Below the pieces are notes generated by a model that made no database searches, had not been told where the DNA came from, and saw only the letters and a program-made list of their open reading frames with translations. A stretch of 64,000 nucleotides of DNA from Chlorophyllum brunneum (taxonomy: Eukaryota > Basidiomycota > Agaricomycetes > Agaricales > Agaricaceae), in assembly GCA_963576785.1 (NCBI GenBank), contig OY756149.1:744001-808000 (forward strand), read 5' to 3'. Of the stretch, positions 1 through 64,000 are shown piece after piece (within the stretch, counting starts at the first letter, position 1; the number at the start of each line of letters is the position of its first letter). The position numbers and the translations under genes were made by a program.

Positions 1-851
1 CAAGTCTACCATTAATTGGAGACTACCAGGCAGTTTTGGCTGTCCATGTTTATAGGGGAACGTGTTTGCTTTGTGCATTGTGTCACCCAGCTGGCAAAGT
101 TACAGTCCCAGATGCTGAACTTTTTGCCATTTGTATGGCTTTGGGAACTGCTGCGGCAGTTTCTGAGGCTGTACATATCATGGTCTTTACAGACTTGATT
201 GGTTCTGCCAAGCAAGCTCTTGACCTGTCCATACATTCTGGCCAGGGACATTCCCTGGCTGTTTGTTGTCTCTTGTTGGGGTGGTTCAGGGATTGTCCTG
301 ACCATTCTCTCACTTTCTGGTCCATTCTGTTGTCGGCAAAATGGTCCATTCATCAGGGGGTACATTCATTTGCCACCAATCTCCAAGTCACTGCTGGACA
401 AAGTCCAGTGACATCTATCAACTCACTGCATAAAATCAACATAGTAACTGTTCAGAAGGTCTGGAAAGTCTCTTTCCAGGACTCCTTATATTGTGGTTCA
501 AAGTTCCTTGCTCTCAAGGATAGCAAGAACAAAGTTCAACAGCCAACGTACCTCCATAGGGGGTCTTGGCTTCCTTCCTTTCCTTCTCAGTCCATTGCAA
601 TGAGAGTAAACTGTGCCATTCTCAGGCATGCACCAACCAGTGAGTACCACTCCCAGTTCCATCCCTTAGAGCCAATTGGCTGCAAGTGTAGGGCCCCTTT
701 GGAGACCTGCACTCATATCTTGTGCTCTTGTCCTTTGTACAAGAGACATCATGGCCTGCCAGTCTCTATTGACCAGCTAGTATCTTTCCTTAAGCACAAT
801 CCTTCAGCATTTGCATTTAAGTCCAACACACTGCTTGCAGGAGTTGGATAA
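1..851 (+). pseudogene. LINE-A ORF2 C-terminus (RNase H and C-terminal Cys/His motif), Tad1-like LINE
   Basis: This is the last ~280 codons of a Tad1-clade LINE ORF2, entering the window already 5' truncated. The RNase H core is recognisable by DAELFAI (catalytic Glu) and by FTDLIGSA, where other copies have FTDSIGSA or FMDSIGSA. The C-terminus carries the Cys/His cluster CKCRAPLETCTHILCSCP and ends LLAGVG with TAA at 849-851. RNase H in such elements degrades the RNA strand of the cDNA hybrid. The 70 bp after the stop are the start of the LINE-A 3' UTR, cut off at 921 by the copia LTR. The frame is open but the copy is a fragment and cannot act alone. Confidence 0.88.
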
Positions 852-921
852 CATGACATGGCCCCTGCTAGCTCCCCATGTCTCCAACATGTGTAGGAGT
901 TAATTGCAAATTGATGCATAC

Positions 922-1492
922 TGTTGAAGTTTCGGACATATTCTAGAAATAAACTATGAAGTCATTATGATAATAATAGACTGATCCGTTACTTTCCAGT
1001 AACTTCATTCCATAGTAACTTCCTATGAGTTGCTCTGCATATGATAAGAGTCATAAGTACTTGATAGATTATTCTACATAGTACCAATGACTAGATACTA
1101 AGTTCCGCAGTACTCCACAGGCACTACGCTGCAGTTAAAAGGAGTCATAAGGAACAATCCATGCAATGCTAGTATTTTATGTAGTATGACTCGTCTATGT
1201 TACAATATGTATATAAACCCCATGTAGCAGACCTAGTTCTGCATCTTGTTCAATCAAACAACTTCTTCATCATTGCCTATCTCTTTGAGTACAACATCTC
1301 CATCGATTTAATCGACTTTGACCTCTACTCCTCTGACATTAACTGCTTCATCAATAATATCTGTCTATCCAAATTACCTTTCTACAGGTATCAGATAGAA
1401 GTTTATTATCTTGGTGAGTAGACCCTACGTTCTCTCCCACTGCGTTTACTGCTGCCCCCAGCAAACAACTCGTTACGGTCGTTTCCTCAACA
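922..1492 (+). repeat. 5' LTR of the copia element
   Basis: The repeat starts TGTTGAAGTT and ends TTTCCTCAACA. It matches 7693-8263 and 30198-30761, differing mostly by transitions. A TATA box (TATATAA, 1210-1216) sits inside and is the likely core promoter. A 74-codon open frame (1197-1421) runs through the TATA box and is not taken as a gene. Confidence 0.95.
1210..1216 (+). promoter_or_regulatory. TATA box of the copia LTR
   Basis: TATATAA lies 283 bp before the LTR end. The same box is in the 3' LTR at 7981-7987 and in the solo LTR near 30479. Transcription would start about 30 bp downstream. Confidence 0.6.
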
Positions 1493-1507
1493 GGTTATGG
1501 GCCCCAG
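1493..1507 (+). promoter_or_regulatory. Primer-binding site matching the anticodon arm of initiator tRNA-Met
   Basis: Directly after the LTR the sequence reads GGTTATGGGCCCCAG. Its first 12 bases are complementary to the anticodon loop and stem of eukaryotic initiator tRNA-Met (GGGCCCAUAACC, anticodon CAU). Drosophila copia and yeast Ty5 are known to prime from a cleaved 5' half of this tRNA. Use of a half tRNA here is inferred from position and match. Confidence 0.75.
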
Positions 1508-1652
1508 TAGCCTTACCGATGGTTAAACCATTATCATCCCCTCTAACTGAGATAGGATGATAGGGCTTTACCTGACAAAGTTATCCTTGCATTTGATCAT
1601 TGCTGATATGAGAAATTTTCTTCTAGAAAGAAATACACTCGACAAAAATATT

Positions 1653-3941
1653 ATGTCTACAAATAATATCATTGCTGGTTTACCTAAGCTCAATGGGCCT
1701 AAGAACTATGCGTTCTGGTCTAGAAGGCTTCAGGATGCCCTAACCCTCATTTCTGTCACTGGTTCTGACTAGTCCAGATGGACTGTGACAAACCAGGATC
1801 TCTCTCCTGCCAATCCTACCGCTTTAACGGAGGAAGATAGAAGGAGAGAACAATTGAGAGGTCAGGCATTGGCTGTTATTAATGGCACCTTACCTGATTC
1901 CCTGTTACTCCATGGGCATGATGCTCCTGGATTCCTCTGGGATGACTTGAAAACCCGCTTTGGGACACCTTCTCCTGCCGCGGTGTATTCAATTCTCCAA
2001 AGAATGCTGCGAAAGCACATTTCAGGGAATCAAGATCCAGCAATGGATCTAGCTGAATTGAGAACAATGGCTTCTCAATTAGAAACAGCTAAAGTAAGGT
2101 TGCCAGAAGTTCTTGGCGCAATGATTGCTTTGAATGCATTACCACCTGATTGGAATGCAGTGGCACAAACAACATTGGCGGATAATCACGATGTTGTAGA
2201 TATGACCTGGGAGGTAGTTCAGCAGGCTATAAATGCTGAATGGTCAAGACATGAAGGATCCAGACCCTCCATGTCTAACTAGCAAGCATCTTTCACCGCT
2301 ACCGCTAACTACCAAGCTTGCCCTCAGGGCAACTTCCCCAGGACTCGCCCTGGACCACCCTGGAACCACTTCCACCCTGGAGGCAATACCAGGGCCCAGC
2401 CTGCGAGAGGACCTCGCCACCCTGCCAATCCAAGTGGGCAGCCCCCTCAGTCTTCTCCTCCTACTCCTACCTGGATTAACGTCCAGAAGAAGAAGAAGAA
2501 GCCCAAGAAGCGCCAGAGTAAACCTCAGGCCCACATGGCGGGCTTTGCCGCTGCCACGGAACCAGTGGTCCATCGTTTCACTGGTCTGGAGATGACCCCC
2601 TTCGACCTGATGAGGCGTATGGACATGCCTCGACCCGTTCCCACTCCCGCTCCTCCAACCACTTGTGTACTAGTGAGTAAGAGACCAAAACTGCTTACTT
2701 GGGTTAATCCCAAGAAGGTCCAGCAGGCACAAGAGAATGCTCATGCTGAGCTCGAAAAGAAGGTGTGTGCTGAAGCATGAAACTTATGTTTTACTGCTCT
2801 TCTAGAGAACTCACTGTGGATCCAACAGGTGATCACCTGGCACAACTGCGTCACTGGTCCTTCACCAATGCAAATGGCGAAGAAATGTGCCCTCAATTGT
2901 TATGATCGATGGATGCACGAGGTTTCTCATCCCCGCACCCAACAAGGACGATCGGTAACACCTCCCGGTGCACCTTCTGTTCCTTCTGGTCACCCCCCAG
3001 GTTGTACCTGTGAGGGACACACGAGGGTGAGTAAATGGTTCCTAAAGCATAGTAACCCTGATATTAATGCGACTCGTGTCTGCTTTTCTTTTCTTTTACC
3101 TCTTGGTTCGCCATACACCTTATTGGTTTCTCCCAAATTTGGGACAAAAATTAATTTGGCTATGCACCATGTAGTAAAGATCCCAAGTATGGACTCCGTC
3201 ACCCGGGGCAACTCGCTTGAACCTGGAGAGGTTCAGCCATTCTACCTTCCTCCTTAGGAGGAAATAGTAGCTCCAGCTGTTAGGACCTATGACAAGGAGT
3301 TCCCTCCTCTTCCTCAGGCCTCCCCTCTGACAGAGCGATTCCAGAGTAAGAGATACTCTCTTACTCAGAAGAACAAGACCACTTATCGGCAACCTGCCAC
3401 ACTTACAGTGTTGGTAGACGAAGCCTTCAAGCAGCTTGAGAGTGAGAAGGAGGTTGACAACCTCATGGCGCCAGCTCAGGATGTTGCCTATGACATCTGC
3501 GACCCCAGGAACCCTGCAAACGTCACAGGACCCTCTTCTGGGCCTCTCCCGAAGTCTCCTAAGTCCGAACCATTTGCTTCAGCACCTCAATCTGAGGTGT
3601 CTCTCGGACTTTTGTCGACCGACTATGGGAGCGACTTTAAGAAGAAGGGAGGAGCTGGGTACGTGATCAATTTGATCTCAGATACTCTTACTAACCCTGA
3701 TACACAGTCCTGTCACCAATATGCCAACCGGCTATCTTCACAAGAAGAAGGGCAAGGGCAAGGGGAAAGGACGTCGGGGGCCAGGCATGTAATTATGCTA
3801 TCGGGATCTTTAGGATCCCAAAATAATATTGTTATGAGCGAATGGATAAATAAGAAGTGTTTTAACACTTCTCAACTTTTTTGTTACTCCACGCACATGC
3901 CCAATCAGTTTTTAAGAGTACCGGATCAAATTAGATCTTGA
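1653..3941 (+). pseudogene. gag: copia gag and gag-protease linker
   Basis: The frame starts at the ATG at 1653. The N-terminus GLPKLNGPKNYAFW followed by SRRLQDAL resembles the copia gag start (LNG-NY--W). The body at 1785-2280 (WDDLKTRFGTPSPAAVYSIL, with DWNAVAQTTL further on) fits the UBN2-type gag domain. A proline-rich stretch and a lysine-rich run (KKKKKPKKRQSK, near 2490) follow. I see no CCHC zinc knuckle. Stops interrupt the frame at 1770 (TAG), 2280 (TAG), 2778 (TGA), 3255 (TAG) and 3939 (TGA). The part from 2830 to 3940 has no motif I recognise and is assigned to the polyprotein only by frame and position. Confidence 0.8.
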
Positions 3942-4235
3942 TTGCTAAGCAATGATCAAATCATAACGCCACTAGAAGAATATAGTGACATATGGTTATT
4001 AGACTCAGGGGCATCATGTCATTATACCCCTTATGCAGAAGACTTCATCAACTTCGAAGAACTCAAAGTTTCGATCCCAATTAAGACTGTAGGAGCACAA
4101 AGCCCCTACCTTAATGTGGTTGGTCTTGGCGCAGTTATGCTTAAGCATAGAGTCTATAATGGAAAGACTGACAGCGTTCAACCAATGCAGATATTAATAT
4201 ATCCAGTCTTTCTTCTAAAAGGAACCTCTGAATGA
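3942..4235 (+). pseudogene. pol: copia aspartic protease
   Basis: The line WLLDSGASCHYTP carries the D-S-G-A catalytic signature of the copia protease, which cleaves the Gag-Pol polyprotein. The frame continues from gag without a shift. The TGA at 4233-4235 lies just before LMSVGQL, a motif normally continuous with this domain (NLLSVGQL in relatives), so the stop is most simply an Arg CGA codon changed to TGA. Confidence 0.88.
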
Positions 4236-4238
4236 CTA

Positions 4239-5804
4239 ATGTCAGTGGGACAGTTATGCCAGGATGGCAAAACTGTTAGAACAGATGCCAATGAATCAGT
4301 AGTTGTTGATAGCGAAGGAAATGCTATTCTTCAAGCATATCCTTCAGCAAGTCGTAACACTACTTTACATTTTGTTAATACCAAAATTGTACATTCGGAA
4401 CAAGCAGCTATGACTGCGGATCCAATCATTGGCTACAAAGTTGTACATGCAAGATTAGGACATCCCTCTAATTGTATCCTCAATCATTTTGAGAAAAATA
4501 CAATTGGGTTTACTCCAGTGTGGATTCCCGAGAAAAAACCAGTCTGTGACAGTTGTGCCAAGGGAAAGATGCACCAGAAACCCTTTAGAGAGAACTCTAC
4601 ATGTGCAAAGTGTCCATTCGAAAGAATTCACTCGGATTTAGTTGAACTTCCGATTCTTTCTTACCATAAATTTAAATGGGTCATGACCATAATGGATGAC
4701 TTTTCCTCTCATGGATGGATTCGCTTCCTCCATAAGAAATCAGAAGCAGCAGAAGAAATGAAAAATTTCATTGCCCTAATTCAGACTCAATACGAGACTA
4801 AATTAAAATATCTCTGTACTGATAGAGGAGGAGAGTATGCAACTGACGAGTTGCAATCTCATTTGCGCTCATTAGGGATTATACATGAGACCAGCGCACT
4901 GCACATACACCAACAAAATGGTCGAGTGGAATGCTTGAACCGAACTCTAATGGATAAAGCAGAAGCCATGAGGCATTATGCTTGCATTCCTGATGGTTGG
5001 TGGGAGTTTTCTATAGATCATGCGATACATATCTATAATAAAACACCAGTATCACGGCTCATGTGGAAAACACCTTATGAAGTGTTGAATCAGAAGATTC
5101 CAGACATCTCCAAAGAGAGAGTCTTTGGCTGCGGTGCTTATGTCTTTCTCCCAAAAGAGATAAGAGACAATAAACTGACAGTGAAGTCAGAACTCATGAT
5201 TTTCCTTGGTTGGACATCAGATAAGAAAAACTATCATTTCATGAGGCACCTAAATGGAAATGTAATCTATACATCTCCAACAGCCGTATTCAGCGAAGAA
5301 CACTTCCCTAAATGTGTTGGGAAGAAGCAAGAAGAACAGATGAACCAACCATCATCTTCTACTTCTCGAAGCACACCTTTGGAAGTTATTGTCTTCCATG
5401 CTCCAGATCCATCTACTGGTTTACCTATTGATAGACCACCAAATCCTATACTCCGAACTTCACCCGAAAGTTCTCTGGAAGACAGGACTTATAGATCTGT
5501 TCATGGACACATTCCAACTCCTTTCCCTGAACCTAAAAAGAATAAAGGAAAGGGAAAAGCACCGAATATCAATACCAATGTTCAGAAGGAGTGGAATAGT
5601 ATTGTGCAAAACATTCTCTTTCCACCAAGAGAAGCACAAACACCAGAAGATGATGACAGTGATGGATTATCATATGCTGATCCACCTAATCACCCAGAAG
5701 GTCCGAACCATCCGCCTTCTCAAAGAGATGATCCAGATGTACAACCATTCATACCCTATACTCCTGTCGAAGATGATCGGGATGCTGGTCCTTCTGTACC
5801 ATGA
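4239..5804 (+). pseudogene. pol: copia integrase
   Basis: An open stretch of 521 codons. The N-terminal zinc-binding part is present (HARLGH and CDSCAKGKMH, near 4447-4575). The catalytic core has HSDLVEL (first Asp), CTDRGGEY (second Asp) and NGRVECLNRT (Glu), giving an intact D,D,E triad. The core inserts the cDNA into the genome. The C-terminal region from about 5340 is Pro/Ser/Asp-rich with a lysine patch (KKNKGKGK), as in other copia integrases. A TGA at 5802-5804 ends the stretch. Recognisable linker sequence (RPQRTRKVPEHPGNFYG) continues in the same frame past it, so this stop is also a mutation. Confidence 0.93.
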
Positions 5805-7657
5805 GGTCACTCGGATCAAATACCGGTTCCTGAAATACATCAGAGACCGCAAAGAACCAGAAAAGTACCTGAACATCCAGGAAACTTCTATGGTTCTACA
5901 TCCGACCAAAATACTCCAGGACTATGAGATGTTCCAACCTCCTAAGTCGAAGTTAACAAGTTCTACAAGTAGACTTGTTAGACAAATTCGATCAGAGACT
6001 TCCAAACCTGGAATAATTGATAGGCATTCTCAGTATGAAGCTTCTACATTAGAAGACTTATGCAGAGAAGGAGGAGTAGGGATGATCAATTATCTGTGCG
6101 CTCAAAAAGTCAAATCACCATTAGTTCCTATTTCTTTCAAGGATCTAAATCGACTACCATCAGAAAAGAAATCTAAATAGTGGAAAGCATGCTTAGAAGA
6201 GTTAAATTCACTCAAAGAAAGACATGTTTATGACTTAGCTAAACTTTCACCTGGAAGAAAAGCTGTCAAAAATAGATGGGTCTTTACACCCAAATCAGAC
6301 AGTCGATACTGTGCTCGGCTAGTAGCAAAAGGATTCTCAGATAGAGGGAATCAATTATAATGAACTATTTTCAACAGTAGTCTGTTATGAGACAGCACAA
6401 CTCATATTTGCAGTTACTACCCTCAACAATTGGGAGATGCTCAGTTTAGATGTTAAAACTGCTTATCTCTACAGAAAACTGGATAAAGAACTCTATATGG
6501 AGCTTCCAGAAGGTTTCAATACAGGTCGTGGTAATTTGGTTTGGAAATTAAACTGAGCCATTTATGGACTAAAGCAATCTGGACAACAATGGTGGAAGGA
6601 ATTGACTAAGTCAATGACCGACCTAGGATTTGTCCGATCCAAACTAGATGCTGGAGTCTATTATTACTATGACTCTGAAACCAAAGAGCTTATTATAGCT
6701 CTGGTCTATGTAGATGACTCAATGTTCGTCGGAATTAGAGGCTCTAGACTTCTACATGAGAAACGAGCACTCTTTATGAAGAAATGGGAATGCCAAGACC
6801 TTGGTCCAACCAAAGAGTTTCTTGGCATGAAAATTTCGCAAAATCCTATAAACCGATCAATCACCCTAGACCAAATGGATTATCTAGGAAAAGTACTTGA
6901 TCAATTTAAAGTAATTGGAAAAGAAGAAATCCCATTACCAAATGGATTTATCTTCGAATCCAATACAGGAAAAGCGACACCTGACTTCATAAAGAGGTAT
7001 CAACAGTTAGTAGGATCAGTTATGTATCTGATGATAGGCAGTTGGTCCGACATAGCTTTTGCCACTGTCAAATTATCACAATATATGACCAACCCTACTA
7101 AAGTACATTATAATGCAGGTCTACATTTGCTAAAGTATCTTAATGCTACTCGCAAATATAGAATTACCTATAATGGAAGTTCTATGCAAGGCCTTAATGC
7201 TTTTTCTGACTCTGATTGGGCTGGTGATCCAATTAGTCGTAAATCTGTAACTGGATATTTCTGTCTATTAGCCAGTGGAGCTATCGCTTGGTTAAGTAGG
7301 AAACAGAAAACTGTTGCATTATCTTCCACTGAAGCTGAGTATATGGCTTTGTCAGATTGCAGTTGACAACTTGTTTGGACTGTCAATTTGTTAGAAGAAA
7401 TTGGTATCCAATCATTAGCCACTTATCTCTTCGGTGATAATGAGGGTTCAATATTTTGGGCCAAGAATCCAGTAACAGAAAAATGATCAAAACACGTCGA
7501 TGTCAAATACCATTACATTCATGATTTGGTAAAAGACGGAAAGATTGAAATATTCTCTGTGAAAGGTACTGAAAATCCTGCCGATATTCTCACAAAGAAT
7601 TTAGACAAAATTAAATTCAATCTATTCCGACCTCACCTTGGCTTGACGTTTGAGTGA
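5805..7657 (+). pseudogene. pol: copia reverse transcriptase and RNase H
   Basis: After a frame change near 5880-5930 the RT begins around 6100 (KSPLVPISFKDL, then WKACLEELNSLK). It is broken by a TAG at 6178 and shifts frame again near 6340 (VAKGFS to INYNELFS). The polymerase block ALVYVDDSMF is intact, with YVDD at 6707-6718. RNase H follows with DSDWAGDPISRKSVTGY and SSTEAEYMAL. TGA stops at 6554, 7364 and 7484 stand where relatives have Arg (before AIYGLKQ, after SDCS, before SKHVDVKYH), and all three fit CGA to TGA. The frame ends at 7657, 35 bp before the 3' LTR. Confidence 0.92.
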
Positions 7658-7682
7658 TTAAAAACTCTATATCAATACAGAG

Positions 7683-7692
7683 CAAGGAGGAG
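7683..7692 (+). promoter_or_regulatory. Polypurine tract of copia
   Basis: CAAGGAGGAG immediately before the 3' LTR is purine-rich and in the place where plus-strand synthesis is primed. Confidence 0.65.
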
Positions 7693-8263
7693 TGTTGAAG
7701 TTTTGGACATATTCTAGAAATAGACTATGAAGTCATTATGATAATAATAGACTGATCCGTTACTTTCCAGTAACTTCATTCTGTAGTAACTTCCTATGAG
7801 TTGCTCTGTATACGATGAGAGTCATAAGTACTTGATAGATTATTCTACATAGTACCAATGACTAGATACTATGTTCTGCAGTACTCCACAGGCACTATGC
7901 CGCAGTTAAAAGGAGTCATAAGGAACAATCCATGCAATGCTAGTATTTTATGTAGTATGACTCACCTATGTTACAATATGTATATAAGCCCCATGTAGCA
8001 GACCTAGTTCTGCATCTTGTTCAGTCAAACAACTTCTTCATCATTGCCTATTTCTTTGAGTACAACACCTCCATCGATCTAATCAATTTTGACCTCTACT
8101 CCTCTGACGTTAACCACTTCATCAATAATATCTGTCTATCCAAATTACCTTTCTACAGGTATCAGATAGAAGCTTATTATCTTGGTGAGTAGACTCTACG
8201 TTCTCTCCCACTGCGTTTACTGCTGCCCCCAGTAAACAACTCATTACGGTCGTTTCCTCAACA
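7693..8263 (+). repeat. 3' LTR of the copia element
   Basis: Same length (571 bp) and ends as the 5' LTR, with scattered differences that are largely C/T and A/G transitions. It joins a reversed LINE-B ORF1 at 8264 with no target duplication matching the left end. Confidence 0.95.
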
Positions 8264-9147
8264 CTGGAGTCTTCTCTGGGTCCATAAGATCGTCCTCCTT
8301 CTGCACAGGAGGCCTGCACTGGGGGGGGCCAAGGGTGGAAGGTCCTGGTACCCTTGGGGGGTAACCAGGGGCCTGAAAGTCACCACTGGGGGAGCAGGAA
8401 ATGCCAAAGTGATTGAGTCCCTCAGAGAGAGAGAGTCACTCACCTCTGTATATGTTTTATGCCACATGGGGGAGGAGACAACTGTCTGGACTATCTTGGA
8501 TAGCCTAGAGGCGACAGGACAGAAGGACAGAGCATCCTTCTGGGGAATGAGATGCACTGTCTTCATAAAGTCGGCAACAATCTTGAGCAGCCATTAGATT
8601 GCATTAGCATCCTCTCTGGCACTAATATTAATGCCCATAATAGAGAGGGGGGTGGTGGTAGGCTCCTCCTGGTTGTCCTGTTCTATGTCCTCCAGGGAGG
8701 CAGGGGGTGGAGAAGACAGAGGGAGGAACAAAGCTCTGGCTTCCACACCAGGAGCTGGGAGAGGTCAAGAGGAGGTTGGGGACCCATGTAGTGATGGAGT
8801 GTGTCCCCTCTGCTGAAGGGGAACTGTGGGGGCATAGGTATCTCTGGCACTGCTGCCGTAGGGGGGGATACCTAGAGAGTAAGGACCTAAGGTAGACCTG
8901 GGGAGCTGGTGAGTGGTTTGGCTGCCAGCTGGTAGGATGGCAGCTACTATCTCATTGTCTTCTGCGGAGACCAAGTGATGGGTGCTTGTCCTCCTCCTTG
9001 AACTGTAGGGAGGCATGGGGGCTAGGGGCCCATACAGAAGTCTGCACTTAGAGCACTCACTGTCTGGGATGTAGAAGACGTTGAGAGTATCGACAAAGGG
9101 GTGATCACATGATTGACAGGTGGGAGTTCTGGGAAAAAAAGTGATGA
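8264..9147 (-). pseudogene. LINE-B ORF1 N-terminal part and 5' leader, reversed
   Basis: Read on the minus strand this is the start of the LINE-B ORF1. A likely start ATG at 9016 gives MPPYSSRRRTSTHHLVSAED, followed by a Pro-rich low-complexity region, then SDSLSLRDSITLAFPAPPVV, which also occurs in the longer LINE-B copy at 51.9-52.1 kb. The reading is broken by frameshifts. The ~130 bp upstream (9017-9147) hold no ORF and are probably 5' UTR. The copy is cut at 8264 by the copia LTR. ORF1 proteins of this clade bind the element RNA through C-terminal zinc knuckles, which lie outside this fragment. Confidence 0.7.
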
Positions 9148-9420
9148 CTTGGCTTCAGGATGCCTACCATAGGTACCATTCTGAGTGTATCTATGGGACT
9201 AGCCCCTGCTGCTGCTCCTCCTGCCCCTTATACTCCTCCAGTGCCAAAGGCTCAAGCTGTCTCCCAGCCCCCTCTGTCTGGGCCTCCCCCCCAGGACCCA
9301 GACATTCCAATGCCTGGTCCAGAGGGACCTTCAAGTGGTTGACACCCCACTGGGGTTGGACTATCTCCCCTTTTGGGCAAGAGTACCTACCAGTACAAGC
9401 CAGTGGCTCCTTGTGCCCCT
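9148..9420 (+). pseudogene. Extra partial copy of LINE-A ORF1
   Basis: The translation FRMPTIGTILSVSMGLAPAA, with QPPLSGPPPQDPDIPMPGPE further on, repeats the segment found again at about 10105-10390 (FRIPTIGTILSTSMGLAPAA). It is therefore a second ORF1 fragment, in the same orientation, upstream of the main LINE-A copy. From 9421 to 9555 I see no coding sequence. That stretch may be LINE-A leader. Confidence 0.6.
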
Positions 9421-9555
9421 TCTATTCTGCATTGCTTTTTTATCCAGTACTTCCACCAGTAAACAAGTGTAAACAAAGTTGTTCATTGTCTCAATCATTG
9501 TACTCACTTGCTCTAGTATCCTAGCCCCCTAGGAACACATCCGTGGCCATTCTAC

Positions 9556-11518
9556 ATGTCATTGCAACCCCCATTTGCAGGAGGACCAGATACCATGTCC
9601 CTGAGTCCCCTGACACCCTCAACACTATCTAGGCCTCCTCATCAGGACCCATCTGCTGTCTGCATGAATCTAGTTGTACTAGAGGACCCCTGGACATTCT
9701 CAAGACTCCCACTGGTAGGAGAGGTTTACGCACCCCTTTACACACCACCTTGCCATTGCCTGGGCCCACTGTGGAGGATTTTGACAGGTTTGGTAGGTTC
9801 AAATAAGATCCCATAACCCCCTTCCTAGGGCCCCAACCCCAGACACCTAGCCTTACGCCTTCCTCCTCCAGCTCCTTGTTCCTGTACTCCTGCCATCTTC
9901 TGAACACTGTCAAAAGTGTTGCAGGGAACCTCAAAGTGGCCTTGGACTCACTGGATCTCATCTCAACCTTCCTCAACAAGATGGTGGAGAATTTTGACTG
10001 GACTACCCTCCTGCCTAACTCAGTCTACCCCCTTGTGCAATCGATTATTCGACTGTGCAAGGCTATCAATGATAGTGGGTGGTCCACTGTCGAACTTGGC
10101 TTCAGAATACCTACCATAGGTACCATTCTGAGCACATCCATGGGACTGGCCCCTGCTGCTCCCACTGCTCCTCCTCCTACCCCTTGTACTCCTCCAGTAC
10201 CAAGGGCTCAAGCTGTCCCCCAGCCCCCCCTGGCTGGGCCTCCCCCCCAGGATCCAGATGTTCTGATGCCTGGTCCAGAGGGATCTTTGAGTGGTCCTCG
10301 CCCTGCTGGGGTTGGACTATCTCCTCTTTTGGGCAAGAGAATGTACCAGTACAAGCTGGTGGCTTCTCCTACCCCATCTACTCTGGCTACCAAGGCAGGG
10401 AACAAGAGAATGTTCTCTGTGGTGGCCAAGGAGTCTGTTTCCCATTTAAAAGGGAAGGAAAAGGCTACTACAGCATCAGGAACTGTTGTGTAGCTTGTAC
10501 AGATGTTCTCCTTGCTTCCTCTGGACAGGATCCTCACCATGGGCAAGCAGGCCTCTCCTCCCAAGTCCAAAGCCTCTAAGAAGAGGCCTAGGATGACCAC
10601 TGCTGGCCCCTCATGGCACCAGATAATCATTGACTTCAAGGCTACCCCCAAAGTCTCCTTGTTTCACCTCAAAGCCATGGTTAACCATGGATTTGTGGAC
10701 TCATGCCTCCATATTTAAGTAGAGTCTACCTCTGCCAAGTACAGAGGTTTTGCTCTGTGTACCAACGCTGTCCCCACTCCTGCTGACCTTGAGGTTGCCA
10801 GGACATGGATTTTGAAGGCTGTCTCTTAGGGAACCATTTTTATGGTTGGCCTTCCCCAGTTGAAGTCCTACCTCAAGGTCATTGACGTCCCATACTTTAG
10901 GATTGGCAAGACTTGCTGGTCCTCTTTCGAAATCAAGCAAATTATGAAGCACACTGTGTTTTCTGACTTGTTCACATTAACGGGGCCCCCCCATATCTTG
11001 AGGAACTCTGAGACATCTGATACCGCTATGGTCTACTTCAATATCCATGACTGTTAGAAGGGTCAGTAGGTGAACCTCCTCCTCCAGAAGTCACTTCATA
11101 TTGGTGGATATGCCTATCCTATCAGACCCTCTGCAACCTCTCTGGGGGTGTCTTTGTGTAAGTGTTGCTTCCATTGGGGTCACCCCATTCAATTCTGCAA
11201 GGTGCAGGCCTTGAAATGCCCAACCTGTGGTGGTCCTCATTGGGAGGAATACTACCAAACTCTCTGTGGGCACTACAAGGGTAACTCCAGTATGTAGCCC
11301 CCCATTCCTCCCACACTGGCGGATGAGCCCTGTCCTCATATGCTGCATTGTCTCAACTGTCAAGGTCTGCACCATATGACCTCGAAGAAATGCAAGTTTT
11401 TTGATGCTCAGTTTGAACCCGAGAAAATCAAGAAGTTCTATTGCAAGGTGAGTAATAACCATCTTTGACAGCAATCTCCTCTCACCAACCCTTGCACTTT
11501 ACAGCTTGCCAATGAATA
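9556..11518 (+). pseudogene. LINE-A ORF1 (Gag-like, three zinc knuckles)
   Basis: A degenerate but readable ORF1. A Pro-rich N-terminal half (9876-10490 open) is followed by a central domain (GPSWHQIIIDFKATPKVSLF, near 10600) and a C-terminal cluster of Cys/His knuckles: CKCCFHWGHPIQFCK in C-x2-C-x4-H-x4-C spacing, then CPTCGGPHWEEYYQTLC and CLNCQGLHHMTSKKCKFF. This architecture is typical of Tad1-clade ORF1 proteins, which package element RNA. Stops fall at about 10491, 10716, 10827, 11055, 11295 and 11466. ORF1 ends LANE with TAG at 11516-11518, overlapping the ORF2 ATG. Confidence 0.82.
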
Positions 11519-13997
11519 GGCAACCTTTAGAACTACATAGTATTTGGTTGTACTAACAGAATCTTAACAAAAATTATGATTTATTGGACACTTTACTTGA
11601 GGACCTCAAAGATTGCTTTGATGTTCTCTTTATTCAAGAACCACCCTGGCAATTCATCAGATCCACTCCCTCCACAACTTCTGTTGAGGGGGACAACATT
11701 ATTAGTGCCCCCAAGCACCCTGAGTGGCTGTGCATGGTTTGGGCCCCAGAGCCTAGCTCTGACCCACAGGTTATAACATTTGTCCATAACCAGTTGGCTT
11801 TTCTGAGGCTGTTCTATCAGATGGATCTCATCAACCACCATGACATCATGGTTCTCTCTCTCTTCTTAGGGGATGAGACCCTGAATCTCATGAATGTTTA
11901 CTCTAATTCAGAGCACACAGCAATTTGGTTCCTTTTAGACTAGTCTGCTACTTAGCCCAGACATATCTATATGGGTGGTGATTTCAATTGCTATTCTGAG
12001 CTTTGGGACCCCAATTATGGCTCCCACTTGGGTACCTCGTAGTCTCTGATCTCTATTGGGACTGACATTGGTCTAGACCTCGCCCTTCCGCTTCCGGTTG
12101 AGCCTGAGCCTACTCATATTCCTCACAATGAGAATCTTTGGTCTTCAGTCATTGATCTAGTGTTTGTTCCATCAGACCTGTCTATTTCCCATAGACCTAG
12201 GTTAGATTACTCCCTTAGGGGTCCGTCAGACCATGTTCCGCTAGTTTTGGTACTTCCAGTCACACCCACAATAGTGGAGACTCACAGGAAAACCCTGCTA
12301 CATGATGGTGGCAAAGAGGTAGCACTCTTTCTCACTGATGTTATCTGGGATCTCCATGAAGTTGCTAGGCTTCCAGAACCTACCACTACTAATGAGGTTA
12401 AAGCTGCAGTTCATGCCATGGCAGAGGCCTTTTCCACTGCTTGGGAAGCCCATGCAGTGGACATCATGATCACTTGCTGTTCTAAGCCCTGGTGGAACCA
12501 GGAATGTTGTGAGGCTTTCGGGAGATATTGTGAGACTTGTTCTCACAATGACTACTCTAATTTTAGACATGCTAAGAAGCATACTAAGCATAACTTCTTT
12601 GATGCTCACATTAAGGAAATTGCTTCTTCAAATAAGCAACTGTGGGACCTTATGGAATGGGTCCAGAAATGGAAGCTTCTACTCTGCAAGGCTATCCAGT
12701 ACAATGGAGAGCCATGTCACATGCTCCCGGATCTCTGGGATGCACTCTACAATACTTACAATTTGGTTTCTGGCCAAGCTGTGGATATTTCTGTTCTTGA
12801 TCTGCTACCAAGTTTACCGGCTAGGGAGTGGGTCCATTTCTCAGCCTTAGAGCTAATGGATGCCCTGAGTGCTTGCTTGGGGGTGTCTGCCCTGGGGCCG
12901 GACCATGTAACATGGACCCACCTCAAAGAGATCACCGAGGACCTTAATATCCTTCAGCTATTCATTGGAATAGCTAATGCCTGTATGTGTGTAGGTTATT
13001 GGCCATCCCATTTCAAGAAAAGCTTGTCAGTTATTATACTGAAGCCAGGCAAGCCATCCTACTTAATGCCCAAGGCATTTAGGCCCATTGTGCTCCCGAA
13101 CACCTTTGGTAAGCTTATTGAGAAAATGATCTCGAATTGCCTCCAGTTTAACTTAGCCAAATTTGGAGTTTTTCATCCAAATCAGCTCAGTGGTATCCAT
13201 CAGAGGTCTACTGATGATACTGGGATGCTCCTAACCCACATCATTTGCACAGGGTGGACTAAGGGCCTCAAGACTAGCATTGTTGCTTTTGACATTGCTT
13301 AGTTCTTTCCATCACTCAACCACACTATGTTGTTGGCTATTCTATGAAAGCAAGGATTCAACCCCTGTGTGGGTAGATTCTTTGCCTCTTATTTGGTCGG
13401 CCACTCTATGCAATATGTGTAGGAGGACCACAAGTCTGATCTCAGACAGGTGGATGTAGGGGTAGGTCAGGGCTTGTCACTCTCTCCCATCCTCTCTGGC
13501 CTTTATCTTGCCCCCTTCATGAAACTTTATGACAAGGAGACAATTGCACTTGGGAGTACTTTGCTCTCATATGTCGATGATGGCCTTGCCATTGCCCAGG
13601 CTAAAACTTGGGAACCTAACCTGGTATGCCTTAAACAGGCATACCAGATTATACATCACTTGACCACCTTGTTTGGACTTGCCATTGAACACAACAAGTC
13701 TGAAGTTTTTCATTTCTCCTATAAGTGGGGAGACAACAACCCACTGCTGGACTTGGAATATGCCTCCCATACTAGCAATACTCCCTTACACCCTAAGACT
13801 CATTGGAGGTACTTGGGATTCTTCTTCAATTGAGCTCTTACTTTTAAAGAGCACGTTCAACATTACACTACTAAGTCTCTGTCTATGGTCAAGGCCATGG
13901 GCATGCTTGGTAACTCTTCTCAAGGCCTTCTTCCTACCCAGAAGAGGACTCTCTATTGCTTGTGTGTAATGCCTATCACTACATATAGGTTTCAACT
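11513..13997 (+). pseudogene. LINE-A ORF2 (AP endonuclease and reverse transcriptase), truncated
   Basis: ORF2 opens with an ATG at 11513 inside the ORF1 stop (ATGAATAG). The endonuclease part shows DVLFIQEPPW, MGGDFNCYSELWDP and GPSDHVPL, the acidic and histidine motifs of APE-type endonucleases that nick target DNA. The RT has KPGKPSYLMPKAFRPIVL, AFDIA (then a stop) FFPSLNH, and LLSYVDDGLAIAQ with YVDD at 13570-13581. Stops occur at about 11941, 13300, 13345, 13420 and 13831. The copy ends in the RT thumb region (MPITTYRFQL), where module X begins at 13998, so this copy has no RNase H. Confidence 0.9.
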
Positions 13998-15442
13998 ATT
14001 GCTTTTTGACTTGTTACCACCACTATCACTTTTCCACTTCCCTTTCCTTGTTGCACCATTCATTTCTCAGGCTCTCTCTCATGGGCCCATGTCTTTTCTG
14101 AGCCTTTGCTGGCTGTAGGGAGGCAGTCCGGATGGCAACATTAGTTGGTCGATGGGTGGCATACCCTTGGTGAAGGTGATTAAAGGTAGGCATATCTCCA
14201 CCATTCATTGGACTGACACCTCTATGTACAGATCAATGGGGTGGCCCCTTGGCAAAGGGCCTTAAAGGCTGGGATACTGGCCACCTTGCTTGCTTGCACT
14301 TGCTGGGTCATCAGTGGTGGTGGCTCTTCTATTAATTCAATGGATTTGCAGTCCCATATAGGGTTTGCATGTGGGTCTTTACCTCTGCTACAGGTCAAGT
14401 CCAGCTAGCATCTTGAGGCTAGGTTATCCTGGCTGATGACAGACATCCGGGCCCATCCCCAATTGTGCTTGCATATTAGTGGGGAGCATGCTAAAAAAAG
14501 CCACTCTATCATACCCGAAAGGGACTGAAAGGATAGAGGATGATAAAAGAGAGTATTGAGGTCATAACAAGCTGATCACAAGGACAGGCCACCCCCCACC
14601 AGTGTTGCCATGTTTGGACCCCTTCAAGGGTAGTGCCTGGTCATTAGTAGGGATCAGCCAAACTCTAGGGCAGTGGGTGGGTATGGGTTAACTCAGAGAA
14701 ACTCAGGTTGATTGGTGCCCATTCTGTGGAATGCTTAGTAATCTGTTTTGCAGGTTAGGTAATCCAATGTGAATACCACCCTGGTAGTGTCCCCTGCAAG
14801 ATGGAGATCCCCATTAGTATTAGCATACAGATCCATGCCCTAAGATAAGTTACCTCCTCTGGGAGTAGGGCATAGCAGAAGCGGCTGTAGGGGAACAGAA
14901 AGCTAGTCCAGGGTCGTGCCTTGGAGGGGGTGCCTAAGGTCTAGAAGTATCTGGAATTTACACTTCCCTGCCCAACTAGTAGACCATAGCAGGTTGTCTA
15001 CTGGGAGTATGCTGAAAAAAGCCACCTGGTTGCCGAGAAGAGGTGGCCCGGCTCGAGAGATCTAAATCCTCTATCAATAGGTCTCCACCAACAACAGAGT
15101 GTACCTATTTAAGTTGATACCATATAAGTGATCTAGATTTGGGATGGCAGCATGTGCAGTCAAGCAGTGGGATCCTGTCCATGTACCATATAGGAAGACT
15201 GCCTCAAGCAAACAGCAGGCTGGTCCTCAGGGATACTGCGCCTTCCTAGTAGTGGGGTGGTTGCCCAAGCTGAAAGCTTTACCTCTTAGGAGGGTGGAGC
15301 AAAGTCCCCGCAACATGGCTGGATATGACACCAATATGGGAGCCTGGAAACATACTGGGCATTCTATGAGCACATGATGTCTCAAGACTCTTGTCTCTGG
15401 GTTGCTAAGAGTTTTAAGCTTGCAAAGGGCTCTGTGTATGGA
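13998..15442 (+). repeat. Module X, copy 1 (non-coding, ~1.44 kb)
   Basis: Non-coding repeat, present in this window as 13998-15442 (+), 16910-18340 (-), 18341-19520 (+), 27529-27790 (-) and 61461-62893 (-). The 5' end is ATTGCTCCTTGAC (here with T for two C) and the 3' end follows AAAGGGCTCTGT. It holds two copies of the motif ATGCTGAAAAAAGCC about 530 bp apart and many G/C stems, so it looks like a structured RNA rather than a gene. Six-frame reading gives only short broken frames that differ between copies. It is preceded by LINE-A ORF2 and followed by LINE-B RNase H, forming an X::LINE-B chimera. I do not recognise its origin. Confidence 0.8.
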
Positions 15443-16257
15443 CTGCTGCCCAGATCTACCAATCAGGTCAGCATGTCTTCCAGATGAGACATGCGGCTGG
15501 CCAAGTGACAGCTCCTGATGCAGAGCTGTATGCTATCTGGATCGCAATTGGGAAGGCTACTAGCCTCCCTGACTGCGACTCCATTGTATTGTTCACTGAC
15601 TCCCTGGGTTCAGCTAGGAGAGCAGTGGACCCCTCTGTTTATTCTGGTCAGGCTCACTTGCTTGCCATGTGTAATGCTCTTATGGAGTGGTTTGGGGGTC
15701 ACCCCAAGCACTCCCTTCATATCTGGCACACTTACTCTTCAGAGAAGTGGGCCATTCATGGTACCATACACCAGTACTGTACCAAACTCCAGGTCTCTGC
15801 GGGTTCCTGTCTGCAAACCTCTCTTGACTCCCTTCACCAGAAGGTCATCAGATCCTGCCAGGACACCTGGATCACTTGATTCCAGGATCCTACTTACTTA
15901 GGTAGCCAGTTTATGGCTCTCGAAGGGCATAACGGTAAGCCTCTCCAGCCCACCTACCTCAATGGCAGCTTGTGGCTGCCTTATGCTGCAGCTGAGTCCA
16001 ACTCACTGTCAGCTTGCATGTGTAGGGTTATACTCAACCATGTGCCAATCAGGGCCTACAGGTCTTGGTTCTTCTAGAACAAACTATTCTAGTGTCTGTG
16101 CAGGGCTTCTTTCAAGTCTCATGTGCATATTCTTACCTCTTGTCCAAGGTTTGACTCCTCTAGGGGGTACCCTACTATACTGGGTGCCCTTGTCAAGTTC
16201 TTGAAGATGAACCCTCAGACATTTGCCTTCCCATCCATTCCTCAGGAAATTGGATAA
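15443..16257 (+). pseudogene. LINE-B ORF2 C-terminus (RNase H to stop), fused to X
   Basis: The LINE-B reading begins at the X junction in the RNase H domain (CCCAGATCTACC, equivalent to AAQIYWSG in other copies). It includes MRHAAGQVTAPDAELYAIWI (catalytic Glu) and VLFTDSLGSARRA (catalytic Asp), then the C-terminal half with YRSWFF and SSRGYP, ending at TAA 16255-16257. Stops interrupt at about 15877, 16075 and 16090. The first catalytic Asp of RNase H lies upstream of the junction and is absent. Confidence 0.85.
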
Positions 16258-16425
16258 CTGGCTCAGGGTAGGTGGGTTATTGTCCAGTACTGGAGGCCCC
16301 TGATGAAGACTTTGCAAACACTTTTGATGACCAATGAACAGACCTGAACCTTTTGGCTACTAGGTGTGGTGGAGACACCAATAGCCACACAAATGGTGCA
16401 GTCAATTACTCTGGCAAGAGTGACC
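16258..16425 (+). other. LINE-B 3' UTR, interrupted
   Basis: It matches the LINE-B 3' UTR at 55501 onward (CTGGCTCAGGGT, later CACAAATGGTGCAGTC and GTGACC). It stops at 16425, where a poly-T tract of a reversed LINE-A begins. The rest of the UTR is not found further right. Confidence 0.75.
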
Positions 16426-16909
16426 TTTTTTTTTTTTTTTTTTTTTTTAAAAATCAACATGTTTATAGTGGTGTGCAATCACAGTCCACCTGTATCTACT
16501 ATGACATGTAGGCTACAAAATAGATGGTATTTGAAGACGGGCTCTCCCCTGGCCAAACTAGACTACCTGTCAGTAGTCTGGGTGAATGGTCATGGAAACA
16601 CGCATAAATGTGTGAATTCTAGACAAGAATGATGAGCGACCCCTAGCCTCCCCTCCCTAGGGAGAGTATGTGTCAATTTGCAATTAACTCCTATACACAT
16701 CAGAGATGTGGGAAGCTAGCAGGGGCCGTGTCATGTTATCCAACTCCCGCAAGTGGTCTGTTGGACTTGAATGCAAATGCAGCAGGGTTGCACCCAAGAA
16801 AAGATACCAGCTGGTCAATAGAGACTGGCAGGCCATGATGTCTCTTGTACAAAGGACAAGAGCACAAGATATGAGTGCAGGTCTCCACACTCACAGCCAA
16901 TAGGCTCTA
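16426..16909 (-). mobile_element. LINE-A 3' tail, reversed, with poly-A (seen as poly-T)
   Basis: Poly-T at 16426-16448 is the poly-A tail on the minus strand. Then come the LINE-A 3' UTR and the last ~65 codons of ORF2 (LVNRDWQ on the plus strand is the reverse of the region encoding DQLV). A short internal deletion removes part of the Cys/His motif. The LINE sequence stops at 16909 and X copy 2 follows, so this is the LINE part of a reversed X::LINE-A chimera. Confidence 0.82.
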
Positions 16910-18340
16910 CCCATATATGGAGCCCCTTGCAGACAAACTCCTAGCAGCCCAGAGATAGGGGTCTTGAGACGACATGTGCCTGTAGAATGTCCAGCATATT
17001 CCAAGGCTCCCATATTGGTGTTGTATCTGGCCATATTGCAGGGACTTTGCCCCTCCCTCCTAAGAGGTAAAGCTTTCAGCTTGGGTGAACACTCTGCTAC
17101 TAAGAGAGTGCAATATCCCTGAGGACTAGCTTGCCATTTGCTTGAGGTGCTCTTCCTATATGGTGTATGGACAGGATTTCACCATAAGCTATGCACATTA
17201 CCACCCCAAATTCAGACTACTTACATGGTATCAACTTAAAATGGGTACACTCCATTGTTGATAGAGACCCATTGACAGAGAATCTAGACCTCTCAAGCTG
17301 TACTACTCCTTCTTGGTAACTGGGTGGCTTTTTTCAGTGCACTCCCAGTAAACAGCCTGCTATGGTCCACTAGTTTGGTAGGTAGAGGCTACGAAGGTGT
17401 ACCTCCAAGGCGCAATCCCTGGACTAGCTTCCCATTCCCCCATAGTAGCTTTTGCTATGCCCTACCCCCAGAGGAGGTAACTTGTCTTTGGGCATGGATC
17501 TGCATGCTAATACTGGTGGGGATCTCTATCTTGTAGGGAGCACTACCAGGGTGGTGTTCACATTGGATTACCTAAGCAACCCATGGAATGGATTACTTAA
17601 GCATTCCATGGAATGGGTGCCAATCAACCTGAGTTTTCCTGAATTGACCTGAACCTGCCCAGTGCCCTGGAGTTTGGCATATCCCTACTAATGACCAGGC
17701 ACTATTCCCAGAGGGGTTCCTGAAGGCATGGTGACACTGGTGGGGGGTGGCCTGTCCTTTTGGTTGGCTTGTTATCACTCCATTCCCCCTATTATTGTCC
17801 CCTATCCTTTTGGTCCCTTTCAGGTGCAATAGGGTGGCTTTTTTCAGCATGCTCCCCACCAATGTGCAAGCACAATTGGGGGTGGGCCTGGATGTCCATT
17901 GTCAGCTGGTATAGCCCAGCCTCAAGATACTAGCTAGACTGGACCTGCAGTAGGGGTTAAAACCACCATGCAAACCCTATATGGGACTGCAACACTATTG
18001 GATTAATAGAAGGGCCACCACCACTGGCAACCCAGCAAGTGCAAGTGAGCAAGGTGGCCAGTACCCCAGCCTTTAAGACCCTTTACCAAGGGGCCGCTCT
18101 GTTGATCTGTATATATAGATGTTAGTCCAATGAATAATGGGGATATACCTACCTTTAATTGCCTTTACCAAAGGTACGCCACCCATTGACCAAGTAACAT
18201 TGCCACACAGACCACCCCCCTACAGCCAGTGAAGGCTCAGAAAAGACCTAGGCCCATGAGAGAAAGCCCAGGAGATGAAAGGTGTGATGGAGAAAGGAAG
18301 TGGAAAAAGTGGTGGTAGTGGTAACAAGTCAAGGAGCAAT
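16910..18340 (-). repeat. Module X, copy 2 (reversed)
   Basis: Full-length X on the minus strand, from its 3' end (CCATATATGG, then AGCCCCTTGC) to its 5' end (GTCAAGGAGCAAT at 18328-18340). No gene is seen. It lies head to head with X copy 3, giving a large inverted repeat. The 255 bp next to the centre (about 18085-18340) could alternatively be an inverted piece of the copy-3 insertion. Confidence 0.8.
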
Positions 18341-19520
18341 GTCAGTAAAGGGTCTTAATGGCTGGGATACTGGCCACCTTGCTTACTTGTACTTGCTGGG
18401 TCACCAGTGGTGGTGGCCCTTCTATCAATCCAATGGGGTTGCAGTCCCATATAGGGTTTGCATGGTGGTTTTAACCCCTACTGCAGCTCAAGTCTGGCTA
18501 GCTTCTTGAGACTGGGTTATCCTGGCTGATGACAGATGTCCAGGCCTACCCCTAATCATACTTGCATGTTGGTGGGGAGTGGGCTGAAAAAAGCCACCCT
18601 ATCACACCCAAAAGGGACCAAAAGGATAAGGGATGGTAACAGGGGGTATAGAGGTGAAAACAAGCCAACTAAAAGGACAGGCCACCCCCCACCAGTGTCA
18701 CCATGCCTTCAGGAACCCCTCTGGGAATAGTGCCTGGTCATTAGTAGGGATATGCCAAACTCCAGGGCACTGGGCAGGTTCAGGTCAATTCAGGAAAACT
18801 CAGGTTGATTGGCACCCATTCCATGGAATGCTTAAGTAATCCATTCCATGGGTTGCTTAGGTAATGTGAACACCACCCTGGTAGTGCTCCCTACAAGATA
18901 GAGATCCCCACCAGTATTAGCATGCAGATCCATGCCCAAAGACAAGTTACCTCCTCTGGGGGTAGGGCATAGCAAAAGCTACTATGGGGGAATGGGAAGC
19001 TAGTCCAGGGGTTGCACCTTGGAGGTACACCTTTGTGGCCTCTGCCTGCCCAGCTAGTAGACCATAGCGGGCCATTTACTGGGAGTGCACTGAAAAAAGC
19101 TACCTAGTTACCAAAAAGGAGTGGCCTAGCTCAAGAGGTCTAGATCCTCTATCAATGGGTCTCTGTCAACAACGGAGTGTACCCATTTAAATTGATACTC
19201 CATAAGTAGTCTAGATTTGGGGTGGCAACATGTGCAGCTTATGGTGAGATCCTATCCATGTACCATATAGGAAGAGCACCTCAAGCGAACGGTAGGCCAG
19301 TCCTCAGGGATACCATGCTCTCTCAGTAGCAGGGTGTTCACCCAAGCTAAAGGCTTTACCTCTTAAGAGTGAGGGGCAAAGTCCCCGCAACATGGCTGGA
19401 TATGACACCAATATGGGAGCCTGGGAACATGCTGGGCATTCTACGGGCACATGACATCTCAAGACTCCCATCTTTGGGCCTCTAGGAGCTTTATTCCCTC
19501 AAGGGGCTCTGTATGCAGGT
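18341..19520 (+). repeat. Module X, copy 3 (5' truncated)
   Basis: Forward X lacking its first ~260 bp; it starts at the TAAAGGGTCTTAA motif and ends AAGGGGCTCTGTATGCAGGT. LINE-A ORF2 follows directly at 19521. Sequence agreement with copy 2 is visibly higher than with copies 1 and 5. Confidence 0.8.
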
Positions 19521-20620
19521 GCAGCATAAAGCTGCATTGTGGATCACTGGTGCATTCTGCACCAGCCCTACCGGAGGAGCTGAGGCCTTGGCTGGCCTCA
19601 TCCCCATCTATCTTCTTCTCAAGAAGCTGGCTACCCATGCCATCCATAGGGTGGCCATGCTTTCTGAGAATCACCCTGTACGTTCCAGTATGGGGCATCA
19701 CTATACTGCTGGGTGTGTTCCATACCCCAGATCTATCGCTCTCATGACCCCCACTCAGGTGGTCAAGGTCAAGGGGCCAGTCACAGAGGCAAACTCTCGT
19801 TTGCCAGAATTGACAGAGATGTTTGAGCCATTTGCACTTGAAGCATCACCAGGTTCTTGTCTCCTGGACTGCTATGCAGCCCAGGTGACTTACAAGACAT
19901 ATGATACCTTGCTCAGTGGAAACCCAACAGGTTGTCAAGTGGATTTGCTCAACAATACTCTTTGTGGGTATTGTGAGGACAGGCAGGTTGTCTATGCAGC
20001 AATAGATGTGAGTCTGCCATTGATTGGGGACTACCAGGTAGTTTTGGCTGCCCACATTTATAGGGGGATGCATCTGCTTTGTGCATTGTGTCACCTAGCT
20101 AGCAAGGATACAGCCCCAGATACTGAACTATTTGCCATTTGTATGGTTTTGGGAACTGCTGTGGCAGTTTCTGAGGCTGTATATATCACAGTCTTTATGG
20201 ACTTGATTGGTTCAGCCAAGCAAGCTCTTGACCCATCCATACATTCTGGCCAGGGATATTCCCTGGCTGTTTGTCGTCTCTTGTTGGAGTGGTTCAGGGA
20301 TCATCCTGGCTGTTCCCTCACTTTCTGGTCTGTTCTGTCCTTGGCAAAATGGTCCATTCATTAGGAGGTGCATTTATATGCCACCAAGCTTCAAGTCACC
20401 ACTAGATGTAGTCTAGCAACATCTATCGACTCACTGCATAAACTTAACATAGCAACTGTTCAGAAGGCCTGGAAGGTTACCTTCCAGGACTCCTCTTATC
20501 ATGGTTCTAACTTCCTTGCTCTCAAGGATAGTAAGAACAAAGTCTTACAGCTAATGTACCTCCATAGGAGGCCTTGGCTTCCTTCCTTTCCCTCTCAGTC
20601 CATTGTGATGAGAGCAAATC
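19521..20620 (+). pseudogene. LINE-A ORF2 part (RT end to RNase H), split by gypsy-1
   Basis: The frame begins at the X junction with HKAALWITGAFCTSPTGGAE, the region after the RT. It continues through RNase H (VVYAAIDVSLPLIGDY first Asp; DTELFAI Glu; VFMDLIGSAKQ Asp) and breaks at a TAG near 20362. It is cut at 20620 by the gypsy-1 LTR and resumes at 26984 after the duplicated AAATC. The fused X is upstream. Confidence 0.88.
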
Positions 20621-20925
20621 TGTTACGACCTTAGTCTAGGACTCAGGTTACAAGTCTTTGGATAAAGACAAGGAAATAGAGAAGAGAGTAAGGGATGATA
20701 CGATTGGTAAAGTATAAGGAATACATCAAGTATTACTACACTTTATATACTAGTGGTAAGAGCTAAGAATAAAGGAACAGGGTAAAGGAGTCATAGAGAC
20801 AAGTAAGATGAGTCAGAAGAGGTACAGCCATAAGGGATGAAACAAGGAGGTAAAACAGATACATAAGAATGATGAATGTGACGGGCACATGATAGGAATG
20901 TACTATCTATCTATAGTTCATAACA
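20621..20925 (-). repeat. 3' LTR of gypsy-1
   Basis: Ends TGTTA and TAACA. The adjacent bases on the element's sense strand (rich in A and G, ending GGGAGGTAT) form the polypurine tract at 20926-20941. Confidence 0.94.
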
Positions 20926-20989
20926 ATACCTCCCTTTTTACTTTCATAACCCCATGAAATATCGTAGTCTACTTGTCATCTTGTTCTTT

Positions 20990-21948
20990 GTGTAAGGCAT
21001 TAACAAGTTGACGTTTGGTAGGGCCAATCATCAGGGTTCCTGATTTGCATCAACATCCAATCCAGAAGGGGGTGTGGTCTTGGCCTCCTCTGAAGAGGGC
21101 TATGGTGCATCCTTTGAATGTAGCTGTATCGTTTGTTTCAGCTGCCATGAGGTTGTGTATTATCTCTTCCCAGTAGTTTTCTTCGAACTGTCCTCCATCT
21201 TTGAGTGTGAGATAAGATGGGGGTGGGTTGGATATTGTTGGTTTGGGTGGTAGGTTCATATCAGGCAGTTGTATAAGGAGGTGGTCTACTTCATCTCACA
21301 TATCTGGTTCCATTAGATGGTTGGGGACTGATTTGTCGATTCCCTCCATTCCTTCATCTAACCAGTTCTGTTCATCATCCTTGTGGTAGGGCAGTTTGTT
21401 GGGTAAGGTAGTGGGGATGTATGAGTCGAGATCCATTAGTCTCTGCGCAAGTCTATAGGTGGGATTGTTGCTCGAGTCGGTGAGGTGATTGAGTCTTTCG
21501 CCTGTCATGATTAAGGCACTTTGGATGCATTTCTTTGCATCAGAGTGCACTAATACGTTGAGGTCGGTGGCTGCTTTATCTAATAACTCCTTCATAAGTT
21601 CATGTTTCCCAGTTGACATGGCGGCAGGAAGGGCTCTGGTAGTGGTGATGAGTAGAATGTGGCTCAGGGCTTTGGCTTGGATTGAGAGATTGTTGATGGC
21701 ATGGGTGATGTATGTGAGTCATTTGGTTGTGGCAGTATAGTGTTCGATTTGATCTTTGGTGGACTGGGCATTGAGGAGATTGTTAAGTTCTTGTTCGAAT
21801 TCTGTGTCATTGGCTGGGAAAGGGGTGGGCTTGCATTCAGCATGCATGGTGTGTTGTGAAGGTAATCGGCAAAGTTTAGGATGCAGTGGATACAGCATGA
21901 GGTGCATTGAGTGTAGTGATCTCTTGTAACATGAGGTTTGTTGTTCAT
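20990..21948 (-). pseudogene. gypsy-1 ORF3 remnant (extra ORF downstream of pol)
   Basis: Between pol and the 3' LTR the minus strand encodes a broken protein homologous to the intact 278-aa ORF3 of gypsy-2. The best match is the C-terminal part PPSYLTLKDGG, then ENYWEEIIHNLMAAETNDTA and HTPFWIG, against GYNTLKSEGEKDNDYWKEIV and HAPLWIG. An upstream small ORF starts MNNKPHVTRDHYTQ. Similarity of ORF3 between gypsy-1 and gypsy-2 is much lower than that of their integrases. The function is unknown, and no membrane segment is visible. Confidence 0.7.
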
Positions 21949-21960
21949 AATTGTCGCTTT

Positions 21961-24900
21961 TTACCCCCCCCTTTTTATAGGTTTTGTCCTCGAAATCTTG
22001 TCTAAGAATTCTTGAACTGTCTTCTTAGCATTTCCTAACTCTGACTCATTCTCCCATGTGTCTTCTTCGGAGGTATACTCTTTCCAGTGTACTAGGAATT
22101 GATTTTGTCGTCCTCTTGTGCAGTGTCCTTGGATTTCATCTACCTCATATTGTTCTTCATCATTGATGATCTCAGGCATCGGTGGTGGTGGGGTGCACCG
22201 GCTGTCAAACTCGGGTTTTCGATAGGGGGAGAGGAGTCTGCTGTTAAACACATCATGTATTGCCCATGTTTCAGATAATTCCAATTGGTAGCTTGTTTTG
22301 CCTATTTTTGTTTTTATCCTGAATAGTCCATATTGTTTGTGATCCAGCTTTTTGGTTGGTCTTGTTGTCCTGATATTACTTGCTTCAAGCCAAACTTGTT
22401 CTCCTGGGGTGTACTCATGTTCTGGCTTAGTGCTGTTGCATTTCTCCATTTGTTTCTGACTGCATTGTAACATCTTTGTCACTTCTTGTTGCATGTTTTG
22501 TAACTCCTGTATTCGTTCCGTGATTGCGGGTGCTTTGGTGATACTCATTATATCTCCTTTCCAAGGGTGTCGTCCATAAATTATTTCGAATGGTGAATAT
22601 CCAGTGGCTGTGTGGATTTTGTCATTGTACTGGAATTCTGCTGTGGCTAGCCATTTTTTCCAATTGTCTTGAGCATAGTTTATTACATTTCTGAGGTATG
22701 TTTCAACCTCCTGGTTGATGTGCTCTGTTTGACTGTCAGTTTGTGGATGGTATGCCGTGGATAAGTTTTGCTGGATTCCTGTTGCTCGGCATAGTTCTGC
22801 CATGAATTTGGATGTGAATTGTGGGCCTCTGTCACTGATAATTCTGCAGGGTATTCCATGTGTTCTCCATATGTCATCTCGATAGATATCTCCTAGCTTC
22901 TCAGATGTTAAGGTGGTGTTGACTGCATGCAATCTGATCATTTTGCTGAAACAATCGACTATGACAAGTATTGTGTCATATCCTTCTGATTCTGGTAGTG
23001 GTCCTATCATGTCAATTGATATCTCCTCCCAAGGTTCCACTGGTGTTGGTAGTGGATGGAGATGTGTTGTTGGTCTTGTTCAGAGTATTTTATTTCATTG
23101 GCATGCTTCACATCCCCTGATGTATTATTTGACATTGTTGCGCATCTGGGGCCACCAATAGCTCCGTTTAAGGAGTTCAATCATTCAATATTGTCCTGGA
23201 TGTCCTACATCTGTTTCGTTGTGGTGTTGTCGTAGTATTTCTTGTCATATTTGGTTGTTGGGTAGAACATATATCCTTCCTTCAAACATCAGTACCCCAT
23301 CTGTTTCCTATATCTCCTTTGGTCACTTCTCTTTTTCTTTTAGCCATTGTGTTTCCCTTCTTGTCTCCTTTCGTAGTTGGTGTTTCAGATCTTCTTCTCC
23401 TAAGATTTCCCAGATTTGTCGGATTGTGGTGATCATACTGTCATCAAATAAGTGGTCAGGTAGTAAGGTGATGTCAGTGTTGTCTCGAGTAGTGTCTGTT
23501 TTTGTTAGTCTTGATAAGATGTCAGCTTTTGTGTTGGTTTTTCCAGGGATATGTTTCAGTGTGTAATGGTATTCTTGTAGCTCCATCTGCTACCTCACTT
23601 GTCATCCTGTGAGTTGCTGTGGTTTTCGGAAGTATTCTAGGTTTTTGTGATCAGTCCATATTTTGAAAGGTTCATCTGTGTCAAGTAGATATTGTCTCCA
23701 GGTCTTGATTGCTTCTCAAATGGCAAGTAACTCTTTATCATAGATTTGATAGTTTCATTCTGCAGGTGTCATTGTTCTTGAATAGAATGCGATCAGGTGC
23801 CAGTGTTCTTCTTGTTTTTGTGATAATACTGCTCCTACTCCATATCCCAATGCATCCACTTCTACCCTGTATTGACCCTTGTCCTGTGGCATTGCTAGTA
23901 CCAGTTTGCTTGTGATTTTTTCTTTGATCCTTTCGAAGGCTTGCTGCTGTCGTTTCTTCCATACCCATTGTGTGTCTTTTTTCTTCAACTCATGTAATGG
24001 GGCTGCTATGTTGCTAAAGTCGTGAATGAATCATCTGTAGAAGTTCGCAAATCCTAGGAATTTTTCAACATCTTTTAGGGATTTGGGTGTTGGCCATTCT
24101 TTCACCACTTTCACTTTCTTCTCCTCCATTTTAACGCTGTCTTGTCCAACTACAAATCCTAGTATAGGTATTTCTTTTGCATCAAATATGCATTTCGATC
24201 TTTTGAAATATAGCTGGTGTTTTGCTGTAATGTCAAGAAATCATTTTGTCCTGTCTTCAAGTTCCTGTTGTGTGGTCCAGGTATGACAAAATCATCCATG
24301 TAGTTGATGACTGCTTCTTCATGTAACATTTCCCAAAAGACCATGTTCATCATCCTTTGGAATGTTGCAGGCGAGTTACTCATTCCAAAAAACATGACTG
24401 TTGGTTCGAATGATCCATTGTTCATTACAAATGCTGCTTTCCATTCATCACCTTCTCTTATCCTAATGTTATTGTATCCCCAGATGATGTCGAGTTTGTT
24501 AAAGACTTTCGCATTCTTGAGTTTATTGATAACTTTGCTTATGAGTGGAAGTGGTGTTTTGTCTTTGATCATATGTTTATTTAGCTTCTTGTAGTCTTGT
24601 ACCAGTTGTTTGGTTCCATCCTTTTTGGGTATGAAGAAGCATGGTGTGGTATAGGGGGATTGTGATGGTCAAATTTGTCCTGAGGCAATATTTTTGTCAA
24701 GGAATTTTTGTAGTTCTTGTTTCTCTGTTAATGTCATTGGATAGACCTTGGACTGTAATACCAGTGGTGCGTCTTCTGTCAGGTTTATTTTGTGATCCCA
24801 TATCATATGTTCTGGTAGTTTGTCGAAGTTCTTCTTGTTGAACAGGTGCATATATTGCTGCAGGTATGTCGGTAGGTCTTCTGGGTTTGTTTGATTGGTT

Positions 24901-25341
24901 TTATTTTCCTCTAAGTACTCTTTTACCGTGCGTATTCTTTCGTTGAACCGTATATCATTGTAGTGTGTGGTGCAATCCTTTGGACATCTATTGAAGTGTA
25001 CTATGTTGTTTGTCCAATCAATTTCTGGGTTGTGCTTGACTAGCCAGTCATGTCCGAGATATAAGTCCGCACTTTCCAGTTGTGTTACCATTGCTTAATA
25101 CCAGTTGTGCTGTATCTGTTATTTCTCCTTTCTTGTTTTCGGTTCCGTTGGCATTGATTACTTGTATTGGGGTTTCGAGGGGTTTGGTTATGATCTGTTC
25201 TTCTTTTACTATCCTCTGTGCTATGCACGTATGTGTACATCTGGAATCCACCAGTGTAGTGATTTGTTTGGGTCCTTTCTTCGTTCTGATTGTTGAGTTG
25301 AGGAGAAGTTCGCACATTGAGTTTTGTTTTTGTGGGATCAC
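21961..25341 (-). pseudogene. pol: gypsy-1 pol (protease, RT, RNase H, integrase, chromodomain)
   Basis: Protease: TTLVDSRCTHTC, where gypsy-2 and gypsy-3 have DSGCTHT, so the catalytic Gly is lost. RT: KLDIIWGYNNIRIREGDEWK and NYMDDFVIPG (YMDD at 24291-24302, intact). Integrase: HHNETDVGHPGQY-type zinc region, DMIGPLPESEGYD, SDRGPQF and TEHINQEVE (D,D,E). A C-terminal chromodomain spans about 22170-21990 (HWKEYTSEEDTWENESEL). Stops include a TGA at 23602-23604 where gypsy-2 has CGA. The frame ends at TAA 21961-21963. Confidence 0.92.
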
Positions 25342-25400
25342 ATATCATCTATTGTGAAATAAAACAGAAACTCTAGGTTTATTGGCTCATGGGTTTGCAC

Positions 25401-26585
25401 CTACTTGGAGCCTTCGACAAAATCCTCTTTTGTCTCTTCTTTTATCTCTTCGGTAACCTCCCTGATGTGCACTTTCTTTGGTGCTTTACAATTCTTCGAG
25501 ATGTGGCTTTGTTTGCCACAGTTATAGCACGTTATCTTGGTGTATGCTATCTTTGTCTTCTTGCGGCAGTATTTGGCAATGTGCCCATAGAGGTTACAGT
25601 TAAAACACCTTGGTTTGCCATTCTGATCGGTATCTGTCCTCTGTCTACCAATTTCCATTGGTTGTCCTCTGCCTCCACAGGTGACTCCTGTGCTTGTTTT
25701 GACATCTCCTCGTGTGATGTCCGTTGTTTCATATTCCTGTCCTACTGCAAGGATAGTATTTCTCCATTTGCTGTATGTATCTGGGATTGAGGTTGCCGGG
25801 TAGCCTACAATAGTTCAGATAATATCTGCTCTGGTGTGTCATTTGAGGAGGAATATGGCATGTGCATTGTCTGTTCCTGCTTGGGTTTTCAATGCTTTGA
25901 ACTCTATTAAGAAGTCTGCAGTGTTCCTCTTTCCCTGTTTGAACAACTCAATTTCCCCTTCTGCTATTGCTTTTCTATTCCCCAAGGAGAATGTGGCTAC
26001 CATCTCCTTTGCGAAGTTATCAAATGCCGGTGTTTTTTTGTCTTGGATCATTTGTAATTTGGTGTTGGCATAGGGACCTGTGAGTCCCCTTTTCATTCGA
26101 GCTAATATTCCAATTATCTTTTGTTCATTATTGTCGATTTTGTTGAAGAGTGTGCATAAGGACATCGCTCTCCACCAATCATCAAACTTGGTTCTATCTC
26201 CATTGAAATATCCTGGTTCTGGGGCTAGGTTCTTTGGGAAGTTGATTTCATCGGCCATCTCTGATTCTGTCTCTGGTTCGCTATATTCGTTTTTGTGGGT
26301 CTTGGCGACTTCTATGTTGGATGTGGCTTTGGCAATTTCTGTATCGAATGGGGTCTCAGTGACTTCTATGTCAAATGTGGTCTTGGCAACTTTTGTGTTG
26401 AATAGGGTCTCGAAAAGAGCTGTGTCTTCTTCTATAATGTGGTTGGATTTCTGCCATTTAAGGCCTTCAGGGATTTCTGGTTCTGTTCGTCATTTGGATC
26501 TGGTGGTTACTGGTGATCCCTGGATATCTGTTGGTCTTGGAGCTCTTGGTCTTCTTGGTGTTCTCGATGAGCTACTGCTGCCCAT
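25401..26585 (-). pseudogene. gag: gypsy-1 gag
   Basis: Starts at the ATG at 26585 (MGSSSSSRTP, against MSSSSSSRTP in gypsy-2). The capsid-like domain is YFNGDRTKFDDWWRAMSL onward, and the two C-terminal CCHC knuckles are CFNCNLYGHIAKYC and CYNCGKQSHISKNC. TGA stops at 26490-26492 and 25815-25817 replace CGA codons present in gypsy-2. Confidence 0.9.
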
Positions 26586-26665
26586 ATACTGTCTTCCTAG
26601 TCGGAGGCTATTATTCCAAGCCTAGCTATGAATAGTGGCACCTCTCTTGCAAGGTGAGTCAAATA

Positions 26666-26677
26666 ACACTTTACCAA
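26666..26677 (-). promoter_or_regulatory. gypsy-1 self-priming primer-binding site
   Basis: Next to the 5' LTR the sense strand reads TTTGGTAAAGTGT. Twelve of these bases (TTGGTAAAGTGT) are perfectly complementary to ACACTTTACCAA within the LTR itself (26762-26773 on the minus strand), close to where transcription should start. Tf1/sushi elements prime in this way without a tRNA. Confidence 0.75.
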
Positions 26678-26678
26678 A

Positions 26679-26983
26679 TGTTACGACCTTAGTCTAGGAC
26701 TCAGGTTGCAAGTCTTTGGATAAAGACAAGGAAATAGAGAAGAGAGTAAGGGATGATGCGATTGGTAAAGTGTAAGGAATACATCAAGTATTACTACACT
26801 TTATATACTAGTGGTAAGAGCTAAGAATAAAGGAACAGGGTAAAGGAGTCATAGAGACAAGTAAGATGAGTCAGAAGAGGTACAGCCATAAGGGATGAAA
26901 CAAGGAGGTAAAACAGATACATAAGAATGATGAATGTGACAGGCGCATGATAGGAATGTACTGTCTATCTATAGTTCATAACA
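26679..26983 (-). repeat. 5' LTR of gypsy-1
   Basis: 305 bp, nearly identical to 20621-20925. On the sense strand a TATATAA box lies about 35 bp before the sequence that pairs with the primer site. Confidence 0.94.
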
Positions 26984-27528
26984 AAATCATGCCATCCTTG
27001 GGCATGCTCCAACCAGCAAGTACTGCTCCCGGTTCCATCCCTTAGAGCCTATTGGCTGCAAGTGTGGGGCTCCTTTGGAGACCTGCACTCATATCTTGTA
27101 CTCTTGTCCATTGTACAAGAGACATTATGGCCTGCCAGTCTCTATTGACCAGCTGGTGGCTTTTCTTAAGCACAACCCTTCTGCATTCACATTTAAGGCC
27201 AACACACTGCTTGCGGGAGTTGGATAACATGCTGCAGTCCCTGCTAGCTTCCCACATCTTTGACGTGTGTAGAAGTTAATTGTGAATTGACACATACTCT
27301 CCTTAGAGAGGGGAGGCTAGGAGTTGCTCATCATTTTGGTCTAGAATTCACATGTCCATGTGTGTCTCCATGACTGTTCACCCAGACCACCTGTTGGTGG
27401 TCTAGTTTGGCCAGGGGAGAGCCAATCTTCATATATCACTACTTTGTAACCTACATGTCATAGTAGATACAGGTGGACTGTGATTGCGCACCATCTTAAA
27501 CATGTTGATTTAAAAAAAAAAAAAAAAA
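26984..27528 (+). pseudogene. LINE-A ORF2 C-terminus, 3' UTR and poly-A (continues 19521-20620)
   Basis: After the AAATC duplication the LINE-A frame resumes (CHPWACSN region, then PLEPIGCKCGAPLETCTHIL, YSCPLYKRHYGLP and LLAGVG) and stops at 27223-27225. The 3' UTR (27226-27511) contains the hairpin AGACCACCTGTTGGTGGTCT and ends CATGTTGATTT before poly-A at 27512-27528. Confidence 0.88.
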
Positions 27529-27790
27529 GACCCTTGGTAAAGGGGCCACATTGTCAATCTATTTGTATAGGTATCAGTCAGATGAATGGTGGGGATATGC
27601 CTACCTTGAATTGCCTTTACCAAGGGCATGCCACCCATTGACTGACTAATGTTGCCACCCAGACCACCCCCCTACAGCCAGCAAAGGCTCAGAAAATACA
27701 CAGGCCCATGAGAGAGCCCGAGAAATGAATGGTGTGATGAGGAAAGGGAAGTGGAAAAGTGATGGTGGTGGTAACAAGTCAAGGAGCAAT
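27529..27790 (-). repeat. Module X, copy 4 (first ~260 bp of X only, reversed)
   Basis: It matches the 5' end of X on the minus strand up to GTCAAGGAGCAAT. It directly follows the LINE-A poly-A. Its first bases read GACCCTTGGTAAAGGGG, where X otherwise reads GACCCTTTACCAAGGGG, so the core CCCTTTACCAAGGG is reversed in place. No gene. Confidence 0.75.
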
Positions 27791-27975
27791 AGGGTACCCA
27801 GCATAGCAGGGTACCCCTTAGAGGAATCAAACCAACTGCAGTTGGTAAGAATATGCACACAAGACTTGAAGGGAGCCCCACATGGACACCAGAGTGGTTT
27901 GTCCTGGAAAAACCAAGACCTGTAGGCCCTGGTAGGTGCATGGTTGAGTATAACTCTACACATGTGGATGGACAG
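27791..27975 (-). pseudogene. LINE-B ORF2 C-terminal fragment, reversed
   Basis: The minus strand encodes MCRVILNHAPTRAYRSWFFQ, then LTNCSWFDSSKGYPAM, part of the LINE-B C-terminus. It then runs into X copy 4 (LLLLDLLPPP). On the left-hand side of the protein it is cut by the poly-T of the next LINE-A. Confidence 0.8.
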
Positions 27976-30900
27976 TTTTTTTTTTTTTTAAATCATCATG
28001 TTTAAGGTAGTGCATAATCACAGTCCACCTATATCTACTGTGACATGTACATACAATAGAGGGTAATCAAAGATGGGCTCTCCCCTGGCTGAAATAGACC
28101 ACTAACAGGTGGTCTAGGTGAATGGTCATGGAGACACACATGGATATGTGAATTCTAGACCAAAATGATGAGTAACCCCTAGCCTCCCCTTCCTAGGGAG
28201 AGTATGCATCAATTTGCAATTAACTCCTACACATGCCAGAGATGTGGGGAGCTAGCAGGGGCCATGTCACATTATCCAACTCCTGCAAGCGGTGTGTTGG
28301 ACTTAAACACAAATGCTAAGGGATTGTATTTAAGAAAATCAACCAGCTGGTCAATAGAGACCAGCAGGCCATGACATCTCTTGTACAAAGGACAAGAGCA
28401 CAAGATATGAGTGTAGGTCTCCACAGGAGCCCCACACTTGCAGCCAATAGGCTCTAGAGGATGGAACCAGGAGTGGTACTCACCAGTTGGTGCATGCCCG
28501 AAAATAGTATGATTTGCTCTCATCGCAATAGACTGAGAGGGAAAGGAAGAAAGCCAAGAACCTCTGTGGAGGTACATAGGCTGTAAGGCTTTGTTCTTAC
28601 TATCCTTGAGAACAAGGAAGTTTGAACCACAATAAGAGGAGTCCTGGAAGGTAACCTTCCAGGCCTTCTGGACAGTTGCTACATTGATCTTACACAGCAA
28701 GTCAATGGATGTTGCTGGACTATGTCCAGTGGCAACTTGAAGATTGGTGGCAAATAAATGCACATCCTGATGAATGGACCATTTTGCTAAGGATGGAACG
28801 GACCAGAATGTTAGGGAACGGTCAGGACAACCCCTGAACCATTCCAACAAGAGTCAACAAACAGCCAGGGAATGTCCCTGACCAGAATGTACAGACAGGT
28901 CAAGAACTTGCTTGGCAGAACCAATCGAGTCCATAAAGACTGCGATATGTACAGCCTCAGAAACTGCCGCAGCAATTCCCAAAGCCATATGAATGGTGAA
29001 AAGTTCAGCATCTGGGGCTGTAACTTTGCCAGCTGGGTGATGCGATGCACAAAACAGATGTATCCCCCTAGAAACATGGGCAGCCAAAACTGCCTGGTAG
29101 TCCCCAATCAATGGCAGACTTGTGTCCATTGCTGCATAGACAACCTGCCTGTCCTCACAATACCTACAAAGAGTATCATTTAGCAGATCCACTTGATGAC
29201 CCACAGGGTTTCCACCAAGTGAGGCATCAAACATTTTGTAGGTCACCTGAACTGCTATGTGGTCCAGATGATGAGAGCCTAGGGATGCTTCGAGCACAAA
29301 TGGCTCAAATGTCTTTGTTAAGTCTGGCAAACAAGAGTTTGCCTCTGTGACTGGCCCCTTGACCTTGACCACCTGAGCGGGGGTCATGAGGGTGATGGAT
29401 CTGGGGTATGGAACACAACCCGCTAAGTACTGACACCCCATAATGGAACACACAGGATGGTTCTTGGAAAGTGTGGCTATCCTATGGATGGCACAGGTAG
29501 CCAGTTTCTTGAGATGGAGATGGATGGGGATGAGGCCAGCCAAGGCTTCAGCTCCTCCAGTAGGGCTAGTACGGAACACACCAGTGATCCACAATGCAGC
29601 TTTATGCTGTATAGTGTTGAGTTGTTTCAGAAGGGCCTTGTTATGGGCACTTTTGTAAAACCAGAGACAAAACCCATACATAGCAATAGGCACTACACAC
29701 GAGCAATAGAGAGTCCTCTTCTGGGTAGGAAGAAGACCTCACAATGAGTTACCAAGCATGCCCATAGCCTTGACCATGGACAGAGACTTAGTAGTATAAT
29801 GCCAAACATGCTCTTTGAAAGTAAGAGCTCAATTGAAAAAGAATTCCAAGTACCTCTAATGGGTCTTAGGGCATAAAGGAGTAGTGCCAGTATGGGAAGT
29901 ATATCCCAAGTCCAGCAGTGGGTTGTTATCTCCCCACTTATGGGAGAAATGAAAAACTTCAGACTTGTTGTGTTCAACAGCAAGCCTGAATGAGGTAGTC
30001 AAGCAATGTATAATCTGGTAAGCCTGTTTAAGGTATACCGGGTTGGGTTCCCAAGTCTTAGCCTGGGTGATGGCAAGGCCATCAACGATATATGAGAGTA
30101 AAGTACTCCCACATGTGATCACCTCCCTGTCATAAAGTTTCATGAAGGGGGCAAGATAAAGGCCGGAGAGGATGGGAGAGAGCAATGAGCCCTGACCTGT
30201 TGAAGTTTCGGACATATTCTAGAAATAGACTATGAAGTCATTATGATAATAATAGACTGATCCGTTACTAACTTCATTCCATAGTAACTTCCTATGAGTT
30301 GCTCTGCATATGATGAGAGTCATAAGTACTTGATAGATTATTCTACATAGTACCAATGACTAGATACTAAGTTCTGCAGTACTCTGCAGGCACTATGCCA
30401 CAGTTAAAGGGAGTCATAATGAACATTCTATGTATTCCTAGTACTTTATGTAGTATGACTCGCCTATGTTACAATATGTATATAAACCCCATGTAGCAGA
30501 CCTAGTTCTGTATCTTGTTCAATTGAACAACCTCTTCATCATTGCCTATCTCTTTGAGTACAACACTAGTATCAATTTACTCGATTTTGACCTCTATACC
30601 TCTGACACCGACCGCTTTATCAATAATATCTGTCTATCCAAACTACCTTTCTACAGGTATCAGATAGAAGCTTATTATCTTGGTGAGTAGACCCTACATT
30701 CTCTCCCACTGCATTTACTGCTGCCCCCAGCAAACAACTCGTTACGGTCGTTTCCTCAACATGACCTACCCCTATGTCTGCCTGTCTGAGATCAGACTTG
30801 TGGTCCCCCCATGCATATTGCATAGAGTGGCCAACCAAATAAGAGGCAAAGAATCTACCCACACAGGGGTTGAATCCTTGCTTCCATAGAATAGCCAACA

Positions 30901-31551
30901 ACATAGTGTGATTGAGTGATGGAAAGAACTGAGCAATGTTGAAAGTGACAATGCTAGTCTTGAGGCCCTTGGACTATCCCACACAAATGATATAGGTTAG
31001 GAGCATCCCAGCATCATCAGTGGACCTCTGACAGATACCACCAAGCTGATTTGGATAAAAGACTCCATACTTGACAGAGTCAAACTGGAGGTGGTTCGAG
31101 ATCATTTTCTTGATGAGCTTACCGAAGGTGTTCAGGAGCACAATGGGCCTGAATGCCTTGGGTGTTGAGTAGGATGGCTTGCCCAGTTTTGGTATGATGA
31201 CCGACAAGCTTTCCTTGAAATGGGATGGCCAATGACCCACATGCATGCAAGTATTAGCTATCCCAATGAATAGCCAAAGGACATTGGGGTCCTTAGTGAT
31301 CTCCTTGAGGTGGGTCCACGTTATGTAGTCTGGCCCTGGGGCAGACACCCCCAAGCAAGCACTCAGGGCATCCATTAGCTCTAAGGCTGAGAAATGGACC
31401 CTCCCTAGCCAGTAAACTTGGCAGCAGATTAAGAACAGAAATATCCACAGCTTGGCCAGAAGCTGAATTGTAAGTATTGTGGAGTGCATCCCAGAGATCT
31501 GGGAGTGTGTGACATAGTTCTTCATTGAACTGGATAGCCTTGCAGGGTGGA
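27976..31551 (-). mobile_element. LINE-A copy 3, reversed, split by a solo copia LTR
   Basis: Poly-T at 27976-27990, 3' UTR to 28271, then ORF2 read from right to left. RNase H and C-terminus lie at 28272-29190, the post-RT region (GFCLWFYKSAHNKALLKQLN) near 29650, and the RT from 29860 to about 31400. The RT active site reads SYIVDGLAIT instead of SYVDDGLAIA, and block A reads TFNIAQFFPSLNH instead of FDIAQ, so the enzyme would be dead. The copy is interrupted at 30198-30766 by a solo LTR and is cut at 31551 by the gypsy-3 5' LTR. Confidence 0.9.
30193..30766 (+). repeat. Solo copia LTR with 5-bp target duplication
   Basis: 30198-30761 (564 bp) matches the LTRs at 922 and 7693 with the same TGTTGA and TCAACA ends and no internal region. 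It is flanked by a perfect TGACC duplication (30193-30197 and 30762-30766), and the interrupted LINE-A reads through once the insert is removed. A full element inserted here and was reduced by LTR-LTR recombination. Confidence 0.95.
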
Positions 31552-31845
31552 TGTTATGAACTATGGATAGACCATTCATTCCTATTATGCGCCCGTTACC
31601 TCGTGTACCCTCATACTCGTTTCACTCCTTGTTTCACTCCCTGTTTCACCCCTAGAGGCTATGCCTCCTATCTGACTCATTTACTCCTCTCCCTTATTAT
31701 TAGCCGTCACCACTAGTATATAAAGTGTAGTAATACTTGACGTATTCCTTACACTTTACCAATCATATCATCCCTTCTTCCTTTCTCTACTTCCTTTCCT
31801 TTATCCAAAGGCTTGCAACCTGAGTCAGAGACTAAGGTCGTAACA
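31552..31845 (+). repeat. 5' LTR of gypsy-3
   Basis: Begins TGTTATGAAC and ends GGTCGTAACA. TATATAA lies at 31717-31723, and ACACTTTACCAA, the likely transcript start that pairs with the primer site, at 31751-31762. Confidence 0.92.
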
Positions 31846-31846
31846 T

Positions 31847-31858
31847 TTGGTAAAGTGT
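31847..31858 (+). promoter_or_regulatory. gypsy-3 self-priming primer-binding site
   Basis: TTGGTAAAGTGT, one base after the LTR, is perfectly complementary to ACACTTTACCAA at 31751-31762, about 34 bp downstream of the TATA start. This geometry matches Tf1/sushi self-priming, in which the folded 5' end of the mRNA serves as primer. Confidence 0.78.
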
Positions 31859-31938
31859 CATTCAACTTACCTTGCAAGAGAGGTGCCACTATTCGTAGCT
31901 AGGCTTGGAATAATAGCCTCCGACCAGGACGACAGTAT

Positions 31939-33174
31939 ATGAGCAGCAGTAGCTCATCGAGAACACCGAGAAGACACAGAGCTCCGAGACCAACAGACAT
32001 CCAGGGTTTACCCATAGCAACAGGATCTAAACGATCAACAGAATCAGAAATCCCTAAAGGCCTTAAACAGCAGAAATCCGAACACAGCATAGATGAGAAT
32101 ACAGCTCTATTTGAAACCAAATTCGACATGGAAGTTGCCGAGAACACATCCGATATAGATATTGCCGAGACCTACGAGAAAGAATCCGAACACAGCACAG
32201 ACAAAGAACCAGCTCCATTTGAAGAAGAAATCGACACAGAAGTTGCCAATGCCACAGCCGATATAGAAATCGCTGAGACCCATGGAAATGAACACAGCAA
32301 ACCAGAGACAGAACCAGAGATGACAGAAGAAATCAATATCCCAAAGAACCTAGCCCCAGAGCCAGGATATTTCAATGGAGATAGAACCAGATTTGACAAT
32401 TGGTGGAGAGCCATATCCTTGTGGTTAATGTTCAACAAGATAGACGAAGACGAACAGAAGATAGTGGCAATTTTGGCGAGAATGAAAGGGGGGCTAGCAG
32501 GCCCTTATGCCAACACGCAGCTACAAGCCATCCAGAACAAGAAAACACCAGATTGGGATGACTTTACAAAAGAAATAGAGGCCACATTTTCCTTGGGAAA
32601 TAGGAAAGCCATAGCAGAAGGAGAAATCGAGACGTTCAAACAAGGGAAGAAGAACACGGCAGATTTCTTGATAGAATTCAAGGCATTGAAAGCCCAAGCG
32701 GGGACAGACGACACCCACGCAATATTCCTTCTCAAACGTCACACCCGAGCAGACATTATCTGAACCATAGTAGGCTATCCGACAACCTCCGTCCCAACGA
32801 CATATAGCAAATGGAAAACTATGATCCTTGCAGTAGGACAAGGATATGAAGCAACAGACATCACTCGAGGAGATGTCAGAACCACCACCGGAGTTACTTA
32901 TGGAGGTAGAGGACAACCCATGGAGATAGGAAGACAAAGGGTGGATACCAATCAAAATGGAAAACCGAGGTGCTACAACTGCAACCTCTATGGGCATATT
33001 GCCAAACACTGCAGGAAGAAGACGAAAGTCACATACACCAAGATAACATGTTACAATTGTGGCAAACAGGGCCACATCTCAAAGAACTGCAGGGCACCCA
33101 AGAAAGCGCATATCAGAGAGATCAACGAGGACGATGAACAAGAAAAAGAGGATTTTGTCGAAGGCTCCGAGTAG
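31939..33174 (+). pseudogene. gag: gypsy-3 gag
   Basis: 412 codons from ATG 31939 to TAG 33172-33174. The N-terminus is Ser/Arg-rich, followed by an acidic repeat region (TEVA, DIEIAET), the capsid-like domain (YFNGDRTRFDNWWRAISLWL) and two CCHC knuckles (CYNCNLYGHIAKHC; CYNCGKQGHISKNC). One in-frame TGA at 32761-32763 replaces the CGA (Arg) seen in gypsy-2. The gag end overlaps the pol frame by 37 nt (33138-33174), with pol in the -1 frame. I see no classical slippery heptamer there. Confidence 0.92.
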
Positions 33175-33933
33175 GCGCAAACCCGCGAGCCAATAAATCT
33201 AGAGTTTCTGTCTTATCCCACAATAGACAATATGTAATCCCCCAGAAACGAAACTCTATGCACGAACTTCTCCTCGACTCAACAATCCAGACAAGAAAAG
33301 GATGCAGACCAATTACAACCCTTGTAGACTCCGGATGCACCCACACGTGCATAGCACAACAAATGATAGATGAAGAACAGATCCCGACTAAACCCCTGGA
33401 GACCCTGATCAGAGTAATCAATGCCGACAGAACAGAAAATAAAAAGGGAGAGATAATGGACAAGGCACAACTGGTATTAAACAATGGCAACCACACAGAA
33501 CAAATCGACGCTCTAGTAACACAATTGGAAAGCGCAGACCTATATCTTGGACACAACTGGCTGGTCAAGCATAACCCGGAAATCGATTGGAACAATCACG
33601 TCATACGATTCACCAGATGCCCAGACAATTGCAAAATATCACACAACGACATACGGTTCAAAGAGAGAATATGGACAGTCAAGGAACACATTGATGAGAA
33701 AAAGGCGGACCGGACAAATGATGAAGATCTACCACCATACCTCCGACGATACACCCACCTATTCAACAAAAAGAACTTCGATAAACTACCCGAGCACACG
33801 GTATGGGACCATGAGATAAACCTGTCTGAAGATGTACCCCCGGTACTACAGTCCAAGGTCTATCCAATGACAATAGCGGAGAAACAGGAACTACAGAAGT
33901 TCCTTGACAAAAACCTGGCCTCAGGACGAATCA
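33138..33933 (+). pseudogene. pol: gypsy-3 pol, first part (protease, start of RT)
   Basis: Open in the -1 frame relative to gag. The protease motif TTLVDSGCTHTC is intact (near 33318-33352). The stretch runs through DLYLGHNWLVKHNPEIDW to QELQKFLDKNLASGRI at the RT N-terminus, where gypsy-2 inserted. Removing gypsy-2 and one copy of AATCA restores the frame (SGRI to RPSQSPYATP). Confidence 0.92.
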
Positions 33934-34233
33934 TGTTACGACCTTAGTCTCTGACTCAGGTTGCAAGCCTTTGGATAAAGGAAAGGAAGTAGAGAAGGGA
34001 AGAAGGGATGATACGATTGGTAAAGTGTAAGGAATACATCAAGTATTACTACACTTTATATACTAGTGGTAGAGGCTAATAATAAGGGAGTCGAGTAATG
34101 GAGTCATAGGAGACGGGTAGAACGAGTCAGGTAGGAGGCACAGCCTCTAGGGTGATACAGGAGATGAAACAAGTATGAGAGTACACGAGGTAGCGGGCGC
34201 ATGATGGGAATGAACGGTCTATGATTCGTAACA
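33934..34233 (-). repeat. 3' LTR of gypsy-2
   Basis: Ends TGTTACG and CGTAACA. The polypurine tract on the sense strand (GAAAGGGAGGTAT) is at 34234-34246. Confidence 0.95.
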
Positions 34234-34346
34234 ATACCTCCCTTTCAAGCTTCATGTCCTCATGATACGTATTACTGTAAAGGTCCTTTGTAAGATAGAA
34301 CATATGGAATTTTGTTAAAGTTTTTAAGAAAACCCGACGAGTGTTT

Positions 34347-35183
34347 TTACTCGTTCATGGGTACGGCCGCTCCCAGAGCTCTGGCCAAGTCCTTCTTGTT
34401 TCCTCCAATAAGAGGTGTCTTGTCAACACGTCGTAAACCAATCCAGAGGGGTGCGTGTGGTGGTCCTTCTTTAAACAGAAAGTGGGTGTGGTTGTTGTAC
34501 GTAGTGTTGTCGTTGGTGTGATTGCTTAAAAGTTTGTACACGATCTCTTTCCAATAATCGTTGTCCTTTTCTCCTTCTGATTTCAAAGTGTTATATCCTG
34601 TTGGCGGGTGGAAAGTCATGGGTGTGATGGGGGGTACTACCGTGGTGAGTATGGTTTGGAGGTGAGCGACTTCCTCTTCGATGTCGGGGTTGAGTAGCTG
34701 GTCGGCGGCGGTTCTTTCTTGCGTCTTTTGTTCGCATGTGTGGCAGATGTGGTGTTGGATGGGGAATGGGTCGTTACTAACGAGTAGTCGATTAACGATG
34801 TGGTGGGAGAGGTTGTCTGTGCTTCTGGATTCGTACGTATTGAGTCGTTCGGCTAGGGCTACAAGGATACTGTGCATCCGAGCTCGTATGTTGGAGATAA
34901 CGAGGAGTTGCAAGTCGTCGTTAATCTCGTACAAGTGTCTCTCCAGTTGGTCTCTCCTTCCTTCGTTGATGATGAACTGATTGAGTCTTGGAGTGGCGTC
35001 AGATAAGGTGTCCATAATTTTCGAGGCTCCTTCTTGGGTTGCTTTTACTGCTGCTCCCAGTAGTATTATGGTGTCGACTAGGGTTTCTCCTTCCACGATT
35101 TCTTCCTGGTTGGTCCTTTCTGGGACGAGTTCTTCAAATTCTGCGAGGTAGGGGTACGGGGTAAGTTGGCGTTCGGCGGGCAT
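34347..35183 (-). CDS. gypsy-2 ORF3: unrecognised 278-aa protein downstream of pol
   Basis: An intact frame begins MPAERQLTPYPYLAEFEELV and ends GAAVPMNE. It looks soluble and mostly helical, with charged stretches (NEGRRDQLERHLYEIN). A Cys/His cluster (HHICHTCEQK) lies near residue 150 and a conserved C-terminal region (YWKEIVYKLL, then PHAPLWIGLRRVDKTP) from about residue 210. I see no signal peptide or membrane span, so an envelope role is not supported. Homologues sit in the same place in gypsy-1 (20990-21948) and gypsy-3 (43236-44071), so it belongs to the family. I do not recognise the protein. It overlaps the small ORF at 35078-35284 in another frame. Confidence 0.8.
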   Translation of the reverse strand: MPAERQLTPYPYLAEFEELVPERTNQEEIVEGETLVDTIILLGAAVKATQEGASKIMDTLSDATPRLNQFIINEGRRDQLERHLYEINDDLQLLVISNIRARMHSILVALAERLNTYESRSTDNLSHHIVNRLLVSNDPFPIQHHICHTCEQKTQERTAADQLLNPDIEEEVAHLQTILTTVVPPITPMTFHPPTGYNTLKSEGEKDNDYWKEIVYKLLSNHTNDNTTYNNHTHFLFKEGPPHAPLWIGLRRVDKTPLIGGNKKDLARALGAAVPMNE

Positions 35184-35284
35184 GGTGTATTGTAGAGATA
35201 GTTGGCAAAGTCAAGGGTGAAGTGAATACCACGAGTGATGCGATGAGTGTAGTGGTTACTTGAGATGCGAGGTTTGCTGTTCAT
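35078..35284 (-). CDS. Small 68-aa ORF overlapping the pol stop of gypsy-2
   Basis: It starts MNSKPRISSNHYTHRITRGI. Its ATG overlaps the pol stop codon as ATGA (35281-35284), a layout known from coupled termination-reinitiation in other elements and viruses. The same ORF with the same overlap is in gypsy-3 (43135-43341: MNNRSRIPSNHYTQSITRCI) and, more diverged, in gypsy-1 (starting at 21948). It could be a leader that carries ribosomes to ORF3, whose ATG is about 100 nt downstream in another frame. Whether it is translated is unknown. Confidence 0.5.
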   Translation of the reverse strand: MNSKPRISSNHYTHRITRGIHFTLDFANYLYNTPCPPNANLPRTPTSQNLKNSSQKGPTRKKSWKEKP

Positions 35285-38200
35285 AATTGCTGTTTTTTAC
35301 CTCCCCTTTTTATAGGTTTCGTCCTCGAAATCTTGCTTATGAATTCTTGTACTGCTTCCTTGGCGCTGTCTAAGTTTGTTTCGTTTTCCCATGTATCTTC
35401 TTCGGACGTATATCCTTTCCAGTGTATTAGGTACTGTTTTCGTTTCCCTTTCATGCGGTGTCCTCGGACTTCGTCTACTTCGTAGTGTTCTTCATCGTTA
35501 ACTATCTCGGGGATCGGTGGTGGCGGAGTGCGCTGGCTGTCATACTCGGGGTTGTGATAGGGGGAAAGTAGTCTGCTGTTGAATATGTCGTGTATCGCCC
35601 ATGTTTCAGGTAGCTCCAGGCGGTAGCTTGTTTCGCCTATTTTTTCTTTTACTCGGAACGGTCCATATCTCTTGTGATCTAATTTTTTCGTTGGTCTTGT
35701 TGTCCTAATATTATCTGCTTCCAGCCAAATTTGGTCTCCTGTTTGGTACTCGTGTTCTGGCTTTGTGCTGTTTCGTTTTTCCATCTGTATCTGGTTTTGT
35801 TGGAGCATTTTGATCGTTGCTTGGCGTATGTCCTGCAGTTCTTGTATTCTTTCCGTGATTGCTGGAGCCTTGATCTCATTTGAGATGTCGCCCTTCCATG
35901 GGTGTCGTCCGTATACTATCTGGAACGGTGAATGTCCTGTGGCGCTATGTGTTTTATCGTTATACTGGAATTCTGCCGTGCTGAGCCATTTCTTCCAGTT
36001 GTTCTGTGCGTGATTGACTACATTTCTGAGGTAAGCCTCAACCTCTTGGTTGATGTGCTCCGTTTGACCGTCTGTTTGTGGGTGGTATGCCGTGGATAGG
36101 TTTCGTTGGGTGCCGGTTGCTTTGCAAAGTTCCGCCATGAATTTTGATGCGAACTGTGGGCCTCTGTCACTGATGATCCTGCGTGGTATCCCATGTTGTC
36201 TCCATATGTCATCCCGATATATATCTCCTAGCTCCTCGGATGATAGGGTGGTGTTAACTGCTCGTAGTCTGATCATTTTGCTGAAACGATCAACAATGAC
36301 AAGTATCGCGTCGTATCCCTCTGATTCTGGCAGTGGTCCTATCATGTCGATTGATATCTCTTCCCATGGTCCGGTGGGTATTGGTAACGGATGGAGGTGT
36401 GTGGTAGGTCGTGTTCGGAGTATTTTATTTCTCTGACATGTGTCACATCCCTTGATGTATCGTTTAACATCGTTACGCATTTGTGGCCACCAATATGTCC
36501 TTTTGAGGAGTTCGATCATTCTGTGTTGTCCCGGGTGTCCTACGTCCGTTTTGTCGTGGTGTTGTTGGAGTATTTCTTGGCGTAATTCGGTGTTTGGTGG
36601 TACGTATATTCTTCCTTCGAAGATGGGTAATCCATCAGTTTCCCATATCTCCTCTGGTCGTTTCTCCTTTTCTCTTAACCATTGTGTTTCTCTCCTCTGC
36701 TCCTTTCGCAGTCGGTGTTTCAGGTCTTCTTCTCCCGATATATCCCACATTTGTCTGATCTCGGTGGTAGTGTTGTCGAATAGGTGGTCGGGTAATAGCG
36801 TGATATCTGTGTTGTCTCTGGTTGTGTCCGTTTTCGTTAGTCTTGATAACACATCTGCTTTTGTGTTTGTTTTTCCGGGTATGTGTTTTAACGTGTAGTG
36901 ATATTCCTGTAGTTCCAGTTGCCATCTCGCCTGTCGTCCTGTGAGTTGTTGCGGTTTCCTAAAGTATTCCAAGTTCTTGTGGTCCGTCCATATCTTGAAT
37001 GGTTTGTTGGCGTCGAGTAGATATTGTCTCCAAGTTTTGACCGCTTCTCGGATTGCCAATAGTTCTTTGTCATAGATCTGGTAATTTCGTTCTGCCGGTG
37101 TCATTGTTCTCGAGTGGAATGCGATTGGGTGCCACTGGTTATCTTGGTCTTGTGATAATACCGCTCCTACTCCGTACCCTGATGCGTCTACCTCCACTCT
37201 ATATTGTCCTTTATCTCGGGGCATCGCTAGTACTGGTTCGCTCGTGATTTTCTTCTTGATTTCTTCGAACGCTTGTTGTTGTCGTTCTGACCATGACCAT
37301 TGTGCGTCTTTCTTCTTGAGTTCATGTAGTGGTGTTGCTATGTTACTGAAGTCTTGTATGAATCGTCGGTAGAAATTTGCAAAGCCGAGGAATTTTTCGA
37401 CATCCTTCACGGATTTGGGTGTTGGCCATTCCCTTACTGCTTTCACCTTCTCTTCCTCCATTTTAATGCTGCCCTGTCCTACCACAAAGCCCAGTATGGG
37501 TATTTCTTTCGCGTCGAACATACATTTTGATCGTTTGAAGTATAGCTGGTGTTTGGCTGCAATGTCTAAGAACCGTGTTGTTCTTTTCTCGAGTTCCTCC
37601 TGTGTGGTTCCTGGAATGACGAAATCGTCCATGTAGTTGACAAGCGTCCCTTCATGTAATAGTTCTCGGAATATCGTGTTCATCATTCTTTGGAAGGTTG
37701 CCGGTGAATTGCTCATTCCGAAGAACATGACCGTAGGTTCAAATAATCCGTTGTTTGTTACGAACGCTGCCTTCCATTCATCTCCTTTCCTGATTCGGAC
37801 GTTGTTGTATCCCCAAATGATGTCGAGTTTATTAAACACTTTTGCGTCCTTTAGTCGGTCTAGAACTTCGCTTATTAGTGGTAGTGGTGTTTTATCTTTG
37901 ATAGTGTGTTCGTTCAGCTTCTTGTAATCTTGTACCAGGCGTTTTGTTCCGTCTTTTTTTGGTATGAAGAAGCATGGGGTGGCGTAGGGGGATTGTGATG
38001 GTCTGATACGTCCTGAGGCGAGGTTTTCGTCGAGGAATTTTTGTAGTTCCTGTTTTTCCGTTATTGTCATTGGGTAAACTTTGGACTGTAGTACCGGCGG
38101 TGCATCCTCTGACAGATTTATCTCGTGATCCCATACCGTGTGTGCGGGTAGATTATCGAAGTTCTTTTTGTTGAATAAATGGGTGTACTGTCGGAGGTAT

Positions 38201-38691
38201 GGTGGTAGATCTTCATCGTCCGTCGGGTCCGCCTTTTTCTCTTCAATGTGTTCCTTGACTGTCCGTATTCTTTCGTTGAACTGTATGTCACTATGTGATG
38301 TTTTGCAATCTTCTGGACATCTCGTGAATCGTATGACATGATTGTTCCAATCGATTTCCGGGTTATGTTTAACCAGCCAATCGTGTCCCAGGTATAAGTC
38401 CGCGCTTTCTAATTGTGTTACTAGAGCGTCGATTTGTTCCGTGTGGTTGCCGTTGTTTAGTACCAATTGTGCTTTGTCTGTTATTTCCCCCTTTCTATTC
38501 TCCGTTCCATCGGCGTTGATTACTTTGATTGGGGTTTCCAGGGCTTTAGTCGGGATCTGTTCTTTTTCTACTGTTCGTTGTGCTATGCACGTGTGGGTGC
38601 ATCCAGAGTCTACCAGGGTTGTAATTGGTTTGCGTCCTTTTCTTGTTTGGATTGTTGAGTCGAGGAGAAGTTCGCGCGTAGAGTTTCGTTT
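35281..38691 (-). CDS. pol: gypsy-2 pol polyprotein (protease, RT, RNase H, integrase, chromodomain)
   Basis: An open stretch of 1136 codons. In order: protease (LVDSGCTHTC); RT (FIPKKDGTKRLVQDYKKLNE, KLDIIWGYNN, NYMDDFVIPG); RNase H (VEVDASGYGVGAVLSQ, NYQIYDKELLAI, WTDHKNLEYF); the H2C2 zinc region (HRMIELLKRTYWWPQM, CDTCQRNK); the integrase core with D,D,E in DMIGPLPESEG, SDRGPQF and TEHINQEVE; and a C-terminal chromodomain (YLIHWKGYTSEEDTWENE). Chromodomains guide integration to methylated-histone chromatin in related elements. All catalytic residues are present. The frame is -1 relative to gag. A TAA at 38692-38694 separates it from gag, and the ATG present at this place in gypsy-3 is ACG here, so its start is uncertain. 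Confidence 0.93.
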   Translation of the reverse strand, partial: KRNSTRELLLDSTIQTRKGRKPITTLVDSGCTHTCIAQRTVEKEQIPTKALETPIKVINADGTENRKGEITDKAQLVLNNGNHTEQIDALVTQLESADLYLGHDWLVKHNPEIDWNNHVIRFTRCPEDCKTSHSDIQFNERIRTVKEHIEEKKADPTDDEDLPPYLRQYTHLFNKKNFDNLPAHTVWDHEINLSEDAPPVLQSKVYPMTITEKQELQKFLDENLASGRIRPSQSPYATPCFFIPKKDGTKRLVQDYKKLNEHTIKDKTPLPLISEVLDRLKDAKVFNKLDIIWGYNNVRIRKGDEWKAAFVTNNGLFEPTVMFFGMSNSPATFQRMMNTIFRELLHEGTLVNYMDDFVIPGTTQEELEKRTTRFLDIAAKHQLYFKRSKCMFDAKEIPILGFVVGQGSIKMEEEKVKAVREWPTPKSVKDVEKFLGFANFYRRFIQDFSNIATPLHELKKKDAQWSWSERQQQAFEEIKKKITSEPVLAMPRDKGQYRVEVDASGYGVGAVLSQDQDNQWHPIAFHSRTMTPAERNYQIYDKELLAIREAVKTWRQYLLDANKPFKIWTDHKNLEYFRKPQQLTGRQARWQLELQEYHYTLKHIPGKTNTKADVLSRLTKTDTTRDNTDITLLPDHLFDNTTTEIRQMWDISGEEDLKHRLRKEQRRETQWLREKEKRPEEIWETDGLPIFEGRIYVPPNTELRQEILQQHHDKTDVGHPGQHRMIELLKRTYWWPQMRNDVKRYIKGCDTCQRNKILRTRPTTHLHPLPIPTGPWEEISIDMIGPLPESEGYDAILVIVDRFSKMIRLRAVNTTLSSEELGDIYRDDIWRQHGIPRRIISDRGPQFASKFMAELCKATGTQRNLSTAYHPQTDGQTEHINQEVEAYLRNVVNHAQNNWKKWLSTAEFQYNDKTHSATGHSPFQIVYGRHPWKGDISNEIKAPAITERIQELQDIRQATIKMLQQNQIQMEKRNSTKPEHEYQTGDQIWLEADNIRTTRPTKKLDHKRYGPFRVKEKIGETSYRLELPETWAIHDIFNSRLLSPYHNPEYDSQRTPPPPIPEIVNDEEHYEVDEVRGHRMKGKRKQYLIHWKGYTSEEDTWENETNLDSAKEAVQEFISKISRTKPIKRGGKKQQL

Positions 38692-38762
38692 TTAGGGAAT
38701 CACGTATCGTCTATTGTGTGATAAAACAGAAACTCTAGTTTTATTGGCTCGCGGGTTTGCGC

Positions 38763-40034
38763 CTACTCGGAGCCTTCGACAAAATCCTCTTTCTCCTCTC
38801 TTTCTTGTTTATCATCCTCGTTGACTTCTCTGATATGGGCTTTCTTGGGTGCTCGGCAGTTCTTCGAGATGTGGCCCTGTTTACCGCAATTGTAACACGT
38901 TATTTTGGTGTACGTGACTTTTGTTTTCTTCCTGCAGTATTTGGCAATATGGCCATAGAGGTTACAATTGTAGCACCTCGGTTTTCCAGCTTGATCGGTG
39001 TCTGCCCTTTGTCGTCCTATCTCCATGGGTTGTCCTCTTCCCCCATAGATAACTCCGGTGGTGGTTTTGACATCTCCTCTAGTGATGTCCGTTGCTTCGT
39101 AACCTTGTCCTACTGCGAGGATCGTGGTTTTCCATTTGCTGTATGTTGTTGGGACGGAGGTTGTCGGGTAACCTACTATGGTTCGGATAATGTCTGCTCG
39201 TGTGTGGCGCTTGAGAAGGAATATCGCGTGTGTGTCGTCTGTTCCTGCTTGGGCTCTCAATGCTTCGAATTCGATTAAGAAGTCTGCTGTGTTCTTCTTT
39301 CCTTGTTTGAATGTCTCTATTTCTCCTTCGGCTATGGCTTTCCTATTCCCCAAGGAGAATGTGGCTTCTACTTCTTTCGTAAAGTCCTCCCAAGCCGGTG
39401 TTTTCTTGTTCTGGATGGCTTGTAGTTGCGTGTTGGCGTAAGGACCTGCTAGTCCTCCTTTCATCCTTGCCAAAATGGCTACTATTTTCTGTTCTTCCTC
39501 CTCTATCTTGTTGAACATTAGCCATAAGGATATGGCTCTCCACCAATCGTCAAATTTGGTCCTATCCCCATTAAAATATCCTGGTTCCGGGGCTAGGTTC
39601 TTTGGTACGTTGATCTCGTCTGTCATTTCTGGTTCTGATTCTGGTTCGCTGTGTTCGTTTTCGTAGGTCTCGGCGATTTCTATATCAGCTGTGGCGTCGG
39701 CGACTTCTGTGTCGAATTCGGTTTCAAATAGAGCTGTGTCGATTTCTTCTTCAAACGGAGCTGGTTCTTCGTCTGTACTGTGTTCGGATTCTTCCTCGTA
39801 GGTTTCGGCGATATCTATATCGGATGTGTTCTCGGCGACTTCTGTGTCGAATTCGGTTTCAAATAGAGCTGTGGTCTCGTCTACGCTGTGTTCGGATTTT
39901 TGCCGTTTAAGGCCTTCAGGGATTTCTGGTTCTGTTGATCGTTTGGATCCTGTTGCTACGGGTGAACCCTGGATGTCTGTTGGTCTCGGAGCTCTCTGTC
40001 TTCTCGGTGTTCTCGATGAGCTACTGCTGCTCAT
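38763..40034 (-). CDS. gag: gypsy-2 gag, intact 423 aa
   Basis: It starts MSSSSSSRTPRRQRAPRPTD and ends KEDFVEGSE. The acidic repeat ALFETEFDTEVA occurs twice and makes this gag slightly longer than that of gypsy-3. It has the capsid-like domain (YFNGDRTKFDDWWRAISLWL) and two CCHC knuckles (CYNCNLYGHIAKYC; CYNCGKQGHISKNC) for RNA packaging. The Arg codons that are TGA in gypsy-1 and gypsy-3 are CGA here. Confidence 0.95.
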   Translation of the reverse strand: MSSSSSSRTPRRQRAPRPTDIQGSPVATGSKRSTEPEIPEGLKRQKSEHSVDETTALFETEFDTEVAENTSDIDIAETYEEESEHSTDEEPAPFEEEIDTALFETEFDTEVADATADIEIAETYENEHSEPESEPEMTDEINVPKNLAPEPGYFNGDRTKFDDWWRAISLWLMFNKIEEEEQKIVAILARMKGGLAGPYANTQLQAIQNKKTPAWEDFTKEVEATFSLGNRKAIAEGEIETFKQGKKNTADFLIEFEALRAQAGTDDTHAIFLLKRHTRADIIRTIVGYPTTSVPTTYSKWKTTILAVGQGYEATDITRGDVKTTTGVIYGGRGQPMEIGRQRADTDQAGKPRCYNCNLYGHIAKYCRKKTKVTYTKITCYNCGKQGHISKNCRAPKKAHIREVNEDDKQEREEKEDFVEGSE

Positions 40035-40114
40035 ATACTGTTGTCCTGGTCGGAGGCTATTATTCCAAGCCTAGTTACGAATAGTGGCACCTCTCTTGCA
40101 AGGTGAGTTGAGTG

Positions 40115-40126
40115 ACACTTTACCAA
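40115..40126 (-). promoter_or_regulatory. gypsy-2 self-priming primer-binding site
   Basis: The sense strand reads TTTGGTAAAGTGTCA right after the 5' LTR. Twelve bases pair with ACACTTTACCAA in the LTR (minus strand of 40211-40222). Confidence 0.78.
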
Positions 40127-40127
40127 A

Positions 40128-40427
40128 TGTTACGACCTTAGTCTCTGACTCAGGTTGCAAGCCTTTGGATAAAGGAAAGGAAGTAGAGAAGGGAAGAAGG
40201 GATGATACGATTGGTAAAGTGTAAGGAATACATCAAGTATTACTACACTTTATATACTAGTGGTAGAGGCTAATAATAAGGGAGTCGAGTAACGGAGTCA
40301 TAGGAGACGGGTAGAACGAGTCAGGTAGGAGGCACAGCCTCTAGGGTGATACAGGAGATGAAACAAGTATGAGAGTACATGAGGTAGCGGGCGCATGATG
40401 GGAATGAACGGTCTATGATTCGTAACA
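40128..40427 (-). repeat. 5' LTR of gypsy-2
   Basis: 300 bp, two differences from the 3' LTR. It is followed by the AATCA duplication and the resumed gypsy-3 pol. Confidence 0.95.
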
Positions 40428-43138
40428 AATCAGACCATCACAATCCCCCTACGCCACCCCATGTTTCTTTATACCAAAAAAGGACGGAACAAAACGCCTG
40501 GTACAGGATTATAAAAAGCTGAATGAACACACCATCAAGGATAAAATGCCACTGCCACTCATAGGTGAAGTTCTAGACCGATTAAAGGATGCAAAGGTGT
40601 TCAACAAGCTCGATATCATTTGGGGATATAACAACGTCAGGATCAGAGAAGGGGATGAATGGAAGGCAGTGTTTGTAACCAACAACGGATTATTCGAACC
40701 TACGGTCATGTTCTTTGGGATGAGCAATTCACCGGCAACCTTTCAGAGAATGATAAACATGGTATTTCGGGAAATGTTACATGAGGGAACACTTGTCAAC
40801 TACATGGACAATTTTGTCATTCCAGGAACCACACAGGAAGAACTCGAGGAAAGAACAACACGGTTCTTAGACATTGCAGCCAAGCACCAGCTCTACTTCA
40901 AGCGGTCAAAATGTGTGTTCGACGCAAAGGAAATACCCATACTAGGCTTTATAGTGGGACAAGGCAGCGTTAAAATGGAGGAAGAAAAGGTGAAAGCAGT
41001 AAGAGAATGGCCAACACCCAAATCCGTGAAAGACATCGAAAAATTCCTGGGTTTTGCAAACTTCTACCGACGATTCATACAAGACTTCAGTAACATAGCA
41101 ACACCCCTACACGAGCTGAAGAAGAAAGATGCACAATGGTCATGGTCAGAACGACAACAACAGGCATTTGAGAAGATCAAAGAAAAGATCACAAGCGAAC
41201 CAGTACTAGCAATGCCTCAAGACAAAGGACAATACAGGGTAGAAGTGGATGCATTGGGATACGGAGTAGGAGTGGTATTATTACAAAACCAGAATGACCA
41301 GTGGCACCCAATCACCTTTCACTCGAGAACAATGATACCGGCAGAACAAAACTACCAAATCTACGACAAAGAACTACTAGCAATCCAAGAAGTGATCAAA
41401 ACGTGGAGACAATACCTACTCGATGCCGACAAACCATTCGAGATATGGACGGACCACAAGAACTTAGAATACTTCAGGAAACCGCAACAACTCATAGGAT
41501 GACAGGCAAGATGGCAACTGGAATTACAGGAATATCGCTACACACTAAAACACATACCCGGAAAGACAAACACGAAAGCAGATGTGCTATCAAGACTAGC
41601 AAAAATGGACACAACCAGAGACAACACAAATATCATGCTATTATCCGACTACTTATTCGATAACACTATCACTGAGATCAGGCAAATTTGGGAAATATCG
41701 GGAGAAGAAGACCTGAAACACCGATTACGAAAGGAGCAAAGAAGAGAAACACAGTGGCTAAGAGAAAAGGAGAAACGACCAGAGGAGATATGGGAAACTG
41801 ATGGATTACCCATATTTGAAGGAAGAATATATGTGCTACCAAACGCCAACGAAATACTCCAACAACACCACGACAAAACGGACATAGGACACCTGGGACA
41901 GCACAGAATGATCGAACTCCTCAAAAGGACATATTGGTGGCCACAAATGTGCAATGATGTTAAACGATACATCAAGGGATGCGACACATGTCAGCAAAAC
42001 AAAATACTCCGGACACGACCTACCACACATCTCCATCCATTACCGATACCCATGGGAAGAAATATCAATCGACATGATAGGACCACTGCCAGAATCAGAC
42101 GGATATGACGCGATACTTGTCATTGTTGATTGTTTCAGCAAAATGATCAGACTACATGCAGTTAACACCACCCTATCATCCGAAGAGTTAGGAGATATTT
42201 ATCGTGACAATATATGGAGGCAACACGGGATACCACACAGGATCATCAGTGACAGAGGCCCACAATTTGCATCAAAATTCATGGCAGAACTTTGCAGAGC
42301 AACCGGCACCCAACATAACCTATCCACAGCATACCATCCACAAACAGATGGTCAGACAGAGCGCATCAACCAGGAGGTTGAGGCATACCTCAGAAATGTA
42401 ATCAACCATGCACAGGACAACTGGAAGAAATGGCTCAGCACAGCAGAATTCCAGTATAACGATAAAACACATAGTGCCACTGGACATTCACTGTTCCAGA
42501 TAGTATACGGACGACATCCCTGGAAAGGGGATATCTCAAACGAGGTCAAGGCACCTGCGATCACGGAGCAAATACAGGAGTTACAGGGTATGCGCCAAGA
42601 AACGATCAAAATGCTACAACAAAACCAGACACAGATGGAGAAACGGAACAGCACAAAGCCAGAACACGAATATAGGGCAGGAGACCAAGTTTGGCTTGAA
42701 GCAGATAATATTAGAATGACATGGCCGACAAGAAAACTTGATCACAGGAGATACGGACCATTCCGAGTAAAAGAAAAAATAGGCAAAACAAGCTACCGAC
42801 TGGAACTACCCGAAACATGGGCAATACATGACGTGTTTAATAGCAGACTCCTCTCCCCCTATCACAAACCCGAGTATGACAGCCAGCGTACTCCACCACC
42901 ACCAATCCCTGAGATAATCAATGATGAGGAACATTACAAGGTAGATGAAGTCCGAGGACACCACACAAGGGGAAAACAAAAACAGTACCTAATACACTGG
43001 AAAGGGTATACATCTGAAGAAGATACATGGGAAAATGAAGCAAATCTGGAAAACGCCAAAGAATCAGTACAGGAGTTTATGAGCAAGATTTCGAGGACGA
43101 AACCTATAAAAAGGGGAGGTAAAAAGCAGCAATTATGA
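40428..43138 (+). pseudogene. pol: gypsy-3 pol, second part (RT, RNase H, integrase, chromodomain)
   Basis: Continues the RT after gypsy-2 (QSPYATPCFFIPKKDGTK). The active site reads NYMDNFVIPG at 40801-40812: the second catalytic Asp is Asn, a GAT to AAT change at a CpG. A TGA at 41500-41502 replaces CGA of gypsy-2. An 8-bp deletion near 42050 shifts the frame between PLPIP and WEEISIDMIG. Integrase (SDRGPQF, TERINQEVE) and chromodomain (YLIHWKGYTSEEDTWENE) follow. The stop TGA at 43136-43138 overlaps the next ATG. Confidence 0.93.
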
Positions 43139-44071
43139 ACAACAGATCTCGCATTCCAAGCAACCACTACACTCAAAGCATCACTCGCTGTATCCACTTC
43201 ACCCTTGACTTCGCCAATTATCTTCATAACACACCATGCCCACCAAATGCCAACTTACTCCATACCCCTACCTCAAAGAATTCGATGAACTCGTCCCAGA
43301 AAGAACCAGCCATGAGGAACTTGTGGAAGGAGAAACCCTAGTCGACACCATGATACTATTAGGCGCAGCAATGAAAGCAACCCAAGAAGGCACATCTAAA
43401 ATAATGGACACCTTATCCGATGCCACTCCGAGACTCAACCAGTTCATCATTGATGAAGGAAGGAGAGACCAATTGGAGAGACACTTATACGAAATCAACA
43501 ACGACCTGCAACTTATTGTCATCTCCAATATGCGAGCTCGGATGCACAGCATCCTCATAGCCCTGGCCAAACGACTCAATATGTACGAGTCAAGGGGTAC
43601 AGACAATCTCTCCCACCATATCATTAACCAACTACTTGTTAGTAATGACCCATTCCCCATCCAACATCACATCTGTCATAAATGCGAACAAAAGACACTA
43701 GAAGCAACAGCCACCGACCAACTACTTCACCCCGACATCGAAGAAGAAGTAGCCCATCTACAAACCATCCTCACCATGTAGTACCCCCTATTACACCCAT
43801 GACCTTCCACCCACCGCAAGGATATAACACATTGAAATCGGAAGGCAAAAAGGACAACAAATACTGGAGGCGCATAGTGCATAAGCTCTTAGGCAATCAC
43901 ACCAACGATAACACCACGTACAATAACCACACCCATTTCCTGTTCAAAGAAGGACCGCCACACGCACCCCTCTGGATTGGCTTAAGACGTGTCGACAAAG
44001 CACCTCTCATTGGAGGAAACAAGAAGGACTTAGCCAGAGCTCTGGGAGCAGCCATACCTATGAACGAGTAA
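43135..44071 (+). pseudogene. gypsy-3 small ORF and ORF3 (frameshifted)
   Basis: The small ORF (43135-43341) begins at an ATGA overlap with the pol stop. ORF3 starts at 43236 (MPTKCQLTPYPYLKEFDELV), runs 181 codons to a stop at 43779 caused by a one-base deletion, and continues in the next frame to 44071 (GYNTLKSEGKKDNKYWRRIV, then PHAPLWIGLRRVDKAP and GAAIPMNE). It is clearly the same protein as ORF3 of gypsy-2. The function is unknown. Confidence 0.8.
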
Positions 44072-44178
44072 ATGCTCATCGTGTTTTCCTACCTTCTCTA
44101 AATTCCGTATGCTTTATTTTACAAAGGACCTTTACAGTAATACGCATCATGAGGACATGAAGCTTGAAAGGGAGATAT

Positions 44179-44460
44179 TGTTACAAACTATGGATAGACT
44201 GTTCATTCCTATTATGCGCCCATTACCTCATGTAACCTCATACTTGTTTCATTCCTCATTTCACCCCTAGAGGCTATGCCTCCTATCTGACTCATTTACT
44301 CCTCTCCCTTATTATTAGCCGTCGCCACTAGTATATAAAGTGTAGTAATACTTGATGTATTCCTTACATTTTACCAATTGTATCATCCCTTCTTCCTTTC
44401 TCTACTTCCTTTCCTTTATCCAAAGGCTTACAACCTGAGTCAGAGACTAAGGTCGTAACA
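44179..44460 (+). repeat. 3' LTR of gypsy-3
   Basis: Preceded by the polypurine tract GAAAGGGAGATAT. It is 282 bp against 294 bp for the 5' LTR, lacks a GTTTCACTCCCT-like segment and differs at many other sites, more than expected for two LTRs of one young insertion. The 107 bp between ORF3 and this LTR hold nothing else. Confidence 0.92.
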
Positions 44461-46155
44461 AGGAGTCCTGGAAGGTAACCTTCCAGGCCTTCTGAATGGT
44501 TGCTATGTTGAGCTTACACAGCACATCAATAGATGTTGCTAGATGCAGTCCAGCGACAACCTGAGGGTTGGTGGCAAATAAATGCACCTTCTGATGAATA
44601 GACCATTTTGCCAAGGACAGAATGGACCAGAAAGTGAGGGAGTGCTCAGGACGATCCCTGAACCATTCCAACAAGATATAACAAACAGCTAGGGAGTGTC
44701 TCTGACCAGAATGTATGGATGGGTCAAGAGCTTGCTTGGCAGAACCAATTGAGTCTGTAAAGACCACAATGTACACAGCTTCAGAGACTGCCGCAGCAGT
44801 TCCCAAAGCCATACAAATGGCAAAAAGTTCAGCATCTGGGGCTGTAACTTTGCCAGCTGGGTGATATAATGCACAAAGCAAACACATCCCCCTATAAATG
44901 TGGGTAGCCGAGACTGCCTGGTAGTCTCCAATCAGTGGCAGACTTGTGTCCGTCACTGCGTAGACCACCTATCTGTCCTCACGATACTCACAAAGAGTAT
45001 CATTGAGCAAATCCACTTGACAACCTACCGGGTTTCCACCAAGCAAGGCATTGTACATTTTATAAGTCACCTGGGCCACGTAGCAGTCCAGGAGATGAGA
45101 ACCTGGGGATGTTTTGAGTGCAAATGGCTCGAATGCCTCCATCAAGTCTGGCAAACAAGAGTTCATCTCCATGACTGGCCCCTTGACCTTGACTGCCTGA
45201 GTGGGGGTCATGAGAGCAATTGATCTGGGATGTGGAACACATCCCCCTATATACTGACATCCCATAACGGAATGCACAGGGTGATTCTCAGAGAGTGTGG
45301 CTACCCTATGGATGGCATGGGTAGCCAGCTTCTTGAGATGGAGGTGGATGGGGATGAGGCCTTAGTAGGCCTCAGCTCCTCCAGTGGGGCTAGTGCAAAA
45401 TGTACCAGTAATCCACAATGCAGCTTTCTGCTGCATAGTGTTAAGTTGTTTTAGAAAGGCCTTATTACGTGCACCTTCATAAAACCAAAGTCGAAACCCG
45501 TACATAGCAATAGGCACTACACACGAGCAGTAGAGAGTCCTCTTCTGAGCAGGAAGAAGTCCTCGCAATGAGTTACCAAGTATGCCTATGGCCTTGACCA
45601 TAGACAGAGACTTAGTAGTGTAATGTTGAACATGCTCTTTAAAGGTAAGAGCCTGATCAAAGAAAAATCCCAAGTACCTCCAATGGGTCTTAGGGTGTAG
45701 CGGAGTGTTGCCAGTATGGGGAGCACACCCCAAATCCAGCAGTGGGTTGTCATCTCCCCATTTATGGGAGAAATGAAATACTTCGGACTTGTCATGCTCA
45801 ACGGCAAGCCCAAACAAGGTAGTCAAGCAATAAATAATCTGGTATGCCTGGTTAAGGCATACCAAATTAGGCTCCCAGGTTTTAGCCTAAGCAATGGCAA
45901 GGCCATCGTCGACATATGAGAGCAGGGTACTCCCAAGCATGATCACCTCCCTGTCATAAAGTTTCATGAAGGGAGCAAGGTAAAGACCGGAGAGGACAGG
46001 AGAGAGTGATGAGCCCTGACCTACCCCTATGTCTGCCTGTCTGAGATCAGACTTGTGGTCCCCCCATGCATACTGCATAGAGCAGCCGACTAAATAAGAA
46101 GCAAAGAATCTACCTACACAGGGGTCAAATCCTTGCTTCCGTAGGATAGCCAACA
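44461..46155 (-). pseudogene. LINE-A copy 4, ORF2 RNase H and RT part, reversed
   Basis: Minus-strand ORF2, from ATIQKAWKVTFQDS near its C-terminus back through RNase H (DAELFAICMALG, FTDSIGSAKQ), the post-RT region (GFRLWFYEGARNKAFLKQLN) and the RT end (LLSYVDDGLAIA; YVDD intact). It breaks at frameshifts and stops (near 44966 and 45362). It is interrupted at 46155 by the LINE-B insertion and resumes at 56060. The left edge is cut by the gypsy-3 3' LTR. Confidence 0.9.
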
Positions 46156-46327
46156 GACTGGGCCTGGCTGACAGCCTGCTATTGAGAGGTGCATGACAGA
46201 CGTCATCGCTCTCCTATCCCCTCTCATAACCCCCCTTATGTCTAGGAACAACCTGGATCATCTGGAGGGTGTTAGGGTATTTAGTTTTAACATCACGAAA
46301 TCATATGTCTACATTGATATGCTGCTC
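46156..46327 (+). pseudogene. LINE-B copy 6, start (ORF1 end and ORF2 start)
   Basis: Plus-strand LINE-B from the end of ORF1 (GGGCCTGGCTGACAGCC) into ORF2 (MTDVIALLSPLITPLMSRNN, starting at ATG 46192). It is inserted in LINE-A copy 4 with target duplication AGGATAGCCAACA (46143-46155 and 56060-56072). It is interrupted after 46 ORF2 codons by a reversed LINE-B and resumes at about 52508. Confidence 0.85.
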
Positions 46328-46858
46328 TTTTTTTTTTTTTTTTTTTTTTTTAAAAAATCGTGGCCTAAGGCCAATTTATTATGTGGTGCTCAAACACAGC
46401 CTGCAGCTGGAATACAAGAGAGTAAACTAGTGGGTATCTACAGAGAAATGGTGGACATGCCCCACCAAGCAGAAATACCATTGCCCAAGACCAATAGCAG
46501 GAGGAATTGTGTCCTACTCCCGAGCCCAAAGGGCAAGGGGAGTAGACACCAGAGGAGGCAAGTGGGCAGGGAGGTCCCCCAACCAGCGACCCAGTCCAAA
46601 GACCAGGCCCGGTCAGTAGGTGGAGACGTACCCAGTTACTAGCTTAGCTATGCCCTAACTCCCTTTTACTAAGATCCAATCCCCCAGCCATGGTCACCCT
46701 TGCCAGAGTAATCGACCACACTATTTGTGTGGCTATTGGCATCTTCACCACACCTAGTAGCTGGAAGGTTCAGGTCCATTCATCAGTCATTGAGACAGTC
46801 GCCAAGTCTTTACCAGAGGCCTCCGGTGCCAGACAATAACCCACCTACCCTGAGCCAG

Positions 46859-49800
46859 TTATCCAATTCCCTGAGGAATGGATGGAAAAGCAAATGCCTG
46901 AGGGTTTGCTTTCAAGAACTTGACGAGGGCACCCAGTGTAGCTGGGTACCCCCTAGAGGAATCAAACCAACTGCAGTTGGTAAGAATATGCACATGAGAC
47001 TCAAAGGGAGCCCCATATGGACACCAGAATGGTTCATCCTGGAAGAACCAAGACCTGTAGGCCCCAATAGGTGTATGGTTGAGTATAACCCTACACATGC
47101 AGGTGGATAGCAAGTTGGACTCTGCTGCAGTGGAGGGTAGCCACAAACCTCCATTGAGGTAGGTGGGCTGGAGGGGCTTACCATTGCACCCTTTGAGAGC
47201 CATAAATTGGCTTCCCGAGTAAGTAGGATCCTGGAATCAAGTGATCCAGGCATCCTGGCATGATTTGACAACCTTCTGATGAAGGGAGTCAAGGGAGGTT
47301 TGCAGATGGGAACCTGCAGCGACCTGAAGTTTGGTATAGTACTGGTATATAGTACTATGAATGGCCCACCTCTCCAAAGAGTAAGTGTGCCAGACATGAA
47401 GGGAGCATTCAGGGTGCCCCTCAAACCACTCCATAAGAGTGTTACAGATGGCAAGCAAATAGGCTTGACCAGAGTGAATGGAGGGGTCCACCGCTCTCCT
47501 GGCAGAACCAAGAGAGTCAGTGAACAGGACAATGGAGTTGCAGTCAGAGAGGCTGGTAGCCTTCCCAACTGTGATCTGGATAGCATACAGCTCCGCATCA
47601 GGAGCTGTCACTTGGCCCACCATATGTCTTGTCTGAAAGACATGCCAGCCTGACCAGTAGATCTGGGCAGCAGAAACTGCCTGGAATTCCTCCCGCAGTG
47701 GCAGACTTGCATCCATTGCCACAGTGAGAACCCGAGGATTGGTATTAGCATGTTCCAAAGTGCTGTTCAGATGCCTCGTATGCACAGCTCTCTCATCACG
47801 AGAATGAGGAGAGTCATGGAAGGATACCTGGGCCACAAAATGGTCCAGGAGGTGGTGACCAGGCTGAGCCACTGCGGAGTAGGGGTCAAACTGTTCAGTG
47901 AGGGATGGGAGCATGGAGACAGCTTCCATAAGGGAACCCTTGACCTGCCTGACAAGACAGTCAGACAAGAGGAAGATGGAGAGGGGGTGTGGGGGGGCAT
48001 CCTTGGCATTCGGACAATCAAGGAGGGATCGGAGAGGGTGGGTATCAAAGAGGGTGGCGAGATGGTAGTTTGCTCTTGAGGCCAGCTTCTTCAGATGGAG
48101 GTGGATGGGGATGAGACCAGCAAGGGCTTTGGTACTGCCAAAGGGGGAGGTGCAGTATGCACCAGTGATCCACAATGCAGTCTTGCATTGCACAGTATTT
48201 GAGAAGGCCCTTACACCGAGCCTTGTCAAAATACCACAGATGGAAGCCATATGTTACAATAGGCATGACACACAACCTGAAGAGGAGCTGCTTCTGCCTA
48301 GGGGTCAGACTGTGGGAGGAGTTGCTAACCATCCCCATTGCTTTCATGGTGGAGAGAGCCTTGGTAGAGTAATGTCAAATGTGCTCCTGAAAATTCAGGG
48401 CACGATCAAAGTAAAAGCCCAGGTACCTCCAGTAGGTCTCAGGGAAAAGAGGAGTGTCCCCTGTAAATGGACCAAAGCCCAAGTCAAGAGGGGGATTAAT
48501 GTCTCCAGGCTTCCTAGAGAAGTGGAAAAGCTCAGACTTGTCATACTCCATAACAAGTGCGAATGCTACAAAGAGATTGAAGAGAACAATGTATGTCCCC
48601 TTGAGGGTGTCCAAGTTCTTGTCCCAGGTTTTAGCCTGGGTGATGATGGTACTGTCATTGACATAAGATAACAGAGTACTCCCAGGGGAAGTAATCCATA
48701 TATCAAAGACCTTCATAAGAGGGGTGATATAGAGGCCAGAGAGGACTGGGGATATGGCAGAGCCCTGTCCAACGCCCACATCTGCACCCCAGAGATCAGA
48801 GGAAAAGCCATTCCATGTATAAACAGTGGAACGGCCCACCAAGTACAAAGCGAAAAAGGTCCTCACATTCAGTGGGAACCCCTGCTTGGCAAGTATGGCC
48901 ATGAGCATCTCATGGTTCAAAGAAGGGAAGAACTGAGCAATGTTGAAAGTGACCACGCTCATCTTGAGACCTTTAGCCCACCCAGCATGAACCAGGTGAG
49001 TAAGGAACAACCCAGCATCCTCAGTGGAATGCTGGTAGATGCCTCCAAGTTGATGGGGATGAAAGATGTCATGTCTAATGGCATTAAACTGGATTTGGTT
49101 GGAAAGCATTTTCTCAACCAGTTTACCAAGTGTGTTCAGGAGGACAATAGGCTGGAATGCCTTGGGGATAGAGTAGGAGGGCTTCCCTGGTTTCGGAATG
49201 ATAACCGAAAGTGACTCCTTGAAACTGCGGGGCCAGTGACCTACCATAAGGCAGGCATTGGCCAAGTGCAGGAACACCATCAAACAATCTTCATCAATGA
49301 TAATGTACTTGAGGTGGGACCAAGTAACATGGTCTGGCCCTGGAGAGGATGTATTAGAGCAGGAGGACAAAGCCTCCATAAGCTCCAATGCTGAAAAAGG
49401 GGGTCGAGGACAGATGTGTTGCACTGCTGATCAGCAGCAGAGTTGTATATCGAGTGGAGGGCATCCCAGAGGGAGTCCATACCATGACAGGGCTGTCCAT
49501 TAAATTGGATAGCCTCGCAGGGGGGTAACTTGCATGCCTTGACCCACTCCATGAGGTCCCAGGGCGGCTTGTTAGTAGAAGTGATCTCCTCAATTTTAGA
49601 GTCAAAGAATTGTTGTTTGGCGGCTGTACGAGCCCACCTAAAGTCCCCCCAGTTACCATAACTCCGAGAGCCCTGATATCTGGAGAAGGAGGTAGAACAT
49701 GCCTCATCCCACCAGGGACAAGTGTGATAAGTGATCTGGATCTCCTTTGAGTGGTAGGTCCATGTGTCAGAGAAGGCTTCAGCCACGGCCAGTGCCAGGG

Positions 49801-50731
49801 CATCCACTTGTTCTGGAGACTCCAGAGAGGGATGATCACAAAGATCAGTCACCTCATCAATGATGTGTCCCAAGAAGGCCTCCTTTTCATCAGAGCCCTT
49901 CGGAAGGACAGCTTTGACAATTCCGATGTCAACAGAAGTGATGGAAAGGGTAATGGTCAATGGAACATAATCTGAAGTACTCTGAAGGGATAAGTCCCGA
50001 TAAGGAAAGGTCCTCAATGCATCAGGCAAAGAGACAAACACTAGATCGATCACCAATGGGTGAAGATCTGGGTTGTGGGAGATAAATGTTGGACCCGGGT
50101 TGGTTGGCATAACCAAGTCAAGACCAAGATCACAACTCATTTCCATGAGTTTATGAGCTGTCGTCCGATGATGCAGAACCTCATGGTCCCACTCCAAAGA
50201 ATGACAGTTAAAGTCCCCACTCATAAAGTTGAATGGGGGAAGAACATCAACCTTTCCATGAAGGAAGTTGATGGTGGTGTGTTGATCATCTGAGTAGACA
50301 TTCAGGAAGTTGTAAGCCTTCACATCAGTGAAGAGCGTCAGCGCCAAGATATCAGGGTGATCAATGAGGTCCCTCCTCATTGATGGCCTTAGACATTGCA
50401 ACCAAGTGTGCACATAAGCTATCACTCGGGGCTGAGATCCCTGGGTAGGGGGACGCATCACCATGAGCTAGTCAGGGTGCTTAGGTGTGCCAGTAACGTC
50501 ATCCCCTTCCATATCAGTGGTTGAGAGAGCAGAGCAGATGAACCTCTACAGAGGTTCCTGGAAAAAGAGAATATCGAAATCACTTTTCAATTTCTCGAGT
50601 AGCACATCAACATATATATATGATTTTGTGACATTGAATGTAAATACCCTAATGCCCTCCAGATGGTCCAGGTTGTTCCTAGACATAAGGGAGGTTATGA
50701 GGGGGGATGGGAGAACAACGATGTCTGTCAT
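46859..50731 (-). pseudogene. LINE-B ORF2 (AP endonuclease, RT, RNase H)
   Basis: Starts MTDIVVLPSPLITSLMSRNN. Endonuclease motifs: DILFFQEPL, MSGDFNCHSLEWDHE, STSDYVPLT. RT: KPGKPSYSIPKAFQPIVLLN, VVTFNIAQFFPSLNH and LLSYVNDSTII. Two catalytic positions are Asn instead of Asp (FDI to FNI and YVDD to YVND), both explicable as G to A at a CpG. RNase H has VAMDASLPL, DAELYAI and LFTDSLGSARRA, all three acidic residues. The C-terminus is LTNCSWFDSSRGYPATLGAL, ending PQGIG. The frame is broken near 49280 and 48375-48250. Confidence 0.92.
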
Positions 50732-50738
50732 ACACCTC

Positions 50739-52510
50739 TCAATAATGGGCTGTCAGCCAGGCCCAGTCATGCTTGTGATTCCAGAAAGTGCACTTTCTGG
50801 AATTGGCGGAGTGCTCCTTCTTGCAGTTACAACAATGAGGAGGGTGGGGGCATGGTTGATTGGCAGGGGTAGCAGGAACCAGAGGCGTAGCCTTCGGTTG
50901 CCCCTTACAACACAGTGCAAAAGTGCAGTGGTTGGCACGAGAGTGCACACCACCACAGTCAGGACATGCAGGGCCATCAGCCTTGCACCAGGAGAAGGTG
51001 TGGCCCCACTTGTAACAGCAGGTACACAACGACTCATTGTAGTGGGGGTTGGTAGAGAGTATTATGCACTACTTGTTCCCAAACATAATCTTCTTGTTCA
51101 GAAGACCAAGAGTGTGGGTACCCCTCATGGAGTCCCAGATGTTGAAGAATGCCATACACAAGTTGGACATCTTGGAGTTGTGCACCAGTCTCAGGGGACC
51201 CTTGAGACTGATAAGAGGAGCATGAACTGACGAGGTAAGAATCTCCTCAATGTCAGCTGGGGTACATTGAACTCCGGTGGCAGAGTTCTTAAGATAGGGG
51301 ACATCGACCACACAGAGGTATGACACCAATGAGAGTAGTCCAATCCAGAAGAGGGCTCCTGGAGGGGACAGATGTTTGACCAATGCCCTAAGGATCTCAA
51401 TATCCTTAGTTGTGGCAAGCTTGTTGGTGGCCATGGAATAGCCATCATACATGAGCATGGCACCTTCCATGATCAAAGAGCTTCTCCCAGCCTTTAATAC
51501 CTTACAGGCCTACTGGGTAAGAGTATGGAGACTAGCCAAAGCATTCAACTTGTCTTCATAGGAAACTAGGACCTGCTTACATGACAGTCCAGGAATCATG
51601 AATACTGGCTTCTTAGGGTGAGCATTGGATGAGAGAGGTTGCTTCGCAGCCTCAGCTTGTGCATAAAGTCCGAGTAACTGTTCTGCAGAAAGGTGGGGGA
51701 AGGCCACTTTCAATGAAGAGAGCAGGTCTATCCCAGATTTGGCCAAGGCCAGTTGTTCCACTGCAGCCAAGTAAGCCTTCTGTCCTGGCTTGGGCTTCGA
51801 AGTGAGCATGGAGGGAGGAGGTCCAGAGGGCCTCTCATAGGGGACCTGAGGCTTGGTAGGAGCCTTTACAGGTTAGATGGGTGCTTTCCCCTTGGGGTCC
51901 ATGCGCAGGCATTTGACTGGAGTTTTCTCCGGATCCATAAGGTCATCCTTCTCTTGCACAGGGGGCCTGTGCTGGGGGGGGCCGAGAGTGGAAGGCCCTG
52001 GTACCCTTGGAGGGGTAGCCAGGGGCCTGAAGGTCACTACTGGGGGAGCAGGAAACACCAAAGTGATTGAGTCCCTCAGGGAGAGAGAGTCACTCACCCC
52101 TGTGTAGGTTTCATGCCACATGGGGGAGGATGCTACCATCTGGACTATCTCAGATAGTCAAAAGGTGATGGGATGGAAGGACGGAGCATCCTCCTGAGGA
52201 ATGAGATGTGCCATCTTCATGAAGTTGGTGACGATCTTAAGCAACCATTGGATTGCATCGGTGTCCTCTCTGGCACTAATATTAATGCCCAGGATAGAGA
52301 GGGGGGCAGTGGTAGGCTCCTCCTAGTCGTCCTGTTCCATATTCTCCGGGGAGGCAGGGGGAGGGGAAGATGGGAGGAGGGATAAAGCCCTGGCTTCTGT
52401 GCTAGGAGCTGGGGTAGGTCAAGAGGGGGTTGGGGACCTATATTGCGACAGAGTGTATCCTCTCTGCTGAAGGGGAACTGTGGGGGCATAGGTATCCCTG
52501 GCACTGCTGC
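50739..52510 (-). pseudogene. LINE-B ORF1 (Gag-like)
   Basis: The minus strand encodes a Pro-rich N-terminal region (from ~52510), SDSLSLRDSITLVFPAPPVV, a middle part (KSGIDLLSSLKVAFPHLSAE, near 51700) and C-terminal Cys/His knuckles: CTCCYKWGHTFSWC, CPDCGGVHSRANHC and CCNCKKEHSANSRKC. It is frameshifted several times. The stop TGA (50739-50741) lies 7 nt before the ORF2 ATG at 50731. The N-terminal start is missing (compare 8264-9147). Confidence 0.82.
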
Positions 52511-55500
52511 CCCTGGTACTCTTGGCATCTGCCATGGCTGAAGCATTCTCCGACACATGGACCCACCACTCAAAGGAGATCTGGATTACTCGCTGCACTT
52601 GTTCCTGGTGGGATGAGGCATACTCTACCTCCTTCTCCAGGTATCAGGGCTCTCGTAGTTGTGATGACTGGGGGGACTTTAGACATGCTCGTATAGCTGC
52701 CAAATGATGATTCTTTAACTCTAAGATTAAAGAGATTGCTTCTACCAACAAGCAGTCCTGGAACCTTATGGAGTGGGTCAAGGTGCACAAGTTACCCTCC
52801 TGTGAGGCTATCCAATTTAACGGACAGCCCTATCATGGTATGGACTCCCTCTGGGATGCCCTCCACTCGATGTACAACTCTGATGCTGATTGGTGGTGCA
52901 ACACATCTGTCCTCGACTCCCTTCCTGACCTGCTAGTCAGGGAGTGGGCCCTTTTTTTGGCATTGGAGCTTATGGAAGCCTTGTCCTCCTGCTCTAATAT
53001 GTCCTCTCCGGGGCCGGACCATGCTACGTAGTTCCACCTCAAGTACATTGTCATCAATGAAGATTGTTTGACAGTGTTCCTGCATCTGGCCAATACCTGC
53101 CTCACGGTGGGTCATTGGTCCTGCAGCTTCAAGAAGTCACTCTTGGTTATCATTCTGAAACCAGGGAAGCCCTCCTACTCTACTCCCAAGGTATTCAGGC
53201 CTACCATCCTCCTGAACACACTTGGAAAACTGGTTGAGAAAATACTCTCCAACCAAATTCAGTTTGATAACATTAAGCATGACATCTTTCATCCCCATCA
53301 ACTTGGAGGCATTCGCCAACATTCCACTGAGGATGCCGGGTTGTTCCTTACCCATCTGGTTCATGCCGGGTGGGCTAAAGGTCTCAAGACGAGTGTGGTC
53401 ACTTTCAACATTGCTCAGTTCTTTCCCTCTTTGAACCATGAGATGCTCATGGCCATACTCTCCAAGCAGGGGTTCCCACTTAATGTGAGGACCTTTTTTG
53501 CTTCGTATTTGGTAGGCTGTTCTACTGTTTACACATGGAACGGCTTCTCCTCTGATCCCTGGGGTGCAGATATGGGCATTGGACAGGGCTCTGCCATGTC
53601 CCCTGTCCTCTCTGGCCTCTATATCACCCCTCTTATGAAGGCATTCAATCTGCAGATTACTTCCTATGGAAGTACTCTATTATCCTATGTCAATGACAGT
53701 ACTGTTGTCGCCCAGGCTAAAACCCAGGACAAGAACTTGGACACCCTCAAGAGGGCATATATTGTTCTCTTCAATTTGTTTGTAGCATTCACACTTGTTA
53801 TGGAGTATGACAAATCTGAGCTTTTCCACTTCTCCAGGAAGTCTGGAGACATTAATCCCCCCCTTGACTTGGGCTTCAGTCCATTTACAGAGGACACTCC
53901 TCTTTGCCCTAAGACCTACTGGAGGTACTTGGGCTTTTACTTCGATCATGCCCTGAATTTTCAGGAGCACGTTCAACACTATTCCACCAAGGCCCTCTCT
54001 ACTGTGAAAGTGATGGGGATACTTGGCAACTCCTCCCACAGTCTGACCCCCAAGTAGAAGTGGCTCCTTTTTAGGTCATGTGTCATGCCTATTGTGACAT
54101 ATGGCTTCTGTCTGTAGTATTTTGACAAGGCTCGATGTAAGGGCCTTCTCAAATCCCTCAATACCCTGCAATGCAAGGCTATGTTGTGGATCACCAGTGC
54201 ATTTCACACCTCCCCCTCTGGTAGCACTGAAACCCTCACTGGTCTCATCCCCGTCCACCTCCATCTGAAGAAGCTGGCCTCAAGAGCAAACTACCATCTC
54301 ACCACTCTCTCCAATACTCACCCTCTTTGATCCCTCCTCAATCATCCGAAGGCCAAGAATGCCCCCCCACACCCTCTCTCTGTCTCCCTTCTGACCAATC
54401 ACCTTATTAGGCAGGTTAGGGGCTCTCTCATGGAAGCTGTCTCTGTGCTTCCATCCCTTACCAAACAGTTTGATCCCTGCTCTACAGTGGCTCAACCTGG
54501 TTGCCATCTCCTGGACTGCTTTGCGGCCCAGGTGTCCTTCCACAACTCTCCTTGTTCTTGTGATGAGAGAGCTGTGCACATAAGGCATCTGAACAGCACT
54601 TTGGAATGTGCTAATGCCAATCCTCAGGTTCTCACTGTGGCAACGGATGCAAGTCTACCACTGCGGAGGGAATTCCAGGCAGTTTCTGCTGCCCAGATCT
54701 ACTGGTCAGGCCGGCATGTCTTCCAGATGAGACATGTGGCTGGTCGGGTGACAGCTCCTGATGTGGAGCTGTATGCTATCCAGATTGCAGTTGGGAAGGC
54801 TACTAGCCTTCCTGACTGCAACTCCATCATCCTGTTCACTGACTCCCTTAGCTCAGCTAGGTGGGCGGTGGACCCCTCTGTTCACTCTGGTCAGGCTCAC
54901 TTGCTTGCTGTGTGTAATGCTCTTCTGGAGTGGTTTGGGGGTTACCCCAAACACTCCCTTCACATCTGGCACACCTACTCATCTGAGAAGTGGGCCATTC
55001 ATGGTACCATACACCAGTACTGTACTGAGCTCCAGGTTGCTGTGGGTTCCCATCTGCAAACCTCCCTTGACTCCCTTCATCAGAAGGTTGTCAAATCATG
55101 CCAGGATGCTTGGATCACTCGATTCCAGGATCCTACTTACTCGGGAAGCCAATTTATGGCTCTTGAAGGGTACAATGGTAAGCCCCTCCAGCCCACTTAC
55201 CTCAATAGAGGTTTGTGGCTGCCCTCCGCCGCAGCAGAGTCCAACTCGCTGTCTGCCTGCATGTGTAGAGTTATACTCAACCATGTGCCTATCAGGGCCT
55301 ATAGGTCTTGGTTCTTCTAGGATGAACCATTCTGGTGTCCATACAGGGCTTCCTTCGAGTCTCATGTGCATATTCTTACCAACTGCAGTTGGTTTGATTC
55401 ATCTAGGGGGTACCCAGCTATGCCAGGTGCCCTTGTCAAGTTCTTGAAAGTGAACCCTCAGACATTTGCTTTCCCATCCATTCCTCAGGGAATTGGATAA
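52508..55500 (+). pseudogene. LINE-B copy 6 ORF2 (from end of endonuclease to stop)
   Basis: Resumes in ORF2 at SAMAEAFSDTWTHHSKEIWI. RT at 53068-54057: KPGKPSYSTPKVFRPTILLN, VVTFNIAQFFPSLNH and YVNDSTVV (53686-53697), carrying the same two Asp to Asn changes as copy 5. RNase H at 54430-55320 (VATDASLPLRREFQAVSAAQ, DVELYAI, LFTDSLSSARWA). The C-terminus ends PQGIG with TAA at 55498-55500. Stops lie at about 52708, 53029, 54055 and 55318. Confidence 0.92.
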
Positions 55501-56059
55501 CTGGCTCAGGGTGGGTGGATTATTGTCCAGTGCCGGAGAACTCCGGTGAAAGTCTAGTGAAGACCTTCGGAGTTTTATGAATAGAGTTGTCCCCTTCGGC
55601 AACTAGGTATGGTGAAGATGCCAATAGCCACACAAATGGTGCAGCCTATTACTCTGGAAAGGGTGACCATGGCTGGGGGGATGACTTCTAGTAAGAAGAA
55701 CTCTGGGGGCTAGTAGCAGGACTGGTAACTAGGGGTTTCTGGTACTGGGCATTTACGGTAAACTAACACTTACTAACCAGGCCTGGTCTCTGGACTGGGT
55801 TGCTGGTTGGGGGACCTCCCCACCCACCTGCCTCCTCTGGTGTCTACTCCCCTCACCCTTTGGGCTTGGGAGTAGGATGCAATTCCTCCTACCATTAGTC
55901 TTGGGCAACGGTACTTATGCTTGGTAGGGTGTAGCTACTCTTTCTCCATAGACACCCACTAGTTTACTCATTTGTATTCTGTCCGTGGGCTGTGTTCGAG
56001 CACCACATAATAAATCAGCCTTAGGCCATGATTCAAAAAAAAAAAAAAAGAAAAAAAAA
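55501..56059 (+). other. LINE-B 3' UTR and poly-A
   Basis: About 535 bp without a gene. Near the end TCAGCCTTAGGCCATGATT contains a short palindrome around CCTTAGG, seen also in the reversed copies (GGCCTAAGGCC). The A-rich tail is 56036-56060, then the second copy of the target duplication AGGATAGCCAACA. Confidence 0.85.
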
Positions 56060-57885
56060 AGGATAGCCAACAACATACTATGGTTGAGTGAAGGAAAGAA
56101 CTGAGTGATGTCAAAAGCAACAATGCTAGTCTTGAGGCCCTTGGCCCACCCTGCATGAATGACGTGGGTTAGGAGCATCCCAGTATCATCAGTGGACCTC
56201 TGACGGATACCACCAAGCTGATTTGGATGAAAAACTCCATGCTTGACAGAGTCAAACTGGAGGCGATTTGAGATCATCTTCTTGATAAGCTTGCCAAAGG
56301 TGTTCAGGAGCACAATGGGCCTGAATTCCTTAGGCATTGAGTAGGATGGCTTGCCTGGCTTCAGTATGATAACCAACAAGCTGTCCTTGAAATGAGATGG
56401 CCAATGACCCACATGCATGCAGGCATTAGCTATTCCAATGAATAGCCGAAGGACGTTGGGATCCTCAGTGATCTCTTTGAGATGGGTCCACATTACGTGG
56501 TCCAGCCCTGGGGCAGACATACCCAAGCAAGCGCTCAGGGCATCCATCAGCTCTAAGGCTGAGAAATGGACCCACTCCCTAGCTGGAAGGCTTGGCAGCA
56601 GATCAAGAACAGAAATATCTACAGCTCAGCCAGAAGCCGAGTTGTAGGTATTGTGAAGTGCATCCCAGAGATTTGGGAGCACGTGATATAGCTCTCCATT
56701 ATACTGGATAGCCTTACAGGGTGGAAGCTTCCATTTCTGGACCCATTCCATAAGGTCCTATGGTTGCTTGTTAGAAGAAGCAATCTCCTCGATGCAAGCA
56801 TCAAAGAAGTTGTGTTTAGTGCACTTCTTAGCATGTCTAAAGTTAGAGTAGTCATTGTGAGAACAAGTCTCATGATATTTCCCAAAGGTTTCACAGCATT
56901 CCTGGTTCCACCAGGGCTTAGAGTGGCAAGTGATCATGATATCCACTGCCTAGGAAGCCCATGCAATGGAAAAGGACTCTGCTACAGCATGAACTGCAGC
57001 TTCAATCTCATCAGTAGTGGTAGGTTCTGGAAGCCTAGCAACTTCCCGGAGATCCTGGATAACATCAGTGAGGAAGAGCGCTACCTCTTTGCCACTATCA
57101 TGTGGCAGGGTTTTCCTGTGAGTCTCCACTATTGTGGGTGTAACTGGAAGAACCAAAACCAATGGAACATGGTCTGATGGACCCCTAAGGGAGTAATCTA
57201 ACCTGGGTCTATGGGAAATAGACAGGTCTGATGGAACAAATGCAAGATCAATGACTGAAGGTTGAAGATCCTTATTGTGTGGAATGTGAGTAAGCCCAGG
57301 CTCGACTGGAAGAGCAAGGTCTAGACCGATGTCAGTCCCAATGGAGATCAGAGACTGCAAGGTGCCTGAGTGGGAGCCATAGTTAGGGTCCCAAAGCTCA
57401 GAATGGCAATTGAAATCACCACCCATATAGATGTGTCTGGGCAAAGTAGCAGCCCAGTCTGAAAGAAACCAAATTGCTATGTGCTCTGAATCAGAGTAAA
57501 CATTCATGAGATTCAGGGTCTTGTCCCCCAAAAAGAGAGAGAGAACCATGATGTCACGGTGATTGATGAGATCTGTCCAATAGGACAGTCTCAGAGAAGC
57601 CAACCGGTTATGGACAAATATCATAACCTATGGGTCAGAGCCAGGCTCTGGGGCCTGAACCATGCACAGCCCCTTGGGGTGCTTGGGGGCACCAATAATG
57701 TTGTCCCCCTCAACAGAAGTCGTGGAGGGAGTGGATCTGATGAACCACCAGGGAGGTTCTTGAAAAAAGAGGATATCAAAGTGATCTTTGAGATCCTCAA
57801 GTAGAGTATCGACTCAATCATAATTTTTATTACAATTCTGCTGATATACACGGATATTTCGTAGTTCTAAAGGCTGCCTATTCAT
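56060..57885 (-). pseudogene. LINE-A copy 4 ORF2, N-terminal two thirds, reversed
   Basis: Continues 44461-46155 after the LINE-B insertion. RT start (AFDITQFFPSLNHSMLLAIL, catalytic Asp present; RPIVLLNTFGKLIKKM), the region PWWNQECCETFGKYHETCSH, and the endonuclease (MGGDFNCHSELWDPNYG, GPSDHVPLVL). It opens with ATG 57883-57885 (MNRQPLELRNIRVYQQN) overlapping the ORF1 stop. A stop lies near 57814 and others near 56946 and 56760. Confidence 0.92.
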
Positions 57886-58260
57886 TGGCAAGCTGTAGAG
57901 TACAAGGGTTAATGAGGGGAGATCGCCGTCGAAGATGGTTGTTACTCACCTCGCAATAGAACTTCTTGATTTTCTCGGGTTCAAACCAAGCATCAAAAAA
58001 TTTACACTTCTTCGAGGTCATATGGTGGGGACCTTGGCAGTTGAGACAATGTGGCATATGAGGACAGGGCTCATCCACTGGTGTAGGAGGGATGGGGGAC
58101 TGCACATTGGAGTTACCCTTGCAGCGACCACAGAGAGTTCGGTGATGTTCCTCGCGATGAGGACCACCACAGGTCAGACATTTCAAGGCTTGCACCTTGC
58201 AGAATTGAATGGGGTGGCCCCAGTAGAAGCATCGCTTGCACAAAGACACCCCCCACTGTG
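57878..58260 (-). pseudogene. LINE-A copy 4 ORF1 C-terminus (zinc knuckles), reversed
   Basis: The minus strand encodes GVSLCKRCFYWGHPIQFCK (C-x2-C-x4-H-x4-C), CLTCGGPHREEHHRTLC and CLNCQGPHHMTSKKCKFF, ending LQLANE at 57878. The LINE is 5' truncated at about 58260, where a forward LINE-A begins. Confidence 0.88.
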
Positions 58261-59400
58261 ATATCATGGTTCTCTCCCTCTTTTTGGGAGGCGAGACCTT
58301 GAACCTCATGAATGTTTACTCTGATTCAGAGTGCACTGCGATTTGGTTCCTTTCGGACTGGGCTGCTACATTGCCCAAGCATATCTATATGGGCAGCAAT
58401 TTTAATTGCCATTCTGAGTTGTGGGACCCTAATTGTAGCTCCCACTCAGGCACCTCGCAGTCCCTGATCTCCATCGGGACAGACATTGGCCTAGACCTCA
58501 CCCTTCTGGTCGAGCCTGGGCCTACTCACATTCCACACAATGAGGATCTCCAGCCATCAGTCATCAATCTTGCATCTGACCTGTCTATCTCGCATAGGCC
58601 TAGGTTGGATTACTCCCTTAGGGGTCCATCAGACCACATTCCATTGGTTCTGATTCTTCCAGTCATTCCCACTATTGTGGAGACTCACAGGAAAATCCTG
58701 CCACATAACAGTGGTGAAGAGGTAGTGCTCTTCCTCACTGATGTTATCCGGGACCTCCGTAAAGTAGCTAGACTTCCAGAACCTACTACCACTGATGAGG
58801 TCAAAGCTGCAGTTCATGCTGTGGCAGAGGCCTTCTCCACTGCATGGGAAGCCCATGCAGTGGATATCATGATCACTCGCCGCTCTAAGCCCTGGTGGAA
58901 CCAGGAATGCTGCAAAACCTTTGGGAGGTATCATGAGACTTGTTCTCACGATGACTAGTCTAATTTTAGACATGCTAAGAAGTGTGCTAAATGCAACTTC
59001 TTTGATGCTTACATCGAGGAGATTGCTTCTACTAACAAGTGACTGTGGGACCTTATGGAATAGGTCCAAAAGCAGAAACCTCCACCCTGCAAGGCTATCC
59101 AGTACAATGGAGAGCCATGTCATGCACTCCCGGATCTCTGGGATGCACTCCACAATACCTACAACTTGGCCTCTGGCTGAGCTGTAGATATTTCTGTTCT
59201 TGATCCGCTGCCAAGTCTTTTGGCTAGGGAGTAGGTCCATTTCTCAGCCTTAGAGCTGATGAATGCCCTGAGTGTATGCTCAGGTGTGTTTGCCCCGGGG
59301 CCAGACTATGTAACGTGGACCCACCTCAAAGAGATTGCCGAGGACCCCAATGTCCTTCGGTTGTTCATTGGGATAGCTAATGCCTGCATGCAGGTGGGTT
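58261..59400 (+). pseudogene. LINE-A copy 5 ORF2 part (endonuclease to RT start)
   Basis: Forward ORF2 starting at DIMVLSLFLGGETLNLMNVY. The endonuclease motif reads MGSNFNCHSELWDP, with Asn in place of the catalytic Asp of MGGDFNC. GPSDHIPL is kept. Stops lie at 58956, 59040, 59061, 59178 and 59232. The copy is head to head with LINE-A copy 4. It is interrupted at 59401 by the SINE-like element and continues at 60672-60785 (GYWPSHFKESLSVIIPKPGK). Confidence 0.9.
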
Positions 59401-60671
59401 GGTCGGCCTAATGGTTGAGTGGTTTGGGTGTAGGCTTAATTCCTACCAGGCTGCTTGGCTAGAAGGTCCTGGGTTTGAAACCTGTGGGGGAAGATTTATT
59501 CTCAACCATGGGAAGTACTAGTGCACAAGGCATAGTTGCTTAGCAATATTCCCAGATGATACCAGATTAGGTTGTGTGGTCCTGTTTGGCATTGTTTGGT
59601 GCTGTCACAGGCTAGCATGGGAGTTGTCACACCCAGCCACATAGCAAGTCACAGTGTGACCCAGCTGTGTGCATCACCCAAGTCCAATATTGGCCAAAGA
59701 CAGTGGTGCCCTAATACCGGGGCCTAACTTGGGAGGATTACCTAAGCCACTGCTGGAGATAGGGCATTATAAGAAGGGGAATGTCATGATAACAGTCCGA
59801 CTCAGGGTATGCTGAAAAAAGCTGCCGAGATAGGATACCCCTCCTGGGCTGCTTCGGCATAGTTCTGGTAGTTAGTAGACATAACCCAATCTTCAGATTG
59901 AGGATGCTGACTAAGTTGGCTTAAAATAACCTCAGGACCAATCTGATAGTGGTGTCTGCAAGGTGTAGATCTCAGACAGTTAAGTACGGGGATCCGGGCC
60001 ATAAGGCATACCAAACCGGCTGCTGAGGAACGGAAAGCAACTCCGGGGTAGTGCCTGGGTGAAGTTGTGGGCCGTAGTAGGTGATGTACTGGGGTATGCT
60101 GAAAAAAGCTGCCAGTTATCAGAGAATGCTCACCTGGCTCGAGAGGACTAAATCCTACATCGGTTGGCCTGGTACAGGAAAAATAGCCAGGTTCCAGGTC
60201 AAGTTGATTCCACATCGTCATTGGCTAAGGCTGGTAGTAAGAGACCCCTCAAGGGGCTCTGTAGATGGGTATGGCTTGCCAGTCTCTATTGACCAGCTTG
60301 TTAGTTTTCTTAAATGCAATCCTCTAGCATTTGTATTTAAGTCCAACAGACTGTTTGCGGGAGTTGGATAATGCAACGCGGCCCCTGCTAGCTTCCCGCA
60401 TCTCTGACATGTGTAGAAGTTAATTGTGAATTGACACATACCCTCCTTATGGAGGGGAGGCTAGGGGTCGCTCACTTCTTTGGTCTAGGATTCATGCATC
60501 CGTGCGTGTTTCCACGACCGTTCACCCAGACCGCCTATTGGCAGTCTAGTTTGGCCAGGGGAGAGCCTATCTTCGTAAACTACTCTTTGTACTCTGCATG
60601 TCATAGTAGATACAGGTGGACTGCAATCACGCACCACCTTAAACATGTTGATTTAAAAAAAAAAAAAAAAA
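59401..60671 (+). mobile_element. SINE-like element with tRNA-like head, X-like body and LINE-A tail
   Basis: Flanked by a 15-bp target duplication with two mismatches (GCATGCAGGTGGGTT at 59386-59400; GCATGCGGGTAGGTT at 60672-60686). The head has a pol III A box (TGGTTGAGTGG, 59412-59422) and B box (GGTTTGAAACC, 59472-59482), spaced as in a tRNA with a long variable arm (Leu/Ser type). The body carries ATGCTGAAAAAAGCTGCC twice (near 59808 and 60096) and GGCTCGAGAGG, both shared with module X, and ends AAGGGGCTCTGTAGATGGGT. From 60271 it is LINE-A: the last ~30 codons, the 3' UTR and poly-A. At 1.27 kb it is long for a SINE. Confidence 0.8.
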
Positions 60672-60785
60672 GCATGCGGGTAGGTTATTGGCCATCCCAT
60701 TTCAAGGAGAGCTTGTCAGTGATCATACCGAAGCCAGGCAAGCCGTCCTACTCAATGCCCAAGGTGTTCAGGCCCATTGTGCTCC
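60672..60785 (+). pseudogene. LINE-A copy 5, short RT segment after the SINE
   Basis: VGYWPSHFKESLSVIIPKPG, then SMPKVFRPIVLL, the RT region just downstream of the SINE insertion site. It is cut at 60785 by poly-T of the reversed chimera. Confidence 0.85.
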
Positions 60786-61460
60786 TTTTTTTTTTTTTTT
60801 TTTTTTTGATCATGGCCTAAGGCCGATTTATTATGCGGCGCTCGAACACAGCCCGCGGCCGGAATACAAACAAGTAAACAGGCGGGTATCTACGGAGAAC
60901 GTGGTAACTACGCCCTACCAAGCAAGAGTACCGTTGCCCAAAGCCAACGGTAGGAGGAATTGCGTCCTACTCCCGAGCCCAGAGGGCGAGGGGAGTGGAC
61001 GCCAGAGGAGGTGAGTGGGCAGGGAGGTCCCCCAACCAGCGACCCAGTCCGAAGACCAGGCCTGGTCAGTAGGTGTTAATTCACTGTAAATGCCCGGCGG
61101 TGGAGGCACACCCAGTTACTAGCCCAGCTAAGCCCCAACCCCCCTTTACTAAGACCCAGTCCCCCAGCCACGGTCACCCTTGCCAGAGTAATTGACTGCA
61201 CCATTTGTGTGGCTATCGGCATCTTCACCACACCTAGTCACTGTAGGGTCCAGGTCCGTTCATCGGTCATCGGAACTGTCGCCAGGTCTTCGCCAGGGGT
61301 TACTGGTGCCGGACAATAACCCACCTACCCTAAGCCAGTTATCCAATTCCCTAGGGAATGGATGGGAAGGCGAACGCCTGGGGGTTCGCTTTCAAGAACT
61401 TGACAAGGGCACCCGGCGTAGCAGGGTACCCCCGAGAGGAATCAAACCGACTGCAGTTGG
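60786..61460 (-). mobile_element. LINE-B 3' tail, reversed, part of an X::LINE-B chimera
   Basis: Poly-T 60786-60807, LINE-B 3' UTR to about 61347, then the last ~38 codons of ORF2 (SSRGYPATPGALVKFLKANP), stopping at 61460 where X copy 5 begins. CpG sites are well preserved compared with the LINE-B tails at 46.4 and 55.6 kb. Confidence 0.88.
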
Positions 61461-62893
61461 TCCCGCGTACGGAGCCCCTTGAGGGAATAAAGCTCCTAGA
61501 GGCCCAGAAATGGGGGTCTTGAGACGTTGTGTGCCCGTAGAATGCCCAGCATGTTCCCAGGCTCCCATATTGGTGTCGCATCCGGCCATGTTGCAGGGAC
61601 TTTGCCCCTCCCTCCTAAGAGGTAAAGCCTTTAGCTTGGGCGAACACCCCACTACTGAGAGAGCGCGGTATCCCTGAGGACCGGCCCGCCGTTCGCTTGA
61701 GGCATCCTTCCTATATGGTGCACGGACGGGATCTCACCGCTTGACTGCGCACGCCGCCACCCCAAAACCAGACCTCTCGCATGGTAACAACTCAAATGGG
61801 TACACCCCGATCTTCACGGGGACCCACCGACAGAGGATTTTGACCTCTCGAGCCGGGCCGCTCCTTCTCGGTAACCGGGCAGCTTTTTTCAGCATGCTCC
61901 CAGTAAACGGCCCGCTACGGTCCACTAGTTGGGCAGGCAGAGGCCACGAAGGCGTACCTCCAAGGCGCAACCCCTGGACTAGCTTCCCGTTCCCCCGCAG
62001 CCGCTTTTGCTATGCCCTACCCCCAGAGGAGGTGACTTGTCTTTGGGTGCGGATCCGCGTGCTAATACTGGCGGGGATCTCTGTCTCGCAGGGGGCGCTA
62101 CCAGGGTGGTGTTCACATTGGATTACCTAAGCAACCCGTGGAACGGATTACTTAAGCATTCCACGGAACAGGCGCCAATCAACCCGAGTTTCCCCAAGTC
62201 AACCCGAACCCGCCTGTGCCCTGGAGTTTGGCGTATCCCTACTAACGACCAGGTGCTACCCCCAGAGGGGTTCCCAAAGGCATGGCGACACTGGTGGGGG
62301 GTGGCCTGTCCTTTTGGTCGGCTTGTTATCACTCCGTTCCCCCTATTATCGTCCCCTATCCTTTCGGTCCCTTTCGGGTGCGACAGGGCGGCTTTTTTCA
62401 GCACGCTCCCCACCGACGTGCACGCACGATTGGGGGTGGGCCTGGATGTCCGTCGTCAGCTGGTATAGCCCAGCCTCGAGATACTAGCCAGACTTGACCT
62501 GCAGTAGAGGTAAAAACCCACATGCGAACCCTATACGGGACTGCAAGCCCATCTAATTAGTAGAAGGGCCGCCACCACTGACGACCAGCGAGTGCAAGCG
62601 AGCGAGGTGGCCAGTATCCCAGCCTTTAAGACCCTTTACCAAGGGGCCGCCTCGTCGACCTGTGTGTATAGGCGTCAGTCAGATGAACGGTGGGGATATA
62701 CCCACCTTTAATCGCCTTTACCAAGGGCGCGCCGCCCATCGACCAAGTAACGTTGCCACACGGACCGCCCCCCTACAGCCAGCGAAGGCTCAGAAAAGAC
62801 CCAGGCCCATGAGAGAGAGCCCAGGAGATGAAAGGTGCGATGGGGAAAGGAAGTGGAAAAAGTGATGGTGGTGGTAACAAGTCAAGGAGCGAT
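61461..62893 (-). repeat. Module X, copy 5 (full length, CpG-rich, best preserved)
   Basis: 1433 bp on the minus strand, from the X 3' end (TCCCGCGTACGGAGCCCCTT) to the 5' end (GTCAAGGAGCGAT). It keeps CpG where the other copies have TG or CA and so is nearest to the original sequence. Visible features are two GCTGAAAAAAGC motifs, hairpins such as CCCCGTGAAGATCGGGG, and a duplicated CCTTGGTAAAGG hairpin. No long ORF. Its 5' end abuts a forward LINE-A tail at 62894. Confidence 0.85.
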
Positions 62894-63618
62894 GGCATAA
62901 ACTCAATGTAGCAACTGTTCAGAAGGCCTGGAAAGTCACTTTCCAGGACTCCTCTTATCGCGGTTCTAACTTCCTTGTTCTCAAGGACAGTAAGAAAAAA
63001 GTTCTACAGGTGACATACCTCCATGGGGGTTCTTGGCTTCCTTCCTTTCCCTCTCAGTCCATCGCGACAAGAGTGAATCATGCCATTCTCGGGCACACTC
63101 CAACCGGCGAGTATCACTCCCAGTTTCATCCTCTGGAGCCTGCTGGCTGCAAGTGTGGGGCTCCTTTGGAGACTCGCACTCATATCTTGTGCTCTTGTCC
63201 ATTGTACAAGAGACGTCGTGGCCTGCCAGTCTCCCTTGACCAGCTGGTTAGTTTCCTTAAGCGTAATTCTTCTGCGTTTGTGTTTAAGACCAACACACTG
63301 CTTGTGGGAGTTGGATAATGCAGTGCAACCCCTGCTAGCTTCCCATGTCTCCGACGTGTGTAGAAGTTAATTGCGAATCGATGCATACTCTCCTTAGAGA
63401 GGGGAGGCTAGGGGTTGCTTGTATATCTGGTCTAGGATTTGTGTGTCCGTGCATGTTTCCACGACCATTCACCCAGACCACCTGTCAGCAGTCTAGTTCG
63501 GCCAGGGGAGAGCCAATCTTCGAATACCCTCCTTTTGTAGACTACATGTCATAGTAGATACAGGTGGACTACGAGTGCGCACCACCTTAAACATGTTGAT
63601 TTAAAAAATAAAAAAAAA
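62894..63618 (+). pseudogene. LINE-A ORF2 C-terminus, 3' UTR and poly-A
   Basis: Starts mid-domain (VATVQKAWKVTFQDSSYRGS, near 62905) and runs through PLEPAGCKCGAPLETRTHIL and CSCPLYKRRRGLP to LLVGVG with TAA at 63316-63318. The 3' UTR is 63319-63602 and the A-rich tail 63603-63618. The left edge is X copy 5. It may be the far part of LINE-A copy 5 with about 1.9 kb lost at the chimera insertion. Confidence 0.88.
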
Positions 63619-64000
63619 GGAGGGCCTTGATACAGGTACCCTCGTAAAACCATAAACAAAACCCATATGTAGCAATGGGCACTACACATGAGTGATAAAG
63701 AGTCCTCTTCTGATTAGGAAGAAGACCTCGCAATGAGTTACCAAGCATGCCCATGGCCTTGACCATGGACAGAGACTTAGTAGCATAATGCTGAACATGT
63801 TCTTTAAAGGTAAGAGTGCGATTGAAGAAAAAACCCAAGTACCTCCAATGGGTCTTAGGGCGTAACGGAGTATTGCTGGTATGGGGAGCATACCCCAAAT
63901 CCAGTGGTGGGTTGTCATCTCCCCATTTATGGGAGAAGTGAAACACTTCGGACTTGTTGTGCTCAACAGCAAGTCCAAATGAAGTAGTCAGGTGATATAT
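63619..64000 (-). pseudogene. LINE-A copy 6, RT C-terminal part, reversed, runs off the window
   Basis: The minus strand encodes MFHFSHKWGDDNPPLDLGYA, HWRYLGFFFNRTLTFKEHVQ and ATYGFCLWFYEGTCIKALL, the end of the RT and the region after it. It continues beyond 64000. Confidence 0.88.

Follow-up and report, generated by a model that had tools for sequence, protein, structure and literature searches.

Here we report that two related modules, X (1,432 nt) and Y, are joined at a fixed 3' end to 5'-truncated LINEs in the 38.9-Mb genome of Chlorophyllum brunneum. The X units are chimeras of the MINE/WEIRD kind known from Magnaporthe, to which they are likened by their architecture and the published description; Y, a second module that behaves like X, is new here. 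The module 3' end is fixed and the LINE point variable, module and LINE part lie in the same orientation, most X copies are complete at the 5' end, TSDs enclose the whole unit, and the LINE motif at the joint depends on the module. On this basis, the units probably originate when the LINE reverse transcriptase switches template, from LINE RNA to the 3' end of a SINE-like parasite RNA.

Modules X and Y

The whole-assembly search for X that the initial annotation had called for returned at least 45 matches. The fixed 3' end was read in 39 copies (35 from the loci examined and four from short extra sequence extracts), all of which pass directly into LINE sequence, with about 30 different points of entry. 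The loci examined contain 43 X stretches, 35 with the fixed 3' end and an adjoining LINE (35/35); the remaining eight end short at locus edges, at later insertions or deletions (judged by eye), or at locus L015, where X is joined to LINE-A at X nt 1391, the sole exception among the X-to-LINE joints. X thus neither ends at many positions nor meets the LINE at a single one, the two patterns against which the initial annotation had set its reading. Among copies with the fixed 3' end, 30 of 35 in the loci examined begin at X nt 1-7, and 30 of 39 extend to within 6 nt of the 5' end among the matches listed, in which long matches are favoured. A stand-alone source of X, also proposed at the outset, was not found among 64 module ends, nor was a solo Y that could serve as an RNA source.

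Copies of X share the 5' end AT(C/T)GCT; the exact 13-mer initially assigned to them does not extend to the copy at 13998, which reads ATTGCTTTTTGAC. The 3' end, likewise described as common, consists of GGGGCTC plus a further 10 nt (CGTACGCGGG), except in a second X type with a variant 3' end terminating CGTGTACGGG, to which copy 13998 (AGGGCTC) belongs. The longest sense stop-free stretch of X is 110 codons, and a search of the window (the whole stretch of 64 kb analysed here) against Rfam at gathering scores gave no matches. The X start (ATCGCTCCTT) equals the start of LINE-A and LINE-B (ATCGCTTCTT) at nine of ten positions, and this likeness of the starts is new here. The 5' terminal motif ATCGCT(T/C)CTT is common to X and the LINEs.

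The X stretches in the window are 80-85% identical over up to 1.4 kb to the copy at 61461-62893, far above chance, and all five stretches initially counted as copies are present. The copy of the second type (13998..15442, plus strand) has a full 5' end and the 3' end GTGTATGGA, and carries a LINE-B fragment (15443..16425, plus) that begins at LINE-B nt 5163. On the minus strand, a copy at 16910..18340 with its full 5' end at 18340 and the 3' end ATATATGGG at 16910 is followed by a LINE-A 3' part (16451..16909, minus) that begins at LINE-A nt 5772 and has its tail as poly(T) at 16426-16448. The stretch at 18345..19519 (plus) begins at X nt 255, retains the fixed 3' end and adjoins a LINE-A part (19520..20620, plus) with its start at LINE-A nt 4617; the 5' part of this X copy was presumably severed by insertion of the neighbouring unit. 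The stretch at 27527..27790 (minus) comprises X nt 1-266 only and is probably the displaced 5' part of copy 18345. The two stretches have 12 nt of X in common and resemble parts of one copy split by nested insertion and inversion, so that the window probably holds four X copies, not five. The reference copy (61462..62893, minus; 5' end at 62893, 3' GGG at 61462) is joined to the last ~653 nt of LINE-B (60808..61461, minus), which begin at LINE-B nt ~5856 and are tailed by poly(T) at 60786-60807. As the initial annotation had stated, the LINE start differs from copy to copy, and two families, LINE-A and LINE-B, share X, both being joined at its fixed 3' end; the junctions that it placed at 15443 and 16909 stand, and those at 19521 and 61460 are corrected to 19520 and 61461.

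Module Y (59400..60269, plus), which had been missed, is related to X in its body and 3' end; X and one Y copy have body blocks in common and are identical at 22 of the last 24 nt. Y is followed by a LINE-A 3' part (60270..60654, plus) and poly(A) (60655-60671), and the unit is flanked by TSDs at 59386..59400 (15 nt, 2 mismatches) and 60672..60686. A tRNA-like head was read in other Y copies: ARAGORN called a tRNA in four of ten, and both calls printed in full were tRNA-Leu(TAA) at nt 4-94. The same program found no tRNA in the window and thus did not recognise the Y copy there. Y therefore has the 5' head of a tRNA-derived SINE in those four of ten copies, and no fixed LINE-derived or A-rich 3' tail, the LINE start varying by copy. 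Besides LINE-A and LINE-B, a third LINE-like type is the partner at four of 25 Y ends.

Donor sites and the making of the joint

The 39 X junctions represent 31 distinct 4+4-nt donor strings at 30 LINE coordinates, and the 24 Y junctions 23 distinct strings at 22 coordinates. On the same LINEs, the motif at the joint is YYY (mostly CTY) before X and YGN before Y. G occupies position -2 in 0/31 X strings and 21/23 Y strings, and an earlier count on single-copy rulers gave the same trend (CTY|Y at 10/24 X sites and 0/8 Y sites). This dependence of the breakpoint motif on the module, that is, on the acceptor, is new here, and reverse transcriptase pausing alone does not predict it. Bare 5'-truncated LINEs with TSDs numbered about four by eye, too few for a donor-motif control. 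Duplex energies, computed for 23 X and 7 Y sites only, showed no pairing of module 3' ends with donor sites beyond background. Downstream of X donor sites (n=23), local folding gave -19.4 kcal/mol versus a background of -16.5 kcal/mol (sd 4.7), and Y donor sites had no extra downstream structure (n=7).

In the mechanism that we propose, X and Y would be SINE-like, non-coding parasite RNAs that lack a tail themselves and move by having their 3' ends joined to a 5'-truncated LINE. At a nick in the genome, the LINE reverse transcriptase would start on the LINE poly(A), copy part of the LINE RNA, depart from it at a preferred site, and resume on the 3' terminal GGG of X or Y RNA, copying to the 5' end of that RNA; the whole copied piece would then be sealed into the genome, producing the TSD. 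An RNA ending at GGG would thus exist, the joint would be made during reverse transcription and not by prior RNA ligation, and X and Y would be parasites rather than cellular RNAs, with a LINE-type start for X and a tRNA-type (pol III) promoter for Y. Two related partner RNAs with different motifs on the same LINEs suggest that the partner matters. It is conceivable, and we offer it tentatively, that X and Y form a class of retro-parasites with no tail of their own, each transposition supplying a new LINE tail, and that the parasite RNA or RNP selects the exit or cut site on the LINE RNA (acceptor-guided RNA recombination). The module-dependent motifs make pausing, guiding and RNA ligation testable.

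In the case of RNA ligation, a LINE RNA would first be cleaved and the 5' end of the cleaved piece ligated to X or Y RNA, after which the fusion would undergo normal retrotransposition. The predicted DNA product is identical, the donor sites bear motifs as an endonuclease would leave them, these motifs go with the partner RNA, and the available part of PMC13174262 gives ligation as an alternative for U6/LINE-1. We nevertheless consider this route unlikely, since the same LINE RNAs would have to be cut by a separate rule for every partner RNA, and any enzyme for it is putative.

Boundaries of the units

Among the 24 X rows with a downstream LINE tail, 15 have the order TSD-X-LINE-poly(A)-TSD (~12-18 nt, at most 2 mismatches) and one further row has a 10-nt TSD; TSDs likewise surround Y, LINE and poly(A) in four of the six tailed Y rows. 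Eight of the 24 tailed X rows lack a TSD of their own, including two with exchanged TSDs and two window rows whose tail was found 8-12 kb off and is not theirs. Two units seem to have been re-copied whole (window/L009 and L030/L031), so some copies would not be fresh jumps. Because the direct repeats bracket X, LINE and poly(A) as a single unit, X arrived as the 5' part of a single retrotransposed piece and is neither a LINE 5'UTR nor a later insertion. LINE-B has one common 5' start without X at 15 places, LINE-A has another in three copies, and no X occurs at the 5' ends of LINE-A and LINE-B in the copies seen; together with the TSDs, these ends bear out the WEIRD/MINE-type signature recognised in the initial annotation. 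A start common to the LINE-A matches was rejected as the LINE-A 5' end, being the truncation of one copy. The protein relatives of LINE-A point to Agaricales.

The LINE 5' terminal motif carried by X could mark it as a LINE 5'UTR whose variable joints are internal deletions, yet this is very improbable, given that the 15 LINE-B places and three LINE-A copies have common starts of their own, that X joins two LINE families and does not lie ahead of ORF1 in full-length LINEs, and that Y has a tRNA-like head instead. If an X exon were spliced or trans-spliced to cryptic acceptors in the LINEs, the upstream end would be fixed and LINE sites would recur, as they do, but AG directly precedes the joint in 0/31 X and 1/23 Y donor strings, and we reject this reading as scarcely credible. 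Dense nesting in the region could imitate fusions if X were a DNA transposon or SINE inserted independently into older LINEs, a reading rejected as hardly tenable because the TSDs surround X, LINE and poly(A), not X alone.

Relation to known systems

RIME/ingi-like LINE-derived non-autonomous elements have a short 5' end in common with their own LINE and a fixed 3' part; X has a short LINE-type 5' end too, and unlike them carries a variable LINE part. U6 and Alu also occur as solo copies, unlike X and Y, of which none was seen here. As described in the available part of PMC13174262, mammalian U6/LINE-1 and Alu/LINE-1 chimeras carry the copy of an RNA on the 5' side of a truncated LINE, for the most part in the same orientation and with TSDs; the units reported here resemble them in the putatively RNA-derived 5' part on a truncated LINE, and Alu shows that a SINE is possible as 5' partner. 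A literature search for fungal SINEs turned up nothing close among the papers it listed. X and Y suggest how a SINE head may first acquire a LINE tail.

MINE are WEIRD-MGL chimeras of Magnaporthe grisea (Gogvadze et al. 2007; PMC2104539), in which, according to the available part of that paper, WEIRD, a full-length non-coding RNA of ~1.1 kb, is end-fused to a 5'-truncated LINE at many sites, with TSDs of 10-20 bp, recurrent donor sites (consensus GCC*A/U) and no solo copy found. Its authors considered WEIRD a cellular RNA and attributed the chimeras to stalling of the reverse transcriptase where the LINE RNA is hard to copy (PMC2104539). The present units likewise have a full-length module as 5' part (a putative non-coding RNA, from nt 1-7 in 30/35 X copies), a variable 5'-truncated LINE in the same orientation (31 donor strings for X, 23 for Y), TSDs of 10-20 bp around the whole unit (15/24 X and 4/6 Y rows), recurrent donors and no solo copy. 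Unlike MINE as described in that part of the paper, they comprise two related modules with a common 3' end, one with a tRNA-like head (Y) and one with a LINE-like 5' end (X), joined to two LINE families and the third LINE-like type (4/25 Y ends), and their donor motif depends on the module (YYY before X, YGN before Y) in place of GCC*A/U, which, as it was reported for the M. grisea chimeras, we treat as a species trait and not as a definition of the family. Read alongside MINE, the present modules suggest that RNAs like WEIRD need not be odd cellular RNAs and can form a family of parasites.

Copies of module X and their joints to LINEs

The initial annotation placed the 1,432-nt module X (reference copy 61462-62893, minus strand) at five positions, all of which were recovered by BLAST of 61461-62893 against the window. 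The 38.9-Mb, 14-contig genome contains at least 45 matches, a lower bound because 40 of 151 candidates were scored, and the window copy at 13998 was not among them. The matches are clustered, mostly in one stretch per contig (e.g. 761-909 kb of contig C11, on which the window occupies 744001-808000), and these clusters, by position and content only, appear to resemble centromeres. At 35281-38691 and 40426-41502 the window carries an LTR element of Ty3 type that has an integrase and a chromodomain, and a second RT/RNase H stretch, features that are common in fungal centromeres.

The 16-base 3' motif CTCAAGGGGCTCYGTA occurs 105 times with at most one mismatch and is absent when read backwards. 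Of the 43 X stretches in the loci examined, 35 extend to the fixed 3' end. Apart from point changes, this end reads GTACGCGGG or GTACATGGG, and GTGTACGGG in a second X type. Among the eight left out, one (locus L015) meets LINE-A at X nt 1391; the other seven, inspected by eye, stop at a locus edge or were interrupted by a later insertion or deletion. The 35 were selected for reaching to within 15 nt of the fixed 3' end, and their joints span nt 1470 to 5893 of LINE-A (ruler ~6,241 bp) and nt 365 to 5856 of LINE-B (~6,508 bp). With four short extra stretches included, the set comes to 39 joints with 31 donor strings (four LINE nucleotides on each side of the joint), or 30 when counted by coordinate. 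The LINE-A protein has an RVT_1 domain; the named relatives among its ten best matches are from Candolleomyces and Cyclocybe (Agaricales; 50-54% identity).

Several sites were used repeatedly. Two pairs (the window copy with neighbouring locus L009, and L030 with L031) are close relatives that were probably re-copied as whole units, since they are 99% identical and yet differ in their flanks; they point to occasional copying of an entire chimera. Further repeated sites at LINE-A 4350 (three copies), 4390, 5590, 5767 and 5771 may be hot spots; for the most part, the X copies sharing them are not each other's nearest neighbours, with one exception (L021 with L020, 93%).

Numerous CG to TG/CA differences between X copies were seen by eye at CpG sites of the 3' ends, a pattern that cytosine methylation or a RIP-like process would leave. 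The X copies in L026 (101-795) and L047 lack a segment (approximately nt 511-993 in L026), with the two sides meeting at the repeated TGCTGAAAAAAGC motif, a deletion between direct repeats.

Module Y and its kinship with X

A second module, Y (59400-60269, plus strand; ~870 nt), has at least 44 matches genome-wide, including three short pieces. As with X, the joints vary in position, and the partner is LINE-A, LINE-B or a third LINE-like type (25 read, 24 used). X and a Y copy have several body blocks in common (76% over 91 nt, 79% over 61 nt, 96% over 23 nt), among them the repeated motif around TGCTGAAAAAAGC, and they agree at 22 of their last 24 nt. The heads differ: X begins with ATCGCTCCTT, where LINE-A and LINE-B have ATCGCTTCTT at their 5' ends, and in 4 of 10 Y copies ARAGORN detected a tRNA, which in the two with a full readout is tRNA-Leu(TAA) at the 5' end. 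We infer that X would initiate in the manner of a LINE, and Y in that of a tRNA gene. Some Y matches lie outside the X clusters (C6:42386, C8:1936975, C1:4575441 and C12:1605841); these four, with 3' ends in loci L050, L051, L052 and L062, have the third LINE-like type as partner rather than LINE-A or LINE-B, as compared with L016, L020 and L039.

Module and LINE as one retrotransposed unit

A downstream LINE tail was found for 24 X copies and was not reached for 12 more. Fifteen of the 24 are flanked by a duplication of ~12-18 nt (up to two mismatches), one side following the poly(A) and the other ending at the X 5' end; one has a 10-nt duplication and six have none. In the remaining two (61462-62893 and L009) the duplications, judged by eye, are swapped between units. 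These units (60786-62893 and L009 2001-4107) are inverted X-LINE-B units with 99.4% identical X, and the swap suggests inversion by recombination between them. Duplications surround the unit in 4 of 6 Y copies. At 16426-27790, X nt 1-266 (27527-27790) and X nt 255 to the end (18345) overlap by 12 nt, with LINE-A tails at both breaks, probably reflecting a nested insertion followed by inversion.

If, during target-primed reverse transcription, the template switches from LINE RNA onto a module RNA at its 3' end, this accounts for the duplications and the complete 5' ends as well as for a joint that is fixed on the module side and variable on the LINE side. RNA ligation ahead of retrotransposition would leave identical DNA. 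Insertion of X into an older LINE was rejected because the duplications enclose X, LINE and poly(A), and X as a LINE 5' UTR was ruled out because 15 LINE-B places have a 5' start in common, and three LINE-A copies have another, both without X. The joints lack AG, which contradicts splicing. None of the 64 module ends read (39 X, 25 Y) belongs to a solo copy that might be the source of module RNAs ending at GGG; every one continues into LINE-type sequence. The Magnaporthe study (PMC2104539) likewise reported no solo WEIRD.

Breakpoint motifs differ between the modules

Immediately before the joint, the LINE triplet is YYY in 27 of 31 X strings (20% in the background) and CTY in 18 (5% in the background); for Y it is YGN in 21 of 23 strings (12% in the background). 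G at -2 occurs in 0/31 X and 21/23 Y strings (Fisher p = 5e-13), in 0/25 and 9/9 for LINE-A only (p = 2e-8), and in 0/6 and 10/11 for LINE-B only (p = 6e-4), with strings taken as independent, although two pairs (one X, one Y) share a LINE coordinate. The first LINE base after the joint, by majority of LINE copies, is G in none of 54 strings. Eight boundaries were re-anchored by hand. The motif lies within the lost part of the LINE. Because the same donors yield two motifs, we infer a role in breakpoint choice for the partner RNA or for its RNP; base pairing that would account for the module-dependent motif was looked for and none was found.

A related module pair with different heads and a module-dependent donor motif was not found in a limited literature search. 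The kind of chimera is already known, from MINE in Magnaporthe (PMC2104539) and, in mammals, from LINE-1 joined to U6 or Alu (PMC13174262). According to the former, Magnaporthe chimeras have a single motif, GCC*A/U, attributed to difficulty of the RT, whereas here two motifs occur on the same LINE donors.
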